A stretch of 64,000 nt of DNA. It comes from Bacteroidia bacterium. GTDB taxonomy: Bacteria; Bacteroidota; Bacteroidia; J057. Position numbers and translations under genes: made by a program. Location of the stretch: NCBI GenBank assembly GCA_030430205.1, contig JAUIGE010000006.1, positions 1 through 64,000 of the forward strand, given 5' to 3'. The notes under the pieces were generated by a model. It did no database searches, was not told the DNA's origin, and saw only the letters and a list, made by a program, of their open reading frames with translations. Shown in pieces: positions 1-64,000 of the stretch (the first letter of the stretch is position 1; each line of letters starts with the position of its first letter).

Positions 1-60
1 AACCGGACTATGTATTTTTTATTCATAATCTTTAGAAATTTAAATTTCAAATTCTCAATT

Positions 61-2862
61 TCAGCCAAATAAGTCAACCCGAATTTTTAGCTTTGACAGA
101 CCACTAGTAAAGTTTCCGAAAATGATCGCGTTGAAGTTGCCGTTATGCGGACCGGACAGGGTGTAAGAACCGAGAATTCCGTCCTGGTTGGCATTCGAGA
201 AGGCTCCGGCCAGGCTATTGCCGATCAGGTCAAAAGTGCCTCCGGGAGGACAGGAAAGCTCCTGATCACAAGCGGCAGCAGCATTGCCATCATCATCAGC
301 GGTAACAAAGTTATTGCCCCCTCCAGGAATGTTGGCAATCTCGCCGAGGATGGATGAGTTGCTCGCATCCCGGATCTGAATAAACTGACCAGCTTCGGGA
401 GAGAAATCTATTTCTATATAATCTCCATTATTATAAGGACCACCGAGAACAGTCGTGGTGGAAAGATTATAAATCTCCCACTGCCCGGAGGGGAAACCCG
501 TCCCGATAGCATATAATTGGGTGGCCTCATTGCCATCACACATTTGTGCGATCTGTGCAGTAGGAGCAGCAGCAAAGCCAAAATCATTGTTACAATCCAA
601 CTGACCGCCTGCCGTAAATAAGGAGGCTGTCTGGTAGGTAGCAGAAGTAGGCACAGTCCCTGCAGGTAAAGTAGCAGGATCTATATCCACCAAAAAATCT
701 CCCACAGGGGAAGGTATTTCGTATGCTATCACCAGACGAGGTCTTTGGCCAGCATTAGCGGCAGAACCATAATCAAAGGCTTTTCTTTCTTCAGAGCCAG
801 TGCTATTAAAGAAAAATACCATATTTCCTGAAAAAGCTGCTGTGGCAGAACTTTTAACAGTGGCTCTGATATCCTGCACCACGGCACTCAGGTCCGGTGT
901 CTGATATTTTTGCAAATCTACCCATTCTGGGATATTGTTCCAGGAAACACTTGACGCAGTACCGTTGGCAGCGAGACGATCGGTTAACTGATCGTCGGGA
1001 TTCCCGTCTATAAATCCAGCGGGTGTTTCTGAAGCGGTTTCCCCACGGATCGTGGTACTTATGGGGTCTTTGTCCTTATCACTATCCGCAGTAAACTCTA
1101 TATAGGCATTCGTGATGATGGCATTGGCAGGAATCGTGATACCTGTAAATCGAATGGCGGTTTTCGCATCATCACCGTCTTTGAATTTAAAATCCTGATC
1201 CGTCTCTACATCACCATTTCCCTTCTCTCTGGCATCATCATCATCATTAGTCACCCGCACATCGATGGTGCCCGTGGTAGGTGCAGCTACCGCATAGGTA
1301 AACTGGTAAGAGCCATCTACCGCAGAGGCCTGTGTCTGTATTGGGGCACCGTCTGGTGTACCAAAAGGCGCAATATTATCTTCGTACAGCCTGACGGTCA
1401 CACTGCCCTGACCTGTTTCTCCCATATCCAACACACCGTCCTGGCTGAGGTCATTAAAAACCGTTCCGCCGATTTTTACATTGCTACCCGCACTTACCGT
1501 AATGGTAGCTGAGCCGCAAAGTCCTCCGCTGGTACATGCTTCATAGGTGATCACATCCGGACCACCCCAAAAACCTGTATTGGGAGTGTAGGTTACAGTA
1601 CCGTCATTGTTGTTGACAAAGGTACCATAGCTTCCTGAGCCAACGAGGGTCACTGTGAGGCTCCCGCCAAAAGGATTGTTGTCATTGGCCAATACATCTA
1701 TGGTAACTGACGCACCACAGTCGATGGTGGCATTATCAGCAACTATATCAGGCGTAATACTCAGCCCACAGCTACCAGGTCTGTCCGTCTGACGAAGGAA
1801 TGCGTTCAACAGCATCCGTTGTCCGTTGGTACCGTTCCCTCCATTGCTATATTCATGTCCAGCCAAATAGTGTACATATCCACCCGCAGTTTTACCAGGG
1901 TAAACGCCTATGCTACCAGAGTAGGATTTATAGTTGTTGGGATTGCTGCTGTCATAAGCTTTCCTTAATGACTGAATATTCCCTGCACCAAAGATAAAGG
2001 ACGTAACTGAACCGCCCTGGTCAGGCAATAATCCTTCAAACTGATTGTAGGGATCAGAAATATTATCATATTGAATGGTTCCACCTATCCCAGGTTTACT
2101 GGAGTAGGTAGCCAGTAGTGAGCCGTTTGCTGCACTGGAATATGCTTCTACCCCTTCACATTGTGCAAGAAAGTTACCTCCGCTTTGCACAAAGTCTTTT
2201 ACAAAGGCAACAATTGAAGGGCCTACATCTCCCGGAGAGACATGCGGCTCACTGGCAAAAGTAAAACAAGCAGAAGCACTCAGTTCTGGCGCTAATTCAA
2301 CTGAATAATGGCTTGTTACAAGCAAGCCGGCAGCATCATATATATCCGTATGGATATCCGCATTTCCACCATTATCCAAAGCAGCAGCTTTGGGTTTATG
2401 GGTAAGGTTTTGCGCGACGGGCACACTGACTGACTGCGTCAGTTCGAAGACATTTACGTCATTTGTCCCGGTATTAAATGAGGCGATGACTGCCAACGCC
2501 TGGGTTTCAAAGCCCGGATAAACGGCAATCGGGCCAGCTTTGAAGTTCCTTAAAGCGGAAGCCCCCGTAGAAGGAGCTGTCAACTGCGCTGTAGCAGAAA
2601 AGTCTGTTCCGTCTTTCGCTTTGGTTGAGCTGATAATCCATTTGAGGGGGACATCAGCATGCAGCAAGTGTACAGCAAGGCCATAAGCTCTCAGGTTGAA
2701 GTCTCCCCCTGAGCCTTGAAGGGAATTATCCATGGGGATAATCAGCGTACCGGAAGGAAGGGTTTCCATTGTTTGAGAAAACAGCCCCCCCCCCAATAGC
2801 AAAATCATACCTATCAATAAGGTATGTCGCCATTTGTGAAAAGTAAACATTCTGTTAAGCAT
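61..2862 (-). CDS. Large secreted multidomain surface protein (Ig-like, SdrD_B-like and DNRLRE-like domains)
   Basis: A 933-residue protein with a hydrophobic signal peptide (about 1-30). Residues 30-370 have a compact mixed-fold look ending in a YLAGHEYSNGG-like segment, faintly like glutamine-amidotransferase-like domains; this is inference. Residues 372-460 resemble cadherin/Ig-like 'DVLANDN' domains. An SdrD_B-like domain starts near 461 (TVFNDLSQDGVLD), is interrupted at about 534-716 by a DNRLRE-like domain (AYIEFTAD, RPRLVIAYE), and resumes to about 760. The tail has spaced Cys but no NYPNP-type sorting domain, unlike the giants further right, so export beyond the outer membrane is uncertain. 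The start overlaps the upstream small gene by 8 bp, suggesting translational coupling; Met5 is an alternative start. A run of ten G lies in codons 23-26. The domain calls are by eye; function unknown, perhaps adhesion or a structural surface role. Confidence 0.8.
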   Translation of the reverse strand: MLNRMFTFHKWRHTLLIGMILLLGGGLFSQTMETLPSGTLIIPMDNSLQGSGGDFNLRAYGLAVHLLHADVPLKWIISSTKAKDGTDFSATAQLTAPSTGASALRNFKAGPIAVYPGFETQALAVIASFNTGTNDVNVFELTQSVSVPVAQNLTHKPKAAALDNGGNADIHTDIYDAAGLLVTSHYSVELAPELSASACFTFASEPHVSPGDVGPSIVAFVKDFVQSGGNFLAQCEGVEAYSSAANGSLLATYSSKPGIGGTIQYDNISDPYNQFEGLLPDQGGSVTSFIFGAGNIQSLRKAYDSSNPNNYKSYSGSIGVYPGKTAGGYVHYLAGHEYSNGGNGTNGQRMLLNAFLRQTDRPGSCGLSITPDIVADNATIDCGASVTIDVLANDNNPFGGSLTVTLVGSGSYGTFVNNNDGTVTYTPNTGFWGGPDVITYEACTSGGLCGSATITVSAGSNVKIGGTVFNDLSQDGVLDMGETGQGSVTVRLYEDNIAPFGTPDGAPIQTQASAVDGSYQFTYAVAAPTTGTIDVRVTNDDDDAREKGNGDVETDQDFKFKDGDDAKTAIRFTGITIPANAIITNAYIEFTADSDKDKDPISTTIRGETASETPAGFIDGNPDDQLTDRLAANGTASSVSWNNIPEWVDLQKYQTPDLSAVVQDIRATVKSSATAAFSGNMVFFFNSTGSEERKAFDYGSAANAGQRPRLVIAYEIPSPVGDFLVDIDPATLPAGTVPTSATYQTASLFTAGGQLDCNNDFGFAAAPTAQIAQMCDGNEATQLYAIGTGFPSGQWEIYNLSTTTVLGGPYNNGDYIEIDFSPEAGQFIQIRDASNSSILGEIANIPGGGNNFVTADDDGNAAAACDQELSCPPGGTFDLIGNSLAGAFSNANQDGILGSYTLSGPHNGNFNAIIFGNFTSGLSKLKIRVDLFG
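2785..2794 (-). repeat. Poly-G (G10) tract in signal-peptide codons
   Basis: Ten consecutive C on the plus strand, read as G10 on the coding strand. They form the last base of Leu23 and the Gly24-Gly26 codons of the 933-residue protein. A change of one base in tract length would shift the frame just inside the signal peptide and abolish the protein, which is the layout of a slipped-strand phase-variation switch. Tract length and frame are seen directly; switching is inferred. Confidence 0.75.
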
Positions 2863-3235
2863 AGGTAAAAAATTGAAATTTCAAATAAAGTAGATCAGGT
2901 GGGCCGGTTATGAAAATACCCGTCCTACAACTAATATGGCTAAAATGAAAACCAGCGTCACTCCTCTTGAGAAGAGAAGGCGCTATCTCCATTTTTAGAA
3001 TAATATCACAATGACATCCCATTGGAAAAGAAAGCCCTGCGATACATTCATTCATTAAGTCAGATGACTCAATTTCATCTCCATAGCTTTGGAGCAAATA
3101 CTCCATATCTATGAGAAATGTTTCTGTAGAAATGTTGGAATTATCTGCTTGAGCAAGCACATGGTTCCCTCCAAAAACTATCAGGCAACATGCCAAAATG
3201 TATAGTTTTTGGGGGTTTTTAAAACAACTAATCAT
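2855..3235 (-). CDS. Small secreted protein, unknown function
   Basis: 126 residues with a clear signal peptide (residues 1-29, ending VLAQ). The mature part is acidic at first, then contains a Cys-rich stretch (MGCHCD, SCRTG). No family is recognised. Its stop codon lies inside the start of the downstream 933-residue gene (8-bp overlap), so the two are very probably cotranscribed and translationally coupled, with the promoter in the AT-rich spacer to the right. The last 25 residues are hydrophobic and aromatic (PPDLLYLKFQFFTY), so the 3' end could be shifted from an ancestral frame. It could also be a leader ORF whose main job is to drive translation of the large gene. Confidence 0.55.
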   Translation of the reverse strand: MISCFKNPQKLYILACCLIVFGGNHVLAQADNSNISTETFLIDMEYLLQSYGDEIESSDLMNECIAGLSFPMGCHCDIILKMEIAPSLLKRSDAGFHFSHISCRTGIFITGPPDLLYLKFQFFTYA

Positions 3236-3805
3236 AAATCGTTACGACCTTTTTACAATACCCCAAATTATCTAAAATTAATAAATTACAACTTTCAAAA
3301 TGCCAAAAAAAAGGCACATAGAATCATGTATATTCCCTCTTATGGAGGCAATACAAGCTGGCTGACTGTTAAATCAGCTGACTAAACATGTATCCTTAAA
3401 TTGATTTTTTGATAAATAAATTACTCTCTTAAAAAAGATAATATATTTCCCTCAGTAGTATGCAAACCACTGTCTACCCTCAAACATTATTCAGGTTTTG
3501 GACTTATTAGAAAATAAGTTTCCCTTCTTATTGGCAAAAAAATTCAGAACACGTAAAATGATTTTTTTTGCATCTACCTCTTATTTAAACCTCTTATTTA
3601 AACCTCTTACATCCCTTCAAAAGAACTTGTCCTTAATAGTTCGTCACAAAGATTAAAATATTAACATTATGGGGCAACCGCATGATGATGTCATAAATAT
3701 CTATATTTTAATTATTAATCAAAAGCAATTAGTTAAAATTCGTCTTTTTTCAATTTGTTAAAATTATGAAAATGGAAATATATGGCTGACTACACCTTGC
3801 CAAAA
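3236..3805. promoter_or_regulatory. AT-rich 570-bp spacer, probable promoter for the 126/933-residue pair
   Basis: No credible gene. Very AT-rich, and it ends at the start of the minus-strand pair. It holds two adjacent 13-bp copies of acctcttatttaa (3576-3601) plus a partial third, and several A/T homopolymers. No Bacteroidota promoter motif was clear enough to place. Confidence 0.4.
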
Positions 3806-4453
3806 TCATAGAATAACCCCCTCTATTTCGCCTCTATAGGCCATTTTTATCACTTCGGACTTGCTGTTGACTTGCAGTTTTTTATAAATAACCCTGATAA
3901 AATGCCTGACTGTATCAATGGAAATTCCAAGCCTATTTCCTATTAATTTATAACTTAAGCCATCAACCAACCCAATAACAACATCAATTTCTCTTTGAGT
4001 TAAGCGCATTTCGTCAGATGTATTGTGGGTATCTGCGGAAAAATACTGTGCTACTTTGCGTGCAACAGCAGGGTCAAAATAAGACCCGCTGTTGTGGGTT
4101 TGTGATATGGCTCCTCCTAAAACATCTAAGCCGGAGCCTTTTAAACAATAGCTGGATGCGCCAGCGCGTAAGGCAGAAAAAATGTATTCTTCTGAACTAT
4201 ATGAACTCAAAATGATGATTTCCACCTCAGGGAAGGCATTTTTAATCCTTCCTATATGGTTTAGACTGGAAATCCCATTTAGCTCGATGTCTAATAATAA
4301 TACTTCCAACTTTTCTATCGTGTCTTTGCTATCGATCAATGCATCTACCGATTTATAGCAACCTTCGGAATATAATTCCGGTTTTGATTGTATCCATGTG
4401 CAAATACTTTGGGCCAGCTTGGTATCATCATCAATTATGGCTGTATGAATCAT
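3806..4453 (-). CDS. NarL/FixJ-family response regulator
   Basis: 215 residues. The N-terminal receiver has the acidic cluster D8-D10, phosphoacceptor D55 in LLLDIEL, a Ser switch position in IILSSYSS and K105 in YCLKG. The C-terminal LuxR-type helix-turn-helix (about 151-208) begins LTQREIDVVIGLVDGLSYKLI and continues through the recognition helix STDTVRHF-like segment (here SIDTVRHF). It is a cytoplasmic DNA-binding regulator. It diverges from the TPR histidine kinase that starts 296 bp away, so the two most likely form a cognate pair sharing a control region. Targets are unknown; the minus-strand secreted-protein pair immediately downstream is a candidate. Confidence 0.92.
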   Translation of the reverse strand: MIHTAIIDDDTKLAQSICTWIQSKPELYSEGCYKSVDALIDSKDTIEKLEVLLLDIELNGISSLNHIGRIKNAFPEVEIIILSSYSSEEYIFSALRAGASSYCLKGSGLDVLGGAISQTHNSGSYFDPAVARKVAQYFSADTHNTSDEMRLTQREIDVVIGLVDGLSYKLIGNRLGISIDTVRHFIRVIYKKLQVNSKSEVIKMAYRGEIEGVIL

Positions 4454-4749
4454 AGGAGTCGAGTATTTATTGGGGTTAAACGATGGGGGTTAGTATCTGA
4501 AAGAAGGAAAAAAACAATCTTTTATTAATATTATAACATAGAGCTATTAGTTTGTAGATTCGTAGTTAGGTTTTCGCTGCAATTATCCAAAAATTCACAA
4601 TTTAACATATTCACTTATAATAAAACCCTTTATTCAGGATCAATATCTGGCAGGTAAAATAAAGATTTGAGGTATACGGCCAGCCATTAAATATATGCCA
4701 ATCATTTGTTATTTTCAACGAAAATAACATTTTATCCAAAGCTAACATT
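4454..4749. promoter_or_regulatory. Divergent control region between response regulator and TPR kinase
   Basis: 296 bp, strongly AT-rich, with no gene. It must hold the promoters of both divergent genes of the two-component pair. I see no strong palindrome or direct-repeat operator. Confidence 0.5.
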
Positions 4750-6915
4750 ATGAAACATAATATTACTGTTTCTAAGCATAAATTGTTGTTTGTCCTCTTG
4801 CTATTACTTGTTTTACTTCCTGAACTTCTTCCTGCCCAGCAGGCTAAGCCTCCCATTTCACTTGCAGATACACAAGCGATCCATGATCAGATGAAGTATC
4901 TGCCCGATCTTCTGTATACTGACATAGACTCATTCTATTTTATTTTGAATCATGCTGATGCCCAGGTCCAGGAATTAAAAAAAACCTTTGATCATTCATT
5001 TGTTGAACTGGAGTGTAAGGTATTAACCCTTTTTGTAGAGGGCTATTCGCTGGAGAGTAAATTTGATTCCGCCATTAACAAAGTAAATAGGTTTTTAGCC
5101 ACTCCAGCAATAAGCGAAGCCAAAGAAGGTACTTGTAAATTTTATTGTATGCTTGGGAATCTATACATGGGAAAAAGGGAGTTCATGGAAGCTAAACGAG
5201 CGTATTTTCAGGGCTTGACCTTAAACCCAAACCCTAAAGAGGAAGCTATTTTATTATTCAACCTGGGTACTATCGATTATTATTTTGAGCGCTATTCCTC
5301 AGCCATTTCCAATTATAAGGAAGTAATAATCAGAGAAAAGGAGGTAGGTTTTACGCCTTCACAAATGGCAACGGTCAGGTTAAATTGGGGAGCTGTGTAT
5401 TTGGATCTGGATTCTTTAGTTTTAGCAGAAAGGCAAATCCTGCAATCTCTTCAATTGGTCAAATCAGTTGCTGATAGTCAGTCTTTCAAAAAGACTTATT
5501 ATAACCTGGCAAGAGTATACTTTCAAAAAGGGGAAAGGCAGAAATCACATGCTTATCTTGATTCTGCCATGATATACAGTAAAAAGGATCAGCACCATAT
5601 TCTCCTCACCCAAATTCACCTCCTAAAAGCCAAAAATTTTATCCTTGAAGAAAGACCAGAGTCAGAGATCAGGGAAGAGCTTGACCAAGCTGAACAAATA
5701 ATTGAGACCTATGGCCTCGATGGGTATAGAGTGGGCTTATGGGGTGAAAAGGCAAGTTTTGCCAAAGCGATGGGACAGTACCTGCTATCCAAAAAATATC
5801 TTCTTTCCGCTCTGGATGAAGCCAATAAACAAAAAGATCCATCCCTTCAAGCCAAATTCTACAAGGAGCTTGCTCTAATAGAAAGTTTACTTGGAAATAT
5901 GGATTCTGCTTACACTCACCATATCCGTTTTCATGATTTATCTGATAGCCTCAAAACGATTGAACAAAACGAAGCAATTGACAACATCAAGCTGGAAATG
6001 GAACTCCTTAATGCAAAAAAAGAAAAAGAAAGTGTAAGCAAAAATCTGGTAACTGCCCAGAAACTTGCCGACAACCGATATTACCTTTTTCTTGTTTCTG
6101 TTTCCATTTTGATACTGGTCACGATAGCTATGCTCATCATCCTTTTCCAAAGGAATCGAATCCATAGGATTTCGAAAAAACTTGACACCCAAAACCTCCG
6201 CCTGAAGAATTTATTTCAGGAACGACAGCTCATACTGAAATTGATTACCCATGATCTACGATCTCCTTTGATGAATATCCAGGTCCTTGTAGCCAATATC
6301 CAGACAATCTTGAATGAAAAGAATATAACAGATAAAGAACTGGGGAAAAACCTGCAGGAAATAAGCCTTTCCGTCTCCGATGTCAATGGCTTAGCGACCC
6401 AAATCCTGGAATCTGATCATATCATCGATCAGGTGGAAAAAGACCGGCCCAGAGAGATTGACCTCAATCAACAGCTTCAGTTTGCTGTAGATACCTACAG
6501 GGCCAAAGCGCTTAAAAAGCAGGTAGAAATAAAATCCAGCCCTTTGTCTGCCCCTGCTATCAGTATCTCTCACCAGCAAGGCTTACAGCTTATCATCGAG
6601 AATCTTCTTTCCAATGCGATCAAATATACGCCCCCTCAAAGCGAGGTAGAAATCCAACTGCTTCAGCTAAATGGCTCCTATCAATTTAAGATCCGTGACT
6701 ACGGCCCTGGCTTCACAAAAGCCGATTTCGCAAAAATGTTTCAGCGCTTTCAGCCGCTCAGTGCCAAACCCACGGGAGGAGAGACCTCTTATGGGATGGG
6801 GCTTTATCTGGCCAAAAAGCTATCCCGGCAGTTAGGGATTGATTTACAGATTGGCAATCATCCTGAAGGAGGGGCCCTGGCCCAGCTGCGTATTCCCAGG
6901 GCTTCAAAAGTTTGA
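4750..6915 (+). CDS. TPR-containing sensor histidine kinase
   Basis: 721 residues. Signal peptide (1-30), a periplasmic TPR-like helical array (about 40-410; e.g. CKFYCMLGNLYMGKREFMEAKRAY is spread over two helices), a coiled coil (about 405-435), one membrane helix (about 437-461), then a cytoplasmic kinase core. H501 in LITHDLRSPL is the phosphorylated His; the N box is ENLLSNAIKYTP, G1 is RDYGPGF and G2 is SYGMGLYLAKKL. All catalytic motifs are intact. This is the common Bacteroidota TPR-kinase layout, in which the TPR region probably senses a periplasmic partner. It is divergent from the NarL-type regulator and its probable phosphodonor. No receiver domain is fused. Confidence 0.92.
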   Translation: MKHNITVSKHKLLFVLLLLLVLLPELLPAQQAKPPISLADTQAIHDQMKYLPDLLYTDIDSFYFILNHADAQVQELKKTFDHSFVELECKVLTLFVEGYSLESKFDSAINKVNRFLATPAISEAKEGTCKFYCMLGNLYMGKREFMEAKRAYFQGLTLNPNPKEEAILLFNLGTIDYYFERYSSAISNYKEVIIREKEVGFTPSQMATVRLNWGAVYLDLDSLVLAERQILQSLQLVKSVADSQSFKKTYYNLARVYFQKGERQKSHAYLDSAMIYSKKDQHHILLTQIHLLKAKNFILEERPESEIREELDQAEQIIETYGLDGYRVGLWGEKASFAKAMGQYLLSKKYLLSALDEANKQKDPSLQAKFYKELALIESLLGNMDSAYTHHIRFHDLSDSLKTIEQNEAIDNIKLEMELLNAKKEKESVSKNLVTAQKLADNRYYLFLVSVSILILVTIAMLIILFQRNRIHRISKKLDTQNLRLKNLFQERQLILKLITHDLRSPLMNIQVLVANIQTILNEKNITDKELGKNLQEISLSVSDVNGLATQILESDHIIDQVEKDRPREIDLNQQLQFAVDTYRAKALKKQVEIKSSPLSAPAISISHQQGLQLIIENLLSNAIKYTPPQSEVEIQLLQLNGSYQFKIRDYGPGFTKADFAKMFQRFQPLSAKPTGGETSYGMGLYLAKKLSRQLGIDLQIGNHPEGGALAQLRIPRASKV

Positions 6916-7113
6916 GTTTGGGGCCTGTCCTGAGGCTTTGTGAAGGAACGAGTTCAAGTACAAGCTAATGGTGCAAAAGAGCTTATCCTATAAGCTGATT
7001 TTGAAATAGTTCTTGTACTAAAACTTGAACTCAAACTCAAACTTAGCCTTAGCCTTCCATCTGAGAAAAAGAACGCTATTATACTTTGAACCGCATAGAA
7101 AGTCCTGTTTGCA

Positions 7114-7139
7114 CAACCATATAAGGGCATATAGTAAAC
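7114..7139 (-). repeat. Dispersed TATATG-type short repeat, copy 1
   Basis: On the minus strand it reads TATATGCCCTTATATGG; the same motif, in looser form, recurs at 46457-46490 and 56061-56097. All copies are intergenic. The spacer 6916-7175 otherwise holds an imperfect inverted repeat built on caagtacaag / cttgtact (about 6951-7030), possibly the end of the kinase transcript. Confidence 0.5.
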
Positions 7140-7175
7140 AGACAATCTACCAGGTCCTAAGTATAGCTCCTCATT

Positions 7176-8198
7176 CTATCCTTTAAAAAACTGTTTAAAA
7201 ATAGAATGCGGCACCAGGCCGATCCGGCCTTCATAGATGCCTCCATCCACTGTCCAGTCGTAGACGCGCACGGAGATGACATGGGTTTCATTGGGCTTCA
7301 GGCTATAAGCCGGGATTCGGTAAGCCCGCAATTTCCGATAGGATTCGCTATCATTTTTCCTGATGGGCCCATAGTCTTCGAGGCCTGTGGCCCCGATGAT
7401 TCTCCCATTGATAAACACCTGATCGACATCGTCTATTTTTCCCAACATGAGGATCATGTCTTTGGAGGTCTGATCCATTGTCAGGCGAAAGCTTTTGCGG
7501 TACCAGGCATAGCCATTATAATCGTGATAGCCTGCGCTTTCCCAGTTTCCCGGAACCATGATGCGGTTCCAGGACTGCAAATCGGCATCGTCATCCTTCC
7601 AGGGCGGATCATCGCCCAGGCGAAAGTCCCAGGGACCCGCGAGGTTCACTTCAAGAGGCATGGCCTCTTTTTTGGCATAGAGCCCGATCGGGCCAGAGAC
7701 GATTCCGCCTGAAATCAGGCAGTCATAGACGCGGGTCGCGATGAGGTTTTTGCCATCTTTGCGCAGCAAAGAGCGGGGGACGGGATAGACCCGAAAGGCC
7801 TTATAGGCCGTCTGGTAAGCAGGCGGGAAGGATCCCGAAAAGCCCACCAGCACACCATTCACGTAGACTTCGTCTATGTCATCAATATAGCCCATCACCA
7901 GAAAGAGGTCGGCATTATGGGGAATCTGGCAGCTAAAGGTGCGGCGATACCAGGCGTAGCCGTTGTAGCCGTTGAAGCCCTGGCTTTCCCAGGCACCGGG
8001 TACTTTCAGCATTTCCCAATCGCTGTCATTGTAGGTGGGGCTGGCCCACTGCATCTGGTCTCCTATGGTAAATTTCCAGCTACCGCTTAGGTCCTGGAGC
8101 ATGTACATATCCTCATTCCCTGCCAGGCTCAGCTTGCAAAGTAAAGTCAGTAAAATACTGAGTATCAGTCCTGCTGTATATTTTTTCAACACATTCAT
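7176..8198 (-). CDS. Secreted protein with two tandem GH2-type jelly-roll domains
   Basis: 340 residues with a signal peptide (1-26, ending LSLAG). Two homologous domains of about 140 residues (about 33-175 and 184-330) each carry LSGSWKF/LAGPWDF, a Trp-Glu-Ser 'WES.G' segment, YNGYAWYRR, an 'IDD.D.V..NG..(I/V)G' strand and a 'V.V.D...GGI..G.IGL' end. This is the sugar-binding jelly-roll fold found N-terminal in glycoside hydrolase family 2; no catalytic barrel is present, so it is probably a carbohydrate-binding or structural protein of the cell envelope. It starts 3 bp after the stop of the paralogous 349-residue gene, so the two are one transcript with the aspartyl protease upstream. Confidence 0.8.
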   Translation of the reverse strand: MNVLKKYTAGLILSILLTLLCKLSLAGNEDMYMLQDLSGSWKFTIGDQMQWASPTYNDSDWEMLKVPGAWESQGFNGYNGYAWYRRTFSCQIPHNADLFLVMGYIDDIDEVYVNGVLVGFSGSFPPAYQTAYKAFRVYPVPRSLLRKDGKNLIATRVYDCLISGGIVSGPIGLYAKKEAMPLEVNLAGPWDFRLGDDPPWKDDDADLQSWNRIMVPGNWESAGYHDYNGYAWYRKSFRLTMDQTSKDMILMLGKIDDVDQVFINGRIIGATGLEDYGPIRKNDSESYRKLRAYRIPAYSLKPNETHVISVRVYDWTVDGGIYEGRIGLVPHSIFKQFFKG

Positions 8199-8201
8199 GT
8201 C

Positions 8202-9251
8202 TTAGTCGTTTCTTTTGTTTGCTTTGCTCGCTTCTCTCCAGTATTGGATATAATGTGCCTGACTGATCAGGCCGATCGGCCCCTGGTAAATTCCACCAGC
8301 CCCTCCCCCATCGTATACTTTGATGAGGATTTCGTGCTCTTTTTTGCCTGTCAATAATCCTTTGGGTAAATAATACCCGCGAAATTCATCCCGCTCCATC
8401 CCCTTTGTATAAGGGTGTTCCTTATCCATCTCTCCAAGAGCGCCCACCAGTTTCCCATCTATATATACTTCATCCAGATCATCTATTTTTCCTAATAGAA
8501 GGACCCAGAGCTCATCCTCACTTACATTGGGCAAAGATATTTTCCTGCGGTAAAAGGCAAAACCGTCATAGCCCTGGTAGCCCTGGGACTCCCAATTGGC
8601 TGGCACCTGTATGCTGCTCCATTTGCGGCGGTAAAGATCAGGTCCCAGATAAGAAGTTGTGCTTGTGCTAAACTCCCAAGATCCTGAAAGGTCGATATCA
8701 GGAATGAGGGCAGCTGCTCCGGCACGCAGATAGGGTTTTCCTTCATATATTCCGCCTTCTCCCACTTCATCATATACCCTGATGGCAATGACGTTTTTGC
8801 CGTTCTCGAGCAAATAGGACGGAATCGCATAGTTGCGGTCTTCGCGCCAGGCTGTCTGAAATGAAGGCGGCAATACGCCTGTAGAGCCGATGAGTACCCC
8901 ATTGAAGAAGACTTCGTCTACATCATCTATTTTGCCCAAAAAGAGCATCACTTCCCTGTCTTGCCAGATCGGGCCCAGCTGTATTTCCAGGCGGTACCAT
9001 GCAAAACCATCATAGTCAAAATGGCCTTTCTCCTCCCACTTCGAGGGGACATATATATCCCCCCAATGGCTGTCATCCAGCTCTTTTTGAGCCCACATCA
9101 TGCGGTCACCTTTTTTAAATTTCCAATTGCCGCTCAGGTCAATATTCAATTCCTGAGGCCCCGCGGCCAGAAGTGAGGGGGTGGATAAAAGGCTCAGGCA
9201 AATCATGATGAGCGTGATCCGGCTTCGTATGCTTTGTCCAAAAATCATCAT
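8202..9251 (-). CDS. Secreted protein with two tandem GH2-type jelly-roll domains (paralogue)
   Basis: 349 residues, signal peptide (about 1-29, ending LLAAG) and the same two-domain plan as its downstream neighbour: LSGNWKF..GDRMMWAQ, DYDGFAWYR, LGKIDDVDEVFFNG in the first half, and LSGSWEF, YDGFAFYRR, LGKIDDLDEVYIDG in the second. The two genes clearly arose by tandem duplication of a gene that was itself internally duplicated. There is no hydrolase active-site domain. It lies 6 bp after the aspartyl protease gene, in the same operon. The last 12 residues are basic (EASKANKRND). Role inferred: binding of a glycan or sugar-bearing envelope component. Confidence 0.8.
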   Translation of the reverse strand: MMIFGQSIRSRITLIMICLSLLSTPSLLAAGPQELNIDLSGNWKFKKGDRMMWAQKELDDSHWGDIYVPSKWEEKGHFDYDGFAWYRLEIQLGPIWQDREVMLFLGKIDDVDEVFFNGVLIGSTGVLPPSFQTAWREDRNYAIPSYLLENGKNVIAIRVYDEVGEGGIYEGKPYLRAGAAALIPDIDLSGSWEFSTSTTSYLGPDLYRRKWSSIQVPANWESQGYQGYDGFAFYRRKISLPNVSEDELWVLLLGKIDDLDEVYIDGKLVGALGEMDKEHPYTKGMERDEFRGYYLPKGLLTGKKEHEILIKVYDGGGAGGIYQGPIGLISQAHYIQYWREASKANKRND

Positions 9252-9257
9252 ATAAAA

Positions 9258-9752
9258 TCAGGGAGTTAAATTGCGAATGCGCACTTGTTTGTTTTTGAAA
9301 TCTATCTGAAAACAGTAGGCTTTCATCAGATCGCCACCGATGATACCTACAGGACGAAATATTTCCTTATCGCCAAAAATATGATTCATATCACAGGCAT
9401 AAAACGAAGCCTTTATATCTTTTTGCATACCCAGCCCTAATTCATACAAAAAGGCCTGCTTCAATTCTCCACCCTCACCGCCTATCCCAGCGACATGTAT
9501 GCTCTGAGGCCCGCTGCTATTGACTGTAAAGCCAAATACAGCTGCTTCTCTGCTATTGAGCAAACTCAATTTAGAGCCTGAATCCAGCATAAAGTAAGCC
9601 TTTTTGCCATTCAAAGTACCTTCGATGATAGGCTGCTTGTCAAAATGAACAATGGGCAGGTAATCGTATTCCGATAGCGTTGGCACCACAAAGGCACCCA
9701 TGGCCAGGTATAATGGAATACATAAGAGGAGTAATTTGCTGAACATTTTCAT
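9258..9752 (-). CDS. Retropepsin-like aspartyl protease, secreted (DSG form)
   Basis: 164 residues with an N-terminal signal or anchor (about 1-25). A single pepsin/retropepsin lobe: YFMLDSGSKLSLLN holds the catalytic-type D-S-G triad (DTG in most relatives), followed by the hydrophobic GIIGGDLMKAY segment that packs behind the active site in clan AA enzymes. A protein of one lobe must act as a dimer, as in retroviral proteases. Asp-Ser-Gly is a functional variant in the clan. It is the first gene of a tight operon with the two jelly-roll proteins (6-bp gap). Its promoter carries the 36-bp TTACA-repeat element at 9800-9835, shared with the paralogous protease gene next door. Substrate unknown. 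Confidence 0.8.
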   Translation of the reverse strand: MKMFSKLLLLCIPLYLAMGAFVVPTLSEYDYLPIVHFDKQPIIEGTLNGKKAYFMLDSGSKLSLLNSREAAVFGFTVNSSGPQSIHVAGIGGEGGELKQAFLYELGLGMQKDIKASFYACDMNHIFGDKEIFRPVGIIGGDLMKAYCFQIDFKNKQVRIRNLTP

Positions 9753-9799
9753 TGTTTTGGAAGATATATAACAAAGGTAAGGCGCTTGCCTGCATCAAC

Positions 9800-9835
9800 T
9801 GTCACAAGACTGTAAGGCTTTGTAAAAAGATGTAA
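9800..9835 (-). promoter_or_regulatory. TTACA direct-repeat operator upstream of the DSG protease
   Basis: On the minus strand there are three perfect TTACA half-sites with 5-bp gaps (10-bp period), then after 6 bp a TGACA. It lies 48-83 bp upstream of the protease start. The element at 10380-10415 is the same length, in the same register and at almost the same distance from its gene, with 27 of 36 positions identical. Regularly spaced direct repeats on one face of the helix suit an OmpR/PhoB-type regulator such as the one at 11027-11713. Confidence 0.65.
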
Positions 9836-9850
9836 CAGGCCGTGCTTGTC

Positions 9851-10327
9851 CTATCTGAACAAAACCCGGTTTTTCTCATAATCAATGACAAATCCATAGG
9901 CTTGCATCACATCTGCCCCTATGATACCGACAAGAGGGGTTTTGCCCCGGGTGGTGAAATAGGCATTTGCGCCAGAGAGCCGTATACCGGCAAAACTGGT
10001 AAAGATTTGATGGCCTGCCATATTGAGGTCAACGCCGGTGGCGAGTTGTATGCGTTGGGTTTTGCTCCCGATTCCCTCCACCTGCCGGCTCCGTCCGGGA
10101 AGATCCCGCAACTGTATGCCAAAAGATTTGGCTGCGGCAATATCTATCAGCGTAAGGTCGGAGCCCGTGTCCAGCAAAAAGGTAACCGGCTTGCCATTGA
10201 GCATGACATGAACGACCGGTTTTTGGTCGAGTAACTCAAAGGAAATTTCCGTGGAGGTATTGTCTAAAGTACTGCTTCTCAGGATAAAAAAAGCAAAAAT
10301 CGAGAGGAAGAGGGTAGTGTATCGCAT
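9851..10327 (-). CDS. Retropepsin-like aspartyl protease, secreted (DTG form)
   Basis: 158 residues, with a short hydrophobic N-terminus (1-20) that probably exports it. The active-site segment TFLLDTGSDLTLID has the canonical D-T-G, and VGIIGADVMQAYGFVID is the conserved second hydrophobic-Gly segment. It is a paralogue of the DSG protease at 9258-9752, with both in the same orientation. The 99-bp space between them contains the downstream gene's operator, so each protease gene appears to have its own promoter under the same control. The likely location is the periplasm or outer surface; the substrate is unknown, and the lipoprotein or jelly-roll neighbours are possible partners. Confidence 0.82.
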   Translation of the reverse strand: MRYTTLFLSIFAFFILRSSTLDNTSTEISFELLDQKPVVHVMLNGKPVTFLLDTGSDLTLIDIAAAKSFGIQLRDLPGRSRQVEGIGSKTQRIQLATGVDLNMAGHQIFTSFAGIRLSGANAYFTTRGKTPLVGIIGADVMQAYGFVIDYEKNRVLFR

Positions 10328-10379
10328 GACTATAGGTTAAAAGGTTATGATAGATTGAACGCCATGCGTCATCTACAGA

Positions 10380-10415
10380 TGTCATGCTTTGGTAAAGCTT
10401 TGTAACAAGATGTAA
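10380..10415 (-). promoter_or_regulatory. TTACA direct-repeat operator upstream of the DTG protease
   Basis: Minus-strand half-sites TTACA, TTACA, TTACC at a 10-bp period, then TGACA one base further out, 53-88 bp upstream of the start codon. It matches the element at 9800-9835 position by position, strongest in the two start-distal half-sites and the 5-bp spacers between them. Confidence 0.65.
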
Positions 10416-10423
10416 TGGGGATG

Positions 10424-10474
10424 TTTTGGGTTTCGGGTTTTGGGTTTTGGGTTTTGGGTTTCGGGTTTTGGGTT
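10424..10474. repeat. G-rich heptad tract (TTTTGGG/TTTCGGG)
   Basis: Seven tandem 7-bp units, TTTTGGG or TTTCGGG. A second tract of six units lies at 13341-13382. Runs of three G every 7 bp could form a G-quadruplex on the plus strand. The tract touches the stop codon of the minus-strand lipoprotein gene. Confidence 0.8.
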
Positions 10475-10961
10475 AGCGATTGAAGATCATTAAAAAGGAA
10501 TTGTAATTCGTTGAGACAAAATAATCTTCCTTTTCGGAGCGGATGCGGAGGCCGAGCATAACGGGTTTATCTGGCAGGTCCTTCATGATATCCTCCGTTT
10601 CTACCCATCGAAAACATTCACAATTGGCAGAAAGCTCGGCATTGGAAATGGGAATGCTATCGGTGAGGTTGTAAAGCTGTGCGTAGACTTTGTTGGTGCT
10701 GGAGGAGGTACGGATCATGGTAGCAAAACCGATGCTCTTGGCCTGCGGAAAATCCGCTTTGTTGAAAGCCGCGATTTGGGTCATGCCATCATCACTCATG
10801 TACCAATTGGTATCAGCCGTGCGCAGGGTGCCTGCAAAAGCCACCGTTTCGCTATCTTCCACCTTGCCCGGATTGAGGGCCGGGATCAGAGGCGGATTGC
10901 GTGTTCCACATGCTGAAAAAAGGATTACGGCCAGGAGCAGAAGAGTAGATAAACGGATCAT
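10473..10961 (-). CDS. Lipoprotein of unknown function
   Basis: 162 residues. A type II signal peptide with lipobox LFSAC puts the lipidated Cys at residue 18. The mature protein has a short Pro-rich linker, then a beta-rich domain with conserved-looking WYMSDDGMTQIAAFNK, two adjacent Cys (ANCECF) and a C-terminal SFLMIFNR strand. No family is recognised. It lies 65 bp downstream of the OmpR-type regulator on the same strand and may be cotranscribed with it, and upstream of the two proteases. A role as envelope-stress sensor or as partner of the proteases is possible but is only inferred from position. Confidence 0.7.
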   Translation of the reverse strand: MIRLSTLLLLAVILFSACGTRNPPLIPALNPGKVEDSETVAFAGTLRTADTNWYMSDDGMTQIAAFNKADFPQAKSIGFATMIRTSSSTNKVYAQLYNLTDSIPISNAELSANCECFRWVETEDIMKDLPDKPVMLGLRIRSEKEDYFVSTNYNSFLMIFNR

Positions 10962-11026
10962 AAACTTTGGCTTAACAGATGAATGAGAGATACCAATTTA
11001 ACCAAATTCCTGGAATCTTGTTCATC

Positions 11027-11713
11027 CTAAATCACCATTTTATAGCCGATACCATGTACGGTAAGAATTATTTCCGGCTTTTTGTGGTTTTTTTCCACCT
11101 TCTGGCGCAGACGTGCGATAAAATTATCGACCGTGCGGGTGGTCGGCTCGGCATCATATCCCCAGACATGTTCGAGCAGCTCACTCCTGCTGACGACCTC
11201 GTTGCGCTGCTCCCATAGAAATCTCAGGATTTCAAATTCTTTGTGGGAGAGTTTCTCCTCGCCCTGAGGCGAGTGGGCCCTATACTGGACAAAGTCCAGT
11301 TGGAGCATACCGAGCTGAACGATAGCCTCGGGGCTATCAGGCTGGCTGTGCGCTGTGCGCCGCAGGATGGCTTTGATGCGCGCGAGCAGCTCGCGCAGGC
11401 TGAATGGCTTGGTCATATAGTCATCTGCTCCCAGCTCCAGACCGAGCACTTTGTCGATCTCCTCGCCCTTGGCGGTGAGCAGGATCACAGGCGTCTGCAC
11501 CCCTGCCTTGCGCAGGCCGCGGCATACATCAAAGCCCGACATTTTGGGCAGCATCAGGTCAAGGATGATCAGGTCAAAGGTAGCGGAAAGCCCTTTTCGT
11601 AGTCCTTCCTCTCCATCACTGGCTTCGGCTACTTCATAGCCTTCAAACTCCAGGTTGTCCCGGAGTCCCAGGCGCATGGCGGGTTCGTCTTCGATGATTA
11701 GGATGTGTGGCAT
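11027..11713 (-). CDS. OmpR/PhoB-family response regulator
   Basis: 228 residues. The receiver has E8-D9-E10, phosphoacceptor D52 (LIILDLMLP), T80 (VILLTAKG) and K102 (YMTKPFS). The C-terminal winged helix (about 130-228) is typical: LSHKEFEILRFLW, VVSRSELLEHVWG, RTVDNFIARLRQKVE and a final VHGIGYKMVI hairpin. It is divergent from its kinase with only 71 bp between the two starts, the standard arrangement of a cognate pair. Probable targets are the two protease promoters at 9.8 and 10.4 kb, whose 10-bp-period direct repeats suit this family; that link is inferred. Confidence 0.95.
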   Translation of the reverse strand: MPHILIIEDEPAMRLGLRDNLEFEGYEVAEASDGEEGLRKGLSATFDLIILDLMLPKMSGFDVCRGLRKAGVQTPVILLTAKGEEIDKVLGLELGADDYMTKPFSLRELLARIKAILRRTAHSQPDSPEAIVQLGMLQLDFVQYRAHSPQGEEKLSHKEFEILRFLWEQRNEVVSRSELLEHVWGYDAEPTTRTVDNFIARLRQKVEKNHKKPEIILTVHGIGYKMVI

Positions 11714-11784
11714 GGCAGCAAGTTATTGAAAAAGAGAAAAAAATGCAGATATTAACTGCCCAAGATGAATAAAGTAAGCCTTTT

Positions 11785-13338
11785 ATGACTTCCCGACTTT
11801 CCTACATTGGTGCAATCCTTTTGCTTCTGTTTCTGGCCCCTGCGACGGTGCTTACCCTCCTGGAGCTCACCTCCCTCAAGCAAAACGAGGCCGTGCTCAA
11901 AGAGGTCTATGCCAACCAATTGGAATCTGTGCTTTTTTCTGTCAATACCTACTCTCAGGATGTAGCAGACGGTTGGGCGAGCAGGCTGGATCGCAGCACA
12001 CAATTGCCTCTCAATCAAAAGGATAGCCTTTTTGAGCTATTCCTTTCCGAAACCGTCGCGGCGCGATGGATGTTTGTGATGGATGAAAAAGAGGTGGTAA
12101 TAAAAGGAAATTTTCCCGCAAAAAAAGAGCTTCTCACACAGAAAATACAGGCTTTTCAAAAAAGCAAAACTGACACCCTGGAGCGCCTGAAAGGCTACCT
12201 CGAAAATGGCTTCCGAAAGCTGGAAGCTTTTTCCCCATCTTCCATCGATAGCCTGCCGATGCTTCTCTTCCTGCTTCCCCGTGAAAACAATCCTCCCCTG
12301 CTTTGCGGCCTTTTCATTGACCCTAACAAATACATCCAAAGCGTGCTCGCGCCCAAGATGCAGGAGGCTACCCGCCAAAAAGTAATTGTTTTCATTTATT
12401 TTCAGGAAAAAGACCAGGTTACCTATAGCACAGAGCCTTTTTCTCAAAGCCAGATTTCCCAATATGAGCCGCTTTGGCTGATGCCGAATTATCAATTGGG
12501 AATCTTCCTGAAAGGCCCCAGCCTGGAAGCTTTGGCAGAGCGGCGCTCTTATACCAATCTCTTCCTTATTATTTTCATGAACTTAATAATATTCATTGGC
12601 ATAATATGGGTATTTCGTAACATTAGAAAAGAGGTCCGCCTGGCTCAAAAAAAATCCGATTTTGTCTCCAATGTTTCACATGAAATCAGAACGCCGCTTG
12701 CCCTGATCAGCATGTTTGCAGAGACGCTATCCATGGGGAGAGTCAGGACTGAAGAGAAAAAAAAGGAGTACTACCAGATCATCGGTCAGGAAGCTGCACG
12801 GCTGGCACGTACAGTCAACAAGATTTTGAATTTTTCCAAGATGGAAGCCAACAAAAGGTTGTATGAAAAAGAAAAATTTGATCTGATAGAGTTGGTGGAA
12901 GAAATCCTACAGAGTTATGCCTTTCACCTCCAGCAAAAAGGCTTTAGCTATACATATGAAAAGTCTGATGAAAGCATCATGATAGAGGCTGACAAAGAGG
13001 CCATAGCGGAAGCTTTTATCAACCTGCTCGACAATGCGATCAACTACAGCGAAGCGCAAAAAGAGATCACGATCAGCTGTCAGCAAACAGCTGAAAAGAT
13101 CATCCTCAGCGTCGCTGACAAAGGCATCGGCATAGCCGATGCGGAGCAGCAAGCCATCTTCGATAAGTTTTACCGCGTCTCCAGCGCGACAGTCCACAAC
13201 ACCAAAGGTACAGGCCTGGGCCTCAGCCTGGTACAGCATATCATGCAGGCACATGATGGGGAAGTGCTGCTCAGCAGCAAAGCCGGAAAAGGCAGCACTT
13301 TTCAGTTGGTTTTTGGAAAAAGCTCCCTGGGGGGCTGA
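11785..13338 (+). CDS. Membrane sensor histidine kinase
   Basis: 517 residues. Membrane helix 1 (about 7-27), a periplasmic sensor region (about 28-253) without a recognised fold, membrane helix 2 (about 254-276), then the kinase core. H299 lies in NVSHEIRTPL; the N box is INLLDNAINYS, G1 VADKGIGIAD, the F box FDKFYRVS and G2 GTGLGLSLVQHI. All are intact, so it should be an active kinase and phosphatase for the divergent OmpR-type regulator (71 bp away). The start is the ATG just after the shared promoter gap. The stop is followed 2 bp later by a G-rich heptad tract and a long repeat region. Confidence 0.94.
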   Translation: MTSRLSYIGAILLLLFLAPATVLTLLELTSLKQNEAVLKEVYANQLESVLFSVNTYSQDVADGWASRLDRSTQLPLNQKDSLFELFLSETVAARWMFVMDEKEVVIKGNFPAKKELLTQKIQAFQKSKTDTLERLKGYLENGFRKLEAFSPSSIDSLPMLLFLLPRENNPPLLCGLFIDPNKYIQSVLAPKMQEATRQKVIVFIYFQEKDQVTYSTEPFSQSQISQYEPLWLMPNYQLGIFLKGPSLEALAERRSYTNLFLIIFMNLIIFIGIIWVFRNIRKEVRLAQKKSDFVSNVSHEIRTPLALISMFAETLSMGRVRTEEKKKEYYQIIGQEAARLARTVNKILNFSKMEANKRLYEKEKFDLIELVEEILQSYAFHLQQKGFSYTYEKSDESIMIEADKEAIAEAFINLLDNAINYSEAQKEITISCQQTAEKIILSVADKGIGIADAEQQAIFDKFYRVSSATVHNTKGTGLGLSLVQHIMQAHDGEVLLSSKAGKGSTFQLVFGKSSLGG

Positions 13339-13340
13339 GG

Positions 13341-13382
13341 TTTCGGGTTTTGGGTTTCGGGTTTTGGGTTTTGGGTTTTGGG
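13341..13382. repeat. G-rich heptad tract, second copy
   Basis: Six 7-bp units, each TTTCGGG or TTTTGGG, starting 2 bp after the kinase stop codon. Same unit and orientation on the plus strand as the tract at 10424-10474. Confidence 0.8.
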
Positions 13383-13576
13383 ACCATCTGCGAATCTGCG
13401 AATCCATGTCACTAAGGAATAGCGATAAAATAAATCATCAGTTTGTTTCAAGTAGTTTGTCATTTCGATGGCCTGCCCTGAGGCATCCGAAGGGAGGCTT
13501 TGCGAGGAGAAATCTCCTGAACTCATTTATAAAAGCCTGATTATCAATAACTCAGGATATTTTTCCTCGAAGACTC

Positions 13577-13648
13577 CCTTCGACAAGCTCAGGGCAGGCT
13601 CCTTCGACAAGCTCAGGGCAGGCTCCTTCGACAAGCTCAGGGCAAGCT
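13577..13648. repeat. Three tandem copies of a 24-bp unit
   Basis: Units at 13577-13600, 13601-13624 and 13625-13648, with core ttcgacaagctcagggca; the third has one substitution. A single copy is at 55961-55984, so the tandem expansion happened within the element. Confidence 0.85.
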
Positions 13649-13660
13649 GTCGAAATCATC

Positions 13661-13817
13661 CTACTAGACATTTTGCCTGGTTAACCAAGCTGAAGAGAAG
13701 ATTTAGACAGAATAAACATGATTTTCAGGATTTAAAAGAAAAACTAATGACATCCTGTTAATCCTGAAAATCCTGTAATCCTGTCAAAAAAGGAGGTATG
13801 ACAATTTTGTCTAGTAG
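13661..13817. mobile_element. Putative nested miniature insertion with 10-bp terminal inverted repeats
   Basis: Bounded by CTACTAGACA (13661-13670) and TGTCTAGTAG (13808-13817). The sister element at 55866-56042 lacks this segment. Flanking copies of tgtcgaaat on each side could be a target duplication. Inside are a second inverted repeat (gattttcaggatt / aatcctgaaaatc) and tandem atcctg words. It encodes no protein. Confidence 0.5.
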
Positions 13818-13892
13818 TATATGTCGAAATGACACCTCCTGGCTAAAAAATAAACTGATAGTTTATTTCGTCATCGTTCCATAAGAAAACTT

Positions 13893-13943
13893 TTGGAGCG
13901 GATTACACGCAAGAGCCAACCCTCAGTCCGAAATCCGCTCCAA
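13893..13943. terminator. Hairpin with 12-bp perfect stem
   Basis: Arms ttggagcggatt (13893-13904) and aatccgctccaa (13932-13943), 27-nt loop, followed by ccttttgttttttc. It could end transcripts running rightwards from the kinase, although the loop is long and the T run is interrupted. Confidence 0.4.
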
Positions 13944-14138
13944 CCTTTTGTTTTTTCGCTGCGATAGCAGCTTATAAATATTTTTTACTGCTAAAGGAGG
14001 CAGCCTGCATTTGCTTTTCTATGAAAAGCTGGCGTGGATGTAGCCTGCGCTGAACTCGATTCAGTGGCTCTTGCGCTGGCTTTTGGGTAATCCGCGCCTA
14101 AAATCCCCCAATCTACTAATCTACTAATCCTCCCCCCC

Positions 14139-14795
14139 TCAATTTCCCTTCTTCTCCATCTCCAGGGTCTTGAGCTCTTCCTGGTGATCCAGGTATTCTT
14201 GTGGGATATAAAAACGAATGTGTTCACTATTGGCAAATTTGATTTCCTTGATGTAGCAAATCCACTCTTTACCGACTTTTTCGACGGCGCAGGTGGCGAG
14301 GCGATAGGTCTTTTGGAAGGGCATCAGGCTGTCAACCGAATGTTGGCCTCCGAAAGTACTTTCGAAGAATATCTCCGCAAAAAGGCCTTTGGACGTACGT
14401 CCGAGGTAGCGGATTTTGCTCACGCGAAAGGTGACACTTTTGGGGTCTGTGGTCCTGTACATCTCGTGAAATCCTTGCAAATAAGCCTTTGCAGACATAA
14501 ATTCTGGTCGGGAGATAGAGCGGATTTTCACGGGATGCAGGTCATCTTCGATCAGTACATTTTCATTTAGAAAAATGCGGTCATCGAAGTCCTGAGCATA
14601 GGAATTCTTTTTAATCACGTCCTTGGAACGTGTATAGGGATCAGCGATATAATTCAGGCTTGCTTCGAGAAACATGACCTTGAGGCCTGCTTTTTCAAGG
14701 ATTTGGGCAGAGTCCTGCGGGGAGAGGATGATATTGTTTTGGGCGTAAAGGCTGGAAATCAAGGAAAAGAGGATAATGGAAATATATTTTTTCAT
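14139..14795 (-). CDS. Secreted protein of unknown function
   Basis: 218 residues from the ATG at 14795. An upstream in-frame Met would add 13 residues but would spoil the signal peptide, MKKYISIILFSLISSLYAQ, whose cleavage falls after AQ at about residue 19. The mature part looks like a single mixed alpha/beta domain with a Cys pair near the C-terminus (TCAVEKVGKEWICYIKEIKF) and a charged helical tail (DHQEELKTLEMEKKGN). No family is recognised. It is a single gene on the minus strand, divergent from the first giant protein gene; its promoter must lie in the 274-bp AT-rich gap they share. Periplasmic or surface location. Confidence 0.75.
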   Translation of the reverse strand: MKKYISIILFSLISSLYAQNNIILSPQDSAQILEKAGLKVMFLEASLNYIADPYTRSKDVIKKNSYAQDFDDRIFLNENVLIEDDLHPVKIRSISRPEFMSAKAYLQGFHEMYRTTDPKSVTFRVSKIRYLGRTSKGLFAEIFFESTFGGQHSVDSLMPFQKTYRLATCAVEKVGKEWICYIKEIKFANSEHIRFYIPQEYLDHQEELKTLEMEKKGN

Positions 14796-15069
14796 AGTGG
14801 GTATTTTTGGAATGAATATGGTAAAGTACGTCAAGAGGCATTATTTATTCAAATTCTTTAAGGGAAAATGATTTTTTTCCCAACAGAACTAAGGGAAAAC
14901 AAAATTTATATTTATTTTTATCTAAATTCCCAAAACATAAACTATCATAGTCAACAAATCCACTTTCTCCTTTCCTAAAGGGTAATTTTATTTTCTGGCT
15001 TTTTGTAATCAACAGTATCTCTCACTTTTCTAAAATGGCGAAAGCTATTTTTTATTAAATCCAATCATA
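14796..15069. promoter_or_regulatory. Divergent AT-rich control region upstream of giant gene 1
   Basis: 274 bp between divergent starts, with long A/T runs and several aaggg/cccaa words. The word catagtcaacaa (14946-14957) recurs upstream of giant gene 2 (21795-21806) but not upstream of the other three, so its meaning is uncertain. Confidence 0.4.
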
Positions 15070-18000
15070 ATGCTAAGACTTACACTTTACCTTTCAAAAC
15101 CGCCCTTGCTAAGGCGGGTGCTCATGCTATTTTTGCTCGTGGGCTTTTGCCTTCCGGGCTGGTCGCAGACTTATTCTGACTCCTGGGATGGCACCAAGTC
15201 TGGTGATCATCATGTAACCAATAATGGTTCAGACTATACTGTCACCCTCACCTGGTCCAATATCCTAAGCCCCACAGACGGCTCCTGGGCTACCCCCTGT
15301 GACTGTAATGATGTGGGCCTGCAGCAAGTACAGTATGGTACAGCTGAAAATTCACAAAGGAGTCCTTACTCCAATCCTGTCCTGAGCTTTGGAGGTAATG
15401 GAGGGGGAACCTTGACTTCCTCAACCGCCAATGTAGGACCAAGTTTTAATCAAACCCTCCACCTCTGGATCCGCATCGATGGGCAGGACGATGCCTTTTT
15501 GGATCCTTGTGGGTCTGAATGTGAGAACTATGGATGGTCAGTCAATACTGCCCTTTTTACTATCCGTACAGCTAAGATTAAAAATCCTATCAACCTGGAT
15601 GCCTCAGATAATGAATCAGAGGGATCTTTGCTCAACAGGATCGTCCTGACTTGGGAAAAGGGGACTGACATTCCAGCCGCAAATGTAGGCTACAAGATTT
15701 ATCGGGGCAGCACCCTTATCCATACAACTGCGATAGGAGATGAAAGTTATACCTATACCGATAGCTTAACGACCCCCGGGGGGCTTCCTGCGGCAGGCTC
15801 ATCTTATACCTACAAAGTACAAACCTACACCAATGATTGGGGAGGAGATACCTCTACCGGAGCGACTAATATCGGCTCGACTCTGAGCCTCTCCCTGGAT
15901 GCATCCAATGGCACATTTCCTACTAAAGTAAAGCTAAGCTGGAACAGCGTTTCTACCTCCGCGGATAATATCCGCATAGAGCGCTCCATCCCCTTGGCCC
16001 AGCGCCCTTCAAGTATCACCAGCCGTACAGATACGGTAGAGGAATTAAACATTCTCAACAAACATGCGAAAGCATATACTGATACGGATGTCATCCCAGG
16101 ATATCTCTATAACTATTATATAACTGCCCTCAATGAGGACGGCAATGATATAGTAACCTCCACAGACAAAGGCTGGATGAAACCCAATGGCACCATCAAA
16201 GGGCAGGTAAGTTCCAGAGGCGGAGCAGGGGTACAAAATGTGTTGATAACTGTCGCTTATGATGGAGCGCTTGATGCCAATAAAGCACCCGCCAATAGTG
16301 GGTATAACGGCCCATTTACTGCACTGACAGATGTGGATGGCTACTATGAGATTCGAAATATTTACTATTATGACAGTGCGCGCTTTTCCATCACCCCTTC
16401 TTACCTGAGTCATGGATTTACCCCTCCTAATTCTTTTCGAATTCTTGATTTGAATGGACGAACCCAAACAGGGGTAAACTTTACCGATACCACGGCTATT
16501 ACGGTTTCGGGCTATGCAAAATTTCAGGCCCCCAGTCTCTTTGGAGGCGCATCGGGTGCAGGTTTTGGGGTGGAAAAAGCCACCATTGCCATTAATGGCG
16601 TGGATTATGGAATTCGCACCGACGAGGATGGTTTTTGGTCCTATGCCCTTTCTGATTCAGGAAATTATGGGTTTAAGATTTATTATCTGCACCATCAATT
16701 TTTGGCAGATTCCCTCAATTTTGATATTGGAAATGATAAAAACGACATTGATTTTCTCAATATGCAGGTGGACTCAATTGAGGTTCGCGTTCAGGATGGA
16801 TGTCAAAATCCGTTGAAGACCATCAGCACCCAGGCCGGAGGTACAGTAGAACCTCAGATCAAGGTGGTTCATACGAGAGGGACAGCTTTCTTCGATGGTA
16901 ATTTTTCTGTAAATGCTACCGGCAATGCCACCATCGTGCTCCCTGCAGGCAGCTTCCGGTTATCGGTTGATAATCCTGCAGGCACATCGGTTCCGCACAG
17001 GATTTTTGATGGGGCTCAACGCGCCCAACTGGATACCATTGATTTTGACTTTGACCTGAGTCTGAGAGACTCCATGGTGGTTGTTCTCAGTGATACCATT
17101 TGGACGATTATTCCTCCGGATACCCTCTCCACGACCGACAGCCTTGGCAATCCTATTATATTGCCAGGTAGCAGTAGTTATGTGGTAAATGAGGATACCG
17201 TGACCCAATCTCTCGATTGGCAGGCAGACTTTGTCTATTTTGGCCCCTTTGAAGTGATTGCCTTTTGGGAAGACGCGGGCGCAGAAATATTTAAAGACTG
17301 TAATGCAGGAGGGACTTCTCTTTCAGACTCCATCATCCTCCTGGAATCCAATGTCTCCTATCCCCTTACCCTATGGATCACAGATGCAGCCTCGGGCTGC
17401 GCAGTGGACACGGGTTCCATCAAAATCTGGGATTTTGTGAGTGATAAAGAAAGTAGCCCCGCTACTCTGCCCATTCAAAATGGCTATGCATATTATTTGG
17501 TTGAGGCCGGCATCCCCAATGTATCCTCAGGCGGGAGCAATCCACATCAAAAGTATTTTTATACAAAAACCTCAGCAGGAGCGCGCGCAGATGTTCCCAA
17601 TGACTGGTGGGTGATGGTGACAGGAGCCCAAAGTCTTTCTCCTACTTTTACCTCCAGATCTCCTCAGTTACCTGATATTGTGATCCACGATCCTCCGGGA
17701 GATAATAGCTATTCATGGATAGAGAAAGGATCCAATTATCGGTATTTTTCCAATACTTCCTATGAGATCTCCGGATCGGGCGGATTTTACCTGGATTTAC
17801 TTTTTGGGACCTCTATCAAAACACCGATTTCGGGAACGAATCTAGGCGTAAGATGGCAATTGGATTTTCAGGCAGGCAGGGAAAACTTCACCAATAATGT
17901 CTATGAGAATAATATCACTTTCACAGAAACCTTTTCTACTTCTGCTGATCCCTTATTTACCGGAAATGATGGAGATGTATATGTAGGAAAAGCTACCAAC

Positions 18001-21000
18001 CAGCAATTTGCGATCGCCAAAGTGCTGACCTACAACGATTCCTCCAATTGTATCGCTCGGGTGGATGATAAACCCGCCCTGTATCCTTTAGGGATTGCTA
18101 CCACTTTCATCTATTCAGAAAAACACATCAAGAATGTAGTGATTCCTCAAATTGTCTACCTGGACTCCGCCCTGAGGCGGCAGGCACGAAAGACAGCACC
18201 CGGCACAGAAAGAAGCGACCTGGTAGCTGAAGCTGACTCCTTTGGGATGGACGCCAGTAACTGGAGAAGTATTTTAGGTGTGGTAGATGCCGCAAGGGGT
18301 GTCAATGCGATTCCGTATGAAACAGGAAATAAAAACATTTCCTTCAGTTCGGGTGCCAGCTATGAAAATGTAGTTCAGCAGGACACCACCTCCGGTGGGA
18401 GTTATTTATACACAGCATTTGTAGATATAGAAACGGCCTTGGGCGCTCGTTTTCAGCAGGAGGGCGGAGCCTGGCTGGAGAGTCAGCTGGGTATCGCTGC
18501 AAAATTCAGGCATTCCTTTACCAAAGATGAAGGAAATGACACCACCAATACCCTGACCATAGGCTACCATCTTGAAGATGATGACATCGGTGATTATTTC
18601 AGCGTGGATATCCTCAAAGATACCGTCTTTGGTGTACCTGCTTTTAAGCTATTTGCCGGGACAAGTAGTTGTCCGCATGAAGATGGCACCCAGCCTCGTG
18701 ATTCTGCTGAGTTCAACATATTCCCTCCTGATGGTGTCCACAACATCCCCATAGGTGGCGCAGGCAATATGACGGCCTATTTAACCAATGTAAGTGCAAG
18801 CCAGGAAGCACGAGAGTACCATGTGCGGGTGATTCCCAATACCAACCCACAAGGGGCTGTCATCAAGATCGGAGGCAGGATCATCAACAATACAACGGCT
18901 TCCTTTTTCCTGGATCCTTTTCAAACAACGGAGGTTGCCCTTACCGTGGAGCAAGGCCCTACAGCGGCCAACTATGACAGCATAGGTATCATGATGTATC
19001 CCCCTTGTGAATATGAGTTGTGGGAAAACAACGGCAACCTGACGAGCGGAGATACGACCTGGCTTTTTGCCAGTTTTCAGAGTGAGTGTACCCAAATCTC
19101 CCTCAACGAGCCCGTACAGGGTTGGCTAGTCAATGCCAACAGCAACAACCAATTGCTCTTTGATTTTGCGGGATATGACCTGAATAATCCTTATTTCAAC
19201 AGCATTACCATTGAGTATAAACCCAATGGCCAAGGCTGGCTTGTGGGCCCCAGCATCCCAAGGGACAGCATCGTAGATGTGATCCACACCTATCTTCTCG
19301 ATGTGAGCGGATATCCAGACGGGGCCTATACGCTAAGGGCCCGGGCCAATTGCAGCTCCGGAAAAGGAACCACCTATTCTACCGCAGTTAGCGGCCGGAT
19401 CGACCGCAATTCCATCGGACCATTTGGGATACCTACCCCTTCAGATGGCTTTCTGCGATTGGGACAGGAGATTTCGATCACCTTTGACAAAGACATAGAC
19501 TGCGGATTCAATGATCCCGCACCCACCTATGCGACGACCATCAGTCTCATGCGGACCGACGACAGTACATTTATCCCCCTGACTGTGCAATGCTCTGAAA
19601 ATCAGGACCGCATCATCCTGGTTCCAGGGATAGATCTCTTTAACATGCCAGAACTGGAAGGGGTACTCCTGATTGCCTCTGTGCAGGGGATACAGGATGA
19701 TCAGGGAAACAGCCAGGATTATCCCATCACCTGGGCCTTCCTCGTAAATGCCAGCCCGGTCAACTGGGATCCTGATACCCTGGATGTGGCATTGTCGGCA
19801 GGATTTTCACATACCATCAGCAGCACGCTCAAAAATACCTCAGTGCTGAGCAAAGCTTTTACCATAGAAAAATACCCTGTATGGCTGACACCCACCACCC
19901 TGGCAGGCTCGGTCCTCTCCAATGGAGAATATGAAATCAATTTCCTCGTTGACCCGACCTTGCCTGTAGGCATTTACTCAGATACGGTGACAGCCATGAT
20001 CAATGGTTGGCCTGAATACCTGATTATCAACTATGAGGCTTTGGCTGTGCCACCCAATTGGAAGGTAAATCCAGAGGATTATACCTATTCCATGAGTGTG
20101 GTAGCCGTTTTCAGTCTGGACCAGACGGATACCAACCTATCCAGAAATGACCGCGACCTCGTCGCAGCTATTTTCAACGGAGAAGTCAGAGGAATTGCCC
20201 AATTGGAATACGTGGAACGATTTGACAAATACATGGCTTTTATTACCGTATATTCCGACATCATTGCCAATGAAGAGATAAACTTTAGCCTGTGGAGAGC
20301 TTCGAATGGGGTAGAATATCGGGCAGCAGAAACCCTTTTCTTTGCGGATAATGCCATTTATGGGCGCATAGGAGCACCCGAAATTTTCCATACAGATGGC
20401 GTATACCAGGTTATCCCCTTAAAACAGGGCTGGAACTGGGTTTCCCTCAATGTGGACAACAGTGACATGACAATCCACAACCTGCTCAATTCTTTGGGTT
20501 CTCCTCAAGTCGGAAATGACATCACCGTGAAGCGCAAGGACGGGAGTACCGCTCAATATACCCAAATAGCTACTCCTATCATCTTTGCCAATCAATGGAC
20601 CGGAACTTTGGCTCAATTGGATAATAAGCAGGCCTACCAGATACATTTATCTGATGTGCCCGATACTTTGCGGATACCAGGGACACCTATCACCCATTTT
20701 TCCAATATAGATGTGCTCAGTGGATGGAACTGGATAGGCTTCCAGCCTCAATCTGCTCAGCCTGTAGGGCAGGCTCTGAGTTCTCTCAACCTGCGTAACC
20801 AGGATCTCCTCAAGAGCCAGGAATCTTTCAGCGAATACCACAAAGGTTGGGATGTCTGGTATGGTCCGCTCCGTTTTATGGAGCCTGGCAAAGGCTACAA
20901 GCTCAAACTAAAGAGCGGTGTAAATTACAACGACCTGATATATAGCCGCTTAGGCACAGAGGATTTTCAGGTGGACCATACGCGTTTTGAAAGCAGCATG

Positions 21001-21594
21001 ACTATTGTTGCCAAAATCGGCTTCGAAAACGAGCTCCTCGTCGACCATAAGCAGCTGAATGAAGAAAGACTTCTGATCGGTGCTTTCATGGGAGACAGCT
21101 GCCGTGGATATGGTCAGCTGGAGTGGGTAGAATTTATGGGGGAATACCAGGCTGTTTTCTCTGTGCATGGAAACCAGGCTGACCTGGGTCGCGAAATGGA
21201 ATTCCGTGTTTATGATACCTTTTCCGGTCATGAATTTGCTTGTCCCAAAAAGCCGGAAAAATATATCAGTGATTACTTCCTGGGCCATGTGCGTGATCCC
21301 TATGTGCTCTTCGAGCGCCTTGCCCTGCCAGAGGCAGGCTACTTCCTGGAGCAAAACTATCCGAATCCTTATGATTCGAAGACCTCTATTCGCTTTATTC
21401 TGCCGCAGGCAGAGCATGTAAGGCTGACGGTCTTTGACCAGTTTGGAAAAAAGATCCAACTGCTCCTTGATGAGGAAATGAGCGCAGGCGAGCATACTGC
21501 CATATTTGAAGCAGCTAAGCTGCCGAGTGGAATCTACCATTATTCGATTGAAGCCGGAGAATTCCGGGCAAGCCGGAAGATGGTCAAGTTTTAA
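15070..21594 (+). CDS. Giant T9SS-secreted surface protein, paralogue 1
   Basis: 2174 residues. Signal peptide 1-33 (WSQ end); divergent head 34-173 with CDC and C..EC cysteine pairs; Fn3-like domains about 174-262 and 272-358; two transthyretin/carboxypeptidase-regulatory-like domains about 374-570 (TDVDGYYEIRNIYYYDSA, RTDEDGFWSY); a long beta-rich centre of unknown fold with HDPPGDNSYSW near 874 and a SSCPHEDG Cys; an Ig-like domain near 1453-1560 (PTPSDGFLRLGQ..ITFDKDID); then the mirrored modules A (about 1673), B (GWNWVS, 1787), B' (GWNWIG, 1885) and A' (1975). Residues 2088-2174 are the T9SS sorting domain (NYPNPYDSK, ending KMVKF). It should cross the outer membrane and be released or anchored at the surface. 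No enzymatic motif is visible. By segment it is like copies 4 and 5 in the middle, 3 and 4 in the A-B modules, and copy 2 at the very end. Confidence 0.9.
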   Translation: MLRLTLYLSKPPLLRRVLMLFLLVGFCLPGWSQTYSDSWDGTKSGDHHVTNNGSDYTVTLTWSNILSPTDGSWATPCDCNDVGLQQVQYGTAENSQRSPYSNPVLSFGGNGGGTLTSSTANVGPSFNQTLHLWIRIDGQDDAFLDPCGSECENYGWSVNTALFTIRTAKIKNPINLDASDNESEGSLLNRIVLTWEKGTDIPAANVGYKIYRGSTLIHTTAIGDESYTYTDSLTTPGGLPAAGSSYTYKVQTYTNDWGGDTSTGATNIGSTLSLSLDASNGTFPTKVKLSWNSVSTSADNIRIERSIPLAQRPSSITSRTDTVEELNILNKHAKAYTDTDVIPGYLYNYYITALNEDGNDIVTSTDKGWMKPNGTIKGQVSSRGGAGVQNVLITVAYDGALDANKAPANSGYNGPFTALTDVDGYYEIRNIYYYDSARFSITPSYLSHGFTPPNSFRILDLNGRTQTGVNFTDTTAITVSGYAKFQAPSLFGGASGAGFGVEKATIAINGVDYGIRTDEDGFWSYALSDSGNYGFKIYYLHHQFLADSLNFDIGNDKNDIDFLNMQVDSIEVRVQDGCQNPLKTISTQAGGTVEPQIKVVHTRGTAFFDGNFSVNATGNATIVLPAGSFRLSVDNPAGTSVPHRIFDGAQRAQLDTIDFDFDLSLRDSMVVVLSDTIWTIIPPDTLSTTDSLGNPIILPGSSSYVVNEDTVTQSLDWQADFVYFGPFEVIAFWEDAGAEIFKDCNAGGTSLSDSIILLESNVSYPLTLWITDAASGCAVDTGSIKIWDFVSDKESSPATLPIQNGYAYYLVEAGIPNVSSGGSNPHQKYFYTKTSAGARADVPNDWWVMVTGAQSLSPTFTSRSPQLPDIVIHDPPGDNSYSWIEKGSNYRYFSNTSYEISGSGGFYLDLLFGTSIKTPISGTNLGVRWQLDFQAGRENFTNNVYENNITFTETFSTSADPLFTGNDGDVYVGKATNQQFAIAKVLTYNDSSNCIARVDDKPALYPLGIATTFIYSEKHIKNVVIPQIVYLDSALRRQARKTAPGTERSDLVAEADSFGMDASNWRSILGVVDAARGVNAIPYETGNKNISFSSGASYENVVQQDTTSGGSYLYTAFVDIETALGARFQQEGGAWLESQLGIAAKFRHSFTKDEGNDTTNTLTIGYHLEDDDIGDYFSVDILKDTVFGVPAFKLFAGTSSCPHEDGTQPRDSAEFNIFPPDGVHNIPIGGAGNMTAYLTNVSASQEAREYHVRVIPNTNPQGAVIKIGGRIINNTTASFFLDPFQTTEVALTVEQGPTAANYDSIGIMMYPPCEYELWENNGNLTSGDTTWLFASFQSECTQISLNEPVQGWLVNANSNNQLLFDFAGYDLNNPYFNSITIEYKPNGQGWLVGPSIPRDSIVDVIHTYLLDVSGYPDGAYTLRARANCSSGKGTTYSTAVSGRIDRNSIGPFGIPTPSDGFLRLGQEISITFDKDIDCGFNDPAPTYATTISLMRTDDSTFIPLTVQCSENQDRIILVPGIDLFNMPELEGVLLIASVQGIQDDQGNSQDYPITWAFLVNASPVNWDPDTLDVALSAGFSHTISSTLKNTSVLSKAFTIEKYPVWLTPTTLAGSVLSNGEYEINFLVDPTLPVGIYSDTVTAMINGWPEYLIINYEALAVPPNWKVNPEDYTYSMSVVAVFSLDQTDTNLSRNDRDLVAAIFNGEVRGIAQLEYVERFDKYMAFITVYSDIIANEEINFSLWRASNGVEYRAAETLFFADNAIYGRIGAPEIFHTDGVYQVIPLKQGWNWVSLNVDNSDMTIHNLLNSLGSPQVGNDITVKRKDGSTAQYTQIATPIIFANQWTGTLAQLDNKQAYQIHLSDVPDTLRIPGTPITHFSNIDVLSGWNWIGFQPQSAQPVGQALSSLNLRNQDLLKSQESFSEYHKGWDVWYGPLRFMEPGKGYKLKLKSGVNYNDLIYSRLGTEDFQVDHTRFESSMTIVAKIGFENELLVDHKQLNEERLLIGAFMGDSCRGYGQLEWVEFMGEYQAVFSVHGNQADLGREMEFRVYDTFSGHEFACPKKPEKYISDYFLGHVRDPYVLFERLALPEAGYFLEQNYPNPYDSKTSIRFILPQAEHVRLTVFDQFGKKIQLLLDEEMSAGEHTAIFEAAKLPSGIYHYSIEAGEFRASRKMVKF
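15099..15120 (+). other. Coding hairpin early in giant gene 1
   Basis: accgcccttgctaaggcggg folds into a GC-rich stem with one bulge, 29-50 nt after the start codon, encoding the KPPLLRR segment before the hydrophobic core of the signal peptide. Similarly placed hairpins occur in giant genes 3, 4 and 5. Confidence 0.5.
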
Positions 21595-21615
21595 AAAACG
21601 CCTGTAGGCATTTGA

Positions 21616-21661
21616 AAAATCCGCTGGTCGGGGGTACATCCTGGCTGGCGGATTTTGCTTT
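21616..21661 (+). terminator. Terminator of giant gene 1
   Basis: Arms aaaatccgc (21616-21624) and gcggatttt (21648-21656), then gcttttt, 21 bp after the stop codon. The 23-nt loop has its own short pairing. Rho-independent type is probable. Confidence 0.6.
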
Positions 21662-21840
21662 TTGGGGGCCTTTTTCTTCGTGTAAAGGGCATTTGTATTT
21701 TTTAAAACGAAAAATGAAACAATCTGAATAGTTGGAAAAATAACACAGTATTTTTTCGACTTAGGATAATTTATACTTAAATTGAAAATGTACACATAGT
21801 CAACAATTTCTATTCACTTCACCTATAATTTCAAATCATT

Positions 21841-24800
21841 ATGCGAAAAATTACCCTTTTTTCTGGCAGGTGGTCTTATCCAGGGCTACTTGGCTTACTC
21901 ATTTTGCTTATTGGCTTCAGTCCACAGGGCTGGGGGCAAACCTATTCCGATAGCCATTCTGATGCCTATGTCGGTGGCCCCTATTCTGTAACCAATGGCG
22001 GTTCAGATTATACTGTCAGCATTGGTTGGACCACTGCTTTTCGAGCTACCAACCAGGGATATTGCGATTGCCACACCAATACCGAGGACCTGGAGTTTGG
22101 CACCACCCAGGGTGAAAACAACCGCACACCTGTCTGGTCCACCAGTAATGCCGCAGATAATAACGGCAATACCGGCGACATCATTTTGGGACCAGGCTAT
22201 TCCGATACATGGTACATCTACACGGAGGCAGATGGAGATGATGATGCTCTTTTTAGCTGCTGGGTAGATTGTGACGCCAGAGCATGGTCCGGAGGTGGAC
22301 TGTGGGTGAGAACAGCCCCTTTCAAAAATCCCTCCAGCTTTGTCGCCTCCAGCACTGAAGGAGAAGGTTCTCGCCTCAACAAGGTTGTGCTGAGTTGGGG
22401 CAAGGCAACCCACTTTCCGGAAGGATATACCCAGTATGTCATATACCGTAGGGTCGCAGGGGTAGGCAATTATGCCCATCTTGTTACCCTGGGAGGGGAT
22501 GCCAGGTCTTATGAAGACCTCCAGGTATCTCCCAATACCACCTATGATTACAAAATCACCACTTATTCCAGCTATAGTCAGCGCCTGGCCTCTGCCGGCA
22601 CGGATGTAGGAGAAATCTTGAAAGTCGCCGCCACTGCTGGCTGGGGCAATCTGGAATCTACAGGTTCCTACGATCAGGGACAAACCCTTACAGTGAATTT
22701 GGATGCCTCAGATGGCACCTACAAAACCAAGGTGACACTCAGCTGGAACAAGGTTTCTACCTCAGCCGACAACATGAAGGTAGAGCGAAGCCTGCCGGGC
22801 AGCAATCCTATCAAATTTGAAGAATTGGCCATATTGAACAAACATGCCACGGCCTATACTGATACAGACGCCCTTCCGGGCTTCCAATATACCTACCGGG
22901 TAAGTCCGCTGGATGAGAATGGAGATCCTCTCCAGGAAGTGGATAATCCCGGCCACATGAAAGCCAATGGCATAGTTAGAGGTACCGTCAGGGCGCTGGG
23001 AGGCGCAGGGGTACAAGGCATTTCGGTATGTGTATTGCCGCTCAATCCGGTGGTACCGGCGGGTGTGAATACCGTCCCTGCCGCAGGCTATTGCACCACC
23101 ACCGATGCCGGTGGCAACTATGAGATCAGGAACATCTACTATTACGATAGTGCCTCTTTTGTAGTGGTTCCCTCCTACCCCAACCATGTTTTTGGGCCAC
23201 CTTCACGGGTACTGGTACTGGACCTCACCACCAATATTCAACCCGGCGTAGACTTTACAGACTCTACTTCAATTAGTATTTTTGGTAGAGTTCACTTTCC
23301 GCCAGCCTCTGACTTTGGGGCAAGCGGTGCCAACCTGATCGGAATCCGAAAGGCCAAAGTCCTGCTCGACACCCTCGACCGGGGCATACGCACAGATGGA
23401 GATGGCAATTGGTCCTATGCTGTGACCAATCCCGGAGTCTTTAAGTTCAGCGTCCAATATGAAACCCACGGCTTCAAAGCGGATCCCCTTTTTGCAGATG
23501 CCACCGGAGATACAGCGGTAGTCACCATCCTGGATCAGGACGTCAACGGAGTGGATTTTATAGACCAACAGAAAGATTCTGTGCTGATACGCGTGCAGGA
23601 TGGCTGTGGCAATCCCCTTGCCGTCACCCCCAATGGCAATGGCTCTACCCCCCGGGTAAAAGTGACCAGTCAGAAAGGGCCGACCTATTTTGAGAAATAC
23701 GTCTCCATGAGCAATACAGGCTTCGCCAAAGTCGTATTGCCTGCTGCGGACTTTCAGATCAATGCATTGGATGATCCTCCTTTCACCAATGGCAATATAG
23801 CGGTCCAATTGATGGATACGACCCTCAAATACGAACTCGCTACCCGGGACTCCTCCCTGCAGGTGACCAGCGATACGACCCTGGACATCACCCCCAGCCG
23901 GGTGGTAGTCATCAACGGGACCTCCGTTACCCTGCCCCCCGATACGGTCTTTAACATCACCAGAGACTCTATGTATCGCTCCATCCAGCCCAGAGCGAAT
24001 TTTGTCTATTATGGTCCATTCCTCATCACTGTCAATTTTGAGGACGCAGGCGCAGAGGTATATCCCGGCTGTAAAGCCACAGGCTTGGGTACCAGTGCAG
24101 ACTCCATCATCCTGATGGAAGTAGGCGCCCGCTATGGCATCCAGTTCGAAATCTTCGATCAGTTTTCGGGCTGTGCCGTGGATACGGGACAGGTTTTGGT
24201 TTATGATTACATCAGTGACCAGGAGCGCACGCCTTCGACTTTACCGATCAAAAATGGCGTGGCCTTTTACACCATAGAAGGGGGCGAGCCCAATGTCGCA
24301 TCCGGTGGAGCCAACCCCTACCAAAAATTGTTTTTTGCCAGCGTCTCGGCAGGTGTCCGGGAAGCACAGGACAAAGGCTGGTGGATCCTGTTACAGGGTG
24401 CCAAGGAGTTGACACCCACCTTTACCTCACGCTCCCCTGAAATACCCGATTTGGTGATCCATGATCCTCCCGGAGACAACAGTTATGCCTGGGTGGAAAA
24501 AGGTTCCGTTTACTCTTCCTTTTCCACTACTGAGCGGGAAATCTCCGGCTCAGGAGGGCTCTATGGAGATATGATTATAGGGGGAAAAGGAAAATCCGCT
24601 TTGGGATTGGGTGTAGCCACCCTTTTCGATGTAGGTGCAGGTGCCAAAATCGTTTTTGACTATGATATTGGCCGGGAGAATTTTGACAAAGCAGGCTATC
24701 GCAGTACCTACTCCTTTGAAGAGAATTTTTCAACCTCAAGTGATCCGCTATTTACAGGGCATGAAGGTGATGTATATGTGGGAAAAGCTACCAACCAGCT

Positions 24801-27800
24801 TTGGTCAGTGGCCAAAGTATTGGAGTTTGATCCGAGCTCATGTAGCTCTACGGTACAGGACAAACCCAACCTGGAGGCTGGCGGCATCGCCACCACATTT
24901 ATCTATACTGAAAAGCATATCAAAAATGTCCTGGTCCCTCAGCTGACCTATCTCGCCAACATATTAAGCGATGAAGCCGATGATGAGACGAATCCCACCC
25001 GGGAATCAGAATTGAGATCCGAGTCGGATTCATTCCGCATAGATGTGTTCAACTGGGGCCAGATCCTGGCCAAAAATGCCCTGAACAGGGACATGAATGC
25101 GACCTATGTCCGCAACAAGTCCTTCAGTGCAGGAGCAAGCTACGAACTGGTAGAAAGCTATAATGATGAGGCATCCAACTCCTATGAGTATGTCACCTTT
25201 GTGGATGAAAAACTCAAGCTGGGTGTGGCATGGGAAATAGAAGGCAATGGCCTCTGGACAGAAGGAGATGCAGGCTTTGCAGCCTGGTTCCGCGGATCTA
25301 CCCGCAAAGAGTCTGGCAATGACAGCACCAAAAACTTCGTCGTGGGATATCAACTTGCAGACAAAGACATTGGTGACTTTTTCAGTGTCGATATTCTGAA
25401 AGATACCGCCTACAATGTGCCTGCTTTCCGCATATTTGGCGGCACGAGTTCCTGTCCTCAGGAGGATGGTACCCAGGCGCGTGACCGAGCCAATCTCAAC
25501 ATCTTCCCGCCAAGATTGGACAATGTGCCCAAAGGCGGCACAGCTACTTTCACGGCTCAAATGATCAATGAAAGTGAAAGCCAGGAGGCCCGGGAATACC
25601 AGATGCGGGTCATCCCGCAAACCAATCCCGGGGGAGCAGTTATCACCATGGGAGGTGAAAACATCGGATCACGAAGCGTCTCTTATTTCCTCGATGCCTT
25701 CCAGTCCACCGAGGTGGATCTTACGGTACAGGCAGGCCCCAGAGCTGCCAATTATCAGGACATTGCGATCATGATGTATCCTCCCTGTGAGTATGAATTG
25801 TGGGAAAACAATGGCAACCTCATCAATGGAGACACTTTCTATATCACGGTCAATTTTGAGTCCGAGTGCTCCAATGTCGCCCTGATCAACCCCACAGACA
25901 ATTGGCTGGTCAACGCCAATAACAACAACATCCTGGTGACGGATTTCTCGGGCTATGACCTGAACAATCCTTTCCTGGAAAGTGTAACCCTGGAATACCA
26001 ACCCAAAAACCAGGGCTGGCTGGATGGACCTACCATTTACAAATCTCAAAATGACGATATATTCACGCCTACTGACAGCCTGGATGACCTGATTTTCAGG
26101 GAGTTTTGGGATGTCTCCGGCCTGGCCGATGGCCAGTACAAAATCCGCGCACGCGCCAATTGTATAGCCGGAAAAGGAAAGACGGTTTCCTCCGCTCTGG
26201 ATGGGATCATCGACCGCAATTCCATTGCGCCCTTTGGTATTCCGACTCCGTCGGATGGCTTCCTGCGCTTTGGGCAGCTGATTTCTGTCAAATTTGACAA
26301 AGACATTGACTGTGGCTTTGATGATCCTGTGCCGACTTATCCGGCACAAATCACGCTGATGCGTACGGATGACAGCACCTTCATTCCGCTGAATATTCAG
26401 TGTTCTGAAAACGAGGACCAGATCAACCTGGTTCCTACCATTGACCTTTTCAGCATGCCTGAACTGGAAGATGTCATCCTCGTGGCAAGGGTACAGGGCA
26501 TCCAGGATGCCCAGGGCAATACGCAGACTTACCCGGTCGAGTGGGCTTTCAAAGTAAATGCATCACCTGTATCCTGGGATCCAGATAGCATGGACCTCGC
26601 ATTTTCAGCAGGCATTCCCCATACCTTCACCAGCAAATTGAAAAATACTGCTGGTTTGAGTAAGGCTTTTTCCCTTGCATCCTATCCCACATGGCTGACG
26701 CCTTCCATTCTCTCCGGATCTATCCTTTCTGATGGAGAATATGAGATCACTTTCCATGTGAGTCCTGATCTGCCCATCGGTGTCTACCGCGATACGGTGG
26801 TTGCCATGATAGATGGCTGGCCAGAGTTCCTGGATATTACCTATGAGGCAGTTGCCGTCCCACCCAATTGGGAAGTAAGAGCTGAAAAGTATATTTACTC
26901 CATGAGTATGATCCTGGCATTTAGCCTCGACCAGAGTGATACCAACCTCTCCCGCGATGAGCGCGATATGGTAGCAGCCGTTTACAATGGAGAAATAAGA
27001 GGTGTCGCCCAATTGCAGTATGTATCTCAGTTTAACAAATACATGGCATTTCTGACCGTGTACTCGGATATTCCTGCAAATGAGGAGATTTCCTTCAGCA
27101 TGTGGAGAGCTTCAACGGGAGTAGAGCATGTGGCCAAAGAGACTTTTTTCTTTAACAGCGAACATGTCTACGGCCTTATCAACAATCCTGAAATCCTGCA
27201 TACAGACGGTGTCTATCAGGTTATTCCGCTCACGCAGGGGTGGAATTGGGTGTCGCTCAATATCACCAATACCGATATGACGATCGATAACCTGCTCAAT
27301 TCTTTGGGTTCTCCTGATGTGGGCAATGATGTGACCGTCAAGCGCAAGGATGGGGCCACGGCCACCTTCACCCAGATCGCTACGCCGATCATCTACGCCA
27401 ACCAATGGGCCGGTAACCTGGCCCAACTGGACAATAAGCAGGCTTATCTGATCCATCTATCGGATGCGCCTGATACGCTACGTATCCCAGGCAAACCCGT
27501 CACGGCTTTTGACAACATAGATGTGTTGAGTGGATGGAACTGGATAGGCTTCCAGCCTCAATCAGCCCAGGCGATCAAGCCCGCGCTCAGCTCCATCAAC
27601 CTGCGCAACCTCGACCTGGCCAAAGGCCAGGAGGCTTTCAGCCAGTACCACAAAGGTTCTAAAACCTGGTTTGGTTCGCTCCAGTTTTTGGAGCCAGGCA
27701 AGGGCTATAAGCTCAAGCTAAAAGATGGCGTCAATTATAATGACCTGGTTTATAGTCGCTTAGGCTTGAAAGACTTTGAGGTAGATCCTACCCGTTTTGA

Positions 27801-28437
27801 GAGCAGTATGACGCTGATTGCGAGTGTGGGCAAGTTGGCAGTGGGCAGCAGGCAGTTGGCTGGAGGGAGCACACTGCCAACTGAAGACTGGATACTGCAA
27901 ACTGAAAACCGACTGCTTGTTGGAGCCTTTATTGAGGATTCATGTCGCGGTTTTGGCTATGTGGAGTATGTGGAATTTCTGAAGGAATACCGTGTGATCT
28001 TTAGCTTGCATGGCAATTCGACGGATGTAGGAAAGGCCGTTACTTTCAAAGTTTATGATACACAAAGCGGACAGGAATTTATTCCTGCCAATGAGCCTGA
28101 GATCTATATCTCTGACCGTATCCTGGGCAGCATGCTGGAGCCTTATGTGCTATTCGAAAAGCTCGAATTGCCTGAGGCAGGCTACTACCTGGAGCAAAAC
28201 TATCCGAATCCTTATGATTCGAAGACGAGCATCCGTTTTATCCTGCCTGAGCAGGGCAAGGTGAAACTGAGCGTCTACGATTCCTTTGGAAAGCTGATGC
28301 AGGTCCTGGTGGACGAAGAACTTTCGGCGGGTGAGCATACAGCCATCTTTGATGGCAGCAAACTCCCCGGCGGTGTCTACCACTACAGCCTGGAAGCTGG
28401 TGAGTTCCGGGCAAGCCGGAAGATGGTGAAGTTTTAG
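21841..28437 (+). CDS. Giant T9SS-secreted surface protein, paralogue 2
   Basis: 2198 residues. Signal peptide 1-32 (WGQ end); head about 33-160 with CDC and SCWVDC cysteines; two Fn3-like domains; transthyretin-like domains (TTDAGGNYEIRNIYYYDSA, RTDGDGNWSY); beta-rich centre with HDPPGDNSYAW near 874; Ig-like domain near 1463; A from about 1685, B near 1800, B' near 1898; sorting domain 2112-2198 ending KMVKF. The middle is closely related to copy 3 (shared VCVLPLNP-type insert, SISIFG), while modules A to A' are closer to copy 5 (SDIPANEE, NNPEILHTDGV). Near residue 1995 an extra segment (LAVGSRQLAGGSTLP) is encoded by a palindromic repeat inserted in frame; copy 5 has a longer form. Function unknown; an extracellular structural, adhesive or binding role is inferred from the architecture. 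Confidence 0.9.
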   Translation: MRKITLFSGRWSYPGLLGLLILLIGFSPQGWGQTYSDSHSDAYVGGPYSVTNGGSDYTVSIGWTTAFRATNQGYCDCHTNTEDLEFGTTQGENNRTPVWSTSNAADNNGNTGDIILGPGYSDTWYIYTEADGDDDALFSCWVDCDARAWSGGGLWVRTAPFKNPSSFVASSTEGEGSRLNKVVLSWGKATHFPEGYTQYVIYRRVAGVGNYAHLVTLGGDARSYEDLQVSPNTTYDYKITTYSSYSQRLASAGTDVGEILKVAATAGWGNLESTGSYDQGQTLTVNLDASDGTYKTKVTLSWNKVSTSADNMKVERSLPGSNPIKFEELAILNKHATAYTDTDALPGFQYTYRVSPLDENGDPLQEVDNPGHMKANGIVRGTVRALGGAGVQGISVCVLPLNPVVPAGVNTVPAAGYCTTTDAGGNYEIRNIYYYDSASFVVVPSYPNHVFGPPSRVLVLDLTTNIQPGVDFTDSTSISIFGRVHFPPASDFGASGANLIGIRKAKVLLDTLDRGIRTDGDGNWSYAVTNPGVFKFSVQYETHGFKADPLFADATGDTAVVTILDQDVNGVDFIDQQKDSVLIRVQDGCGNPLAVTPNGNGSTPRVKVTSQKGPTYFEKYVSMSNTGFAKVVLPAADFQINALDDPPFTNGNIAVQLMDTTLKYELATRDSSLQVTSDTTLDITPSRVVVINGTSVTLPPDTVFNITRDSMYRSIQPRANFVYYGPFLITVNFEDAGAEVYPGCKATGLGTSADSIILMEVGARYGIQFEIFDQFSGCAVDTGQVLVYDYISDQERTPSTLPIKNGVAFYTIEGGEPNVASGGANPYQKLFFASVSAGVREAQDKGWWILLQGAKELTPTFTSRSPEIPDLVIHDPPGDNSYAWVEKGSVYSSFSTTEREISGSGGLYGDMIIGGKGKSALGLGVATLFDVGAGAKIVFDYDIGRENFDKAGYRSTYSFEENFSTSSDPLFTGHEGDVYVGKATNQLWSVAKVLEFDPSSCSSTVQDKPNLEAGGIATTFIYTEKHIKNVLVPQLTYLANILSDEADDETNPTRESELRSESDSFRIDVFNWGQILAKNALNRDMNATYVRNKSFSAGASYELVESYNDEASNSYEYVTFVDEKLKLGVAWEIEGNGLWTEGDAGFAAWFRGSTRKESGNDSTKNFVVGYQLADKDIGDFFSVDILKDTAYNVPAFRIFGGTSSCPQEDGTQARDRANLNIFPPRLDNVPKGGTATFTAQMINESESQEAREYQMRVIPQTNPGGAVITMGGENIGSRSVSYFLDAFQSTEVDLTVQAGPRAANYQDIAIMMYPPCEYELWENNGNLINGDTFYITVNFESECSNVALINPTDNWLVNANNNNILVTDFSGYDLNNPFLESVTLEYQPKNQGWLDGPTIYKSQNDDIFTPTDSLDDLIFREFWDVSGLADGQYKIRARANCIAGKGKTVSSALDGIIDRNSIAPFGIPTPSDGFLRFGQLISVKFDKDIDCGFDDPVPTYPAQITLMRTDDSTFIPLNIQCSENEDQINLVPTIDLFSMPELEDVILVARVQGIQDAQGNTQTYPVEWAFKVNASPVSWDPDSMDLAFSAGIPHTFTSKLKNTAGLSKAFSLASYPTWLTPSILSGSILSDGEYEITFHVSPDLPIGVYRDTVVAMIDGWPEFLDITYEAVAVPPNWEVRAEKYIYSMSMILAFSLDQSDTNLSRDERDMVAAVYNGEIRGVAQLQYVSQFNKYMAFLTVYSDIPANEEISFSMWRASTGVEHVAKETFFFNSEHVYGLINNPEILHTDGVYQVIPLTQGWNWVSLNITNTDMTIDNLLNSLGSPDVGNDVTVKRKDGATATFTQIATPIIYANQWAGNLAQLDNKQAYLIHLSDAPDTLRIPGKPVTAFDNIDVLSGWNWIGFQPQSAQAIKPALSSINLRNLDLAKGQEAFSQYHKGSKTWFGSLQFLEPGKGYKLKLKDGVNYNDLVYSRLGLKDFEVDPTRFESSMTLIASVGKLAVGSRQLAGGSTLPTEDWILQTENRLLVGAFIEDSCRGFGYVEYVEFLKEYRVIFSLHGNSTDVGKAVTFKVYDTQSGQEFIPANEPEIYISDRILGSMLEPYVLFEKLELPEAGYYLEQNYPNPYDSKTSIRFILPEQGKVKLSVYDSFGKLMQVLVDEELSAGEHTAIFDGSKLPGGVYHYSLEAGEFRASRKMVKF
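27826..27915 (+). repeat. In-frame palindromic insertion in giant gene 2
   Basis: Contains CAGTTGGC (27853-27860) and GCCAACTG (27876-27883), with words like gggcag, ttggcag and gaagactggatactg. Copies 1, 3 and 4 lack this stretch and read straight from the A' strand into RLLIGAF. The nucleotide style is that of intergenic repeats, yet the frame stays open. Confidence 0.7.
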
Positions 28438-28463
28438 GCAGAATTAAGCTGCTATAGTATAGG

Positions 28464-28494
28464 CGGGTTCCCTATTTTGGGAACCCGTTTTTTT
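28464..28494 (+). terminator. Rho-independent terminator of giant gene 2
   Basis: Perfect 9-bp stem cgggttccc / gggaacccg with a 6-nt loop (tatttt), followed by seven T. Ends 57 bp after the stop codon. Confidence 0.92.
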
Positions 28495-28625
28495 ATCCTG
28501 AAAATATTTTTTATTCCAGCAGCTGTAAATTAGCTAATCCCCAAAAAAAAGAGTTAATTATTGCGATTTTCTAACCTCTTATTAGGACAGCCATTCCTAA
28601 TGACACACATAAATTTGTGATTTAT

Positions 28626-31600
28626 ATGAACTTACAAAAAACCCTATCTTCTTTGTCTCTCCGGGCTCCGAGCCGGAACTTTGGTTTCCCCCTTAAGCTC
28701 CTGCCAGGCTTGTTCCTGAGCCTACTGCTCTGCCTGCTCACTACCGATTTATCTGCCCAATGGTCAGGCTCAGTTTCGAGTGGTGGAAGTGACTACAGCG
28801 TGGTCTTTAATTACAGCAATGCCCCAGCAAATGATTGCAAATGTGATCAGACAGGACGGGATTTTAGTGTGCCGGGTGTATTTACTACACCCAATATTTC
28901 CTATAATTCAGATGACTATACTGTCATATTGGGTCCCAATTATGATGCAACCTGGGTAGTAACCCTGAATTTCAGAGGCACAGAAACTAACTCCGGCTGT
29001 ACATGTACCGAAGCCCCTCCACTTTGCGTCAAGCGCGCTTGTGATAATACAGGAGGGACCAACTCTATACAAGCAACGACTGCTGCAATTAAAAATCCCA
29101 AATCTCTGGTTGCGTCAAATGAAATCAATGGCGATGTCAGCCTGGGTAGGGTCCTCCTCTCCTGGCAAAAAGGAACTGACATTCCTGAAGTTTATATAGG
29201 ATATAAAATCTACCGAGACAATGTACTCATAGCAACCCTGCCCATGGGAGATGTAAGTTATTCCTATTCGGATAACAATACAGCGGCCAATCCTCCCACT
29301 CCAAATGTCGTCCATACCTACAAAGTAGTCACCTATACCAACTATTGGGGAGGCGGTCATAATTCAACAGGAGTTACCGCCGATGGCAGCACCACTACCC
29401 TGACCCTTTCAGGTTCTCAGGGAGAATTTCCGACCAAGGTCAAGCTGACCTGGAACAGTGTATCCGTGGCGGCAGATGAAATACGAGTTGAGCGTAGTAA
29501 GCCAACTGGAGGATATGAAGAATTGAGCATCCTCAGCAAGCATGCAGAAGCTTATACCGATATAGATCCGATTCCCGGATATCTGTACACCTATCGGGTA
29601 TCTCCTGTGGATGAAAATGGAATCAGCCTGCTATCGTTGACCAAAACGGCCTATGCAAAACCCAACGGCATTGTCCGGGGAAAAGTAGCCGCCCTGGGCG
29701 GCGCAGGTGTGCAAGGGGTGCAGGTATGTGTCATACCCGTTAATCCCGTATCGCCCGCGGGCATACTCAGCGTACCCGCAGGCGGCTATTGCAGCACCAC
29801 AGATGCCGCTGGCAACTATGAAGTCAGGGGGATCTATTACTTTGACAGCGCTGCCTTTCTGATAGTGCCCTCCTACCCTTCCCATATTTTTGGGCCTCCT
29901 TCGCGTACCCTCAATCTGGAGCTAAATACGCCTATCATTACAAATACCAACTTTACGGACTCCACTTCTATCAGCATTTTTGGAAAGGTAAAATTTCCCC
30001 CTGCTACTGCTTTTGGAGGTACCGGCGCGCTGGATATAGGCATAAAAGACGTGGCTATCCTGCTGGATACGCTCGACCGGGGGATTCGTTCCAAAGCCAA
30101 TGGAGAATGGTCCTACGCGGTAACCAATCCCGGCAAGTATCACTTCACAGCAAAATTTAAAGATCATGATTTTGACGCCGTATCGCCTTTTGCCGATGCA
30201 AGCGGAGACACCGCCGTGGTGATCGTCACGGATCAGGATATCCCGGGCGTGGATTTCATTGACCAAAATATCGATTCCATCAAGATACGTGTTCAGGATG
30301 GTTGTGGCGCGCCCCTGGCCGTAACGCCTAATGGCAATGGCTCCACGCCGCGTGTGCGGATCACTCATGATAGAGGAGATACTTATTTTGATAAATATGT
30401 CTCAGTGAATGCCCAGGGCGAAGCAACTGTAGTCCTCCCTGCTTCCCTATTTAATGTAAAAGCACAGGATGATCCGCCTTTTGTCAATCCCAACATAGCC
30501 GTCCAACTGACCGATACCACCATCAAATATGATCTCTCTTTCAGAGATTCCGCATTGGTTGTCACCCGGGATACTACCCTGGATATCACTCCCAGTCGGG
30601 TCGTGGTGGTAGGCGGAAGCAATGTGACCCTGCCGGCAGATACCGCATTGGTAGTCGATGTGGATTCCAGCTTCAAAAGCCTGCAACCTATTGCCGACTT
30701 TGTCTATTTTGGTCCCTTCCTCATCAACATCAACTTTGAGGATGCCGGTATAGATGTATTCAAAGGCTGTACCGCCACCGGATTGGGTACGTCGGCAGAC
30801 TCCATCATAGTGATGAACGTGAACGGACAATACCTGCTCGACATAGAGATCATAGATCAGTATTCCGGTTGTCCGGTGGATACGGGAGTTGTACTTACCT
30901 ATGACTTTGTAGGCGACAATGAACGCACACCGAGTGCGCTTCCTATCAAAAAAGGCCATGCCTATTATGAGATGATCCCCGGAGAGCCCAATGTGGCTTC
31001 CGGAGGGGCCAATCCTTATCAAAAATTATTCTTCGTCAGCGTTACTGCCGGTGTGAGGGAGCATCAGGATGCCGGTTGGTGGGTGCTCTTACAGGGTGCC
31101 AAAGACCTGACGCCTACCATCACTACCCGCTCACCGGAGATTCCCGACCTGATCGTGCATGATCCTCCCGGAGACAATAGCTTTGCCTGGGTAGAAAAAG
31201 GATCTTCCTATACTGCTTTTACCAATACTTCCTATGAAACTTCAGGCTCCGCGGGCAATTATATAGATCTCATCATAGGGGGAAAATTCAAATCCTCTTT
31301 TGGATTCCTTGTTGAGACCAAGTTTGATGCAGGTATAGGACTGAAAGTAGATTTTAGCTACCAGGCTGGTCGTAATAATTTTTTCAAAACCAACTATGAA
31401 ACGACCTACACCTTTGAACAAACATTTTCTACTTCATCTGACCCACTGTTTACAGGACATGAAGGAGACATCTATGTGGGCAAAGCAACCAACCAATTGT
31501 TTTCGATAGCGAAAGTACTGGACTTCGATGAGCAGGTCTGTTTGGCTTCTGTGGTGGATAAGCCCAGCCTTGCGGCTACAGGCATTGCAACCACTTTCTT

Positions 31601-34600
31601 TTATACAGAAAAACATATCAAAAATGTCCTGCTGCCCCAAATGGATTATCTGGCAAGAATCCTGCGTGAAGATGCGGCTACCCAAACCAGCCCTGTCCGG
31701 AAGGAAGAATTGATCGCAGAGTCAGACTCCTTCCGGATTGACATTTTCAACTGGAAGCAAATCCTGGCCAAAAATGCCTATGCACGTGATACAGGTGCTG
31801 TCTATGAGCGCAACCAGTCTTTTAGTGCAGGCGCTACCTACAATCAATCCAAATCCTATGACGAAACGGCCGGCAGTACCTATGAATATGTCGAATTTAT
31901 AGACATCAACCTGGCACTCGGTGTGGCATGGGAGATTGAAGGAAACGGTCTGTGGACAGAAGGAAAGACAGGCTTTGGCGCATGGTTCAGACATTCATTT
32001 ACCAAAGATGCCGGTAGTTCCAATACCAACACCTTCAAGGTCGGATATGAGCTGGCGGACAAAGACATCGGAGACTTTTTCAGTGTGGATATCCTGAGAG
32101 ATACTGCCTACAATGTCCCTGCATTCCGCGTCTATGGCGGCACCAGCTCCTGCCCGCAGGAAGAAGGTACCCAGGCCCGTGACCGCGCCAACCTCAACAT
32201 CTTCCCTCCACGGATAGACAATGTACCCAAAGGTGGCACAGCTACTTTCACCGCACAGATGATCAATGAAAGTGAGAGCCAGGAGACAAGGGAATACCAG
32301 CTACGCGTGATCCCCCAGTCCAACCCCGGCGGCGCTGTCGTCTCCATGGGTGGCCAGAATATCACCAACAAAACCATCTCCTACTTCCTCGACGCCTTCC
32401 AGGCTTCAGAAGTCGACCTGACGGTACAGGCAGGCCCCAGATCTGCCAACTATGAGAATATCGCCATCATGATGTTTCCGCCTTGTGAGTATGAGTTGTG
32501 GGAAAATAACGGAAATCTGATCAATGGCGACACTTTCTATATCACGGCCAACTTTGAGTCGGAGTGCTCCAATGTAGCCCTCATCAACCCGACTGACAAC
32601 TGGTTGGTCAATGCCAACAACAACGACGTCCTGGTGACGGATTTCTCAGGCTATGACCTGAATAATCCCTACCTGGAAAGCGTGACGCTGGAATACCAGC
32701 CCCAAAATCAAGGATGGCTGGATGGCCCAACGATTTACAAATCCATTGATCCTACCACCTATACGGCTACTGACAGCCTGGACGACCTGATTTTCAGGGA
32801 GTTTTGGGATGTGTCGGGCCTTGCAGACGGCAACTATAAGATCCGCGCACGCGCCAATTGTACTGCCGGAAAAGGAAGAACCGTTTCTTCTTCGATGAAT
32901 GGCCGGATCGACCGCAATTCTATTGCGCCATTTGGCATTCCGACTCCGTCGGATGGCTTCCTGCGATTCGGGCAGCTGATCTCTGTCAAGTTTGACAAGG
33001 ACATAGACTGTGGATTTACCAATCAGGTGCCAACCTATATGCCCCAGATCACCCTGACACGTACCGATAACAACACTTTGATTCCGCTGAATATTCAGTG
33101 TTCTCAAAATGAAGATCAAATCAACCTGGTTCCGACAATCGACCTTTTCAGCATGCCTGAACTGGAGGATGTCATCCTTATAGCCAGCGTGCAAGGCATC
33201 CTGGATGCCCAGGGCAATGTGCAGACCTATCCCATCCAATGGGCATTCAAAGTAAATGCCTCCCCCGTATCATGGGATCCTGATAGCCTCAATGAGGCTT
33301 TCGCTGCCGGCACAGCTCCGACCATCTCCAGCAGATTGAAAAATACAGCTGGCCTGAGCAAAGCTTTTGTCATCAGTGAGTATCCGGCATGGTTGAAGCC
33401 TGCGGTGCTCTCGGGTTCTATCCTTTCTGATGGCGAATACGAAGTGAAATTCTTCGTCAGCCCGGATCTGCCGATCGGTATGTACCGCGATACCGTGGTA
33501 GCCCTGATTGATGGCTGGCCGGAGTACCTGGACATCACCTATGAGGCAGTGGCCATCCCACCCAACTGGAAGGCGGATCCCAGTGATTTCATTTATTCGA
33601 TGAGTGTGGTTTGTGTCTTCAGCCTTGACCAGACAGATACCAATCTGTCAAGGAGTGACAAGGACCTCATAGCTGCCATCTACAATGGCGAGATCCGCGG
33701 CGTAGGCCGTCTGGAGTATGTCGAACGATTCAACAAATACATCGCTTTCCTGACGGTATATTCCAATATCATCGCCAATGAGGAAATCAATTTCAGCCTC
33801 TGGCGCGCTGCCAATGGGATAGAATACAGTGCCAAAGAAAGCCTGTATTTTGCCGACAATGCCATTTATGGCAGGATTGGGGAGCCTCAAATTTTCCATA
33901 CTGATGGGGTTTACCAGGTTATTCCGCTGGAGAAAGGCTGGAACTGGGTATCTCTGAATGTGGACAATACTGATATGACCGTAGCCAACCTCATGAGTTC
34001 TCTGGGATCACCCACAAGAGGCAATGACATCACGATCAAAAGGAAAGACGGTGCTACTGCACAATTTACCCAGATAGCTACGCCCATCATCTATGGCAAC
34101 CAGTGGACAGGTCCACTGGCCCAGTTGGACAACAAGCAGGGATATATGCTTCACCTGTCTGATGTGCCGGACACCCTCCGTATACCCGGTACGCCTATCT
34201 CCAACTTTGCCACTATTGATGTGTTGAATGGATGGAACTGGATAGGCTTCCAGCCTCAGGTAGCACAGCCTGTAGGGCAGGCATTGAGTTCTCTCAACCT
34301 GCGCAACCAGGACCTGATCAAAAGCCGCGAGGCATTCAGTGAATACCACAAAGGATGGGATACCTGGTATGGTCCGCTTCAATTTATGGAGCCGGGTCAT
34401 GGCTATAAACTCAAACTGAAAGACGGAGTTTCCTACAATGATTTGGTATTTCACAATCGCACAAGCAAAGAAGATTTCCAGCTTGACCATACCCGCTTTG
34501 AAAGCAGCATGACCATTGTGGCCAGTATCGGCTTTGAGGATGCGTTGGCTGTGGGCAGAGGTCAGTTGGATGGCGAAAGGCTGTTGATTGGTGCTTTTGT

Positions 34601-35105
34601 AGATGATACTTGCCGGGGCTATGGCTACCTGGAGTGGGTGGAGTTTATGGGCGATTACCGCACTACTTTCTCCGTGCATGGCAATATCAGCGACATCGGT
34701 CGCGAGATGACATTCAAGGTGTATGATTCTTATTCCGGTCAGGAATATATCTGCCCCAACCATCCGGAAAAATACATCAGCGACTACTTCCTGGGCGAAA
34801 TCAAGGAGCCTTATGTGCTCTTCGATCGCCTTTCGCTACCTGCTCCCGGCTACTTCCTGGAGCAAAACTACCCGAATCCTTATGATTCGAAGACAAGCAT
34901 CCGCTTTATCCTGCCTGAGGCAGGTCAGGTAAAACTGACCGTCTTTGATCAGTTTGGCAAAACTGTGAAGGTGTTGGTAGATGAGGAGCTGAGTGCTGGT
35001 GAGCACACGGCTGTCTTTGAGGCAAGCAAGCTCCCTGCTGGCGTCTACCACTATATGATTGAAGCCGGTGAATACCGGGCCAGTCGGAAGATGGTGAAGA
35101 TGTAG
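28626..35105 (+). CDS. Giant T9SS-secreted surface protein, paralogue 3
   Basis: 2159 residues from the ATG at 28626; a GTG nine bases earlier is a less likely start. Signal peptide about 1-44 with a long n-region (LSAQ end). The head, about 45-158, is the shortest and richest in Cys (CKC, GCTCTEAP, CVKRAC). Then two Fn3-like domains, transthyretin-like domains, the beta-rich centre with HDPPGDNSFAW near 845, an Ig-like domain near 1436, A from about 1657, B, B', A' and the sorting domain 2073-2159 ending KMVKM. It is a mosaic: the centre follows copy 2 up to the PPNW segment (about 33,565), then modules A to A' follow copies 1 and 4, including 65 identical nucleotides with copy 4 (34584-34648). 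It is followed by a strong terminator and then the hybrid regulator, 132 bp on. Confidence 0.9.
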   Translation: MNLQKTLSSLSLRAPSRNFGFPLKLLPGLFLSLLLCLLTTDLSAQWSGSVSSGGSDYSVVFNYSNAPANDCKCDQTGRDFSVPGVFTTPNISYNSDDYTVILGPNYDATWVVTLNFRGTETNSGCTCTEAPPLCVKRACDNTGGTNSIQATTAAIKNPKSLVASNEINGDVSLGRVLLSWQKGTDIPEVYIGYKIYRDNVLIATLPMGDVSYSYSDNNTAANPPTPNVVHTYKVVTYTNYWGGGHNSTGVTADGSTTTLTLSGSQGEFPTKVKLTWNSVSVAADEIRVERSKPTGGYEELSILSKHAEAYTDIDPIPGYLYTYRVSPVDENGISLLSLTKTAYAKPNGIVRGKVAALGGAGVQGVQVCVIPVNPVSPAGILSVPAGGYCSTTDAAGNYEVRGIYYFDSAAFLIVPSYPSHIFGPPSRTLNLELNTPIITNTNFTDSTSISIFGKVKFPPATAFGGTGALDIGIKDVAILLDTLDRGIRSKANGEWSYAVTNPGKYHFTAKFKDHDFDAVSPFADASGDTAVVIVTDQDIPGVDFIDQNIDSIKIRVQDGCGAPLAVTPNGNGSTPRVRITHDRGDTYFDKYVSVNAQGEATVVLPASLFNVKAQDDPPFVNPNIAVQLTDTTIKYDLSFRDSALVVTRDTTLDITPSRVVVVGGSNVTLPADTALVVDVDSSFKSLQPIADFVYFGPFLININFEDAGIDVFKGCTATGLGTSADSIIVMNVNGQYLLDIEIIDQYSGCPVDTGVVLTYDFVGDNERTPSALPIKKGHAYYEMIPGEPNVASGGANPYQKLFFVSVTAGVREHQDAGWWVLLQGAKDLTPTITTRSPEIPDLIVHDPPGDNSFAWVEKGSSYTAFTNTSYETSGSAGNYIDLIIGGKFKSSFGFLVETKFDAGIGLKVDFSYQAGRNNFFKTNYETTYTFEQTFSTSSDPLFTGHEGDIYVGKATNQLFSIAKVLDFDEQVCLASVVDKPSLAATGIATTFFYTEKHIKNVLLPQMDYLARILREDAATQTSPVRKEELIAESDSFRIDIFNWKQILAKNAYARDTGAVYERNQSFSAGATYNQSKSYDETAGSTYEYVEFIDINLALGVAWEIEGNGLWTEGKTGFGAWFRHSFTKDAGSSNTNTFKVGYELADKDIGDFFSVDILRDTAYNVPAFRVYGGTSSCPQEEGTQARDRANLNIFPPRIDNVPKGGTATFTAQMINESESQETREYQLRVIPQSNPGGAVVSMGGQNITNKTISYFLDAFQASEVDLTVQAGPRSANYENIAIMMFPPCEYELWENNGNLINGDTFYITANFESECSNVALINPTDNWLVNANNNDVLVTDFSGYDLNNPYLESVTLEYQPQNQGWLDGPTIYKSIDPTTYTATDSLDDLIFREFWDVSGLADGNYKIRARANCTAGKGRTVSSSMNGRIDRNSIAPFGIPTPSDGFLRFGQLISVKFDKDIDCGFTNQVPTYMPQITLTRTDNNTLIPLNIQCSQNEDQINLVPTIDLFSMPELEDVILIASVQGILDAQGNVQTYPIQWAFKVNASPVSWDPDSLNEAFAAGTAPTISSRLKNTAGLSKAFVISEYPAWLKPAVLSGSILSDGEYEVKFFVSPDLPIGMYRDTVVALIDGWPEYLDITYEAVAIPPNWKADPSDFIYSMSVVCVFSLDQTDTNLSRSDKDLIAAIYNGEIRGVGRLEYVERFNKYIAFLTVYSNIIANEEINFSLWRAANGIEYSAKESLYFADNAIYGRIGEPQIFHTDGVYQVIPLEKGWNWVSLNVDNTDMTVANLMSSLGSPTRGNDITIKRKDGATAQFTQIATPIIYGNQWTGPLAQLDNKQGYMLHLSDVPDTLRIPGTPISNFATIDVLNGWNWIGFQPQVAQPVGQALSSLNLRNQDLIKSREAFSEYHKGWDTWYGPLQFMEPGHGYKLKLKDGVSYNDLVFHNRTSKEDFQLDHTRFESSMTIVASIGFEDALAVGRGQLDGERLLIGAFVDDTCRGYGYLEWVEFMGDYRTTFSVHGNISDIGREMTFKVYDSYSGQEYICPNHPEKYISDYFLGEIKEPYVLFDRLSLPAPGYFLEQNYPNPYDSKTSIRFILPEAGQVKLTVFDQFGKTVKVLVDEELSAGEHTAVFEASKLPAGVYHYMIEAGEYRASRKMVKM
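28661..28676 (+). other. Coding hairpin early in giant gene 3
   Basis: ccgggctccgagccgg forms a stem of six pairs with one bulge, 36-51 nt after the ATG at 28626, in the codons before the signal-peptide core. Compare giant genes 1, 4 and 5. Confidence 0.45.
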
Positions 35106-35165
35106 GAGAGGCGGGAAGCGAGAGGCAAGAAGCGAGACTGAATCTGGAATTAATCATTCCAGGCA

Positions 35166-35204
35166 TAAAAATCTCCCCATTTAGACAATGGGGAGATTTT
35201 TTGA
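35166..35204 (+). terminator. Rho-independent terminator of giant gene 3
   Basis: Stem aaaaatctccccat (35167-35180) with atggggagattttt (35188-35201), 7-nt loop, ending in a T run. It separates the giant gene from the regulator gene that starts 34 bp further on, so the regulator needs its own promoter or relies on readthrough. Confidence 0.92.
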
Positions 35205-35237
35205 TTTTTGAATTAATCTTCCCGAAATTGGTCGTTC

Positions 35238-38200
35238 ATGAATCAGGGGAAATTTGTCATTTTCATCTCCATGCTACTTGGGTCGTTTGTCACTTTTGGT
35301 CAGGATTTCCTGGCCACAGTACGCCATTATGGCGTATCAGACGGGCTTTCCCAACGGGAGGTGTACAGCATTCATGAAGACAGCAAAGGATTCATTTGGT
35401 TTGGAACCAAATTTGGCCTGAACCGCTTTGATGGCTATCATTTCAAATGGTACTCCCGTGAAAAAAATGGATTATCCTCAAATACCATTCACTACATCAT
35501 GGAAGATGCTGCGCATCGGTTGTGGCTCTTTGAAGGGGATTCCTGGTATCATAAAACACCCCATACCCAAATTTCTGTCTTTGATGCGAATCAGGAAAAA
35601 GCCATCGATATCCCCGAGACGAAAAACCTGCTGGAAGCGCGAACACTTACCGGCTACCTAAGCTCTCCCTCGCTCAGCCTTTACTTTAGCCATGCCCGGA
35701 CCCTCATCCACTACAGACCCGAAACCGGTTTCCAAAGCTATCCCTTTTCTGTTCCGGGGGATTTTCAGATACAATATTATGCCCACGACGATCATATTTG
35801 GGGCGTAAAGGACAAAAAAAGCCTGGTGGAGATGGATACACTGGGGAAGGTAATTTCCCAGATTCCCCTTGGCAGCCTTGCCAAAGAAGACACCTGGATC
35901 AAGATAAAAGGGGAGGACAAGGATGGCCTGCTCTTATTTACCGTTTTTTATAACCAAAATAGCCCCCTGGGAAAAAGTAAACATGAATTATTCAAGGTAG
36001 ACCGAAACGGGAATTTCACGTATCCGAATGAGCAAATTGGCCTTGCCCATGTATATCCACCAATTTGGGGTGGAGGCTATTTTTATCAGCCTCAAAGAGA
36101 GCTCTTTTGGTACAAGGTGAGTCCCTATTTCTTTGCATTCAATCAGGAGAAAGGCGTGATTTATGACTTTTCTCTTACCTATCCCAACCTGTCAAACACG
36201 CAAATCCACCAGGTATATTTTGATAAATCAGATCGTATCTGGATGGGCAATACGGAAGGTCTCTATCAAATCAATTTGAATTTAAATCCCTTCCAGCGCA
36301 TCCTTTTCCAAAACCCGCTGGACCAAAGCCCTGCAAAACAAATCAGTTGCAGGGGATTGTGGATAGAAGATAACATTCTCCATATTAACAGCTATTCAGG
36401 GGTTTTTACCTATAATCTGGCGGACAAATCTGTAACTAAGCGACCTTACTACAAGGGGCTGTATAAGGGCAAATCCGACGTCATTTTTTATGATCCCCTG
36501 GCTGTCAAAAAAGATCGAAATGGCAACTTTTGGTACGGAGAAGAAAGGCTGATAAAAAGGGATAGCATCAATCAGCTTAGCAGCTATGAATCAGACGAAT
36601 CGCAAAGCTTTGAGATATGGAGTCTCTATGAAGATGCCGATGGGGTCATGTGGGTGGGCACAAGCCTGGGCCTGATGTACCTGGATATAGCTTCCGGCAA
36701 GCTGTTGAACTGGCATCAGGATGTTGACAAACAAAAAATCTGGGCCTTTGTCGAGGCTCCGGGTGGAGATAGTTGCTACCTGGCTACCTATAGGGGGGTA
36801 TATGTATTTGAGCCCAGATCAGGAAAACTACGGCTGCTATCTGATCCTGCTGACAAAACAGGCCTCTTGCAAGCAGATATCAGACACCTCCACATCGATC
36901 AGGAAGGTATCCTTTGGATGGCGAGTTATGGCAGTGGCCTGATTAAATGGGACCGAAAACAGGGCTTGATCCGAAACTATACCCTCGCTGATGGCCTGGC
37001 CAATAACAACCTTTATGCGGTATATGAGGATGCCCAGCATAACCTGTGGATGAGCAGTGACTATGGGATCATCGCTTTTAATAAACAGACAAGGACCACA
37101 AAGGGATACCTCCTGGAGGATGGCATTACAGATAATGAGTTCAACAGCATCTCGCATTTTCAGGCAGCAGATGGGCAGTTATTTTTTGGCGGGTTAAATG
37201 GCATAACCGCTTTTTACCCTACGCTTTTGCCATTCGAGCAGGATACGGTGATCCACAGACTGCAGATAACGGATTTTAAAAAATACGATATCGGGGTTGA
37301 TAGTGTCATCAATTTAACCCAGGCCATCAACCGGGACAGCCGGATTGTGATGAAACCGGGTGAGCGCTTTTTCGAAATAGAGTTTTCCCTGCTTTCCTTT
37401 GATGAGCCGGATTTGATTCGGTACAGCTATACAATTGAGGGACTTGACAACAATTGGCATCAGATGCTGAAGCGAAGCCTGCAGATTAGTGGATTACCAT
37501 ATGGGGAGTATACCCTGCGGGTAAAAGGATTGCCCAATGGCCAGTTTTCTGCCCAGGAACTGCTCATACCCATACAGGTGATCCAGCCTTTCTATACCCA
37601 AGGGTGGTTTATTACAGGAGTTATTCTCTTGTTTATTGGGCTGGTTTTCGGTTGGTACAAAGTGCGGACCCGTAACCTCTTACACAGGCAAATCCGGCTT
37701 GAAAAACAAGTGAAGGCCAGAACCTTCCAGATCCAGGAAGCCCAAAAACTCCAGGCAGTGCAAAACCAACAACTTGCCAAACAGGCAGAAGAGCTCAAAG
37801 AACTGGATACCCTAAAATCCCGTTTCTTCGCCAATGTCTCACATGAGTTTCGCACGCCTCTTACGTTGATCCTGGGGCCATTAGAAAGCATAATCAGCCG
37901 CTCCAGGGAGGAAAAAACCAAAAAGGAGCTTTCCAACATGCGGCAACATGCCCAAAGCCTGTTGAACCTCATCAGTCGCCTGCTGGACCTTTCCAAACTG
38001 GAGGCAGGCAAAATGGAGCTGCAGGCAAAATCGGAGGACATCATCCCGCTGCTCAGGCGCACTTTTTATGCGTTTGAGTCCCTGGCCATGGACAAGGAAA
38101 TTCAGCTGACATTTGTGTCAGCCTCACCTGCTATCGAACTATACTTCGATGCAGAAAAGATACAGTCTGTACTTATGAATCTCCTGTCCAATGCGTTCAA

Positions 38201-39374
38201 ATTCACCCCCAGGGGCGGGCAAATCAGCCTGGAAGTACAGCTTGTCGGACAGGCCGAGGCCCCTACGAAGCTATCCATTGAGCTTACTGACTCAGGCACA
38301 GGCATAAGCGAAAATGAATTACAGCACCTGTTTGAAAGATTTTACCAGGGAAAGGATCATGTTCAGACAAATCAACTGAGCACGGGGATAGGTCTGGCGC
38401 TCAGCAAAGAGTTTGTGGATCTGCATAAGGGGGAGCTTCTGGTCCGTAGCAAAGCAGGGAAAGGCAGCACATTCACGATTTTATTACCCTTTGGCAAAGC
38501 GCACCTCAAGCCGGGAGAGATCGTCGAACAACGCATGGAAACCTCCACAGGGCCCGGGGAGTCCTTCCTGCTTCCCTCCCGGCTTTCTGAGGAAGCATTG
38601 CCCGCTGAAGCAGGCTTCAACAAGGAAGATACCCTTATCCTGCTTGTGGAAGACAATGATGACATGCGGGCCTTTATTCATCAACAGCTGACAGAAAAGT
38701 ACCAGGTGGTAGAAGCAATACATGGCAAGGAAGGCATGGAAAAAGCCATCGAAATCATCCCTGACCTGATCATCAGTGACCTGATGATGCCAGAGATGGA
38801 TGGGCTGGAGCTATGCCAGCTCGTCAAAAACGATGAACGGACCAGCCATATTCCGATCATCCTGCTCACGGCACGGGATGATATAGAATCAAGGCTGGCA
38901 GGACTTGAACAGGGCGCAGATGCCTATCTTTCCAAGCCTTTCAACCAGGCTGAATTGTTTATTCGGATCGAAAAAATGATCGAGATGCGCCGCAAATTGC
39001 AGGCGCGATATGCGAGTATCCTGCCGGAGGCAGCCGCTCCGGTAAAGAAAAATCTGATCGAAAATACTTTTCTCCAAAAGATATGGCAACTTCTGGAAGC
39101 GGAACTTGACAACCCCAATTTTACGATTCCTGATTTGTGTGAAAAACTCAACATCAGTCAGTCTCAACTGTATCGAAAGGTAAAGGCAATTACCGGCAAA
39201 TCCATTGCAGCCTATATTCGCTCCATCCGCCTGGAACACGGTAGAAAAATACTGATCGAAACCGACAAAAGCATAGCAGAAACCGCCTATGCAGTAGGGT
39301 TCAATGATCCTTCCTATTTTTCCCGTTCCTTTTCTGAAGAATTTGGCTTCCCTCCTTCTGACTTTCGTAAATAG
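35238..39374 (+). CDS. Hybrid two-component system regulator (propeller sensor, kinase, receiver, AraC output)
   Basis: 1378 residues in one polypeptide. Signal peptide 1-21; periplasmic Reg_prop propellers (e.g. SIHEDSKGFIWFGT, SLYEDADGVMWVGT, LHIDQEGILWMASYG) up to about 690; a Y_Y_Y-type beta sandwich (about 700-780); a membrane helix (about 790-808); coiled coil; kinase with H869 (NVSHEFRTPL), N box NLLSNAFKFTP, G1 DSGTGIS, G2 STGIGLALSKEF; receiver with D1181 (LIISDLMMP) and K-containing YLSKPF; C-terminal AraC-type double helix-turn-helix (about 1280-1378). Such HTCS proteins sense extracellular ligands, usually glycan fragments, and activate nearby genes. Its place between giant genes 3 and 4 makes those the best candidate targets. 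A close paralogue begins at 62549. Confidence 0.95.
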   Translation: MNQGKFVIFISMLLGSFVTFGQDFLATVRHYGVSDGLSQREVYSIHEDSKGFIWFGTKFGLNRFDGYHFKWYSREKNGLSSNTIHYIMEDAAHRLWLFEGDSWYHKTPHTQISVFDANQEKAIDIPETKNLLEARTLTGYLSSPSLSLYFSHARTLIHYRPETGFQSYPFSVPGDFQIQYYAHDDHIWGVKDKKSLVEMDTLGKVISQIPLGSLAKEDTWIKIKGEDKDGLLLFTVFYNQNSPLGKSKHELFKVDRNGNFTYPNEQIGLAHVYPPIWGGGYFYQPQRELFWYKVSPYFFAFNQEKGVIYDFSLTYPNLSNTQIHQVYFDKSDRIWMGNTEGLYQINLNLNPFQRILFQNPLDQSPAKQISCRGLWIEDNILHINSYSGVFTYNLADKSVTKRPYYKGLYKGKSDVIFYDPLAVKKDRNGNFWYGEERLIKRDSINQLSSYESDESQSFEIWSLYEDADGVMWVGTSLGLMYLDIASGKLLNWHQDVDKQKIWAFVEAPGGDSCYLATYRGVYVFEPRSGKLRLLSDPADKTGLLQADIRHLHIDQEGILWMASYGSGLIKWDRKQGLIRNYTLADGLANNNLYAVYEDAQHNLWMSSDYGIIAFNKQTRTTKGYLLEDGITDNEFNSISHFQAADGQLFFGGLNGITAFYPTLLPFEQDTVIHRLQITDFKKYDIGVDSVINLTQAINRDSRIVMKPGERFFEIEFSLLSFDEPDLIRYSYTIEGLDNNWHQMLKRSLQISGLPYGEYTLRVKGLPNGQFSAQELLIPIQVIQPFYTQGWFITGVILLFIGLVFGWYKVRTRNLLHRQIRLEKQVKARTFQIQEAQKLQAVQNQQLAKQAEELKELDTLKSRFFANVSHEFRTPLTLILGPLESIISRSREEKTKKELSNMRQHAQSLLNLISRLLDLSKLEAGKMELQAKSEDIIPLLRRTFYAFESLAMDKEIQLTFVSASPAIELYFDAEKIQSVLMNLLSNAFKFTPRGGQISLEVQLVGQAEAPTKLSIELTDSGTGISENELQHLFERFYQGKDHVQTNQLSTGIGLALSKEFVDLHKGELLVRSKAGKGSTFTILLPFGKAHLKPGEIVEQRMETSTGPGESFLLPSRLSEEALPAEAGFNKEDTLILLVEDNDDMRAFIHQQLTEKYQVVEAIHGKEGMEKAIEIIPDLIISDLMMPEMDGLELCQLVKNDERTSHIPIILLTARDDIESRLAGLEQGADAYLSKPFNQAELFIRIEKMIEMRRKLQARYASILPEAAAPVKKNLIENTFLQKIWQLLEAELDNPNFTIPDLCEKLNISQSQLYRKVKAITGKSIAAYIRSIRLEHGRKILIETDKSIAETAYAVGFNDPSYFSRSFSEEFGFPPSDFRK

Positions 39375-39763
39375 CTGAATTAAAGCTATTTGTGGCCAAA
39401 AATATTCTATCCCCATATAGTCCCATTTCCAAACACATCCTCTTTGACCAATAAGTCCATGCATTTGCATGATAACTCCATGCCTGTTTAAGCTGATTTC
39501 ACGACCTTTCCGATATAATATATCTGCGAGTGGAGATGTATCAGGGACAATATTTTCAATTCATCTAAGAGGGTACTTTCCTATATCTATAAAGCTATAG
39601 GAAACCATACTTGTTTTTGTAACCAAATCAGCACCTGGCTTTTTGCCTTTTACAAGGACGCAGAAGCCAAAAGGGATAGCTATGTTCCTTTCTATTGTAT
39701 TGTTTTTTAGGGGTCCAGGTGTTACCGTATTAAAGGGCTCATTACCAATAATTTTCGAAAAAA
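39375..39763. promoter_or_regulatory. 389-bp spacer with two palindromes upstream of giant gene 4
   Basis: No credible gene. Contains a perfect inverted repeat TTTCCTATA / TATAGGAAA (39577-39585, 39596-39604; 10-bp gap) about 160 bp upstream of the start, and catgca-tt-tgcatg at 39458-39471. Either could be a regulator site. No terminator with a T run was found after the regulator gene. Confidence 0.45.
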
Positions 39764-42700
39764 ATGAAAAACATCAACAAACGCTTATTTTACCCGCCTG
39801 ATCACCTATGGGATAGGTGGATGCACAAAATCAGGCTTCCTCTTTTTCTCCTGATAGGCCTGATAGGAGCCTCAGGTGTACTGCATGCAGAGGGAGAAGG
39901 GGATGATCCTACCAAGGTTAATTTTTTCTTAAGTGCCTCACAATTGACCAGTGACTACTATATCACGACATCCTGGAGTGGCGGTCTTCCCAGTGGAAAC
40001 TGTGAATGCTCCAACAGTGCCCAGTTCATCGATGCCTATGTTGGGGGGTATTATACCGGGACCCGCCTTTTTCACCATAATTATACGAGCAGTAGAAATT
40101 CAGGCTCTTTTACCTATGAGGTGGGGCCCTCATATGATGAGAACTGGTATTATAACTTTTGGTATGATGGACGGGAGATTGCTTCGGGCTGTCTGACCTG
40201 CTCAGGAGGTATCTGTGAAAGAAGTTGTAACAATAGTGAAAGGGTTCTGGATGGGTCTGGCAATCCCGTTTTCGAAAGAGCCAGAACCGCGGCTATTTAC
40301 AACCCAAGTAACCTAAATGCTTCAGATACGGAGGGAGAAGGATCTCTCCTAAACCGGATTATTCTCACCTGGGACAAAGGCACAGATATCCCGGCCAATC
40401 AGGTGGGCTACAAGATTTATCGCAATGGCTCGCTCATTAAGACAATCGCTGTAGGAGATGTGAGCTATACATTTACGGATAGTTTACTCACTGCTGATAC
40501 CGACTACAGCTACCGGGTAAGCACTTATACCAATGATTGGGGCTACCATGAATCTACGGGGAGCAGCAGTACCGGCCGTACGCTTTCACTGGGCTTAAGT
40601 GCTTCACAGGGTACTTATACCAACAAAGTGAAAGTTACCTGGAACAGCATCTCTACCTCTGCCGATAATATCCGCATTTTGCGTGTGGTGCCGCTTCCCC
40701 TTAGGAATGCCCAAACAGCCCAAAAAGGGCATATCGAGGAACTAGCCATCCTGAATAAACACGCTGAATCCTATACCGATACAGATGTGATTCCGGGATT
40801 TTCCTATACCTACCATATCAATCCAATCGGACCTGATGGCTCCACTATTCAGTCCTTCAATACGGTTGGCTGGATGAGGCCTAATGGTACAATTAAAGGA
40901 AAGGTTGTTTCCAGAGGGGGTGCAGGGGTACAAAACGTTTTGATAACGGTCAATTACGCTTCATCCTTAGCTGCACTAAAAGCCCCTGCCAGCTCTAATT
41001 ATAACGCGCCCTTCACCGCGATCACAGATGTGGACGGCTATTATGAAATCCGAAATATCTATTATTTCGACAGCGCACGCTTCTCCATCACGCCTTCCTA
41101 TTCAGGTCATGGCTTCACGCCTACCCAGTCTTTCCGGATACTGGATATAAATTCACGGACCCAGTCCAATGTGGACTTTACCGATACCACAGCCATCACG
41201 GTTGGCGGCTTTGTCCACTTTCAGGATCCTTCTAACTTTGGCGCATCGGGTACAGATTGCGGGGTGGAAGGTGCCGCCATCACCATCGACGGAGTCGATT
41301 ATGGTATCCGATCCGATAATACGGGCCACTGGTCTTATGCCCTGACGGATTCGGGAAACTATGATTTTGATGTCTATTTCAAGCATCATCAATTTGCCGT
41401 AAGATCTGTCAATCTCAATATTGGCAGAGACAAGACAGATATAGACTTCCTGGATATGCAGGTGGATTCTATCCGGGTGCGCGTACAGGATGGCTGCCAA
41501 AATCCGCTACTTACCGTCAGCACACAGGGAGCTGGCAGCATAGAGCCTAAAATCCGGGTGGTCCATCAAAAAGGGCAGGCCTGTTTCAATGGACTCTACA
41601 GTGTGGATGCCAGTGGCTATGCCACGATTGTCCTGCCTGCAAGCAGCTTCAACCTGACAGTGGATAATACCATGGGGCAGCAGCACCTCATATTTCAGGG
41701 CGTGCAGCGCGCACAGCTCGATACCATTTCTTATAGCTTTGACCTGACGGTCCGGGACTCTAGCAAGAGGATTACGAGAGATACCGTCTGGACCCGGAAC
41801 CCTCCGCAGACCCTTCCCAATGGTGTCGTCATACCGGGAGACACCACATTTGTGGCAAGGGAAGATACCCTGACCCGCTCACTCGACTGGCGGGCAGACT
41901 TTGTGTATTTTGGACCCTTTGATGTCACGGTCTATTGGGAAGATGGAGGTGCTGATGTATACCTTGACTGTAATACAGATGGCGCTTCTATGGGTGATTC
42001 GGTCATCGTGGTGGAGTCCGGCGTCCGCTATCCTCTCTCGATTGAAATCCGCGACCAGGCGGCAGGCTGTCTGGTAGACACGGGTTCGATCAAGATTTGG
42101 GACTTTATCAGTGACCGGGAAAACACGCCGGTAGTCCTGCCTATCCAAAATGGCCATGCCTTTTACCAGATGGAAGCCGGCCTTCCCAATGTAGCCGGAG
42201 GCGGCAACTTCCCTTATCAGAAATATTTTTATACCCAGACCTCCGCCGGTGCCCGAAGCAATGTCCCACACGACTGGTGGGGCCTCGTGACTGGTGCCCG
42301 CCAATTGACGCCGACCTTTACCAGCCGCTCTCCGGAGTTACCCAGCCTTGTCGTGCATGATCCTCCCGGCGATGCCAGTTTTGCTTATATAGAAAAAGGC
42401 TCCAGCTATACCTACCATGAAAATACTTCCTATGAGATTTCAGGTTCAGGTGGTGTATATGTTGACTTAACGTTTGGTGCTGCTGTAAAAACCCCTTTTA
42501 CTTCTCAGAAAGCGGGGATCAATTTGCAGGTTGAGCTGGATGCGGGGCGCGAAAATTTTGACAATACAGGCTACGAAAATACGCTGACCTTTACCCAGAC
42601 TTTCTCCACTTCTGCAGACCCGCTATTTACCGGGAATGACGGGGATGTCTATATCGGAAAAGCTACCAACCAGCAATTTGCCATCGCAAAAGTACTGACT

Positions 42701-45700
42701 TACAACCAATCGGCCAGCTGTGAGGCAGATGTAAGCGATGAGCCATCCATGTATACCATCGGCATTGCCACGACCTTCATCTATACAGAGAAGCATATCA
42801 AGGAGACCCTGATTCCACAGATACAATACCTGGAGGAAATCTTACGGATTCAGGCAGCGGCAACAAGCAGCCCTGCTGAGGCTCAGGAATTGATTGCTGA
42901 AGCAGATTCTTTTGGATTTGATTCACGCAACTGGGAGCGAATCCTGGCAAAGGTGGATACCGCACGAACGCTGGATGCTGTTTTTGTTGAAAATATTTCC
43001 TTCAGCGCAGGCGCGGATTATGAGAAAGTAGCGGAAGTGGAAACTGTAACTGGAGGAAGCTATGAATACACCGAGTTTGTGGACATCGCTACCAATATTG
43101 GCGCAAAATTCGAAGCAGAAGCTGTCGGTTGGGCTGAAAACAATGTGGGAATTGCGGCCAAGTTCCGGCATTCCTTCACCAAAGATACCGGCAGAGATAC
43201 TGCCAGGACCTTCAATGTAGGTTATGTGCTTTCAGATGTCACGCTGGGGGACTTCTTCAGCGTCGATATACTGGATGACGTCACCTTTGGTGTACCTGCC
43301 TTCCGGCTTTTTGCCGGAACCAGTGCATGTCCCCATGAGCCTGGCACCCAGGCCCGTGACCGGGCAAAGATAGAGGTTTTACCTCCCGTACTTGACAACA
43401 TCCCCAATGGCGGCACGGGCAACTATGTAGCCTACCTGACCAACGAAAGTGAAAGCCAGGAAGGCAGGGAGTATGGCGTGCGCGTCATCCCCGAATCCAA
43501 CCCCAATGGCGCCATTGTCAAAATTGGCGGCCAACAGATCAACAACAGTTCTGCTAATTTCTCCATCGACGCTTTCCAGACCGTTTCTATTGCCTTCACC
43601 GTAGAGCAGGGACCACTTGCCTACAATTACGACAGCATCGCTATCGAGATCTTCCCTCCCTGCGAGTTTGAACTCGACAATGTCACCAATGGTGATGTGG
43701 TCTGGATTACTGCCAACTTCCAGAGTGAGTGTACCCATGTATCCCTCAATGAGCCCGTACAGGGCTGGCTCGTCAATGCCACCAGCAACGATCAGTTGCT
43801 CTTTGACTTTGCCGGATACGACCTCAATAATCCTTACTTTCAGAGCCTCACCATTGAGTACAAACCCAATGGACAGGGTTGGCTGGCGGGTCCTACCATC
43901 CCAAGAGACAGCATCGTAGATGTCATCTACACCTATCTCCTGGATGTGAGTGGCTATCCCGATGGTGCTTATACCATGCGCGCAAGAGCCAATTGTGGTT
44001 CAGGTAAAGGCGTAACCTACTCCAGTGCCGTAAGCGGGCTGATTGCCCGTAACTCCATCGGCCCATTTGGCAAGCCAACGCCTTCAGACGGCTTCCTCCG
44101 CCTGGGACAGGACATCTCTATTGCCTTTGACAAGTCGATCGACTGTGCCTCTGCTACGGCTGCCCTGAATGCAGGCAACATCACCTTGATGAACACCGAA
44201 GACAGCACCTTTTACCCGCTGACCGTTCAGTGTAATGGAAATCAGGGACGTCTTATCCTTGTTCCGACCATTGACCTCTTTGCTATGCCGGAACTGGAAG
44301 ATGTGATCCTGGTGGCTTCTGTGAAAGGCATCAAAGACAACCAGAACAACAGCCAGGACTACCCCATCACCTGGGCATTTAAAGTCAATGCCAGCCCCGT
44401 AAACTGGGATCCGGATACCCTCAATGTAGCGCTAGCTGTGGGCTATACCCATACCATCAGCAGCAGGCTGAAAAATACCTCTGTGCTGAGCAAAGCTTTC
44501 ACCATCGAGCAGTATCCCGTCTGGCTTACCCCAACCATCCTTTCAGGCTCTGTCCTTTCTGATGGGGAGTATGAAGTCAACTTCCTGGTAGATCCGGGAC
44601 TGCCTGTGGGTGTGTATTTTGATACCGTGGTAGCTATGGTCAATGGATGGCCGGAGAACCTGATCATCAATTATGAGGCGCTGGCCGTACCACCCAACTG
44701 GAGCGTAGACCCCAGCAATTATACCTACTCGATGAGCGTGGTGGCTGTTTTCAGCCTTGACCAGACAGATACCAATCTGTCGAGAGATGATCGCGACCTG
44801 GTCGCCGCCATCGTCAATGGCGAGATCAGGGGCCTTGCCCAATTGGAGTATGTAGAACGATTTAACAAATACATGGCCTTCCTGACGGTGTATTCCAATA
44901 TCATCGCCAATGAGGAAGTTCACTTCAGTTTGTGGAGAGCTTCCAATGGGGTAGAATTCCGCGCAGGTGAGAGTCTGTATTTCAACGACAACCAGGTATA
45001 TGGCCGCATAGGCGATCCCCAGGTATTCCATACCGATGGAGTGTACCAGAATATCCCCCTGAAAAAAGGCTGGAACTGGATTTCCATCAATGTGGATAAT
45101 CCTGACATGACAGTCGCCAACCTGCTGAGTTCTCTGGGCTCATCCCTGGTCGGCAATGATATCACCATCAAGCGGAAAGATGGACAAACGGCTCAGTTTA
45201 CGCAGATCGCTACGCCTATCATCTTCGGTAACCAGTGGTCCGGGCCTTTGGCTCAGCTGGATAATAAGCAGGGCTACATGCTTCACCTTTCTGATGCACC
45301 TGACACCTTGCGTGTACCGGGAACACCTATCACTAACTTCTCCAATATAGATGTATTGAATGGGTGGAACTGGATCGGCTTTCAGCCGCAGTATGTGCAG
45401 GCAGTAGGGACGGCGCTCAACTCTGTCAACCCTCGCAACAAGGACCTGGTCAAAAGTCAGACTGCCTTCAGTGAGTACCACAGAGGCTGGAATACCTGGT
45501 ATGGTCCCCTCCAGTTTATGGAGCCGGGCAAAGGCTACAAACTCAATCTCACCAGCACCCAGACCTACAATGACCTGCTGTACAGCGCACGCCTTGGCAA
45601 AGACGATTATGAGGTAGACCATACCCGCTTTGAAAGCAGCATGACCATCGTAGCCAGTATGGGTTTTGAAGATGAGATGGCTGTAAGCAGAGGCCAGTTG

Positions 45701-46237
45701 GATCGCGAAAGGCTCTTGATTGGTGCTTTTGTAGATGATACTTGCCGGGGCTATGGCTACCTGGAGTGGGTGGAGTTTATCGACGATTACCGTGCGACTT
45801 TCTCTGTACATGGCAACCTCGACGATGTCGGTCGCAAGATGAGCTTCCGTGTATACGATAGCTATTCCGGTCAGGAGTTTTTATCTCCTAACAGCCCGGA
45901 GACCTACATCAGCGACTACTTCCTGGGCGAAGTGAAGCAGCCTTATGTGCTCTTCGACCGTCTCGCCCTGCCGGAGGCAGGCTACTACCTGGAGCAAAAC
46001 TACCCGAATCCTTATGATTCGAAGACGACGATCCGCTTTATCCTGCCGGAGGCAGGTCAGGTGAAGCTGACTGTCTTTGATCAGTTTGGCAAAACTGTGA
46101 AGGTGTTGATCGACGAAGAACTCACCGCCGGTGAGCATACAGCTATCTTTGAGGCAGCCAAGCTGCCGAGTGGTGTATATCACTATACGATTGAGGCCGG
46201 AGAGTTTCGGGCTAGTCGGAAGATGGTGAAGATGTAG
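39764..46237 (+). CDS. Giant T9SS-secreted surface protein, paralogue 4
   Basis: 2157 residues. Signal peptide about 1-43 with a long charged n-region (core LPLFLLIGLIGASG, end LHA), then an acidic start EGEGDDP shared in type with copy 5. Head about 44-180 with CEC and GCLTC/GICERSC cysteines; Fn3-like, transthyretin-like and beta-rich regions as in the other copies, HDPPGDASFAY near 866; Ig-like domain; modules A, B, B', A'; sorting domain in the last 87 residues, ending KMVKM. Unlike the other four it lacks the WENNGNL block after FPPCEFEL, a small deletion. Its centre groups with copies 1 and 5, its A-B modules with 1 and 3, and its 3' flank with 3 and 5. It stands about 390 bp after the hybrid regulator. 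Confidence 0.9.
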   Translation: MKNINKRLFYPPDHLWDRWMHKIRLPLFLLIGLIGASGVLHAEGEGDDPTKVNFFLSASQLTSDYYITTSWSGGLPSGNCECSNSAQFIDAYVGGYYTGTRLFHHNYTSSRNSGSFTYEVGPSYDENWYYNFWYDGREIASGCLTCSGGICERSCNNSERVLDGSGNPVFERARTAAIYNPSNLNASDTEGEGSLLNRIILTWDKGTDIPANQVGYKIYRNGSLIKTIAVGDVSYTFTDSLLTADTDYSYRVSTYTNDWGYHESTGSSSTGRTLSLGLSASQGTYTNKVKVTWNSISTSADNIRILRVVPLPLRNAQTAQKGHIEELAILNKHAESYTDTDVIPGFSYTYHINPIGPDGSTIQSFNTVGWMRPNGTIKGKVVSRGGAGVQNVLITVNYASSLAALKAPASSNYNAPFTAITDVDGYYEIRNIYYFDSARFSITPSYSGHGFTPTQSFRILDINSRTQSNVDFTDTTAITVGGFVHFQDPSNFGASGTDCGVEGAAITIDGVDYGIRSDNTGHWSYALTDSGNYDFDVYFKHHQFAVRSVNLNIGRDKTDIDFLDMQVDSIRVRVQDGCQNPLLTVSTQGAGSIEPKIRVVHQKGQACFNGLYSVDASGYATIVLPASSFNLTVDNTMGQQHLIFQGVQRAQLDTISYSFDLTVRDSSKRITRDTVWTRNPPQTLPNGVVIPGDTTFVAREDTLTRSLDWRADFVYFGPFDVTVYWEDGGADVYLDCNTDGASMGDSVIVVESGVRYPLSIEIRDQAAGCLVDTGSIKIWDFISDRENTPVVLPIQNGHAFYQMEAGLPNVAGGGNFPYQKYFYTQTSAGARSNVPHDWWGLVTGARQLTPTFTSRSPELPSLVVHDPPGDASFAYIEKGSSYTYHENTSYEISGSGGVYVDLTFGAAVKTPFTSQKAGINLQVELDAGRENFDNTGYENTLTFTQTFSTSADPLFTGNDGDVYIGKATNQQFAIAKVLTYNQSASCEADVSDEPSMYTIGIATTFIYTEKHIKETLIPQIQYLEEILRIQAAATSSPAEAQELIAEADSFGFDSRNWERILAKVDTARTLDAVFVENISFSAGADYEKVAEVETVTGGSYEYTEFVDIATNIGAKFEAEAVGWAENNVGIAAKFRHSFTKDTGRDTARTFNVGYVLSDVTLGDFFSVDILDDVTFGVPAFRLFAGTSACPHEPGTQARDRAKIEVLPPVLDNIPNGGTGNYVAYLTNESESQEGREYGVRVIPESNPNGAIVKIGGQQINNSSANFSIDAFQTVSIAFTVEQGPLAYNYDSIAIEIFPPCEFELDNVTNGDVVWITANFQSECTHVSLNEPVQGWLVNATSNDQLLFDFAGYDLNNPYFQSLTIEYKPNGQGWLAGPTIPRDSIVDVIYTYLLDVSGYPDGAYTMRARANCGSGKGVTYSSAVSGLIARNSIGPFGKPTPSDGFLRLGQDISIAFDKSIDCASATAALNAGNITLMNTEDSTFYPLTVQCNGNQGRLILVPTIDLFAMPELEDVILVASVKGIKDNQNNSQDYPITWAFKVNASPVNWDPDTLNVALAVGYTHTISSRLKNTSVLSKAFTIEQYPVWLTPTILSGSVLSDGEYEVNFLVDPGLPVGVYFDTVVAMVNGWPENLIINYEALAVPPNWSVDPSNYTYSMSVVAVFSLDQTDTNLSRDDRDLVAAIVNGEIRGLAQLEYVERFNKYMAFLTVYSNIIANEEVHFSLWRASNGVEFRAGESLYFNDNQVYGRIGDPQVFHTDGVYQNIPLKKGWNWISINVDNPDMTVANLLSSLGSSLVGNDITIKRKDGQTAQFTQIATPIIFGNQWSGPLAQLDNKQGYMLHLSDAPDTLRVPGTPITNFSNIDVLNGWNWIGFQPQYVQAVGTALNSVNPRNKDLVKSQTAFSEYHRGWNTWYGPLQFMEPGKGYKLNLTSTQTYNDLLYSARLGKDDYEVDHTRFESSMTIVASMGFEDEMAVSRGQLDRERLLIGAFVDDTCRGYGYLEWVEFIDDYRATFSVHGNLDDVGRKMSFRVYDSYSGQEFLSPNSPETYISDYFLGEVKQPYVLFDRLALPEAGYYLEQNYPNPYDSKTTIRFILPEAGQVKLTVFDQFGKTVKVLIDEELTAGEHTAIFEAAKLPSGVYHYTIEAGEFRASRKMVKM
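39803..39819 (+). other. Coding hairpin early in giant gene 4
   Basis: Perfect 7-bp stem cacctat / ataggtg with loop ggg, 40-56 nt after the start codon, encoding the HLWDRW segment ahead of the signal-peptide core. Confidence 0.5.
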
Positions 46238-46278
46238 GAGAGGCGGGAAGCGGGAAGCGAGAGGCGGGACGTGAGACA

Positions 46279-46323
46279 GGAGAGGATAAAAGGATTTTAC
46301 GGTCCTTTTGTCCTCTCTTTTTT
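46279..46323 (+). terminator. Terminator of giant gene 4
   Basis: Stem agaggataaaagga (46281-46294) with tccttttgtcctct (46303-46316), 8-nt loop, then a T run. Nearly the same terminator follows giant gene 5 (54032-54077), so the two genes share a duplicated 3' flank. Confidence 0.9.
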
Positions 46324-46456
46324 GGGGCTTGATCAAAGGTGAAAGGTTGAAAATAGGGAACTATGTGTAAGAGAGAATTGACGCAGGTTCTCGCTGGTTT
46401 GACTGATTTTCAATGTTAAGAGGCTTGTTTTTGATGAAAGCTTGCTGATAGGGAGG

Positions 46457-46490
46457 TCTTATATGAACCTCTACGGCTTATATGGTTTTT
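46457..46490 (+). repeat. Dispersed TATATG-type short repeat, copy 2
   Basis: Contains cttatatgaacctctacgg and ttatatggtttt; matches 56061-56097 closely and, in inverted orientation, 7114-7139. It lies in the 304-bp gap between the giant gene 4 stop and the pseudogene; the rest of that gap holds the terminator and no gene. Confidence 0.65.
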
Positions 46491-46541
46491 TGTATACTTT
46501 TAGCAAAAAACAGCCATTGAAGACGCGTCTATTATTTCTCT

Positions 46542-47237
46542 TTGCTGCTAGCAGCCTATTTGCTACTTGGATTTCAATTTGTTTATGCTCAGGTAGACAG
46601 CCTGTTGTTGGTAATTCAGCAAAATAAGCCTTCCGATAAAATACATGCCTATTTTGAGTTGGGCAGGCGTTTCAGCAGAAACATACCTGATTCAGCTTTA
46701 TGGTATCTGAATGAAGGGATTTCTCTGGCTGAAAAAGAAAAAGACAAGCATAGCATGATTCCCCTTTTTCTTGTCAAAGGCAATATTTTGAGAGACCAAG
46801 GGAAGTTCCCACTAGCCCATGATGCATTTGAGCGATGGTATGAACTTGCCAATCATTTTGAGGGAAATAAGGCTTTTGCACGCTATTATTACAACTATGG
46901 CATTCTCCTGAAAAAACAAGGAAAGTAGAATGAGGCGCTTGAATACTACCAGAAAAGTATCCCTTATTACCAAAAGGAAAATGACCTACGCGGAGCAGGT
47001 AGAATCGCTAATAGTATAGTCAGCGAACCGCACCAGGCGCGCATCCTCACCGATGAGGATTGGCAAACTTTTCGCCAATTGTTCGATGAAGTCCACAAGA
47101 CATTCCTGGCGAACCTGGTAGAAAACTATCCCCTTCTCAGCAAAGCAGATCGCCGCCTGCTTTCTCTAATGAAGCTAAAGCTTGATACAAGCCGCATGGC
47201 AGAAATGCTTGAAGATAGAGAAGCATTAGACAAATAA
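46542..47237 (+). pseudogene. Degraded TPR-LuxR-type transcriptional regulator
   Basis: Codons 1-128 encode a signal peptide (FQFVYAQ end) and TPR repeats typical of Bacteroidota TPR sensors. A TAG stop at 46926-46928 interrupts the frame, but the same frame continues for 102 more codons: another TPR (NEALEYYQKSIPYYQKEND), then an abrupt switch after NSI to the conserved pre-HTH region of TPR-LuxR regulators (ILTDEDWQTFRQLFDEVH, LLSKADRRLLSLMKLKLDTSRMAEML). The membrane helix and coiled coil expected between them are missing, and so is the recognition helix (the usual IS..SV.KAR). So there are at least three lesions: nonsense codon, internal deletion, C-terminal truncation. It is probably a dead regulator of the giant array; the first 128 residues could still be made and exported. 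Confidence 0.8.
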
Positions 47238-47295
47238 CAAACTGATAGTCAGCCATTTATCTAGCTGGCTATTTTTTTGTCCCCCTTTTTGTCCG

Positions 47296-47321
47296 AGCTG
47301 TTTTTTGAAATAAAAACAGCT
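47296..47321 (+). other. Perfect 10-bp hairpin upstream of giant gene 5
   Basis: agctgttttt / aaaaacagct with a 6-nt loop, about 80 bp before the start codon. It may terminate transcripts from the pseudogene or act in the 5' leader of giant gene 5. A weaker agcca/tggct hairpin followed by a T run lies at about 47252-47278. Confidence 0.55.
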
Positions 47322-47398
47322 GTGAGCTAGGTTGGAGCCAGTTCAGGAGAAACCATGTTGAATCCTTCCTTTTCTATTCATCTGAAAATACCAACTAC

Positions 47399-50300
47399 AT
47401 GAAAAAAGAACCCGACTACTCTTCAAACTTTGTTCTTCCCCAAGAGGCGGGGGGTAAACCAACCCCCCGTATCCGTTTTCTTCTTCCAAAAAGCCTGAAG
47501 GCTTTTTCCTGTTTGCTTATTTTTTTATTGAGCGTGAATGTGTCTTCCTTAAGGGCATCGAATACCGGGGAGGATGATCCGACCCGGACAGAAAATGGCC
47601 AAATCAGCGTATCTACAAACAGTGACTGGTTTATAACTGTGAGCTGGACAAGTTCTTTTACTTCTGGTTCCTGTGATTGTGGCGTTGACGAAAGGTTACT
47701 TGAAGCGTATTCTGGAGGGTATATATATGGAACCTCTGTAAGCTTTGAAGCCCGCATTGATGTAACGAATCTCCCGGGTGCCAACTCCGCAAAGATTGTC
47801 GTAGGGCCTGAATATAATAAAGATTGGTACATGAATCTCAGGACCCTGGGAGAGGATAAAAACGTGTTTGGAACCTGTGCAGTCAATTGTTCCCAAACGT
47901 TTTTTATAGGCAGTCGACCCAATCCGGTTATAGAAACGCCCCGTACGGTCCGAATCAAAAATCCCAAAAACGTGACCGCTTCTCAAACCAATCAGCAGGG
48001 CTCTCAGCTGAAGGCCATCAAAATACGTTGGGAAAAAGGATCCGATATCCCTGACTCGCTCATCTCCTACCGCGTATACCGGGATGGCGTACCCATTGCG
48101 GACTTAGCAGGCGATGAATATGAATACCTGGATACCCAACTGAGCCCGGGAACCAGCTATGTATATACCCTGAAGACCTTTATATCCCACCAGGATGGCA
48201 TAACGCTTTTTGATTTCAAGGGATGGGAAAAAGCCTCTACCGGCACCGATGCCACAGGCAAGACCCTCGCTCTGGACCTGGATGCCTCCGATGGTACATC
48301 AGCCAAGCATGTCAGGCTGACCTGGCCAGGAATGGCTACCTCCGTAGACAATTTTCGGCTGGAGCGCAAGCCCAGTGGAGGAAGCTATGAGGAAATCGCC
48401 ATTCTGAATAAAAATGCGACCAGCTATACCGACTCAGATCCCATTCCCGGATTTGCCTATAGCTATCAGCTATCGGCCCTGGACCCCAATGGAGCAACCA
48501 TTCAGGCCATCACGGACGATGGCCACCGCAAGCCCAATGGCATCATCAAAGGGAAAGTCATTTCCCGGGGTGGAGCAGGCGTACAAAATGTAACCCTTAC
48601 CGTCACCTATGATGGCAGCTTACCAACGGATAAAGCACCTGCAAATACGGCTTTTCTCCCGCCCTATACTATCCAGACAGATGTAGATGGCTATTATGAG
48701 GTGCGCAATATTTATTACTATGATAGCGCAAGATTTCAAATCACGCCCTCCTACCAAAGTCATGGATTCACGCCGGAAAAATCATTCCGCATCCTAGATG
48801 TAAGCAACAATACCCAAGCAGGGATTGATTTTACAGACACTACAGCTATTACCGTTGCTGGAAAAGTCAACTTTCGAGCACCTGATTTTTTTGGTGCCAC
48901 GGGTGACGATTGTGGAGTGGAAGGAGCGAAAGTGACTATCAATGGCACTGACTTTGGCATCCGCAGTGATGAAACGGGCTATTGGTCCTTTTCACTTTCT
49001 GATTCCGGCAACTATAGCTTCGAGGTTTCCTATTTGCAACATAGCTTTCAGACAAGCTCCCAGAATTTTGATATAGGATCAGATAAAACAAATATTGATT
49101 TCTTGGATATACAGGAAGACTCCATCGTCGTCCGTGTGCAGGATGCCTGCCAAAACCCCTTAGCTACTTTAGATTCATCAGAAACACCACAGATTCGCGT
49201 CATTCATAAAAATGGCCAGGCATGTTTTGATGGTCTATATCCCGTAAATGCCAATGGATTTGCGACCCTTGTCCTCCCTGCCTCGGAGTTTAAATTATCC
49301 GTGGATAATACCCCATCTGCCCCTCATCGAATCTTTGATGCGGCGCAGCGGGCACAGTTGGATACAGTCACCTTTGGTTTTGACCTGGGTAAACGCGATT
49401 CTGCGGTCGTATATTTATCAGATACTGTCTGGACCATCACACCTCCCAAAACACTCTCCACCCTGGATTCTGCTGGAAATCCCATTGTAATTCCTGGGGA
49501 TACCAGTTTGGTGATCACACGTGACTCCATGATGAAATCCCTGGACTGGCAGGCTGATTTCGTGTATTTTGGTTCCTTTGAGCTTATTGCACTTTGGGAA
49601 AATGCCGGGGCGGAGATATTCCTGGATTGTAACACATTGGGGGCTTCAACCGGAGATTCGGTCATTGTACTGGCTTCGGGCCAGACTTATCCCCTTGCCT
49701 TCCAGGTAAGAGATGCAGTGGCAGGCTGTGTGGTGGATACCGGTTCTATCAAAATCTGGGACTTTGCCAGCGACCGGGAAAATAGTCCGTTGACGATTCC
49801 TATTCAAAATGGTCTTGCATTTTATGAAATGACGCCCGGCACCCCCAATGTAGCATCGGGCGGCGCCCATCCTTACCAAAAATACCTATATCTTGAAACT
49901 ACTGCAGGCGCCCGCAGCAGTGACCCCAGTGAGTGGTGGGCTATGGTCACAGGTGCCAAACAGCTCACCCCTACTTTTACCAGTCGTTCACCTGAGTTTC
50001 CCACTCTCGTGGTTCATGATCCTCCCGGCGACAACAGTTATTCATGGGTTGAAAAGGGCTCCACCTACCGTTCTTTTGAGAATACCTCCTATGAAATCTC
50101 GGGCTCTGGTGGGGTGTACACGGATTTGACACTAGGTATTGCGCTCAAAACGCCTTTCTTTGATAACAAAGTAGGGATACATTGGAAATTTGAACTCAAC
50201 GTGGGCAGAGAAAATTTCTTCAATTCACAGTATGAGTCCAATGTGACCTTCACAGAGACTTTTTCCACTTCTGATGATCCGCTGTTTACCGGTCATGACG

Positions 50301-53300
50301 GAGATGTCTACATCGGAAAAGCCACCAATCAACAATTTGCTGTCGCAAAGGTACTTAGCTACAACCAGTCTGCCAGCTGTGAAGCGGATGTCTCTGATGA
50401 GCCTGCCATGTATGTAACAGGCATAGCGTCAACCTTTATTTATACCGAAAAGCATGTCAAAAATGTATTGATCCCTCAGATTGTGTACCTGGATTCTATA
50501 TTGAGAAGACAAGCCAGAAAAACAACTGACGCTGCGCAAAGAAAAATTCTGATATCGGAAGCAGATTCTTTCGGAATGGACGCATCTAACTGGCGCAATA
50601 TCGTCATCGAGGTGGATTCGGCCCGGGGACCACACGCCCAACAGGTTGAAAACATTTCCTTTAGTGCTGGTGCGACCTATGAAAAAGTGGTAGAGGTAGA
50701 CAGTACGATAGGCGGCAGTTACTTATTTACCAACTTTGTGGATTTGGAAACTTCTATCGGTGCGAAATTGGAAGTAGATGGAGGAGGCTGGTTAGATAAT
50801 ACCGCAGGCTTTGCCTTCAAAGCGCGACATTCATTTACCAAAGATAAAGGGGAAGATTCAACAAAATCCTTCAAGGTAGGCTATAAATTTGCGGACAAAG
50901 ACATAGGAGATTTCTTCAGTGTAAATGTCAAAAAGGACCTTCTTTTTGGTGTGCCAGCCTTTGAATTATATGCCGGGACCAGTAGCTGTCCCCATGAAGA
51001 CGGAACGCAGCCGCGTGATGCCGCGCGATTGGAGATTCTCCCACCCGTACTCAATGATATACCCAATGGAGGCACAGGCATCTATACGGCTTACCTGACC
51101 AATGAAAGTGAAAGCCAGGAGGCACGGGAGTACCATGTGCGGGTCATCCCCCAAACCAACCCGCTGGGGGCAGTTGTCAAAGTCGGCGGACGTATCATCA
51201 ATAATACATCAGCCTCCTTCTTCCTGGATCCCTTTCAGACAGCTGAAGTCGTCCTTACTGTGGAGCAGGGCCCATCAGCCGCCAACTACGAGGACATCGC
51301 TGTCATGATGTACCCTCCCTGCGAGTATGAATTGTGGGAAAATAACGGCAACCTGACCAGTGGAGATACGGTCTGGATCAGTGCCAATTTTCAAAGTGAA
51401 TGTACCAACATATCCCTCAATGAACCCGTTCAGGGCTGGCTTGTTAATGGAAATAGCAATAACAGCTTGCTTTTTGACCTCGCGGGCTACGATCTCAACA
51501 ATCCTTATTTTGAGAGCGTCACCATCGAATATAAACCCAATGGTCAGGGATGGCTTGATGGTCCCACCATCCTCCGGGAGGATATCACAAATACGCTTTA
51601 TACTTACCTCCTGGATGTAAGTGGTTACTCGGATGGAGCTTATACCGTAAGAGCAAGAGCCAACTGCGGTTCGGGCAAAGGGAAGACCTATTCTTCTGCT
51701 ATCAGCGGCATCATTGACCGCAACTCTATCGGGCCCTTTGGGACCCCTACTCCATCTGATGGATTCCTGCGCCTGGGGCAGGATATCTCTGTCACTTTTG
51801 ATAAAAACATCGACTGTGGATTCACTGACCCCAGCCCCACCTATCCTGTTGAGATCAGTCTGATGCGTAGCGATGACAGTACCTTTATTCCCCTGACCAT
51901 TCAGTGTTCAGAGAATGAAGACCGCATTATCCTTGTCCCTACGATTGATCTTTTCAGTATGCCTGAACTGGAAAATGTACTGCTGGTAGCTTCTGTTTTG
52001 GGCATACAAGACGACCAGGGCAATCGCCAGGATTACCCTATCTCCTGGGCATTTATCGTCAATGCAAGTCCCGTAAACTGGGACCCTGACACGCTGAATA
52101 TTGCCTTAGCTGCAGGTTTTGAACATACCATCAGCAGTACCCTGAAGAATACTTCTGTACGCAGTAAAGCATTTACCATCGAGAAATATCCAACATGGCT
52201 GACCCCTACAATCCTATCAGGCGCTGTGCTGTCCGATGGAGAGTATGAAATCAATTTTCTGGTTGATCCAGGCTTGCCGGTAGGGATGTATACTGATACC
52301 GTAGTAGCCATGATCAATGGCTGGCCAGAACACCTCATTATCAATTATGAGGCATTGGCTGTACCGCCTAACTGGAACGTGGACGCCGGAAAGTACAGCT
52401 ATTCGATGAACATGGTCCTCGCTTTCAGTCTGGATCAAAGCGACACCAATCTTTCCCGCGATGAGCGTGACCTCGTGGCCGCCATCTACAATGGAGAAAT
52501 CAGGGGCGTTGCCCAGCTGGAGTATGTCTCACGATTCAACAAATACCTGGCTTTCCTGACGGTATTCTCTGACATCCCCGCCAATGAAGAGCTTTCATTT
52601 AGCTTATGGAGAGCTTCCTCCGGGGTGGAATATATCGCCAAGGAGACCTATTTCTTTGCCAGTGAGCAAATATACGGGCAGATCAACAATCCTGAAATCC
52701 TGCATACAGATGGCGTTTTCCAGCTTGTTCCACTCCAGCAAGGCTGGAATTGGGTATCCCTCAATGTGGACAATGCCGATATGACCATCAACAACCTGCT
52801 CAATTCGCTGGGTTCTCCTGAGGTAGGCAACAATATCACAGTCAAGCGCAAAGACGGCCAAACCGCCACCTATACCCAGATCGCTACGCCGATCATCTAC
52901 GCCAACCAATGGTCCGGAAACCTGACCCAATTGGACAATAAGCAGGCATATTTGATCCACCTGTCCCATGCGCCGGACACCTTGCGCATACCTGGAAAGC
53001 CCATCACGACCTATTCCAACATTGATGTCCTCAGCGGATGGAACTGGATTGGCTTTCAGCCCCAAACGGCTCAGCCGATTGGCGATGCGCTGAGCTCCCT
53101 CAACCTCAGAAATCTTGACCTGCTCAAAGGCCAACAGGCCTTCAGCCAGTACCACAAAGGCACCGATACCTGGTTTGGTCCGCTCCGGTTTATGGAGCCC
53201 GGCAAGGGCTATAAGCTCAAGCTAAAAGATGGACAGACCTACAATGACCTGACTTACAGCCGGTTGGGACTAAAAGATTTTGTGGTGGACCATACGAAGT

Positions 53301-53962
53301 ATGAGAGTAGTATGACGCTGATAGCTAGTATTGGCGAGTTGGCAGTCGGCAGTGGGCAGGAAACAGTTGGCAGTTGGCAGTTGGCAGGAGGAAGTACACT
53401 GCCAACTGAAGACTGGATACTGAAGACTAAAGACCGCCTACTGGTTGGTGCTTTCATCGATGATACGTGCCGAGGCTATGGCTTTGTGGAGTATGTGCCG
53501 TTTCTGGAGGAATACCGGGTGATTTTTAGCTTGCAGGGCAATGCTTCGGATATTGGGCGCAAGTTGACTTTCAAAGTCTATGATACGCAAAGCGGGCAGG
53601 AGTTTATTTCTGACAAAATGGAAGAGGTCTACATCACGGATCGCATTCTGGGCGAAATGATGGAGCCTTTTGTGCTCTTCGAGCGCCTGGAGCTGCCGGA
53701 GGCAGGCTACTTCCTGGAGCAGAATTATCCGAATCCTTATGATTCGAAGACGACGATCCGCTTTATCCTGCCTGAGGCAGGTCTGGTGAAGCTGACCGTC
53801 TATGATCAGATGGGTAAAATCGTAAAGGTTTTAGTCAATGAAGATTTGAGCGCTGGTGAGCATACGGCCATCTTTGAGGCGGAAAACCTCCCGGCTGGTG
53901 TCTACCACTATACGATTGAGGCCGGTGAATTTCGGGCGAGTCGGAAGATGGTGAAGATGTAG
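47399..53962 (+). CDS. Giant T9SS-secreted surface protein, paralogue 5
   Basis: 2187 residues. An n-region of about 35 residues (EAGGKPTPRIRF) precedes the signal-peptide core; cleavage is near LRAS (about 53). Head about 54-190 with CDC and GTCAVNC cysteines; two Fn3-like domains, the first with a longer insert (SHQDGITLFDFKGWEKA); transthyretin-like domains; beta-rich centre with HDPPGDNSYSW; Ig-like domain (PTPSDGFLRLGQ); modules A, B, B', A'; sorting domain in the last 87 residues, ending KMVKM. The centre groups with copies 1 and 4 up to PPNW (about 52,375), then switches to copy 2-like modules (MVLAFSLDQSD, SDIPANEE). A' carries an in-frame palindromic insertion, longer than that of copy 2. 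It is the clearest chimaera in the array. Confidence 0.9.
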   Translation: MKKEPDYSSNFVLPQEAGGKPTPRIRFLLPKSLKAFSCLLIFLLSVNVSSLRASNTGEDDPTRTENGQISVSTNSDWFITVSWTSSFTSGSCDCGVDERLLEAYSGGYIYGTSVSFEARIDVTNLPGANSAKIVVGPEYNKDWYMNLRTLGEDKNVFGTCAVNCSQTFFIGSRPNPVIETPRTVRIKNPKNVTASQTNQQGSQLKAIKIRWEKGSDIPDSLISYRVYRDGVPIADLAGDEYEYLDTQLSPGTSYVYTLKTFISHQDGITLFDFKGWEKASTGTDATGKTLALDLDASDGTSAKHVRLTWPGMATSVDNFRLERKPSGGSYEEIAILNKNATSYTDSDPIPGFAYSYQLSALDPNGATIQAITDDGHRKPNGIIKGKVISRGGAGVQNVTLTVTYDGSLPTDKAPANTAFLPPYTIQTDVDGYYEVRNIYYYDSARFQITPSYQSHGFTPEKSFRILDVSNNTQAGIDFTDTTAITVAGKVNFRAPDFFGATGDDCGVEGAKVTINGTDFGIRSDETGYWSFSLSDSGNYSFEVSYLQHSFQTSSQNFDIGSDKTNIDFLDIQEDSIVVRVQDACQNPLATLDSSETPQIRVIHKNGQACFDGLYPVNANGFATLVLPASEFKLSVDNTPSAPHRIFDAAQRAQLDTVTFGFDLGKRDSAVVYLSDTVWTITPPKTLSTLDSAGNPIVIPGDTSLVITRDSMMKSLDWQADFVYFGSFELIALWENAGAEIFLDCNTLGASTGDSVIVLASGQTYPLAFQVRDAVAGCVVDTGSIKIWDFASDRENSPLTIPIQNGLAFYEMTPGTPNVASGGAHPYQKYLYLETTAGARSSDPSEWWAMVTGAKQLTPTFTSRSPEFPTLVVHDPPGDNSYSWVEKGSTYRSFENTSYEISGSGGVYTDLTLGIALKTPFFDNKVGIHWKFELNVGRENFFNSQYESNVTFTETFSTSDDPLFTGHDGDVYIGKATNQQFAVAKVLSYNQSASCEADVSDEPAMYVTGIASTFIYTEKHVKNVLIPQIVYLDSILRRQARKTTDAAQRKILISEADSFGMDASNWRNIVIEVDSARGPHAQQVENISFSAGATYEKVVEVDSTIGGSYLFTNFVDLETSIGAKLEVDGGGWLDNTAGFAFKARHSFTKDKGEDSTKSFKVGYKFADKDIGDFFSVNVKKDLLFGVPAFELYAGTSSCPHEDGTQPRDAARLEILPPVLNDIPNGGTGIYTAYLTNESESQEAREYHVRVIPQTNPLGAVVKVGGRIINNTSASFFLDPFQTAEVVLTVEQGPSAANYEDIAVMMYPPCEYELWENNGNLTSGDTVWISANFQSECTNISLNEPVQGWLVNGNSNNSLLFDLAGYDLNNPYFESVTIEYKPNGQGWLDGPTILREDITNTLYTYLLDVSGYSDGAYTVRARANCGSGKGKTYSSAISGIIDRNSIGPFGTPTPSDGFLRLGQDISVTFDKNIDCGFTDPSPTYPVEISLMRSDDSTFIPLTIQCSENEDRIILVPTIDLFSMPELENVLLVASVLGIQDDQGNRQDYPISWAFIVNASPVNWDPDTLNIALAAGFEHTISSTLKNTSVRSKAFTIEKYPTWLTPTILSGAVLSDGEYEINFLVDPGLPVGMYTDTVVAMINGWPEHLIINYEALAVPPNWNVDAGKYSYSMNMVLAFSLDQSDTNLSRDERDLVAAIYNGEIRGVAQLEYVSRFNKYLAFLTVFSDIPANEELSFSLWRASSGVEYIAKETYFFASEQIYGQINNPEILHTDGVFQLVPLQQGWNWVSLNVDNADMTINNLLNSLGSPEVGNNITVKRKDGQTATYTQIATPIIYANQWSGNLTQLDNKQAYLIHLSHAPDTLRIPGKPITTYSNIDVLSGWNWIGFQPQTAQPIGDALSSLNLRNLDLLKGQQAFSQYHKGTDTWFGPLRFMEPGKGYKLKLKDGQTYNDLTYSRLGLKDFVVDHTKYESSMTLIASIGELAVGSGQETVGSWQLAGGSTLPTEDWILKTKDRLLVGAFIDDTCRGYGFVEYVPFLEEYRVIFSLQGNASDIGRKLTFKVYDTQSGQEFISDKMEEVYITDRILGEMMEPFVLFERLELPEAGYFLEQNYPNPYDSKTTIRFILPEAGLVKLTVYDQMGKIVKVLVNEDLSAGEHTAIFEAENLPAGVYHYTIEAGEFRASRKMVKM
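47448..47469 (+). other. Coding G/C hairpin early in giant gene 5
   Basis: Perfect 8-bp stem cggggggt / accccccg with a 6-nt loop, 50-71 nt after the start codon, encoding GGKPTPR ahead of the signal-peptide core. Very stable for this AT-rich genome and could slow early translation. Confidence 0.6.
53332..53440 (+). repeat. In-frame palindromic insertion in giant gene 5
   Basis: Three overlapping copies of CAGTTGG at a 7-bp period (53364-53385) with the inverted GCCAACTG at 53401-53408, all translated in frame (VGSWQLAGGSTLP). It lies at the same alignment position as the insertion in giant gene 2, but is longer. Confidence 0.7.
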
Positions 53963-53990
53963 GGAGGCGGGACGGCGAGAGGCGGGAGGC

Positions 53991-54032
53991 GAGAGTAGAG
54001 AACAGAGAGTAGAGAACAGAGAGTAGAGAGCA
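53991..54032. repeat. Three tandem copies of a 14-bp unit
   Basis: gagagtagagaaca twice and gagagtagagagca once, between the giant gene 5 stop and its terminator. The 3' flanks of giants 3 and 4 have related gaggcgggaagcg words at the same place. Confidence 0.8.
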
Positions 54033-54077
54033 GAGAGGATAAAGGGATTTTAGGGTCCTTTTGTCCTCTCTTTTTTT
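54032..54077 (+). terminator. Terminator of giant gene 5
   Basis: agaggataaaggga pairs with tccttttgtcctct around an 8- to 9-nt loop, followed by seven T. Homologous to the terminator after giant gene 4. Confidence 0.9.
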
Positions 54078-54212
54078 GGGGTTTGATGATAGGGGAAAGG
54101 TTGAAAATGTTGATTAAAAATAATAACATTTCCGACTGCCTCTCATCCCTGGGTTTTGGGCCTGTCGGCACAGTTGGTCGTTTTCTGGAATTTTTGGATA
54201 TTGATGGTAAAT

Positions 54213-54322
54213 CCCCCCCAAAAAAAACACAAACCCCATGAAAAAGTCCCTACTCCTCATTTCTCTCAGCCTTTGGGCTTCCATCGCATTTTGCCAAACG
54301 CATATCACCGAACTGGAAAAAA
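54213..54322 (+). repeat. Duplicated leader and signal-peptide cassette, copy 1
   Basis: C7 and A8 homopolymers, an aaacccc segment, the start codon and the first 27-28 codons. Almost identical to 54824-54932 apart from tract lengths and a few bases. After the cassette the two proteins are unrelated. Confidence 0.85.
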
Positions 54323-54792
54323 TAGATTTTAAACAAAATAGTATTGATCTAATGGAACATAAAAAGTTTCCCAATACTAAAAACACCCTATTAGTTAGAA
54401 CAGACTTTTCAAATGATGCTAAATGGAAAGAACTGTGTGACTCAATACTCAATTCTTACCCGGCTCAATTTAAAGCCATTTGTCCATTTTTTTTGAATGA
54501 TTCCAGTTATGAGAAATTGGATTTAGGTTTGCTTAAATCGCTGATCCCTGAGGACTGGAACCACTCGTTTTTGTTCATTGTAGATGAAAAAACAATGAGT
54601 CATACTTCTCATCCCATTCTATGTGTGAATATGTTCAAATCTGGAGCCATATTTAGACTAACCCCTAAAGCGATGTTGGATGTTGATTCTAACTTGAGTA
54701 CCGTAAATGTTGATTTTGAAGATTTTATGAGAGATACTGATGCTGAAGGGATTTACCATGGGATAGATCTTAATCTACCATGGAAGGAATAA
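54238..54792 (+). CDS. Secreted DUF6924-like protein
   Basis: 184 residues. The signal peptide (1-20, ending AFCQ) is identical to that of the next gene. The mature domain has the pattern I associate with DUF6924: NTLLVRTDFSNDAKWKELC near the start, then HSFLFIVDEKTMSH, IFRLTPKAMLDVDSNLS, VNVDFEDFM and GIYHG at the end. Family members I know of are cytoplasmic, so the signal peptide is unusual and fits acquisition of an export cassette. Function of the family is unknown. Preceded by homopolymeric C7/A8 in the leader and followed 55 bp later by the MORN/TPR gene in the same orientation. Confidence 0.75.
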   Translation: MKKSLLLISLSLWASIAFCQTHITELEKIDFKQNSIDLMEHKKFPNTKNTLLVRTDFSNDAKWKELCDSILNSYPAQFKAICPFFLNDSSYEKLDLGLLKSLIPEDWNHSFLFIVDEKTMSHTSHPILCVNMFKSGAIFRLTPKAMLDVDSNLSTVNVDFEDFMRDTDAEGIYHGIDLNLPWKE

Positions 54793-54823
54793 AAGCAAAA
54801 AAAGCTATTGGTTATAACCTCAT

Positions 54824-54932
54824 CCCCCCCCCAAAAAAACAAACCCCATGAAAAAGTCCCTACTCCTCATTTCTCTCAGCCTTTGGGCTTCCATCGCATT
54901 TTGCCAAGCACATATCACCGAACTGGAAAGAG
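54824..54932 (+). repeat. Duplicated leader and signal-peptide cassette, copy 2
   Basis: C9 and A7 homopolymers, then the same aaacccc, start codon and signal-peptide codons as 54213-54322. The differing C-run lengths show that the tract slips. Confidence 0.85.
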
Positions 54933-55753
54933 TTGAAGGACTCTGGACTATGAAAGGTGAGGCAAAACCCTATACTGGTGACTTTCAAGAAACCTTTGAG
55001 GATGGACGGATAAAAGGGACAGGAACGCTTGTTGACGGGCAACTTGAAGGGCTACGAATTCAATATTTCCCAAATGGAAATAAAAGAACAGAATATATGT
55101 ACAAAGGCGGATATCCGCATGGAACGGCAAAAGAGTATGATGAAAATGGGACTTTAAGACAGATTGGAGATTTTGTCAATAAGAAGGAATCTGGAGCCTG
55201 GATAATATATTACCCATCTGGTGAAAAGCATGTTGAGTCAACTTTTATTGATGGGGTTCAGCAAGGAAAATATTCGGAGTACGCGGAAAACGGAAAACTT
55301 CTGGTGCAGTATTATTTCATAGATGGACAAGCCCGTTATTCACCAGAATTCATGGAATATTCAAGTCAGGCTCTTCAATTAAGTAGAGATTTTAAAAATG
55401 AAGATGCCATCAAACTTTACGACAAGGCAATTGAAATAAATCCGACTGTAGCGCAAGCTTATTTTAACAGAGGAGTATGCAAGGGGAATATTTTTGACTT
55501 TGAAGGAGCCATCGCAGATTATGACATTGCGATCGATCTGAATCCCAAATACATGGAAGCATACGGAAATAGAGGGAGCGCCAAAATCAATATGTACACA
55601 AGCAAAGGGACCTTAACCCTTAGCCCTGAACAAGCTGCGAGTGCTTGTGAAGATTTTTATACAGCAAAGGATTTGGGTGATACTTCCATTGGAACAGAGG
55701 ACATGATTTATTTATACTGTAAGAAAAATAAGCCAAAGAAGAAGAGGGAATAG
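54848..55753 (+). CDS. Secreted MORN-repeat and TPR protein
   Basis: 301 residues. Signal peptide 1-20 (AFCQ end), shared with the previous gene. Residues about 40-165 form MORN-like repeats (FEDGRIKGTGTLVDGQLEG, YFPNGNKRTEYMYKGGYPHG, YDENGTLRQIGDF, YYPSGEKHVESTFIDG) of the YwqK-like type. Residues about 170-285 contain two TPRs (AIKLYDKAIEINPTVAQAYF, AIADYDIAIDLNPKYMEAYG) and a partial third (ACEDFYTAKDLGD). MORN and TPR domains both bind proteins, so an envelope scaffold role is likely. Such proteins are often annotated as YwqK-family antitoxins, but nothing here supports a toxin-antitoxin pair. Confidence 0.82.
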   Translation: MKKSLLLISLSLWASIAFCQAHITELERVEGLWTMKGEAKPYTGDFQETFEDGRIKGTGTLVDGQLEGLRIQYFPNGNKRTEYMYKGGYPHGTAKEYDENGTLRQIGDFVNKKESGAWIIYYPSGEKHVESTFIDGVQQGKYSEYAENGKLLVQYYFIDGQARYSPEFMEYSSQALQLSRDFKNEDAIKLYDKAIEINPTVAQAYFNRGVCKGNIFDFEGAIADYDIAIDLNPKYMEAYGNRGSAKINMYTSKGTLTLSPEQAASACEDFYTAKDLGDTSIGTEDMIYLYCKKNKPKKKRE

Positions 55754-55865
55754 GGTTTTCCCATAAAAACCCATTTTCCCATAAGAATTGCATTTTTGCA
55801 CCATAACGGCATTTGGTGTTGATTAATTTGGTTCATCGAGATCTTTAGTGGAATCACTAAAAAGG

Positions 55866-56042
55866 GTTTGTCATTTCGATGAGGCTTTGCGAAGAGAAAT
55901 CTCCTGAGTTATTGATAATCAGTATTTTAATGAGTTCATGAGATTTCTCCTCGAAGACTCCCTTCGACAAGCTCAGGGCAGGCTGTCGAAATGACACCTC
56001 CTGGCGAAAAATGAAACTGATAGTTTATTTCGTCACCGTTCC
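55866..56042. repeat. Composite palindromic intergenic element, copy B
   Basis: The simple form of the element at 13455-13880: left arm gtttgtcatttcga, ctcctgag, central ttattgataatcag, right arm with one 24-bp unit (55961-55984) and ctgtcgaaatgacacctcc, then the tail gatagtttatttcgtca. The arms are inverted repeats of each other. Confidence 0.75.
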
Positions 56043-56060
56043 TAAGCTTCCGATATGAAA

Positions 56061-56097
56061 GTCTTATATGAACTTCTATGCCCTATATGGTTTTATA
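56061..56097 (+). repeat. Dispersed TATATG-type short repeat, copy 3
   Basis: Reads gtcttatatgaacttctatg then ccctatatggttttat; related to 46457-46490 and, inverted, to 7114-7139. Confidence 0.65.
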
Positions 56098-56151
56098 GAA
56101 ATCCCCATTGTCTTCACTTCTAAAATCCCTGCTCCTTGTTCGACAGGCTCA

Positions 56152-57585
56152 TCACTTCCATCCGCCGCCCAAAGAGCGGTATACATTGACCCAGGCGTGC
56201 ATTTGCAGCATTTTGATTTCTACCAAATCAAATCTGGACTCCAGCGCATCGCGCTGGGTGGTCAGGACTTCTATGTAGTCCGCCCGGGCTGCCTTGAAGA
56301 GGGTGTTGGAAATGGTGATCGACTGGGTGAGAACATCCACCTGCCGCGATTTCAGATCGTATCTCCTCTCCAGATTCTGGATGTTGGAGAGCTGATTGAG
56401 GACTTCCAGGTAGGCGGACAAAATGGTCCTTTCGTAGTTGTAAACAGCCTGTATCTGGTTGGCATTGGCCGAAAAATAAGCCGCTTTGATGGCGTTCCGG
56501 TTGATCAGCGGTTCGGTCAGTTCTCCCGCCAGGGAGATGAGGATGGATTCAGGGGCTTTTATCAGATAAGCCGGGTTAAAGGCCTGTAAGCCTAAAGCTG
56601 CCGAGATGTCCAGCGAAGGATAAAAATTGGCTTTGGCCACCTGCACATCCAGTTTGGCTGCTGCCAACTGGTACTCAGCCTGCCGGATATCCGGGCGATT
56701 GGCCAACAGTTGGGAGGGGATACCTGCCCGGATACTATCCGGCAGCAACTCACTGAAATCCAGCGAATTGCGGGAAACCGGCGAAGGATACCTCCCCACG
56801 AGAAAGTTGATCCGGTTCTCCGTTTCAATGATTTTTTGCAAAATATCGTAGCGAAGACCCTGGGTATTGAGGACTTCCGCCTCAAATTTCCGCACGGCCA
56901 GTTCGGTCACCCGCGCAGCCTGTTTCTGTACCCGCACGATTTCGAGGGCATTGCGCTGAATCTCCAGGTTTTGATTCACGATATCCAACTCATTGTCCAG
57001 GGCGAGCAATTCGTAATACGAATGGGCAATCTCGGCAATCAGGTTGGTGACCATGAAGTTTTTGCCTTCAATGGTGGATAGATAGCGCTTCATCGCGGAC
57101 TCTTTGGCATTGCGCAGCTTATGCCAGATGTCCACTTCCCAGCTGGCGTAAGCCTGCAGGCCAAAATCCGGCACGGGCTCGGGCATTTCTTTGCCAGGTT
57201 TAATCTCTGTTGTAGCTTCACTCGCTCCCAGCGGCGTATAACGCGCTTTTTTGTCTACTCCCGTTCCGGCTCTCAGCCCCACAAAGGGGAGGTATTCCCC
57301 TTTTCGTGCAGTGATTTCGTTTTTGTCGATCTCAATTTCCTGGAGGGTAATGTTCAACTCCTGGTTGTTTTCAAGCGCTGTATCGATCAGCGCACGCAGG
57401 TAGGGATCGGTAAAATAATCCTGCCACAGGATCTTTGCAGAATTCAGCGTGTCCGCCTGCGCTTTTGCATAGCTCTTTGGCACAGCTGTATTTGCATTTT
57501 TTTCTACCAAAGTCGGCACACAAGCTGTCAGACTCAACATGAGACAGCTTGCTGCCAGGCATTTATAAATGATTCTTCTAAACAT
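56152..57585 (-). CDS. RND efflux outer-membrane factor, lipoprotein (TolC/NodT type)
   Basis: 477 residues from the ATG at 57585; a TTG three codons upstream is less likely. Type II signal peptide with lipobox SLTAC, lipidated Cys22. The rest is the duplicated outer-membrane efflux fold: NNQELNITLQEIEIDKNEI, NRPDIRQAEYQLAAAKLDVQVAKANFYPSLDISAALG is spread over the helix-strand unit (RPDIRQAE is the signature), and the second-half SYLEVL-type helix. It forms the trimeric outer-membrane and periplasmic channel of a tripartite pump. Its start overlaps the stop of the pump gene by 8 bp, so it is translationally coupled as the last gene of the operon. Confidence 0.94.
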   Translation of the reverse strand: MFRRIIYKCLAASCLMLSLTACVPTLVEKNANTAVPKSYAKAQADTLNSAKILWQDYFTDPYLRALIDTALENNQELNITLQEIEIDKNEITARKGEYLPFVGLRAGTGVDKKARYTPLGASEATTEIKPGKEMPEPVPDFGLQAYASWEVDIWHKLRNAKESAMKRYLSTIEGKNFMVTNLIAEIAHSYYELLALDNELDIVNQNLEIQRNALEIVRVQKQAARVTELAVRKFEAEVLNTQGLRYDILQKIIETENRINFLVGRYPSPVSRNSLDFSELLPDSIRAGIPSQLLANRPDIRQAEYQLAAAKLDVQVAKANFYPSLDISAALGLQAFNPAYLIKAPESILISLAGELTEPLINRNAIKAAYFSANANQIQAVYNYERTILSAYLEVLNQLSNIQNLERRYDLKSRQVDVLTQSITISNTLFKAARADYIEVLTTQRDALESRFDLVEIKMLQMHAWVNVYRSLGGGWK

Positions 57586-60500
57586 GGTTTTCAATTACTT
57601 CAGTTAATGGATTTTCGTATTCATCTCTCAGCAGGTGGCGGCCATCTGACAGGGTGCCGAAAATGTAATAGAGGCCCGGGACGACGATTACGCCGAAAAT
57701 CGTTCCCAGCAGCATGCCTCCCAGGGCTGAGCCCCCGATGGTACGGTTGCCAATGGCGCCGGCTCCGCTGGCCATGACAAGAGGGATCAATCCCGCAACA
57801 AATGCGAAGGATGTCATCAGGATCGGACGAAAGCGCACACGAGCGCCTTCAATGGCAGCTTCAAAAACGCTTGCACCATGGTTGTGCTTTTGCACGGCAA
57901 ATTCGACGATCAAAACAGCATTTTTACCCAACAAACCGACCAGCATAATCAGTCCGATCTGGGCATAAATGTCGTTGTCCAGCCCCATGAAATTGAGCAG
58001 CAAAAACGAGCCGAATACCCCCACAGGCAGGGAAAAAATCACCGCCAGCGGCAGCAGGAAACTCTCATACTGGGCCGCAAGTACCAGGTAGACAAATGCA
58101 AGTACCACCAGGAAAATGAAAATAGCTTCATTGCCACTTTTGGCCTCATCATAGGAAAGGCCTTCCCAGGCGATGTCGTAGCCTTTGGGCAAAGTCTCGC
58201 TGGCAACTTCCCGGATGGCCGCGATGGCGTCGGCGGTGGTATATCCCTTGGCCGGCAGGCCCTGAATGGCTGCCGAATTGTACATATTGTAGCGGGTAAT
58301 TTCATTGGGGCCCTGCTGCTTTTCGATCTTCATAAAGGAAGAATAAGGCACCATTTCTCCCTGATCATTTTTGACAAAAAGCTTCAACACATCCGAGGGA
58401 AGCCTGCGAAATTCCGGCGCGGACTGAACATAGACTTTGAAAAAGCGGTCAAAGCGAATAAAGCCCTGCTCATAGGTACTACCGATCAGGATGTTGAGGT
58501 TTTCCATCGCATCGCCGATAGACACGCCTTTTTGCATCGCTGCTTCATTGTCTATCACCAGTTCATATTGCGGATAGTTGGCAGCGAAAAAGGTGAACAA
58601 ACCGGCCAGCTCCTTTCGCTTGCCCAAATTGTCCATGAATTCCTGGTTGATTTTATCAAATGCGTGGTAATCGGTATTGGTGGTTTTGTCCAGCAATCGC
58701 ATGGAAAAACCGCCGGATGATCCAAAGCCCGGCACGGCAGGCGGCTCAAAAAACTCTACCACCGCGCCCAGGTCCCGGGTATGCTCTTCCAGCTCTTCCA
58801 TGATTTCTTTGACGGATTTCTCTCGCTCCGACCAGCCTTTCAGGTTGATCAGGCAGGTACCCGCATTGGAGCCCCGACCTTCGGTCATGATCTCGTAACC
58901 CGCCAGGGAAGAAACGGATTCTACCCCTTCAATTTCTTCACAGATTTGCTGTAGCTTTTGGGACACCTGGTTGGTTCTTTCGAGGGTAGCGCCGGGAGGC
59001 GTCTGGATAATGGCATAAATGGTTCCCTGGTCTTCACCCGGAATAAATCCTTTGGGCAGCACCTGATTTTCAAAAAATATACCCGCACCAAATGCCAATA
59101 ATATTCCGAATGTGACCAACCTCCGGTTGACGATCAACCTGAGCAGGGAAACATATTTTCCCGTAAGCTTTTCAAATCCGCTGTTAAAGGCGTCGAGTGC
59201 TTTCTTCAGCAGGTTTCTTTTTCTGACTTTTCCATGTGGATTTTTCAAAATCATCGCACACAAAACCGGGGTAAGGGTAAGCGCAACGACGCCCGAAAGC
59301 ACAATGGAGGTAGCCATGGTAATGGAAAACTGTCGGTAAAAGATCCCTACAGGGCCCGACATAAATGCCACAGGAACAAATACAGCCGTCATAACCAGGG
59401 TAATGGCGATGATCGCTCCGCTGAGTTCATGCACCACCTCCTGGGTAGCTTTATAGGGAGAAAGGTGCTTCTCTTCCATCTTGGCATGCACGCCCTCCAC
59501 CACCACAATCGCATTGTCCACCACGATACCGATGGCCAGAACCAGAGCAAATAAGGTAATCAGGTTGATGGAAATGCCAAAAAGCTGCATGAAAAAGAAT
59601 GCGCCAATCAGCGATACAGGCACCGCCAGGGTAGGTATGAGCGTGGAGCGCCAATCGCCCAGAAATACGAATACCACCAATGCGACCAGCAAAAAGGCTT
59701 CCGCCAGGGTATGCAGTACTTTCTCGATGGAGGCATCCAAAAACTGGGAAACGTCATAGCTGATTTTGTAATCCACGCCCGGCGGAAAACTGACTTTCAT
59801 TTCCTCAAGCAGGCTTTTGACTTCTTTGATGACATCGCTGGCATTGGTGCCGTAGTTTTGTTTCAGGACAATGGCCGCCGAAGGATGGCCATCCAGGTTG
59901 GAATAGATGTCAAAAAATTCACTGCCCAATTCTACCTGGGCTATATCTCTCAGGTGAATACTTTCACCCTCCGAATTGGCCCGGATGATGACTCCTTCAT
60001 ACTCCTCCGGCTTGTTATACCTGCCTTTATAGGTCAATACATATTCGAGGGACTGGGCAGCGATACCGGAACTTTGGCCCAGCCTGCCGGGACGCCCGAT
60101 GATACTTTGCTCGGCCAAAGCCTCCATGACTTCTTCGACAGAGATGTTGTAAGCCCGCATGCGGTCGGGATTTAGCCAAACCCGCATGGCATAGGTGCGG
60201 CTTCCCAATATTTGGGAGCGGGCAACGCCATTGATCCTGTTGATTTCAGGAATCATTTTGACGTTGGCGTAGTTGTATAAAAACTTCTCATCCAGCTCCT
60301 TATCTGTGCTGTAGAGGTTGACATACATCAACATACTGGGCTGAATGGGGGTAATGATGACGCCCTCCCGCTGAACGAGTTCAGGCAAAAGGGGCATCAC
60401 CTGGTCCACCCTTGTCTTGACCCGTATCACCGCCAGGTTGGGGTCGGTACCGGGTTCAAAAATCACCCGCAGGGTGGCTTCTCCGGCGCTTGTGGCATCT

Positions 60501-60739
60501 GTAGCCATATAGCGCATGCCCTGCACGCCATTGATGGCGTTCTCCAGGGTGATCAGGGTCGATTTCACCAGTACATCGGCACTGGAGCCGGGATAGGCAA
60601 TAAATATATTGACGGTCGTTGGAGCAATTTGGGGAAATTGTGAGATAGGGAGCGTTTTGATAGCCAGGCCTCCTATAAAAACAATGACAACCGAAATCAC
60701 TATCGCAAAGACGGGTCTGTGTAAGATTTTACTAAACAT
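57578..60739 (-). CDS. RND multidrug efflux pump, inner-membrane transporter (HAE1/AcrB type)
   Basis: 1053 residues, full length for the family. Twelve membrane helices in the usual pattern (first at 10-28, then clusters near 340-555 and 875-1030) with two large periplasmic loops. The proton-relay segment is LAIGIVVDNAIVVVE: D408 matches AcrB Asp407, but the neighbouring Asp is Asn409. The Lys of helix 10 is present (GLLGKNAVLIVEFA). Asp-Asn occurs in many HAE1 pumps outside enterobacteria. It exports amphipathic compounds from the periplasm or outer leaflet using proton motive force. It lies 26 bp after the adaptor gene and overlaps the outer-membrane factor gene. Confidence 0.96.
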   Translation of the reverse strand: MFSKILHRPVFAIVISVVIVFIGGLAIKTLPISQFPQIAPTTVNIFIAYPGSSADVLVKSTLITLENAINGVQGMRYMATDATSAGEATLRVIFEPGTDPNLAVIRVKTRVDQVMPLLPELVQREGVIITPIQPSMLMYVNLYSTDKELDEKFLYNYANVKMIPEINRINGVARSQILGSRTYAMRVWLNPDRMRAYNISVEEVMEALAEQSIIGRPGRLGQSSGIAAQSLEYVLTYKGRYNKPEEYEGVIIRANSEGESIHLRDIAQVELGSEFFDIYSNLDGHPSAAIVLKQNYGTNASDVIKEVKSLLEEMKVSFPPGVDYKISYDVSQFLDASIEKVLHTLAEAFLLVALVVFVFLGDWRSTLIPTLAVPVSLIGAFFFMQLFGISINLITLFALVLAIGIVVDNAIVVVEGVHAKMEEKHLSPYKATQEVVHELSGAIIAITLVMTAVFVPVAFMSGPVGIFYRQFSITMATSIVLSGVVALTLTPVLCAMILKNPHGKVRKRNLLKKALDAFNSGFEKLTGKYVSLLRLIVNRRLVTFGILLAFGAGIFFENQVLPKGFIPGEDQGTIYAIIQTPPGATLERTNQVSQKLQQICEEIEGVESVSSLAGYEIMTEGRGSNAGTCLINLKGWSEREKSVKEIMEELEEHTRDLGAVVEFFEPPAVPGFGSSGGFSMRLLDKTTNTDYHAFDKINQEFMDNLGKRKELAGLFTFFAANYPQYELVIDNEAAMQKGVSIGDAMENLNILIGSTYEQGFIRFDRFFKVYVQSAPEFRRLPSDVLKLFVKNDQGEMVPYSSFMKIEKQQGPNEITRYNMYNSAAIQGLPAKGYTTADAIAAIREVASETLPKGYDIAWEGLSYDEAKSGNEAIFIFLVVLAFVYLVLAAQYESFLLPLAVIFSLPVGVFGSFLLLNFMGLDNDIYAQIGLIMLVGLLGKNAVLIVEFAVQKHNHGASVFEAAIEGARVRFRPILMTSFAFVAGLIPLVMASGAGAIGNRTIGGSALGGMLLGTIFGVIVVPGLYYIFGTLSDGRHLLRDEYENPLTEVIENHV

Positions 60740-60765
60740 TTCTTTTCCTTTTTGAGATAATGAGC

Positions 60766-61854
60766 TTACTCCGCATATAAATCCAATTTCGTCAGGACAA
60801 GCTGCGGTTCAACGAATTCATAGTGTATTTCCTGTTCTTCCCGGACCAGGCGTAGACCTTCCAACAGAATTTTGTCATTTTCAGCCAGCCCCCCCAACAC
60901 CACGTATAGATGTGGCATTTCTTCACCGATGGTAATCTGTCTTGATTGGATTCGGTTTTCTGCATCCACCACGAAGACATACTTCTTATCCAGAACCTCA
61001 AAAGTGGCTTTCTGGGGAATCAGGAGAGCTCCTTTCAGGGGTACACGCATTTGGATATTTCCTGTTTCTCCATGTCGAAGGAGCTTGTTGGGATTGGGAA
61101 ATGTTGCCCGAAAGGCGATATTCCCCGTCTCATTGTTAAAATCAGCTTCAATGGTTTCCACCACACCCACCTGATCAAACAAGCGGTTGTTTGCCATCAA
61201 CAGATGCACTTGTGTTTTTTCCTGGCTTTTGACACGCGTTTCATAATCCAGGTACTCGGCTTCGGGCACATTAAAATAGACCCACATCTTGCTGTTGTCA
61301 GAGAGGGTCGTGAGCAACTCCCCTTCGTCCAGCAGGCTACCCTGCCGTACCTGAAAGCGATCCATGATCCCATCAAAAGGGGCCCGTATGTCCGTAAATC
61401 CCATGTGTACCTGGGCCAGGGACATCTCCGCTTTGGCCTTATCGAGTTTTGCCTTGACCAGGGCCAATTCATTTTTAGAAACCACATCGCTGTCCGCAAG
61501 CGCTTTGGTATTCTGGTATTCAATCTCTGCAAAATTGACCTCAGCCTCTGCCTTTTGCAGTTCGGCCTGGTAAAGCATGGGCATGATCTGAAACATGCGT
61601 TGCCCCTTTTTTACAAATTGTCCTTCGTCGACAAAAATATCCTGCAAATAGCCTCTTTCGAGCGCTCTTAGCTCAATATGTTGGATAGAATGGATCTGGC
61701 ATACATAATCTTTTGTAATGGAGGTATCCATTCTGACCGGACTGGTCACCAAAAAGCGGGTTTCCGCTTCTTTTTCTTCTTTTTTTTCTTCACAGCTTGT
61801 CGACAACAATACTGTACACAAGCCCATGAGAATGAGAGTTCTTTTCAATAACAT
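60766..61854 (-). CDS. RND efflux periplasmic adaptor (membrane-fusion protein), lipoprotein
   Basis: 362 residues. Type II signal peptide, lipobox LSTSC with lipidated Cys21, followed by a Glu/Lys linker. The biotinyl-lipoyl halves flank a helical hairpin of about 75 residues (AELQKAEAEVNFAEIEYQ, ELALVKAKLDKAKAEMSLA); the second half is FTDIRAPFDGIMDRFQVRQG. Beta-barrel and membrane-proximal domains follow. It joins the pump to the outer-membrane factor. It is the first pump gene of a three-gene operon on the minus strand; the small secreted gene upstream (114 bp away) may belong to the same transcript. No dedicated regulator is adjacent except the partial hybrid regulator, which is divergent. 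Confidence 0.95.
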   Translation of the reverse strand: MLLKRTLILMGLCTVLLSTSCEEKKEEKEAETRFLVTSPVRMDTSITKDYVCQIHSIQHIELRALERGYLQDIFVDEGQFVKKGQRMFQIMPMLYQAELQKAEAEVNFAEIEYQNTKALADSDVVSKNELALVKAKLDKAKAEMSLAQVHMGFTDIRAPFDGIMDRFQVRQGSLLDEGELLTTLSDNSKMWVYFNVPEAEYLDYETRVKSQEKTQVHLLMANNRLFDQVGVVETIEADFNNETGNIAFRATFPNPNKLLRHGETGNIQMRVPLKGALLIPQKATFEVLDKKYVFVVDAENRIQSRQITIGEEMPHLYVVLGGLAENDKILLEGLRLVREEQEIHYEFVEPQLVLTKLDLYAE

Positions 61855-61967
61855 GTTGATTAACGATAATGGTTGATGGATTAACTACTATGCGGCAGCC
61901 AGAATACCGGATACCGTGATGAGTGGGTATAAAGCCTACCCATTCGTCATTTTAGGGGGAATAACAA

Positions 61968-62366
61968 TCAATTTCTGAACACGCAGAATACGATATTCAG
62001 TGAGTTACAAGAGGGTGAAGGATGAAGCTGGCCACTGAGACACCAGCGGTTTCTGGGAGAGTGAAAATAAGTTTCTGTTGGGCTTGTGCAGACCGGATGG
62101 GCCGCGCTGTTCCTGGATTCCTGGGGCTTGCCCGAAGCCATGTGGATACGGCGCTTCTCCTCATTTTCCTTTACTTCAATAAGCCTTACTTCTAATCTGA
62201 AGGCTTTATGTACAGTATGAAGTTGAGAAGTCGAGGGTGAAAAAGAGGAAGTCTGTACCTCAAAATGGAAAGCATCTTCCTGGCTTACATGGGCATCCAG
62301 CCGGGTGCTTAGCCCCAGTAAAAGTATGCAACATGTTAACAGAAATTGTACTAACTTTTTTTCCAT
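61968..62366 (-). CDS. Small secreted protein preceding the efflux operon
   Basis: 132 residues from the ATG at 62366; an in-frame Met 19 codons upstream would put extra residues before the signal peptide. Signal peptide about 1-25 (CCILLLGLSTRLDAH). The mature protein is short, rich in His, Ser and Arg, with Cys late in the chain (HPVCTSP, NRWCLSG, PSCNS, FCVF). No family is recognised. Small Cys-containing secreted proteins ahead of efflux operons are sometimes linked to metal or redox sensing, but there is no direct evidence of that here. The reading frame after residue 75 looks low in complexity, so a frameshifted 3' end is possible. Confidence 0.5.
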   Translation of the reverse strand: MEKKLVQFLLTCCILLLGLSTRLDAHVSQEDAFHFEVQTSSFSPSTSQLHTVHKAFRLEVRLIEVKENEEKRRIHMASGKPQESRNSAAHPVCTSPTETYFHSPRNRWCLSGQLHPSPSCNSLNIVFCVFRN

Positions 62367-62548
62367 TTCGCGCCAAATGTAGAAAAGGCAAACTGTATTG
62401 ACAAACTTTATTTTCAAATACAATTTGATTCGCGGGTAAACGAGAGAAGCTGGTATTTGGTTTATTCCCGGTCTTTTTTTGATAGAGGGCCTTCTATCTT
62501 TTGGAAATATTTGAATTTGGGTTGATTGTTGTTGAAATTAGCTTCCTT
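62367..62548. promoter_or_regulatory. Divergent control region, efflux operon and second hybrid regulator
   Basis: 182 bp, AT-rich, between the minus-strand efflux-associated gene and the plus-strand regulator. No clear operator. The hybrid regulator may control the efflux operon as well as genes beyond the window. Confidence 0.45.
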
Positions 62549-64000
62549 ATGAATTGGGGGAAGTTATTCGTTTTAGGCTGCTTGCTCATAGTCTCACATC
62601 TTTGCTGGGGGCAGGACTACCTGGCTACGGTCCGCCAATATGGCGTTGCAGATGGCCTGTCACACCGTGAAGTCTACGGCATTCATGAGGACCAGCGGGG
62701 CTTCATCTGGTTTGGCACCAAATATGGCCTGAATCGCTTCGACGGCTATCAATTCAAATGGTATTCCCGCGAAAAAAACGGCCTTAGCTCCAATGTTATT
62801 CATCACATCATGGAGGATGCCGCCCACCGCCTGTGGCTATTTGAAAGCGATAATTGGTATCACAAAACGCCCCATACCCAAATTTCCATCTTCGATGTCG
62901 AGCAGGAAAAAGCCATTTCTCCAGCATCTATTCCCGGATTGGAAGACTTGTTGGAGGCCCGGACACTGACGGGTTACCTGGCTTCGCCCCAACACACCCT
63001 TTACTTTAGCAAAAACAGCCAGCTTATCCGGTACCGGCCCGAAGAGGGATTGAAAAGCTATGCTTTTTCAGAATGGGAAGACTTTCAGATAAAATATTAT
63101 ACCTCAGACGATCATATCTGGGGAATCCGTGACAAAAAAATCCTGCTTGAGCTGGATACTTTGGGAAATGTCATTTCTCAATTTACCCTAGAAAAGCTGG
63201 CCAGTGAGGATTTTCGAGTGAAAATATTGGGAAAAGACACGGAAGGGAAGCTTTCCTTCACCCTCTACCACAACAGAAATTTCAAGGAAGGGAACAGCCG
63301 GCATGAGGTTTATCAACTCGATAAAACGGGTACATTTACCCTCCTCAATGAGCAGTTAGCCCAGGAACATAGGTTCCCTACAGATTGGGGAAGTGAATAT
63401 TTTTACCAGGCCCAACGAGATCTGTATTGGTACAAAGTGCTGCCGAAATTTTTTGTTTTTCAGAAAAAGGGGGGAATGATTTATGATTTCACGCATTCCT
63501 ATCCCGAGCTGGCCAATTCGCAGATTCACGAGATTTACTTTGACAATTCAGATAGAATCTGGTTGAGCAATACGCAAGGTCTTTTTCAAATCGACTTTAA
63601 CAGGAATCCCTTTCAACGCATCCTTTTTCAGGATCCATTGACCCAAAAGGCAGATAAAGTCAGTTGTCGTGCTTTATGGGTAGATGGGAAAAAACTGCAT
63701 ATAAACAGCTATCAAGGAGTTTTTATCCATGATCTTGATCACCAGACCACTTCCAAAAGGCCTTATCAGGACGATATAAACATCGGTGAGCCTGACCTTA
63801 TTTTCTATGATCCTTTGGCGATTTTCAAGGACAGCAAAGGTAACTTTTGGTATGGAGAAGAAAGGCTTATCAAAATAGATACAGCAGCTAACATCCAGGT
63901 GTACAGAACCATCGGAGATCACAATCCTGAGATTTGGAGTATATGGGAAGGGCCCACAGGGCGCATCTGGTTGGGAACCAACTCAGGCTTGATGTATTTT
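62549..64000 (+). CDS. Hybrid two-component system regulator, N-terminal part (runs off the window)
   Basis: The first 484 codons, open to the last base. Signal peptide 1-22 (LCWGQ end), then Reg_prop propeller repeats: VYGIHEDQRGFIWFGT, IHHIMEDAAHRLWLFE, IHEIYFDNSDRIWLS and SIWEGPTGRIWLGT. It aligns end to end with the N-terminal part of the regulator at 35238-39374, sharing long stretches such as GLNRFDGY.FKWYSREKNGLSS and MEDAAHRLWLFE. Differences concentrate in the propeller loops (DVEQEKAISPASIPG, SRHEVYQLDK), the ligand-binding part of such sensors. By homology the missing part should hold a membrane helix, kinase, receiver and AraC domain. The start ATG is 182 bp from the divergent gene. 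Confidence 0.9.
   Translation, partial: MNWGKLFVLGCLLIVSHLCWGQDYLATVRQYGVADGLSHREVYGIHEDQRGFIWFGTKYGLNRFDGYQFKWYSREKNGLSSNVIHHIMEDAAHRLWLFESDNWYHKTPHTQISIFDVEQEKAISPASIPGLEDLLEARTLTGYLASPQHTLYFSKNSQLIRYRPEEGLKSYAFSEWEDFQIKYYTSDDHIWGIRDKKILLELDTLGNVISQFTLEKLASEDFRVKILGKDTEGKLSFTLYHNRNFKEGNSRHEVYQLDKTGTFTLLNEQLAQEHRFPTDWGSEYFYQAQRDLYWYKVLPKFFVFQKKGGMIYDFTHSYPELANSQIHEIYFDNSDRIWLSNTQGLFQIDFNRNPFQRILFQDPLTQKADKVSCRALWVDGKKLHINSYQGVFIHDLDHQTTSKRPYQDDINIGEPDLIFYDPLAIFKDSKGNFWYGEERLIKIDTAANIQVYRTIGDHNPEIWSIWEGPTGRIWLGTNSGLMYF

What the first reader, a model, noticed from the sequence alone, without database searches (positions are those of the whole stretch)
15070..53962. Array of five giant T9SS-secreted paralogues with a hybrid regulator inside it
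Five genes of about 6.5 kb lie in the same orientation, with a complete HTCS regulator between copies 3 and 4, a dead regulator between 4 and 5, and a second related HTCS beginning at 62.5 kb. Seen: shared architecture from signal peptide to sorting domain, and individual terminators after each copy. Known: T9SS exports such proteins to the surface of Bacteroidota, and HTCS regulate neighbouring genes. Inferred: a dedicated, ligand-controlled surface-protein system. The central 1,000 residues match no family I recognise.
Basis: partly seen in the sequence, partly recalled or inferred. Interest (0 to 1): 0.82.

Follow-up and report, generated by a model that had tools for sequence, protein, structure and literature searches.

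The report
Sensor-linked giant secreted surface protein family
Five very large, related proteins that this bacterium appears to export to its cell surface belong to an undescribed family that often sits beside environmental-sensor genes in several bacterial lineages, and their shared middle part is predicted to form two long hairpins of a kind that can enter membranes, so they may be more than simple adhesives.

Summary
Five ~2,170-residue paralogues with a type A T9SS sorting domain lie head to tail, with an HTCS between copies 3 and 4 and a second HTCS (53% identical) from 62.5 kb. The finding is larger than reported: the genome has 11 full-length copies, eight on this contig over 83 kb. The middle matches no Pfam or NCBIfam family. 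AlphaFold2 predicts two hairpins of ~35-residue strands around a helical hairpin, then Ig/FN3-like domains. Hairpin-2 profiles favour beta-pore-forming toxins among PDB sequences, but no hit is significant and a reversed control behaves alike, so this shows hairpin chemistry, not kinship. Relatives occur in 12 of 395 sampled Bacteroidota genomes, with a sensor kinase within 4 kb at 15 of 26 loci; here 4 of 4 giant loci but 0 of 29 other T9SS-tail genes have one within 5 kb. N termini diverge while C termini are homogenised by recombination. Best reading: sensor-controlled, recombining surface-recognition proteins. Membrane insertion is possible but unproven. Against a conserved dedicated array: the same-genus genome has no copy, and the nearest holder has two unlinked copies without kinases.

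The parts
15070..21594 (+). Copy 1 of the giant family (2174 aa)
   Evidence: ORF; translation; sorting domain
21841..28437 (+). Copy 2 (2198 aa)
28617..35105 (+). Copy 3 (2162 aa from GTG; ATG at 28626)
39764..46237 (+). Copy 4 (2157 aa)
47399..53962 (+). Copy 5 (2187 aa)
35238..39374 (+). HTCS 1: Reg_prop/Y_Y_Y sensor, HisKA, HATPase_c, receiver, AraC-type HTH
62501..64000 (+). HTCS 2, continues to contig position 66697; 53% identical to HTCS 1; the next best full-length relative of HTCS 1 in the genome is 33%
17701..18027 (+). Hairpin-1 segment of copy 1 (alignment A7)
18334..18588 (+). Hairpin-2 segment of copy 1 (alignment A8)
24475..24822 (+). Hairpin-1 segment of copy 2
25114..25371 (+). 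Hairpin-2 segment of copy 2
31173..31520 (+). Hairpin-1 segment of copy 3
31812..32069 (+). Hairpin-2 segment of copy 3
42371..42697 (+). Hairpin-1 segment of copy 4 (the copy that was modelled)
   Evidence: AlphaFold2 model
42788..42967 (+). Helical hairpin between the two beta-hairpins, copy 4 (model residues 293-352)
42992..43246 (+). Hairpin-2 segment of copy 4
50030..50356 (+). Hairpin-1 segment of copy 5
50651..50905 (+). Hairpin-2 segment of copy 5
20050..20385 (+). NW module ('PNWxVxPxxYxYSM...') of copy 1; the same module is a separate downstream gene in several relatives
46542..47237 (+). Remnant of a TPR-type regulator (broken ORF)
14139..14834 (-). Small exported-looking protein beside copy 1; one match in the genome; relative beside one giant gene in G003. 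Belonging to the system is uncertain

Best explanation
A multi-copy family of T9SS-exported giant surface proteins that work as environmentally induced recognition/contact proteins. Shown from sequence: type A sorting domain, one shared architecture (diverged Cys-bearing N-terminal part, FN3-like and CarboxypepD_reg-like domains, a predicted two-hairpin module, Ig and FN3-like domains, repeated C-terminal modules, sorting domain), 11 copies, C-terminal ends homogenised by recombination while N-terminal ends diverge, and linkage to sensor kinases. Inferred: each cluster's sensor detects an outside cue and switches on nearby copies; the protein is exported by T9SS and held at the surface by its tail; the diverged N-terminal end decides what is bound, and recombination among copies supplies new combinations. 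The two-hairpin module is inferred to be the working part that acts on the bound surface or on a partner molecule; whether it enters a membrane or builds a stalk is left open (the first two rivals below are readings of this module and are compatible with the rest).
For: Sorting domain over cut-off in 5 of 5; SprA_N and PorP_SprF present in the genome. In this genome 4 of 4 giant loci have a kinase domain within 5 kb, against 0 of 29 other T9SS-tail genes (1 in 40,920 if labels are dealt at random, my arithmetic; the 5 kb limit was set after seeing the data, at 3-4 kb it is 3 of 4). 15 of 26 loci of the family have a kinase gene within 4 kb; 0.09-0.19 per locus is expected from kinase density. 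Identity of window copies to their nearest copy falls from 71-88% over the last ~500 residues to 23-40% in the first ~160. Trees of the middle and of the C end conflict: forcing copies 2+3 together in the C end is rejected (AU p = 2e-62), and copy 7 groups with G003 in residues 375-1200 (support 88) but with this genome's own copies in the C end.
Against: G003 has two copies with no kinase found nearby, and no member was found in G001, same genus. No shared upstream motif: best 10-mer in 5 of 11 upstream regions, six shuffles 5-7. Terminator-like sites separate the genes, so HTCS and giants do not look like one operon. Kinase linkage of the three singletons alone is moderate (chance about 0.16 each at 5 kb), and three or more kinases in 83 kb is not unusual (P about 0.11). 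Copies 2, 5 and 8 are 9-11 kb from the nearest kinase domain. No ligand, expression or localisation data.
Confidence: 0.6

Rival explanations
1. Membrane-active reading of the module: it works like a beta-pore-forming domain. Surface-displayed giants bind a neighbouring cell through their N-terminal end, oligomerise, and insert the two hairpins into its membrane. Sensor control would restrict this to contact with prey or competitors.
For: AlphaFold2 predicts two hairpins with ~35-residue strands around a helical hairpin. Of 72 ten-residue blocks of the core the six richest in Ser/Thr lie in or directly next to the hairpin stems, while the tips are Gly-rich and hydrophobic with locally strong beta-amphipathicity; in 34 of 36 rows the richest Ser/Thr 20-mer lies in a hairpin region that makes up 22% of the sequence. 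Hairpin-2 profile against 177,635 PDB sequences: 4 of 4 hits at E<10 are toxins (CEL-III 0.026, monalysin 0.049, two chains named 'Toxin' 0.45 and 2.1); with 25 divergent rows 6 of 7 are, the other a phage major tail protein. That these are beta-pore formers is recalled except where named so. Ig-domain control from the same proteins: 31 of 35 hits are PD-1, no chain named as toxin. Hairpin 1: LSL hemolytic lectin (E 0.086) is the only hit that spans the hairpin.
Against: No hairpin-2 hit is significant. The reversed hairpin-2 profile also finds membrane strands and toxins (four FapF chains, a secreted coleopteran-active protein, LSL), so the signal is composition and alternation, not homology. 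Six hairpin-1 hits score better than LSL, all on another segment. Averaged over whole regions the beta-moment of the hairpins (0.28, 0.29) is no higher than that of the Ig and FN3 parts (0.27, 0.29), and some blocks outside are as high. The 50 rows shown of each fold search hold no pore former aligned to the hairpins. No pore-forming family among 11 Pfam families matched by any of 36 rows. No immunity gene identified. Hairpin tips are the least confident part (pLDDT 62-75).
Confidence: 0.27
2. Structural reading of the module: the long hairpins pair between molecules to build stiff surface fibres or a sheath, as in giant adhesins and tail-tube proteins; no membrane is entered.
For: Ig/FN3/LamG-rich architecture typical of adhesive fibres; partner genes in relatives look like fibre parts: tail-fibre-like proteins with Collar, Gp10_C or Peptidase_S74 matches, a cadherin-repeat protein and PorP/SprF beside L045; one hairpin-2 hit is a phage major tail protein.
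Against: Tail-fibre-like and separate NW-module genes were not found around the 11 copies of this genome in the stretches examined; hydrophobic, Gly-rich tips are unusual for a soluble stalk (inference).
Confidence: 0.35
3. Glycan capture: the giants are HTCS-induced surface glycan-binding proteins feeding a polysaccharide pathway.
For: HTCS are a major class of regulators of polysaccharide utilisation in Bacteroides (start of the abstract of PMC11253607 in the listing); LamG domains in relatives; two proteins at 7176-9251, 6-8 kb before copy 1, hold sugar-binding domains of glycosyl hydrolase family 2.
Against: By eye, no SusC/SusD-like pair among the ORFs of contig positions 1-120,000 (not tested by HMM); no carbohydrate-binding family over cut-off in the five proteins.
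Confidence: 0.16

Closest known systems
TANFOR-containing polymorphic toxins of Bacteroidetes (PMC7073777, outline and sections 6 and 9 read)
   Same: Large Bacteroidetes proteins linked to T9SS substrates, with FN3 domains enriched in the neighbourhood
   Different: TANFOR proteins carry a TANFOR N-terminus and often a C-terminal toxin domain with a downstream immunity gene; here no TANFOR row was returned, the C-terminus is a sorting domain and no toxin domain is known
BSAP / MACPF antibacterial toxins of Bacteroidales (PMC12853789, passages read)
   Same: Surface-exposed, receptor-specific, pore-forming proteins of Bacteroidota; two inserting hairpins per MACPF unit (recalled)
   Different: BSAPs are lipoproteins with Pfam MACPF PF01823; no MACPF match in any of 36 core rows nor in this genome at E<=1e-10
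Aerolysin-type beta-pore-forming toxins (CEL-III, monalysin, LSL)
   Same: Ser/Thr-rich alternating hairpins; such toxins are what the hairpin-2 profile favours among PDB sequences
   Different: Two hairpins and a helical hairpin per chain here, inside a ~2,150-residue Ig-rich protein; no significant match, and a reversed control behaves alike
SprB-type T9SS adhesins with PorP/SprF
   Same: T9SS-exported giants; one distant relative (L045) is followed by a cadherin-repeat protein and PorP/SprF
   Different: Type A sorting domain here; no PorP/SprF on the window's contig (one on the contig of copy 11, about 146 kb away)
'LamG' proteins of Flammeovirga kamogawensis p1 and Aureibacter tunicatorum pAT1
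   Same: Contain the same core; annotated tail fiber protein upstream (Flammeovirga), T9SS-tail protein downstream (both), 'ATP-binding protein' with kinase signature next (Aureibacter)
   Different: Larger (2,975 and 3,341 aa); one giant with the core seen per stretch fetched

Membership tests
T9SS type A cargo proteins | C-terminal Por_Secre_tail / TIGR04183 domain | tested here: met
   Over cut-off in all five by Pfam and in the three scanned by NCBIfam
T9SS type A cargo proteins | Genome encodes T9SS | tested here: met
   SprA_N E 7e-140; PorP_SprF in 4 places; other components not searched
T9SS type A cargo proteins | Protein is found at the surface and needs T9SS | not testable with these tools
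   needs proteomics and a T9SS mutant
HTCS regulators | Reg_prop/Y_Y_Y sensor, HisKA, HATPase_c, receiver and AraC HTH in one chain | tested here: met
   for both HTCS
HTCS regulators | Controls the neighbouring genes | tested here: inconclusive
   linkage yes; no shared upstream motif
Beta-pore-forming toxins | Membrane-inserting amphipathic beta-hairpin | tested here: inconclusive
   model and composition fit; profile hits not significant and reproduced by a reversed control
Beta-pore-forming toxins | Oligomeric pore, lytic activity | not testable with these tools
   bench work
MACPF proteins | Pfam MACPF (PF01823) | tested here: not met
   none of 36 core rows, none in G000 at E<=1e-10
TANFOR polymorphic toxins | N-terminal TANFOR domain | tested here: inconclusive
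   no TANFOR row; I did not confirm that the library holds a TANFOR model
SprB-type adhesins | SprB repeats and an adjacent PorP/SprF gene | tested here: not met
   no SprB repeat row; no PorP/SprF on the window's contig

The most novel reading that the evidence does not exclude
The shared core is a new kind of two-hairpin, membrane-inserting (beta-pore-forming-like) module carried on T9SS-displayed giant proteins, expressed under environmental sensors and diversified by recombination: a contact weapon or membrane-docking device with variable N-terminal recognition ends, spread thinly over several lineages of Bacteroidota and not met in the papers listed by the ten searches made.
Probability: 0.27. 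Interest if true: 0.87.

Novelty: new variant of a known kind. Interest (0 to 1): 0.62.

Why it matters
A core of ~700 residues without a Pfam or NCBIfam family is found in several lineages of Bacteroidota, labelled 'LamG' in the two annotated records seen, and tends to sit beside sensor kinases. If the hairpins insert into membranes, T9SS would gain a new kind of contact effector, which bears on the question, raised for TANFOR toxins, of whether T9SS acts in bacterial competition. If they do not, the family is still a sensor-linked, recombining surface-protein repertoire, testable by deleting the HTCS genes.

Tried and rejected
Complement/alpha-2-macroglobulin likeness: Foldseek's best PDB rows include C3, C5 and A2M, but TM-scores are 0.11-0.23 and rmsd about 30-50 A; VIA-align places most close matches on the flanking Ig and FN3-like domains, so I take this as arrays of Ig-like domains. 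BFVD rows are likewise mostly Ig-rich phage proteins. MACPF membership: not met.

Homology of hairpins 1 and 2 to each other: hhalign probability 13.5% over 21 columns, not supported. Homology to pore-forming toxins: rejected as a claim, because the reversed profile gives similar hits.

Shared regulator site upstream of the 11 copies: none beyond shuffles. SprB-like partner: no PorP/SprF gene near the giants. The small gene at 14142-14834 as an immunity gene: its domain also heads long ORFs (~900-1,000 residues, TPR-like or coiled by eye) in relatives in which no full-length giant was found (G010 only coarsely searched), so it stays a lead.

Papers: ten searches on type IX secretion with Saprospira, pore-forming, LamG, tail fiber, giant and others. 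No listed title or abstract describes this family, but lists were capped (for instance 15 of 39, 5 of 205, 6 of 100). Beyond listings I saw PMC7073777 (outline, two sections) and passages of PMC7914777, PMC9468336 and PMC12853789. PMC4007468 is not held, so that the CEL-III match lies on its pore hairpin is recalled, not read.


Full report
What is there. CarboxypepD_reg is over cut-off in copies 4, 5 and 6 (copy 4 barely, 32.8 against 32.3 bits) and below it in copies 1-3; FN3 is over cut-off in copy 6. The HTCS between copies 3 and 4 is complete. The second HTCS is complete too, 53% identical, and far closer to the first than the next full-length relative in the genome (33%), so the pair looks array-specific. 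Terminator-like hairpins follow the copies. The 'dead regulator' is a TPR-regulator remnant.

The array is larger. A profile of the five finds 11 full-length copies in the genome: eight on this contig (15-98 kb) and one each on three other contigs. HTCS 2 lies directly before copy 6. Before copy 7 lies a LytTR receiver gene followed by a TPR protein with a kinase domain.

Distribution. With the five-row profile, 7 of 149 genomes including this one have a match at E<=1e-60 (at most two candidates per genome were scored). Scored fully in 10 genomes (E<=1e-20): G003 of the same family has two full-length copies; G001 of the same genus has none; G009, G012 and G051 have partial matches; the other five have none. 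With the core profile, 12 of 395 sampled Bacteroidota genomes including this one match at E<=1e-20. In genome contigs, 20 loci were returned, 6 of them matching far more than the sorting domain. Two plasmid records hold the core, in Aureibacter tunicatorum and Flammeovirga kamogawensis, annotated as LamG proteins.

The middle of the protein. No Pfam or NCBIfam family covers it (each of 36 core rows scanned alone). AlphaFold2 on a 36-row alignment gave mean pLDDT 83.8, pTM 0.62: Ig-like strands, a hairpin with strands 157-193 and 198-232, a shorter strand pair, a helical hairpin 293-352, a second hairpin with strands 370-404 and 406-440, then Ig-like (about 484-605) and FN3-like (605-714) domains. 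Confidence falls to 62-75 around the hairpin tips. The C-terminal model (pLDDT 71.4, pTM 0.42; residues 432-524 of it below 50) shows a PapD/MSP-like Ig domain (Z up to 14.3) at copy 1 residues about 1560-1658.

Are the hairpins membrane hairpins? Averaged over 36 rows, the six ten-residue blocks richest in Ser/Thr (of 72) lie in or directly next to the hairpin stems, and the tips combine high Gly and hydrophobicity with locally strong beta-amphipathicity. Against this, region averages of the beta-moment are no higher in the hairpins (0.28, 0.29) than in the Ig and FN3 parts (0.27, 0.29), and single blocks elsewhere are as high. The richest Ser/Thr 20-mer lies in a hairpin region in 34 of 36 rows, although these regions make up 22% of the sequence. 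Against PDB sequences the hairpin-2 profile returns at E<10 four toxins and nothing else, and with 25 divergent rows six toxins and a phage tail protein; that all of them are beta-pore formers, matched on their membrane hairpins, is partly recalled. The whole-core profile had CEL-III first at E 0.11 and a ribosomal protein second. Hairpin 1 gives LSL at 0.086, but six chains named Cake, Bagel or 'Cell surface protein' (designed propellers, recalled) score better on another segment. Two controls: an Ig segment of the same proteins gives 35 hits, 31 of them PD-1, none named a toxin; the reversed hairpin-2 profile gives six hits, four chains of FapF, one secreted coleopteran-active protein and LSL. 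The second control means that the resemblance is one of chemistry and strand alternation, and not evidence of descent. A single-sequence search with the copy 4 hairpin-1 region found only a complement control protein at E 0.58.

Sensors next door. Kinase-domain matches in this genome: 85. Kinase domain within 5 kb: all four giant loci (three of four at 3-4 kb, two at 2 kb), against 0 of 29 other genes with a T9SS tail. Those 29 are the other tail matches, gene extents estimated from open frames, some clustered together; the 5 kb limit was chosen after seeing the data. Gene by gene, copies 1, 3, 4, 6 and 7 of the array are within 5 kb of a kinase domain and copies 2, 5 and 8 are not, so with the three singletons 8 of 11 genes. 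In position-shuffled terms the link is weaker: each singleton has about a 0.16 chance at 5 kb, and three or more kinases in 83 kb P about 0.11 (contig lengths partly estimated). Over 26 loci (this genome 4; G003 2; G311 2; G312 2; G172 1; G386 2; G259 1; G213 1; G324 1; G291 2; G440 1; G474 1; G433 2; L045, L049, Aureibacter, Flammeovirga one each) a kinase gene lies within 4 kb in 15: this genome 4, G311 1, G312 1, G172 1, G386 2, G259 1, G213 1, G324 1, G291 1, G433 1, Aureibacter 1. For G312 and G172 the kinase is read from the genome hit position and the start of the giant; the other G312 locus counts as a miss, though gene calling there is crude and the list is capped. The G291 kinase passes the cut-off for HisKA_3 but is just under it for HATPase_c. 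Expected per locus from density is 0.09-0.19. Loci of one genus are not independent (G213 and G324 share one). The sensors are of three kinds: Reg_prop/Y_Y_Y kinases, TPR kinases and HTCS.

Other partners. Among the 34 giants whose surroundings were scanned, nine, in six other genomes, are preceded on the same strand by a small exported-looking tail-fibre-like gene; of five such proteins scanned, four have Collar, Gp10_C or Peptidase_S74 matches and one has none; Flammeovirga's is annotated 'tail fiber protein'. A separate gene with the NW module of the giants follows eight of the 34. In L045 the neighbours are a cadherin-repeat protein with NW module and PorP/SprF. Neither a tail-fibre-like nor a separate NW gene was found next to the 11 copies here.

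Evolution of the copies. Window by window, the nearest copy is 23-40% identical in the first ~160 residues and 71-88% over the last ~500. Trees conflict: copies 2 and 3 pair in the middle (support 63 for residues 375-1200, 99 for 1200-1620) but not in the C end, where that pairing is rejected (AU p 2e-62; logL difference 165); copy 7 joins G003 in residues 375-1200 (88) but copy 10 in 1200-1620 (62), whereas all 11 copies are separated from G003 and G311 in the C end (support 100). I read this as gene conversion keeping 3' ends alike, also between unlinked loci, while 5' ends diverge. Short GTTGGCA-type repeats lie inside the coding sequence of copies 2 and 5 near the C end.

Mechanism, with steps marked. 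Shown by sequence: sorting domain, T9SS genes, HTCS anatomy, linkage, recombination. Read by eye: signal peptides, repeated C-terminal modules. Inferred: an outside cue activates the sensor, nearby copies are expressed, T9SS exports and anchors them, the variable end binds a surface. Open: what the two-hairpin module does. I put membrane insertion at about one in four, with the structural-fibre reading slightly ahead of it.

Limits. 

Noticed in passing
window 14142-14834 (-); L066 6682-7341: A 231-aa exported-looking protein, one match in this genome, lies about 235 bp from copy 1; its best relative among 13 family genomes (37-41% identical) lies about 404 bp from a giant gene in G003. Distant relatives in other family members head longer ORFs.
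   Followed up: partly
window 46542-47237: Broken TPR-type regulator between copies 4 and 5, with a stop and a displaced downstream piece.
   Followed up: partly
window 27834-27909 and 53338-53413: Short GTTGGCA-type tandem repeats sit inside the coding sequence of copies 2 and 5 and lengthen them relative to copies 1, 3 and 4; 12 matches in the window, 10 of them in these two places, against 0.49 expected.
   Followed up: partly
window 54238-54792 and 54848-55753: Two adjacent secreted-looking proteins share an identical first 20 residues but then differ (DUF6924 in one, MORN and TPR repeats in the other), as if a signal-peptide region was copied.
   Followed up: partly
window 46238-46340 and 53963-54090: The stretches after copies 4 and 5 share purine-rich repeats and nearly the same terminator, as if duplicated with the genes.
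   Followed up: no
window 56152-61854 (-): An RND efflux operon (OEP, ACR_tran, HlyD-type adaptor) lies between copy 5 and HTCS 2.
   Followed up: no
window 7176-9251 (-): Two adjacent ~345-aa proteins made of glycosyl hydrolase family 2 sugar-binding-type domains without a catalytic domain match.
   Followed up: no
L093-L105, L108: Recurrent order tail-fibre-like gene, giant, NW-module gene, often with kinase and receiver genes upstream, in distant Bacteroidota; deserves its own study.
   Followed up: partly
L103 and L108 (G433), L093 and L094 (G386): Giants also occur in tandem (G433, two copies each with its own tail-fibre-like gene) or about 30 kb apart start to start (G386).
   Followed up: partly
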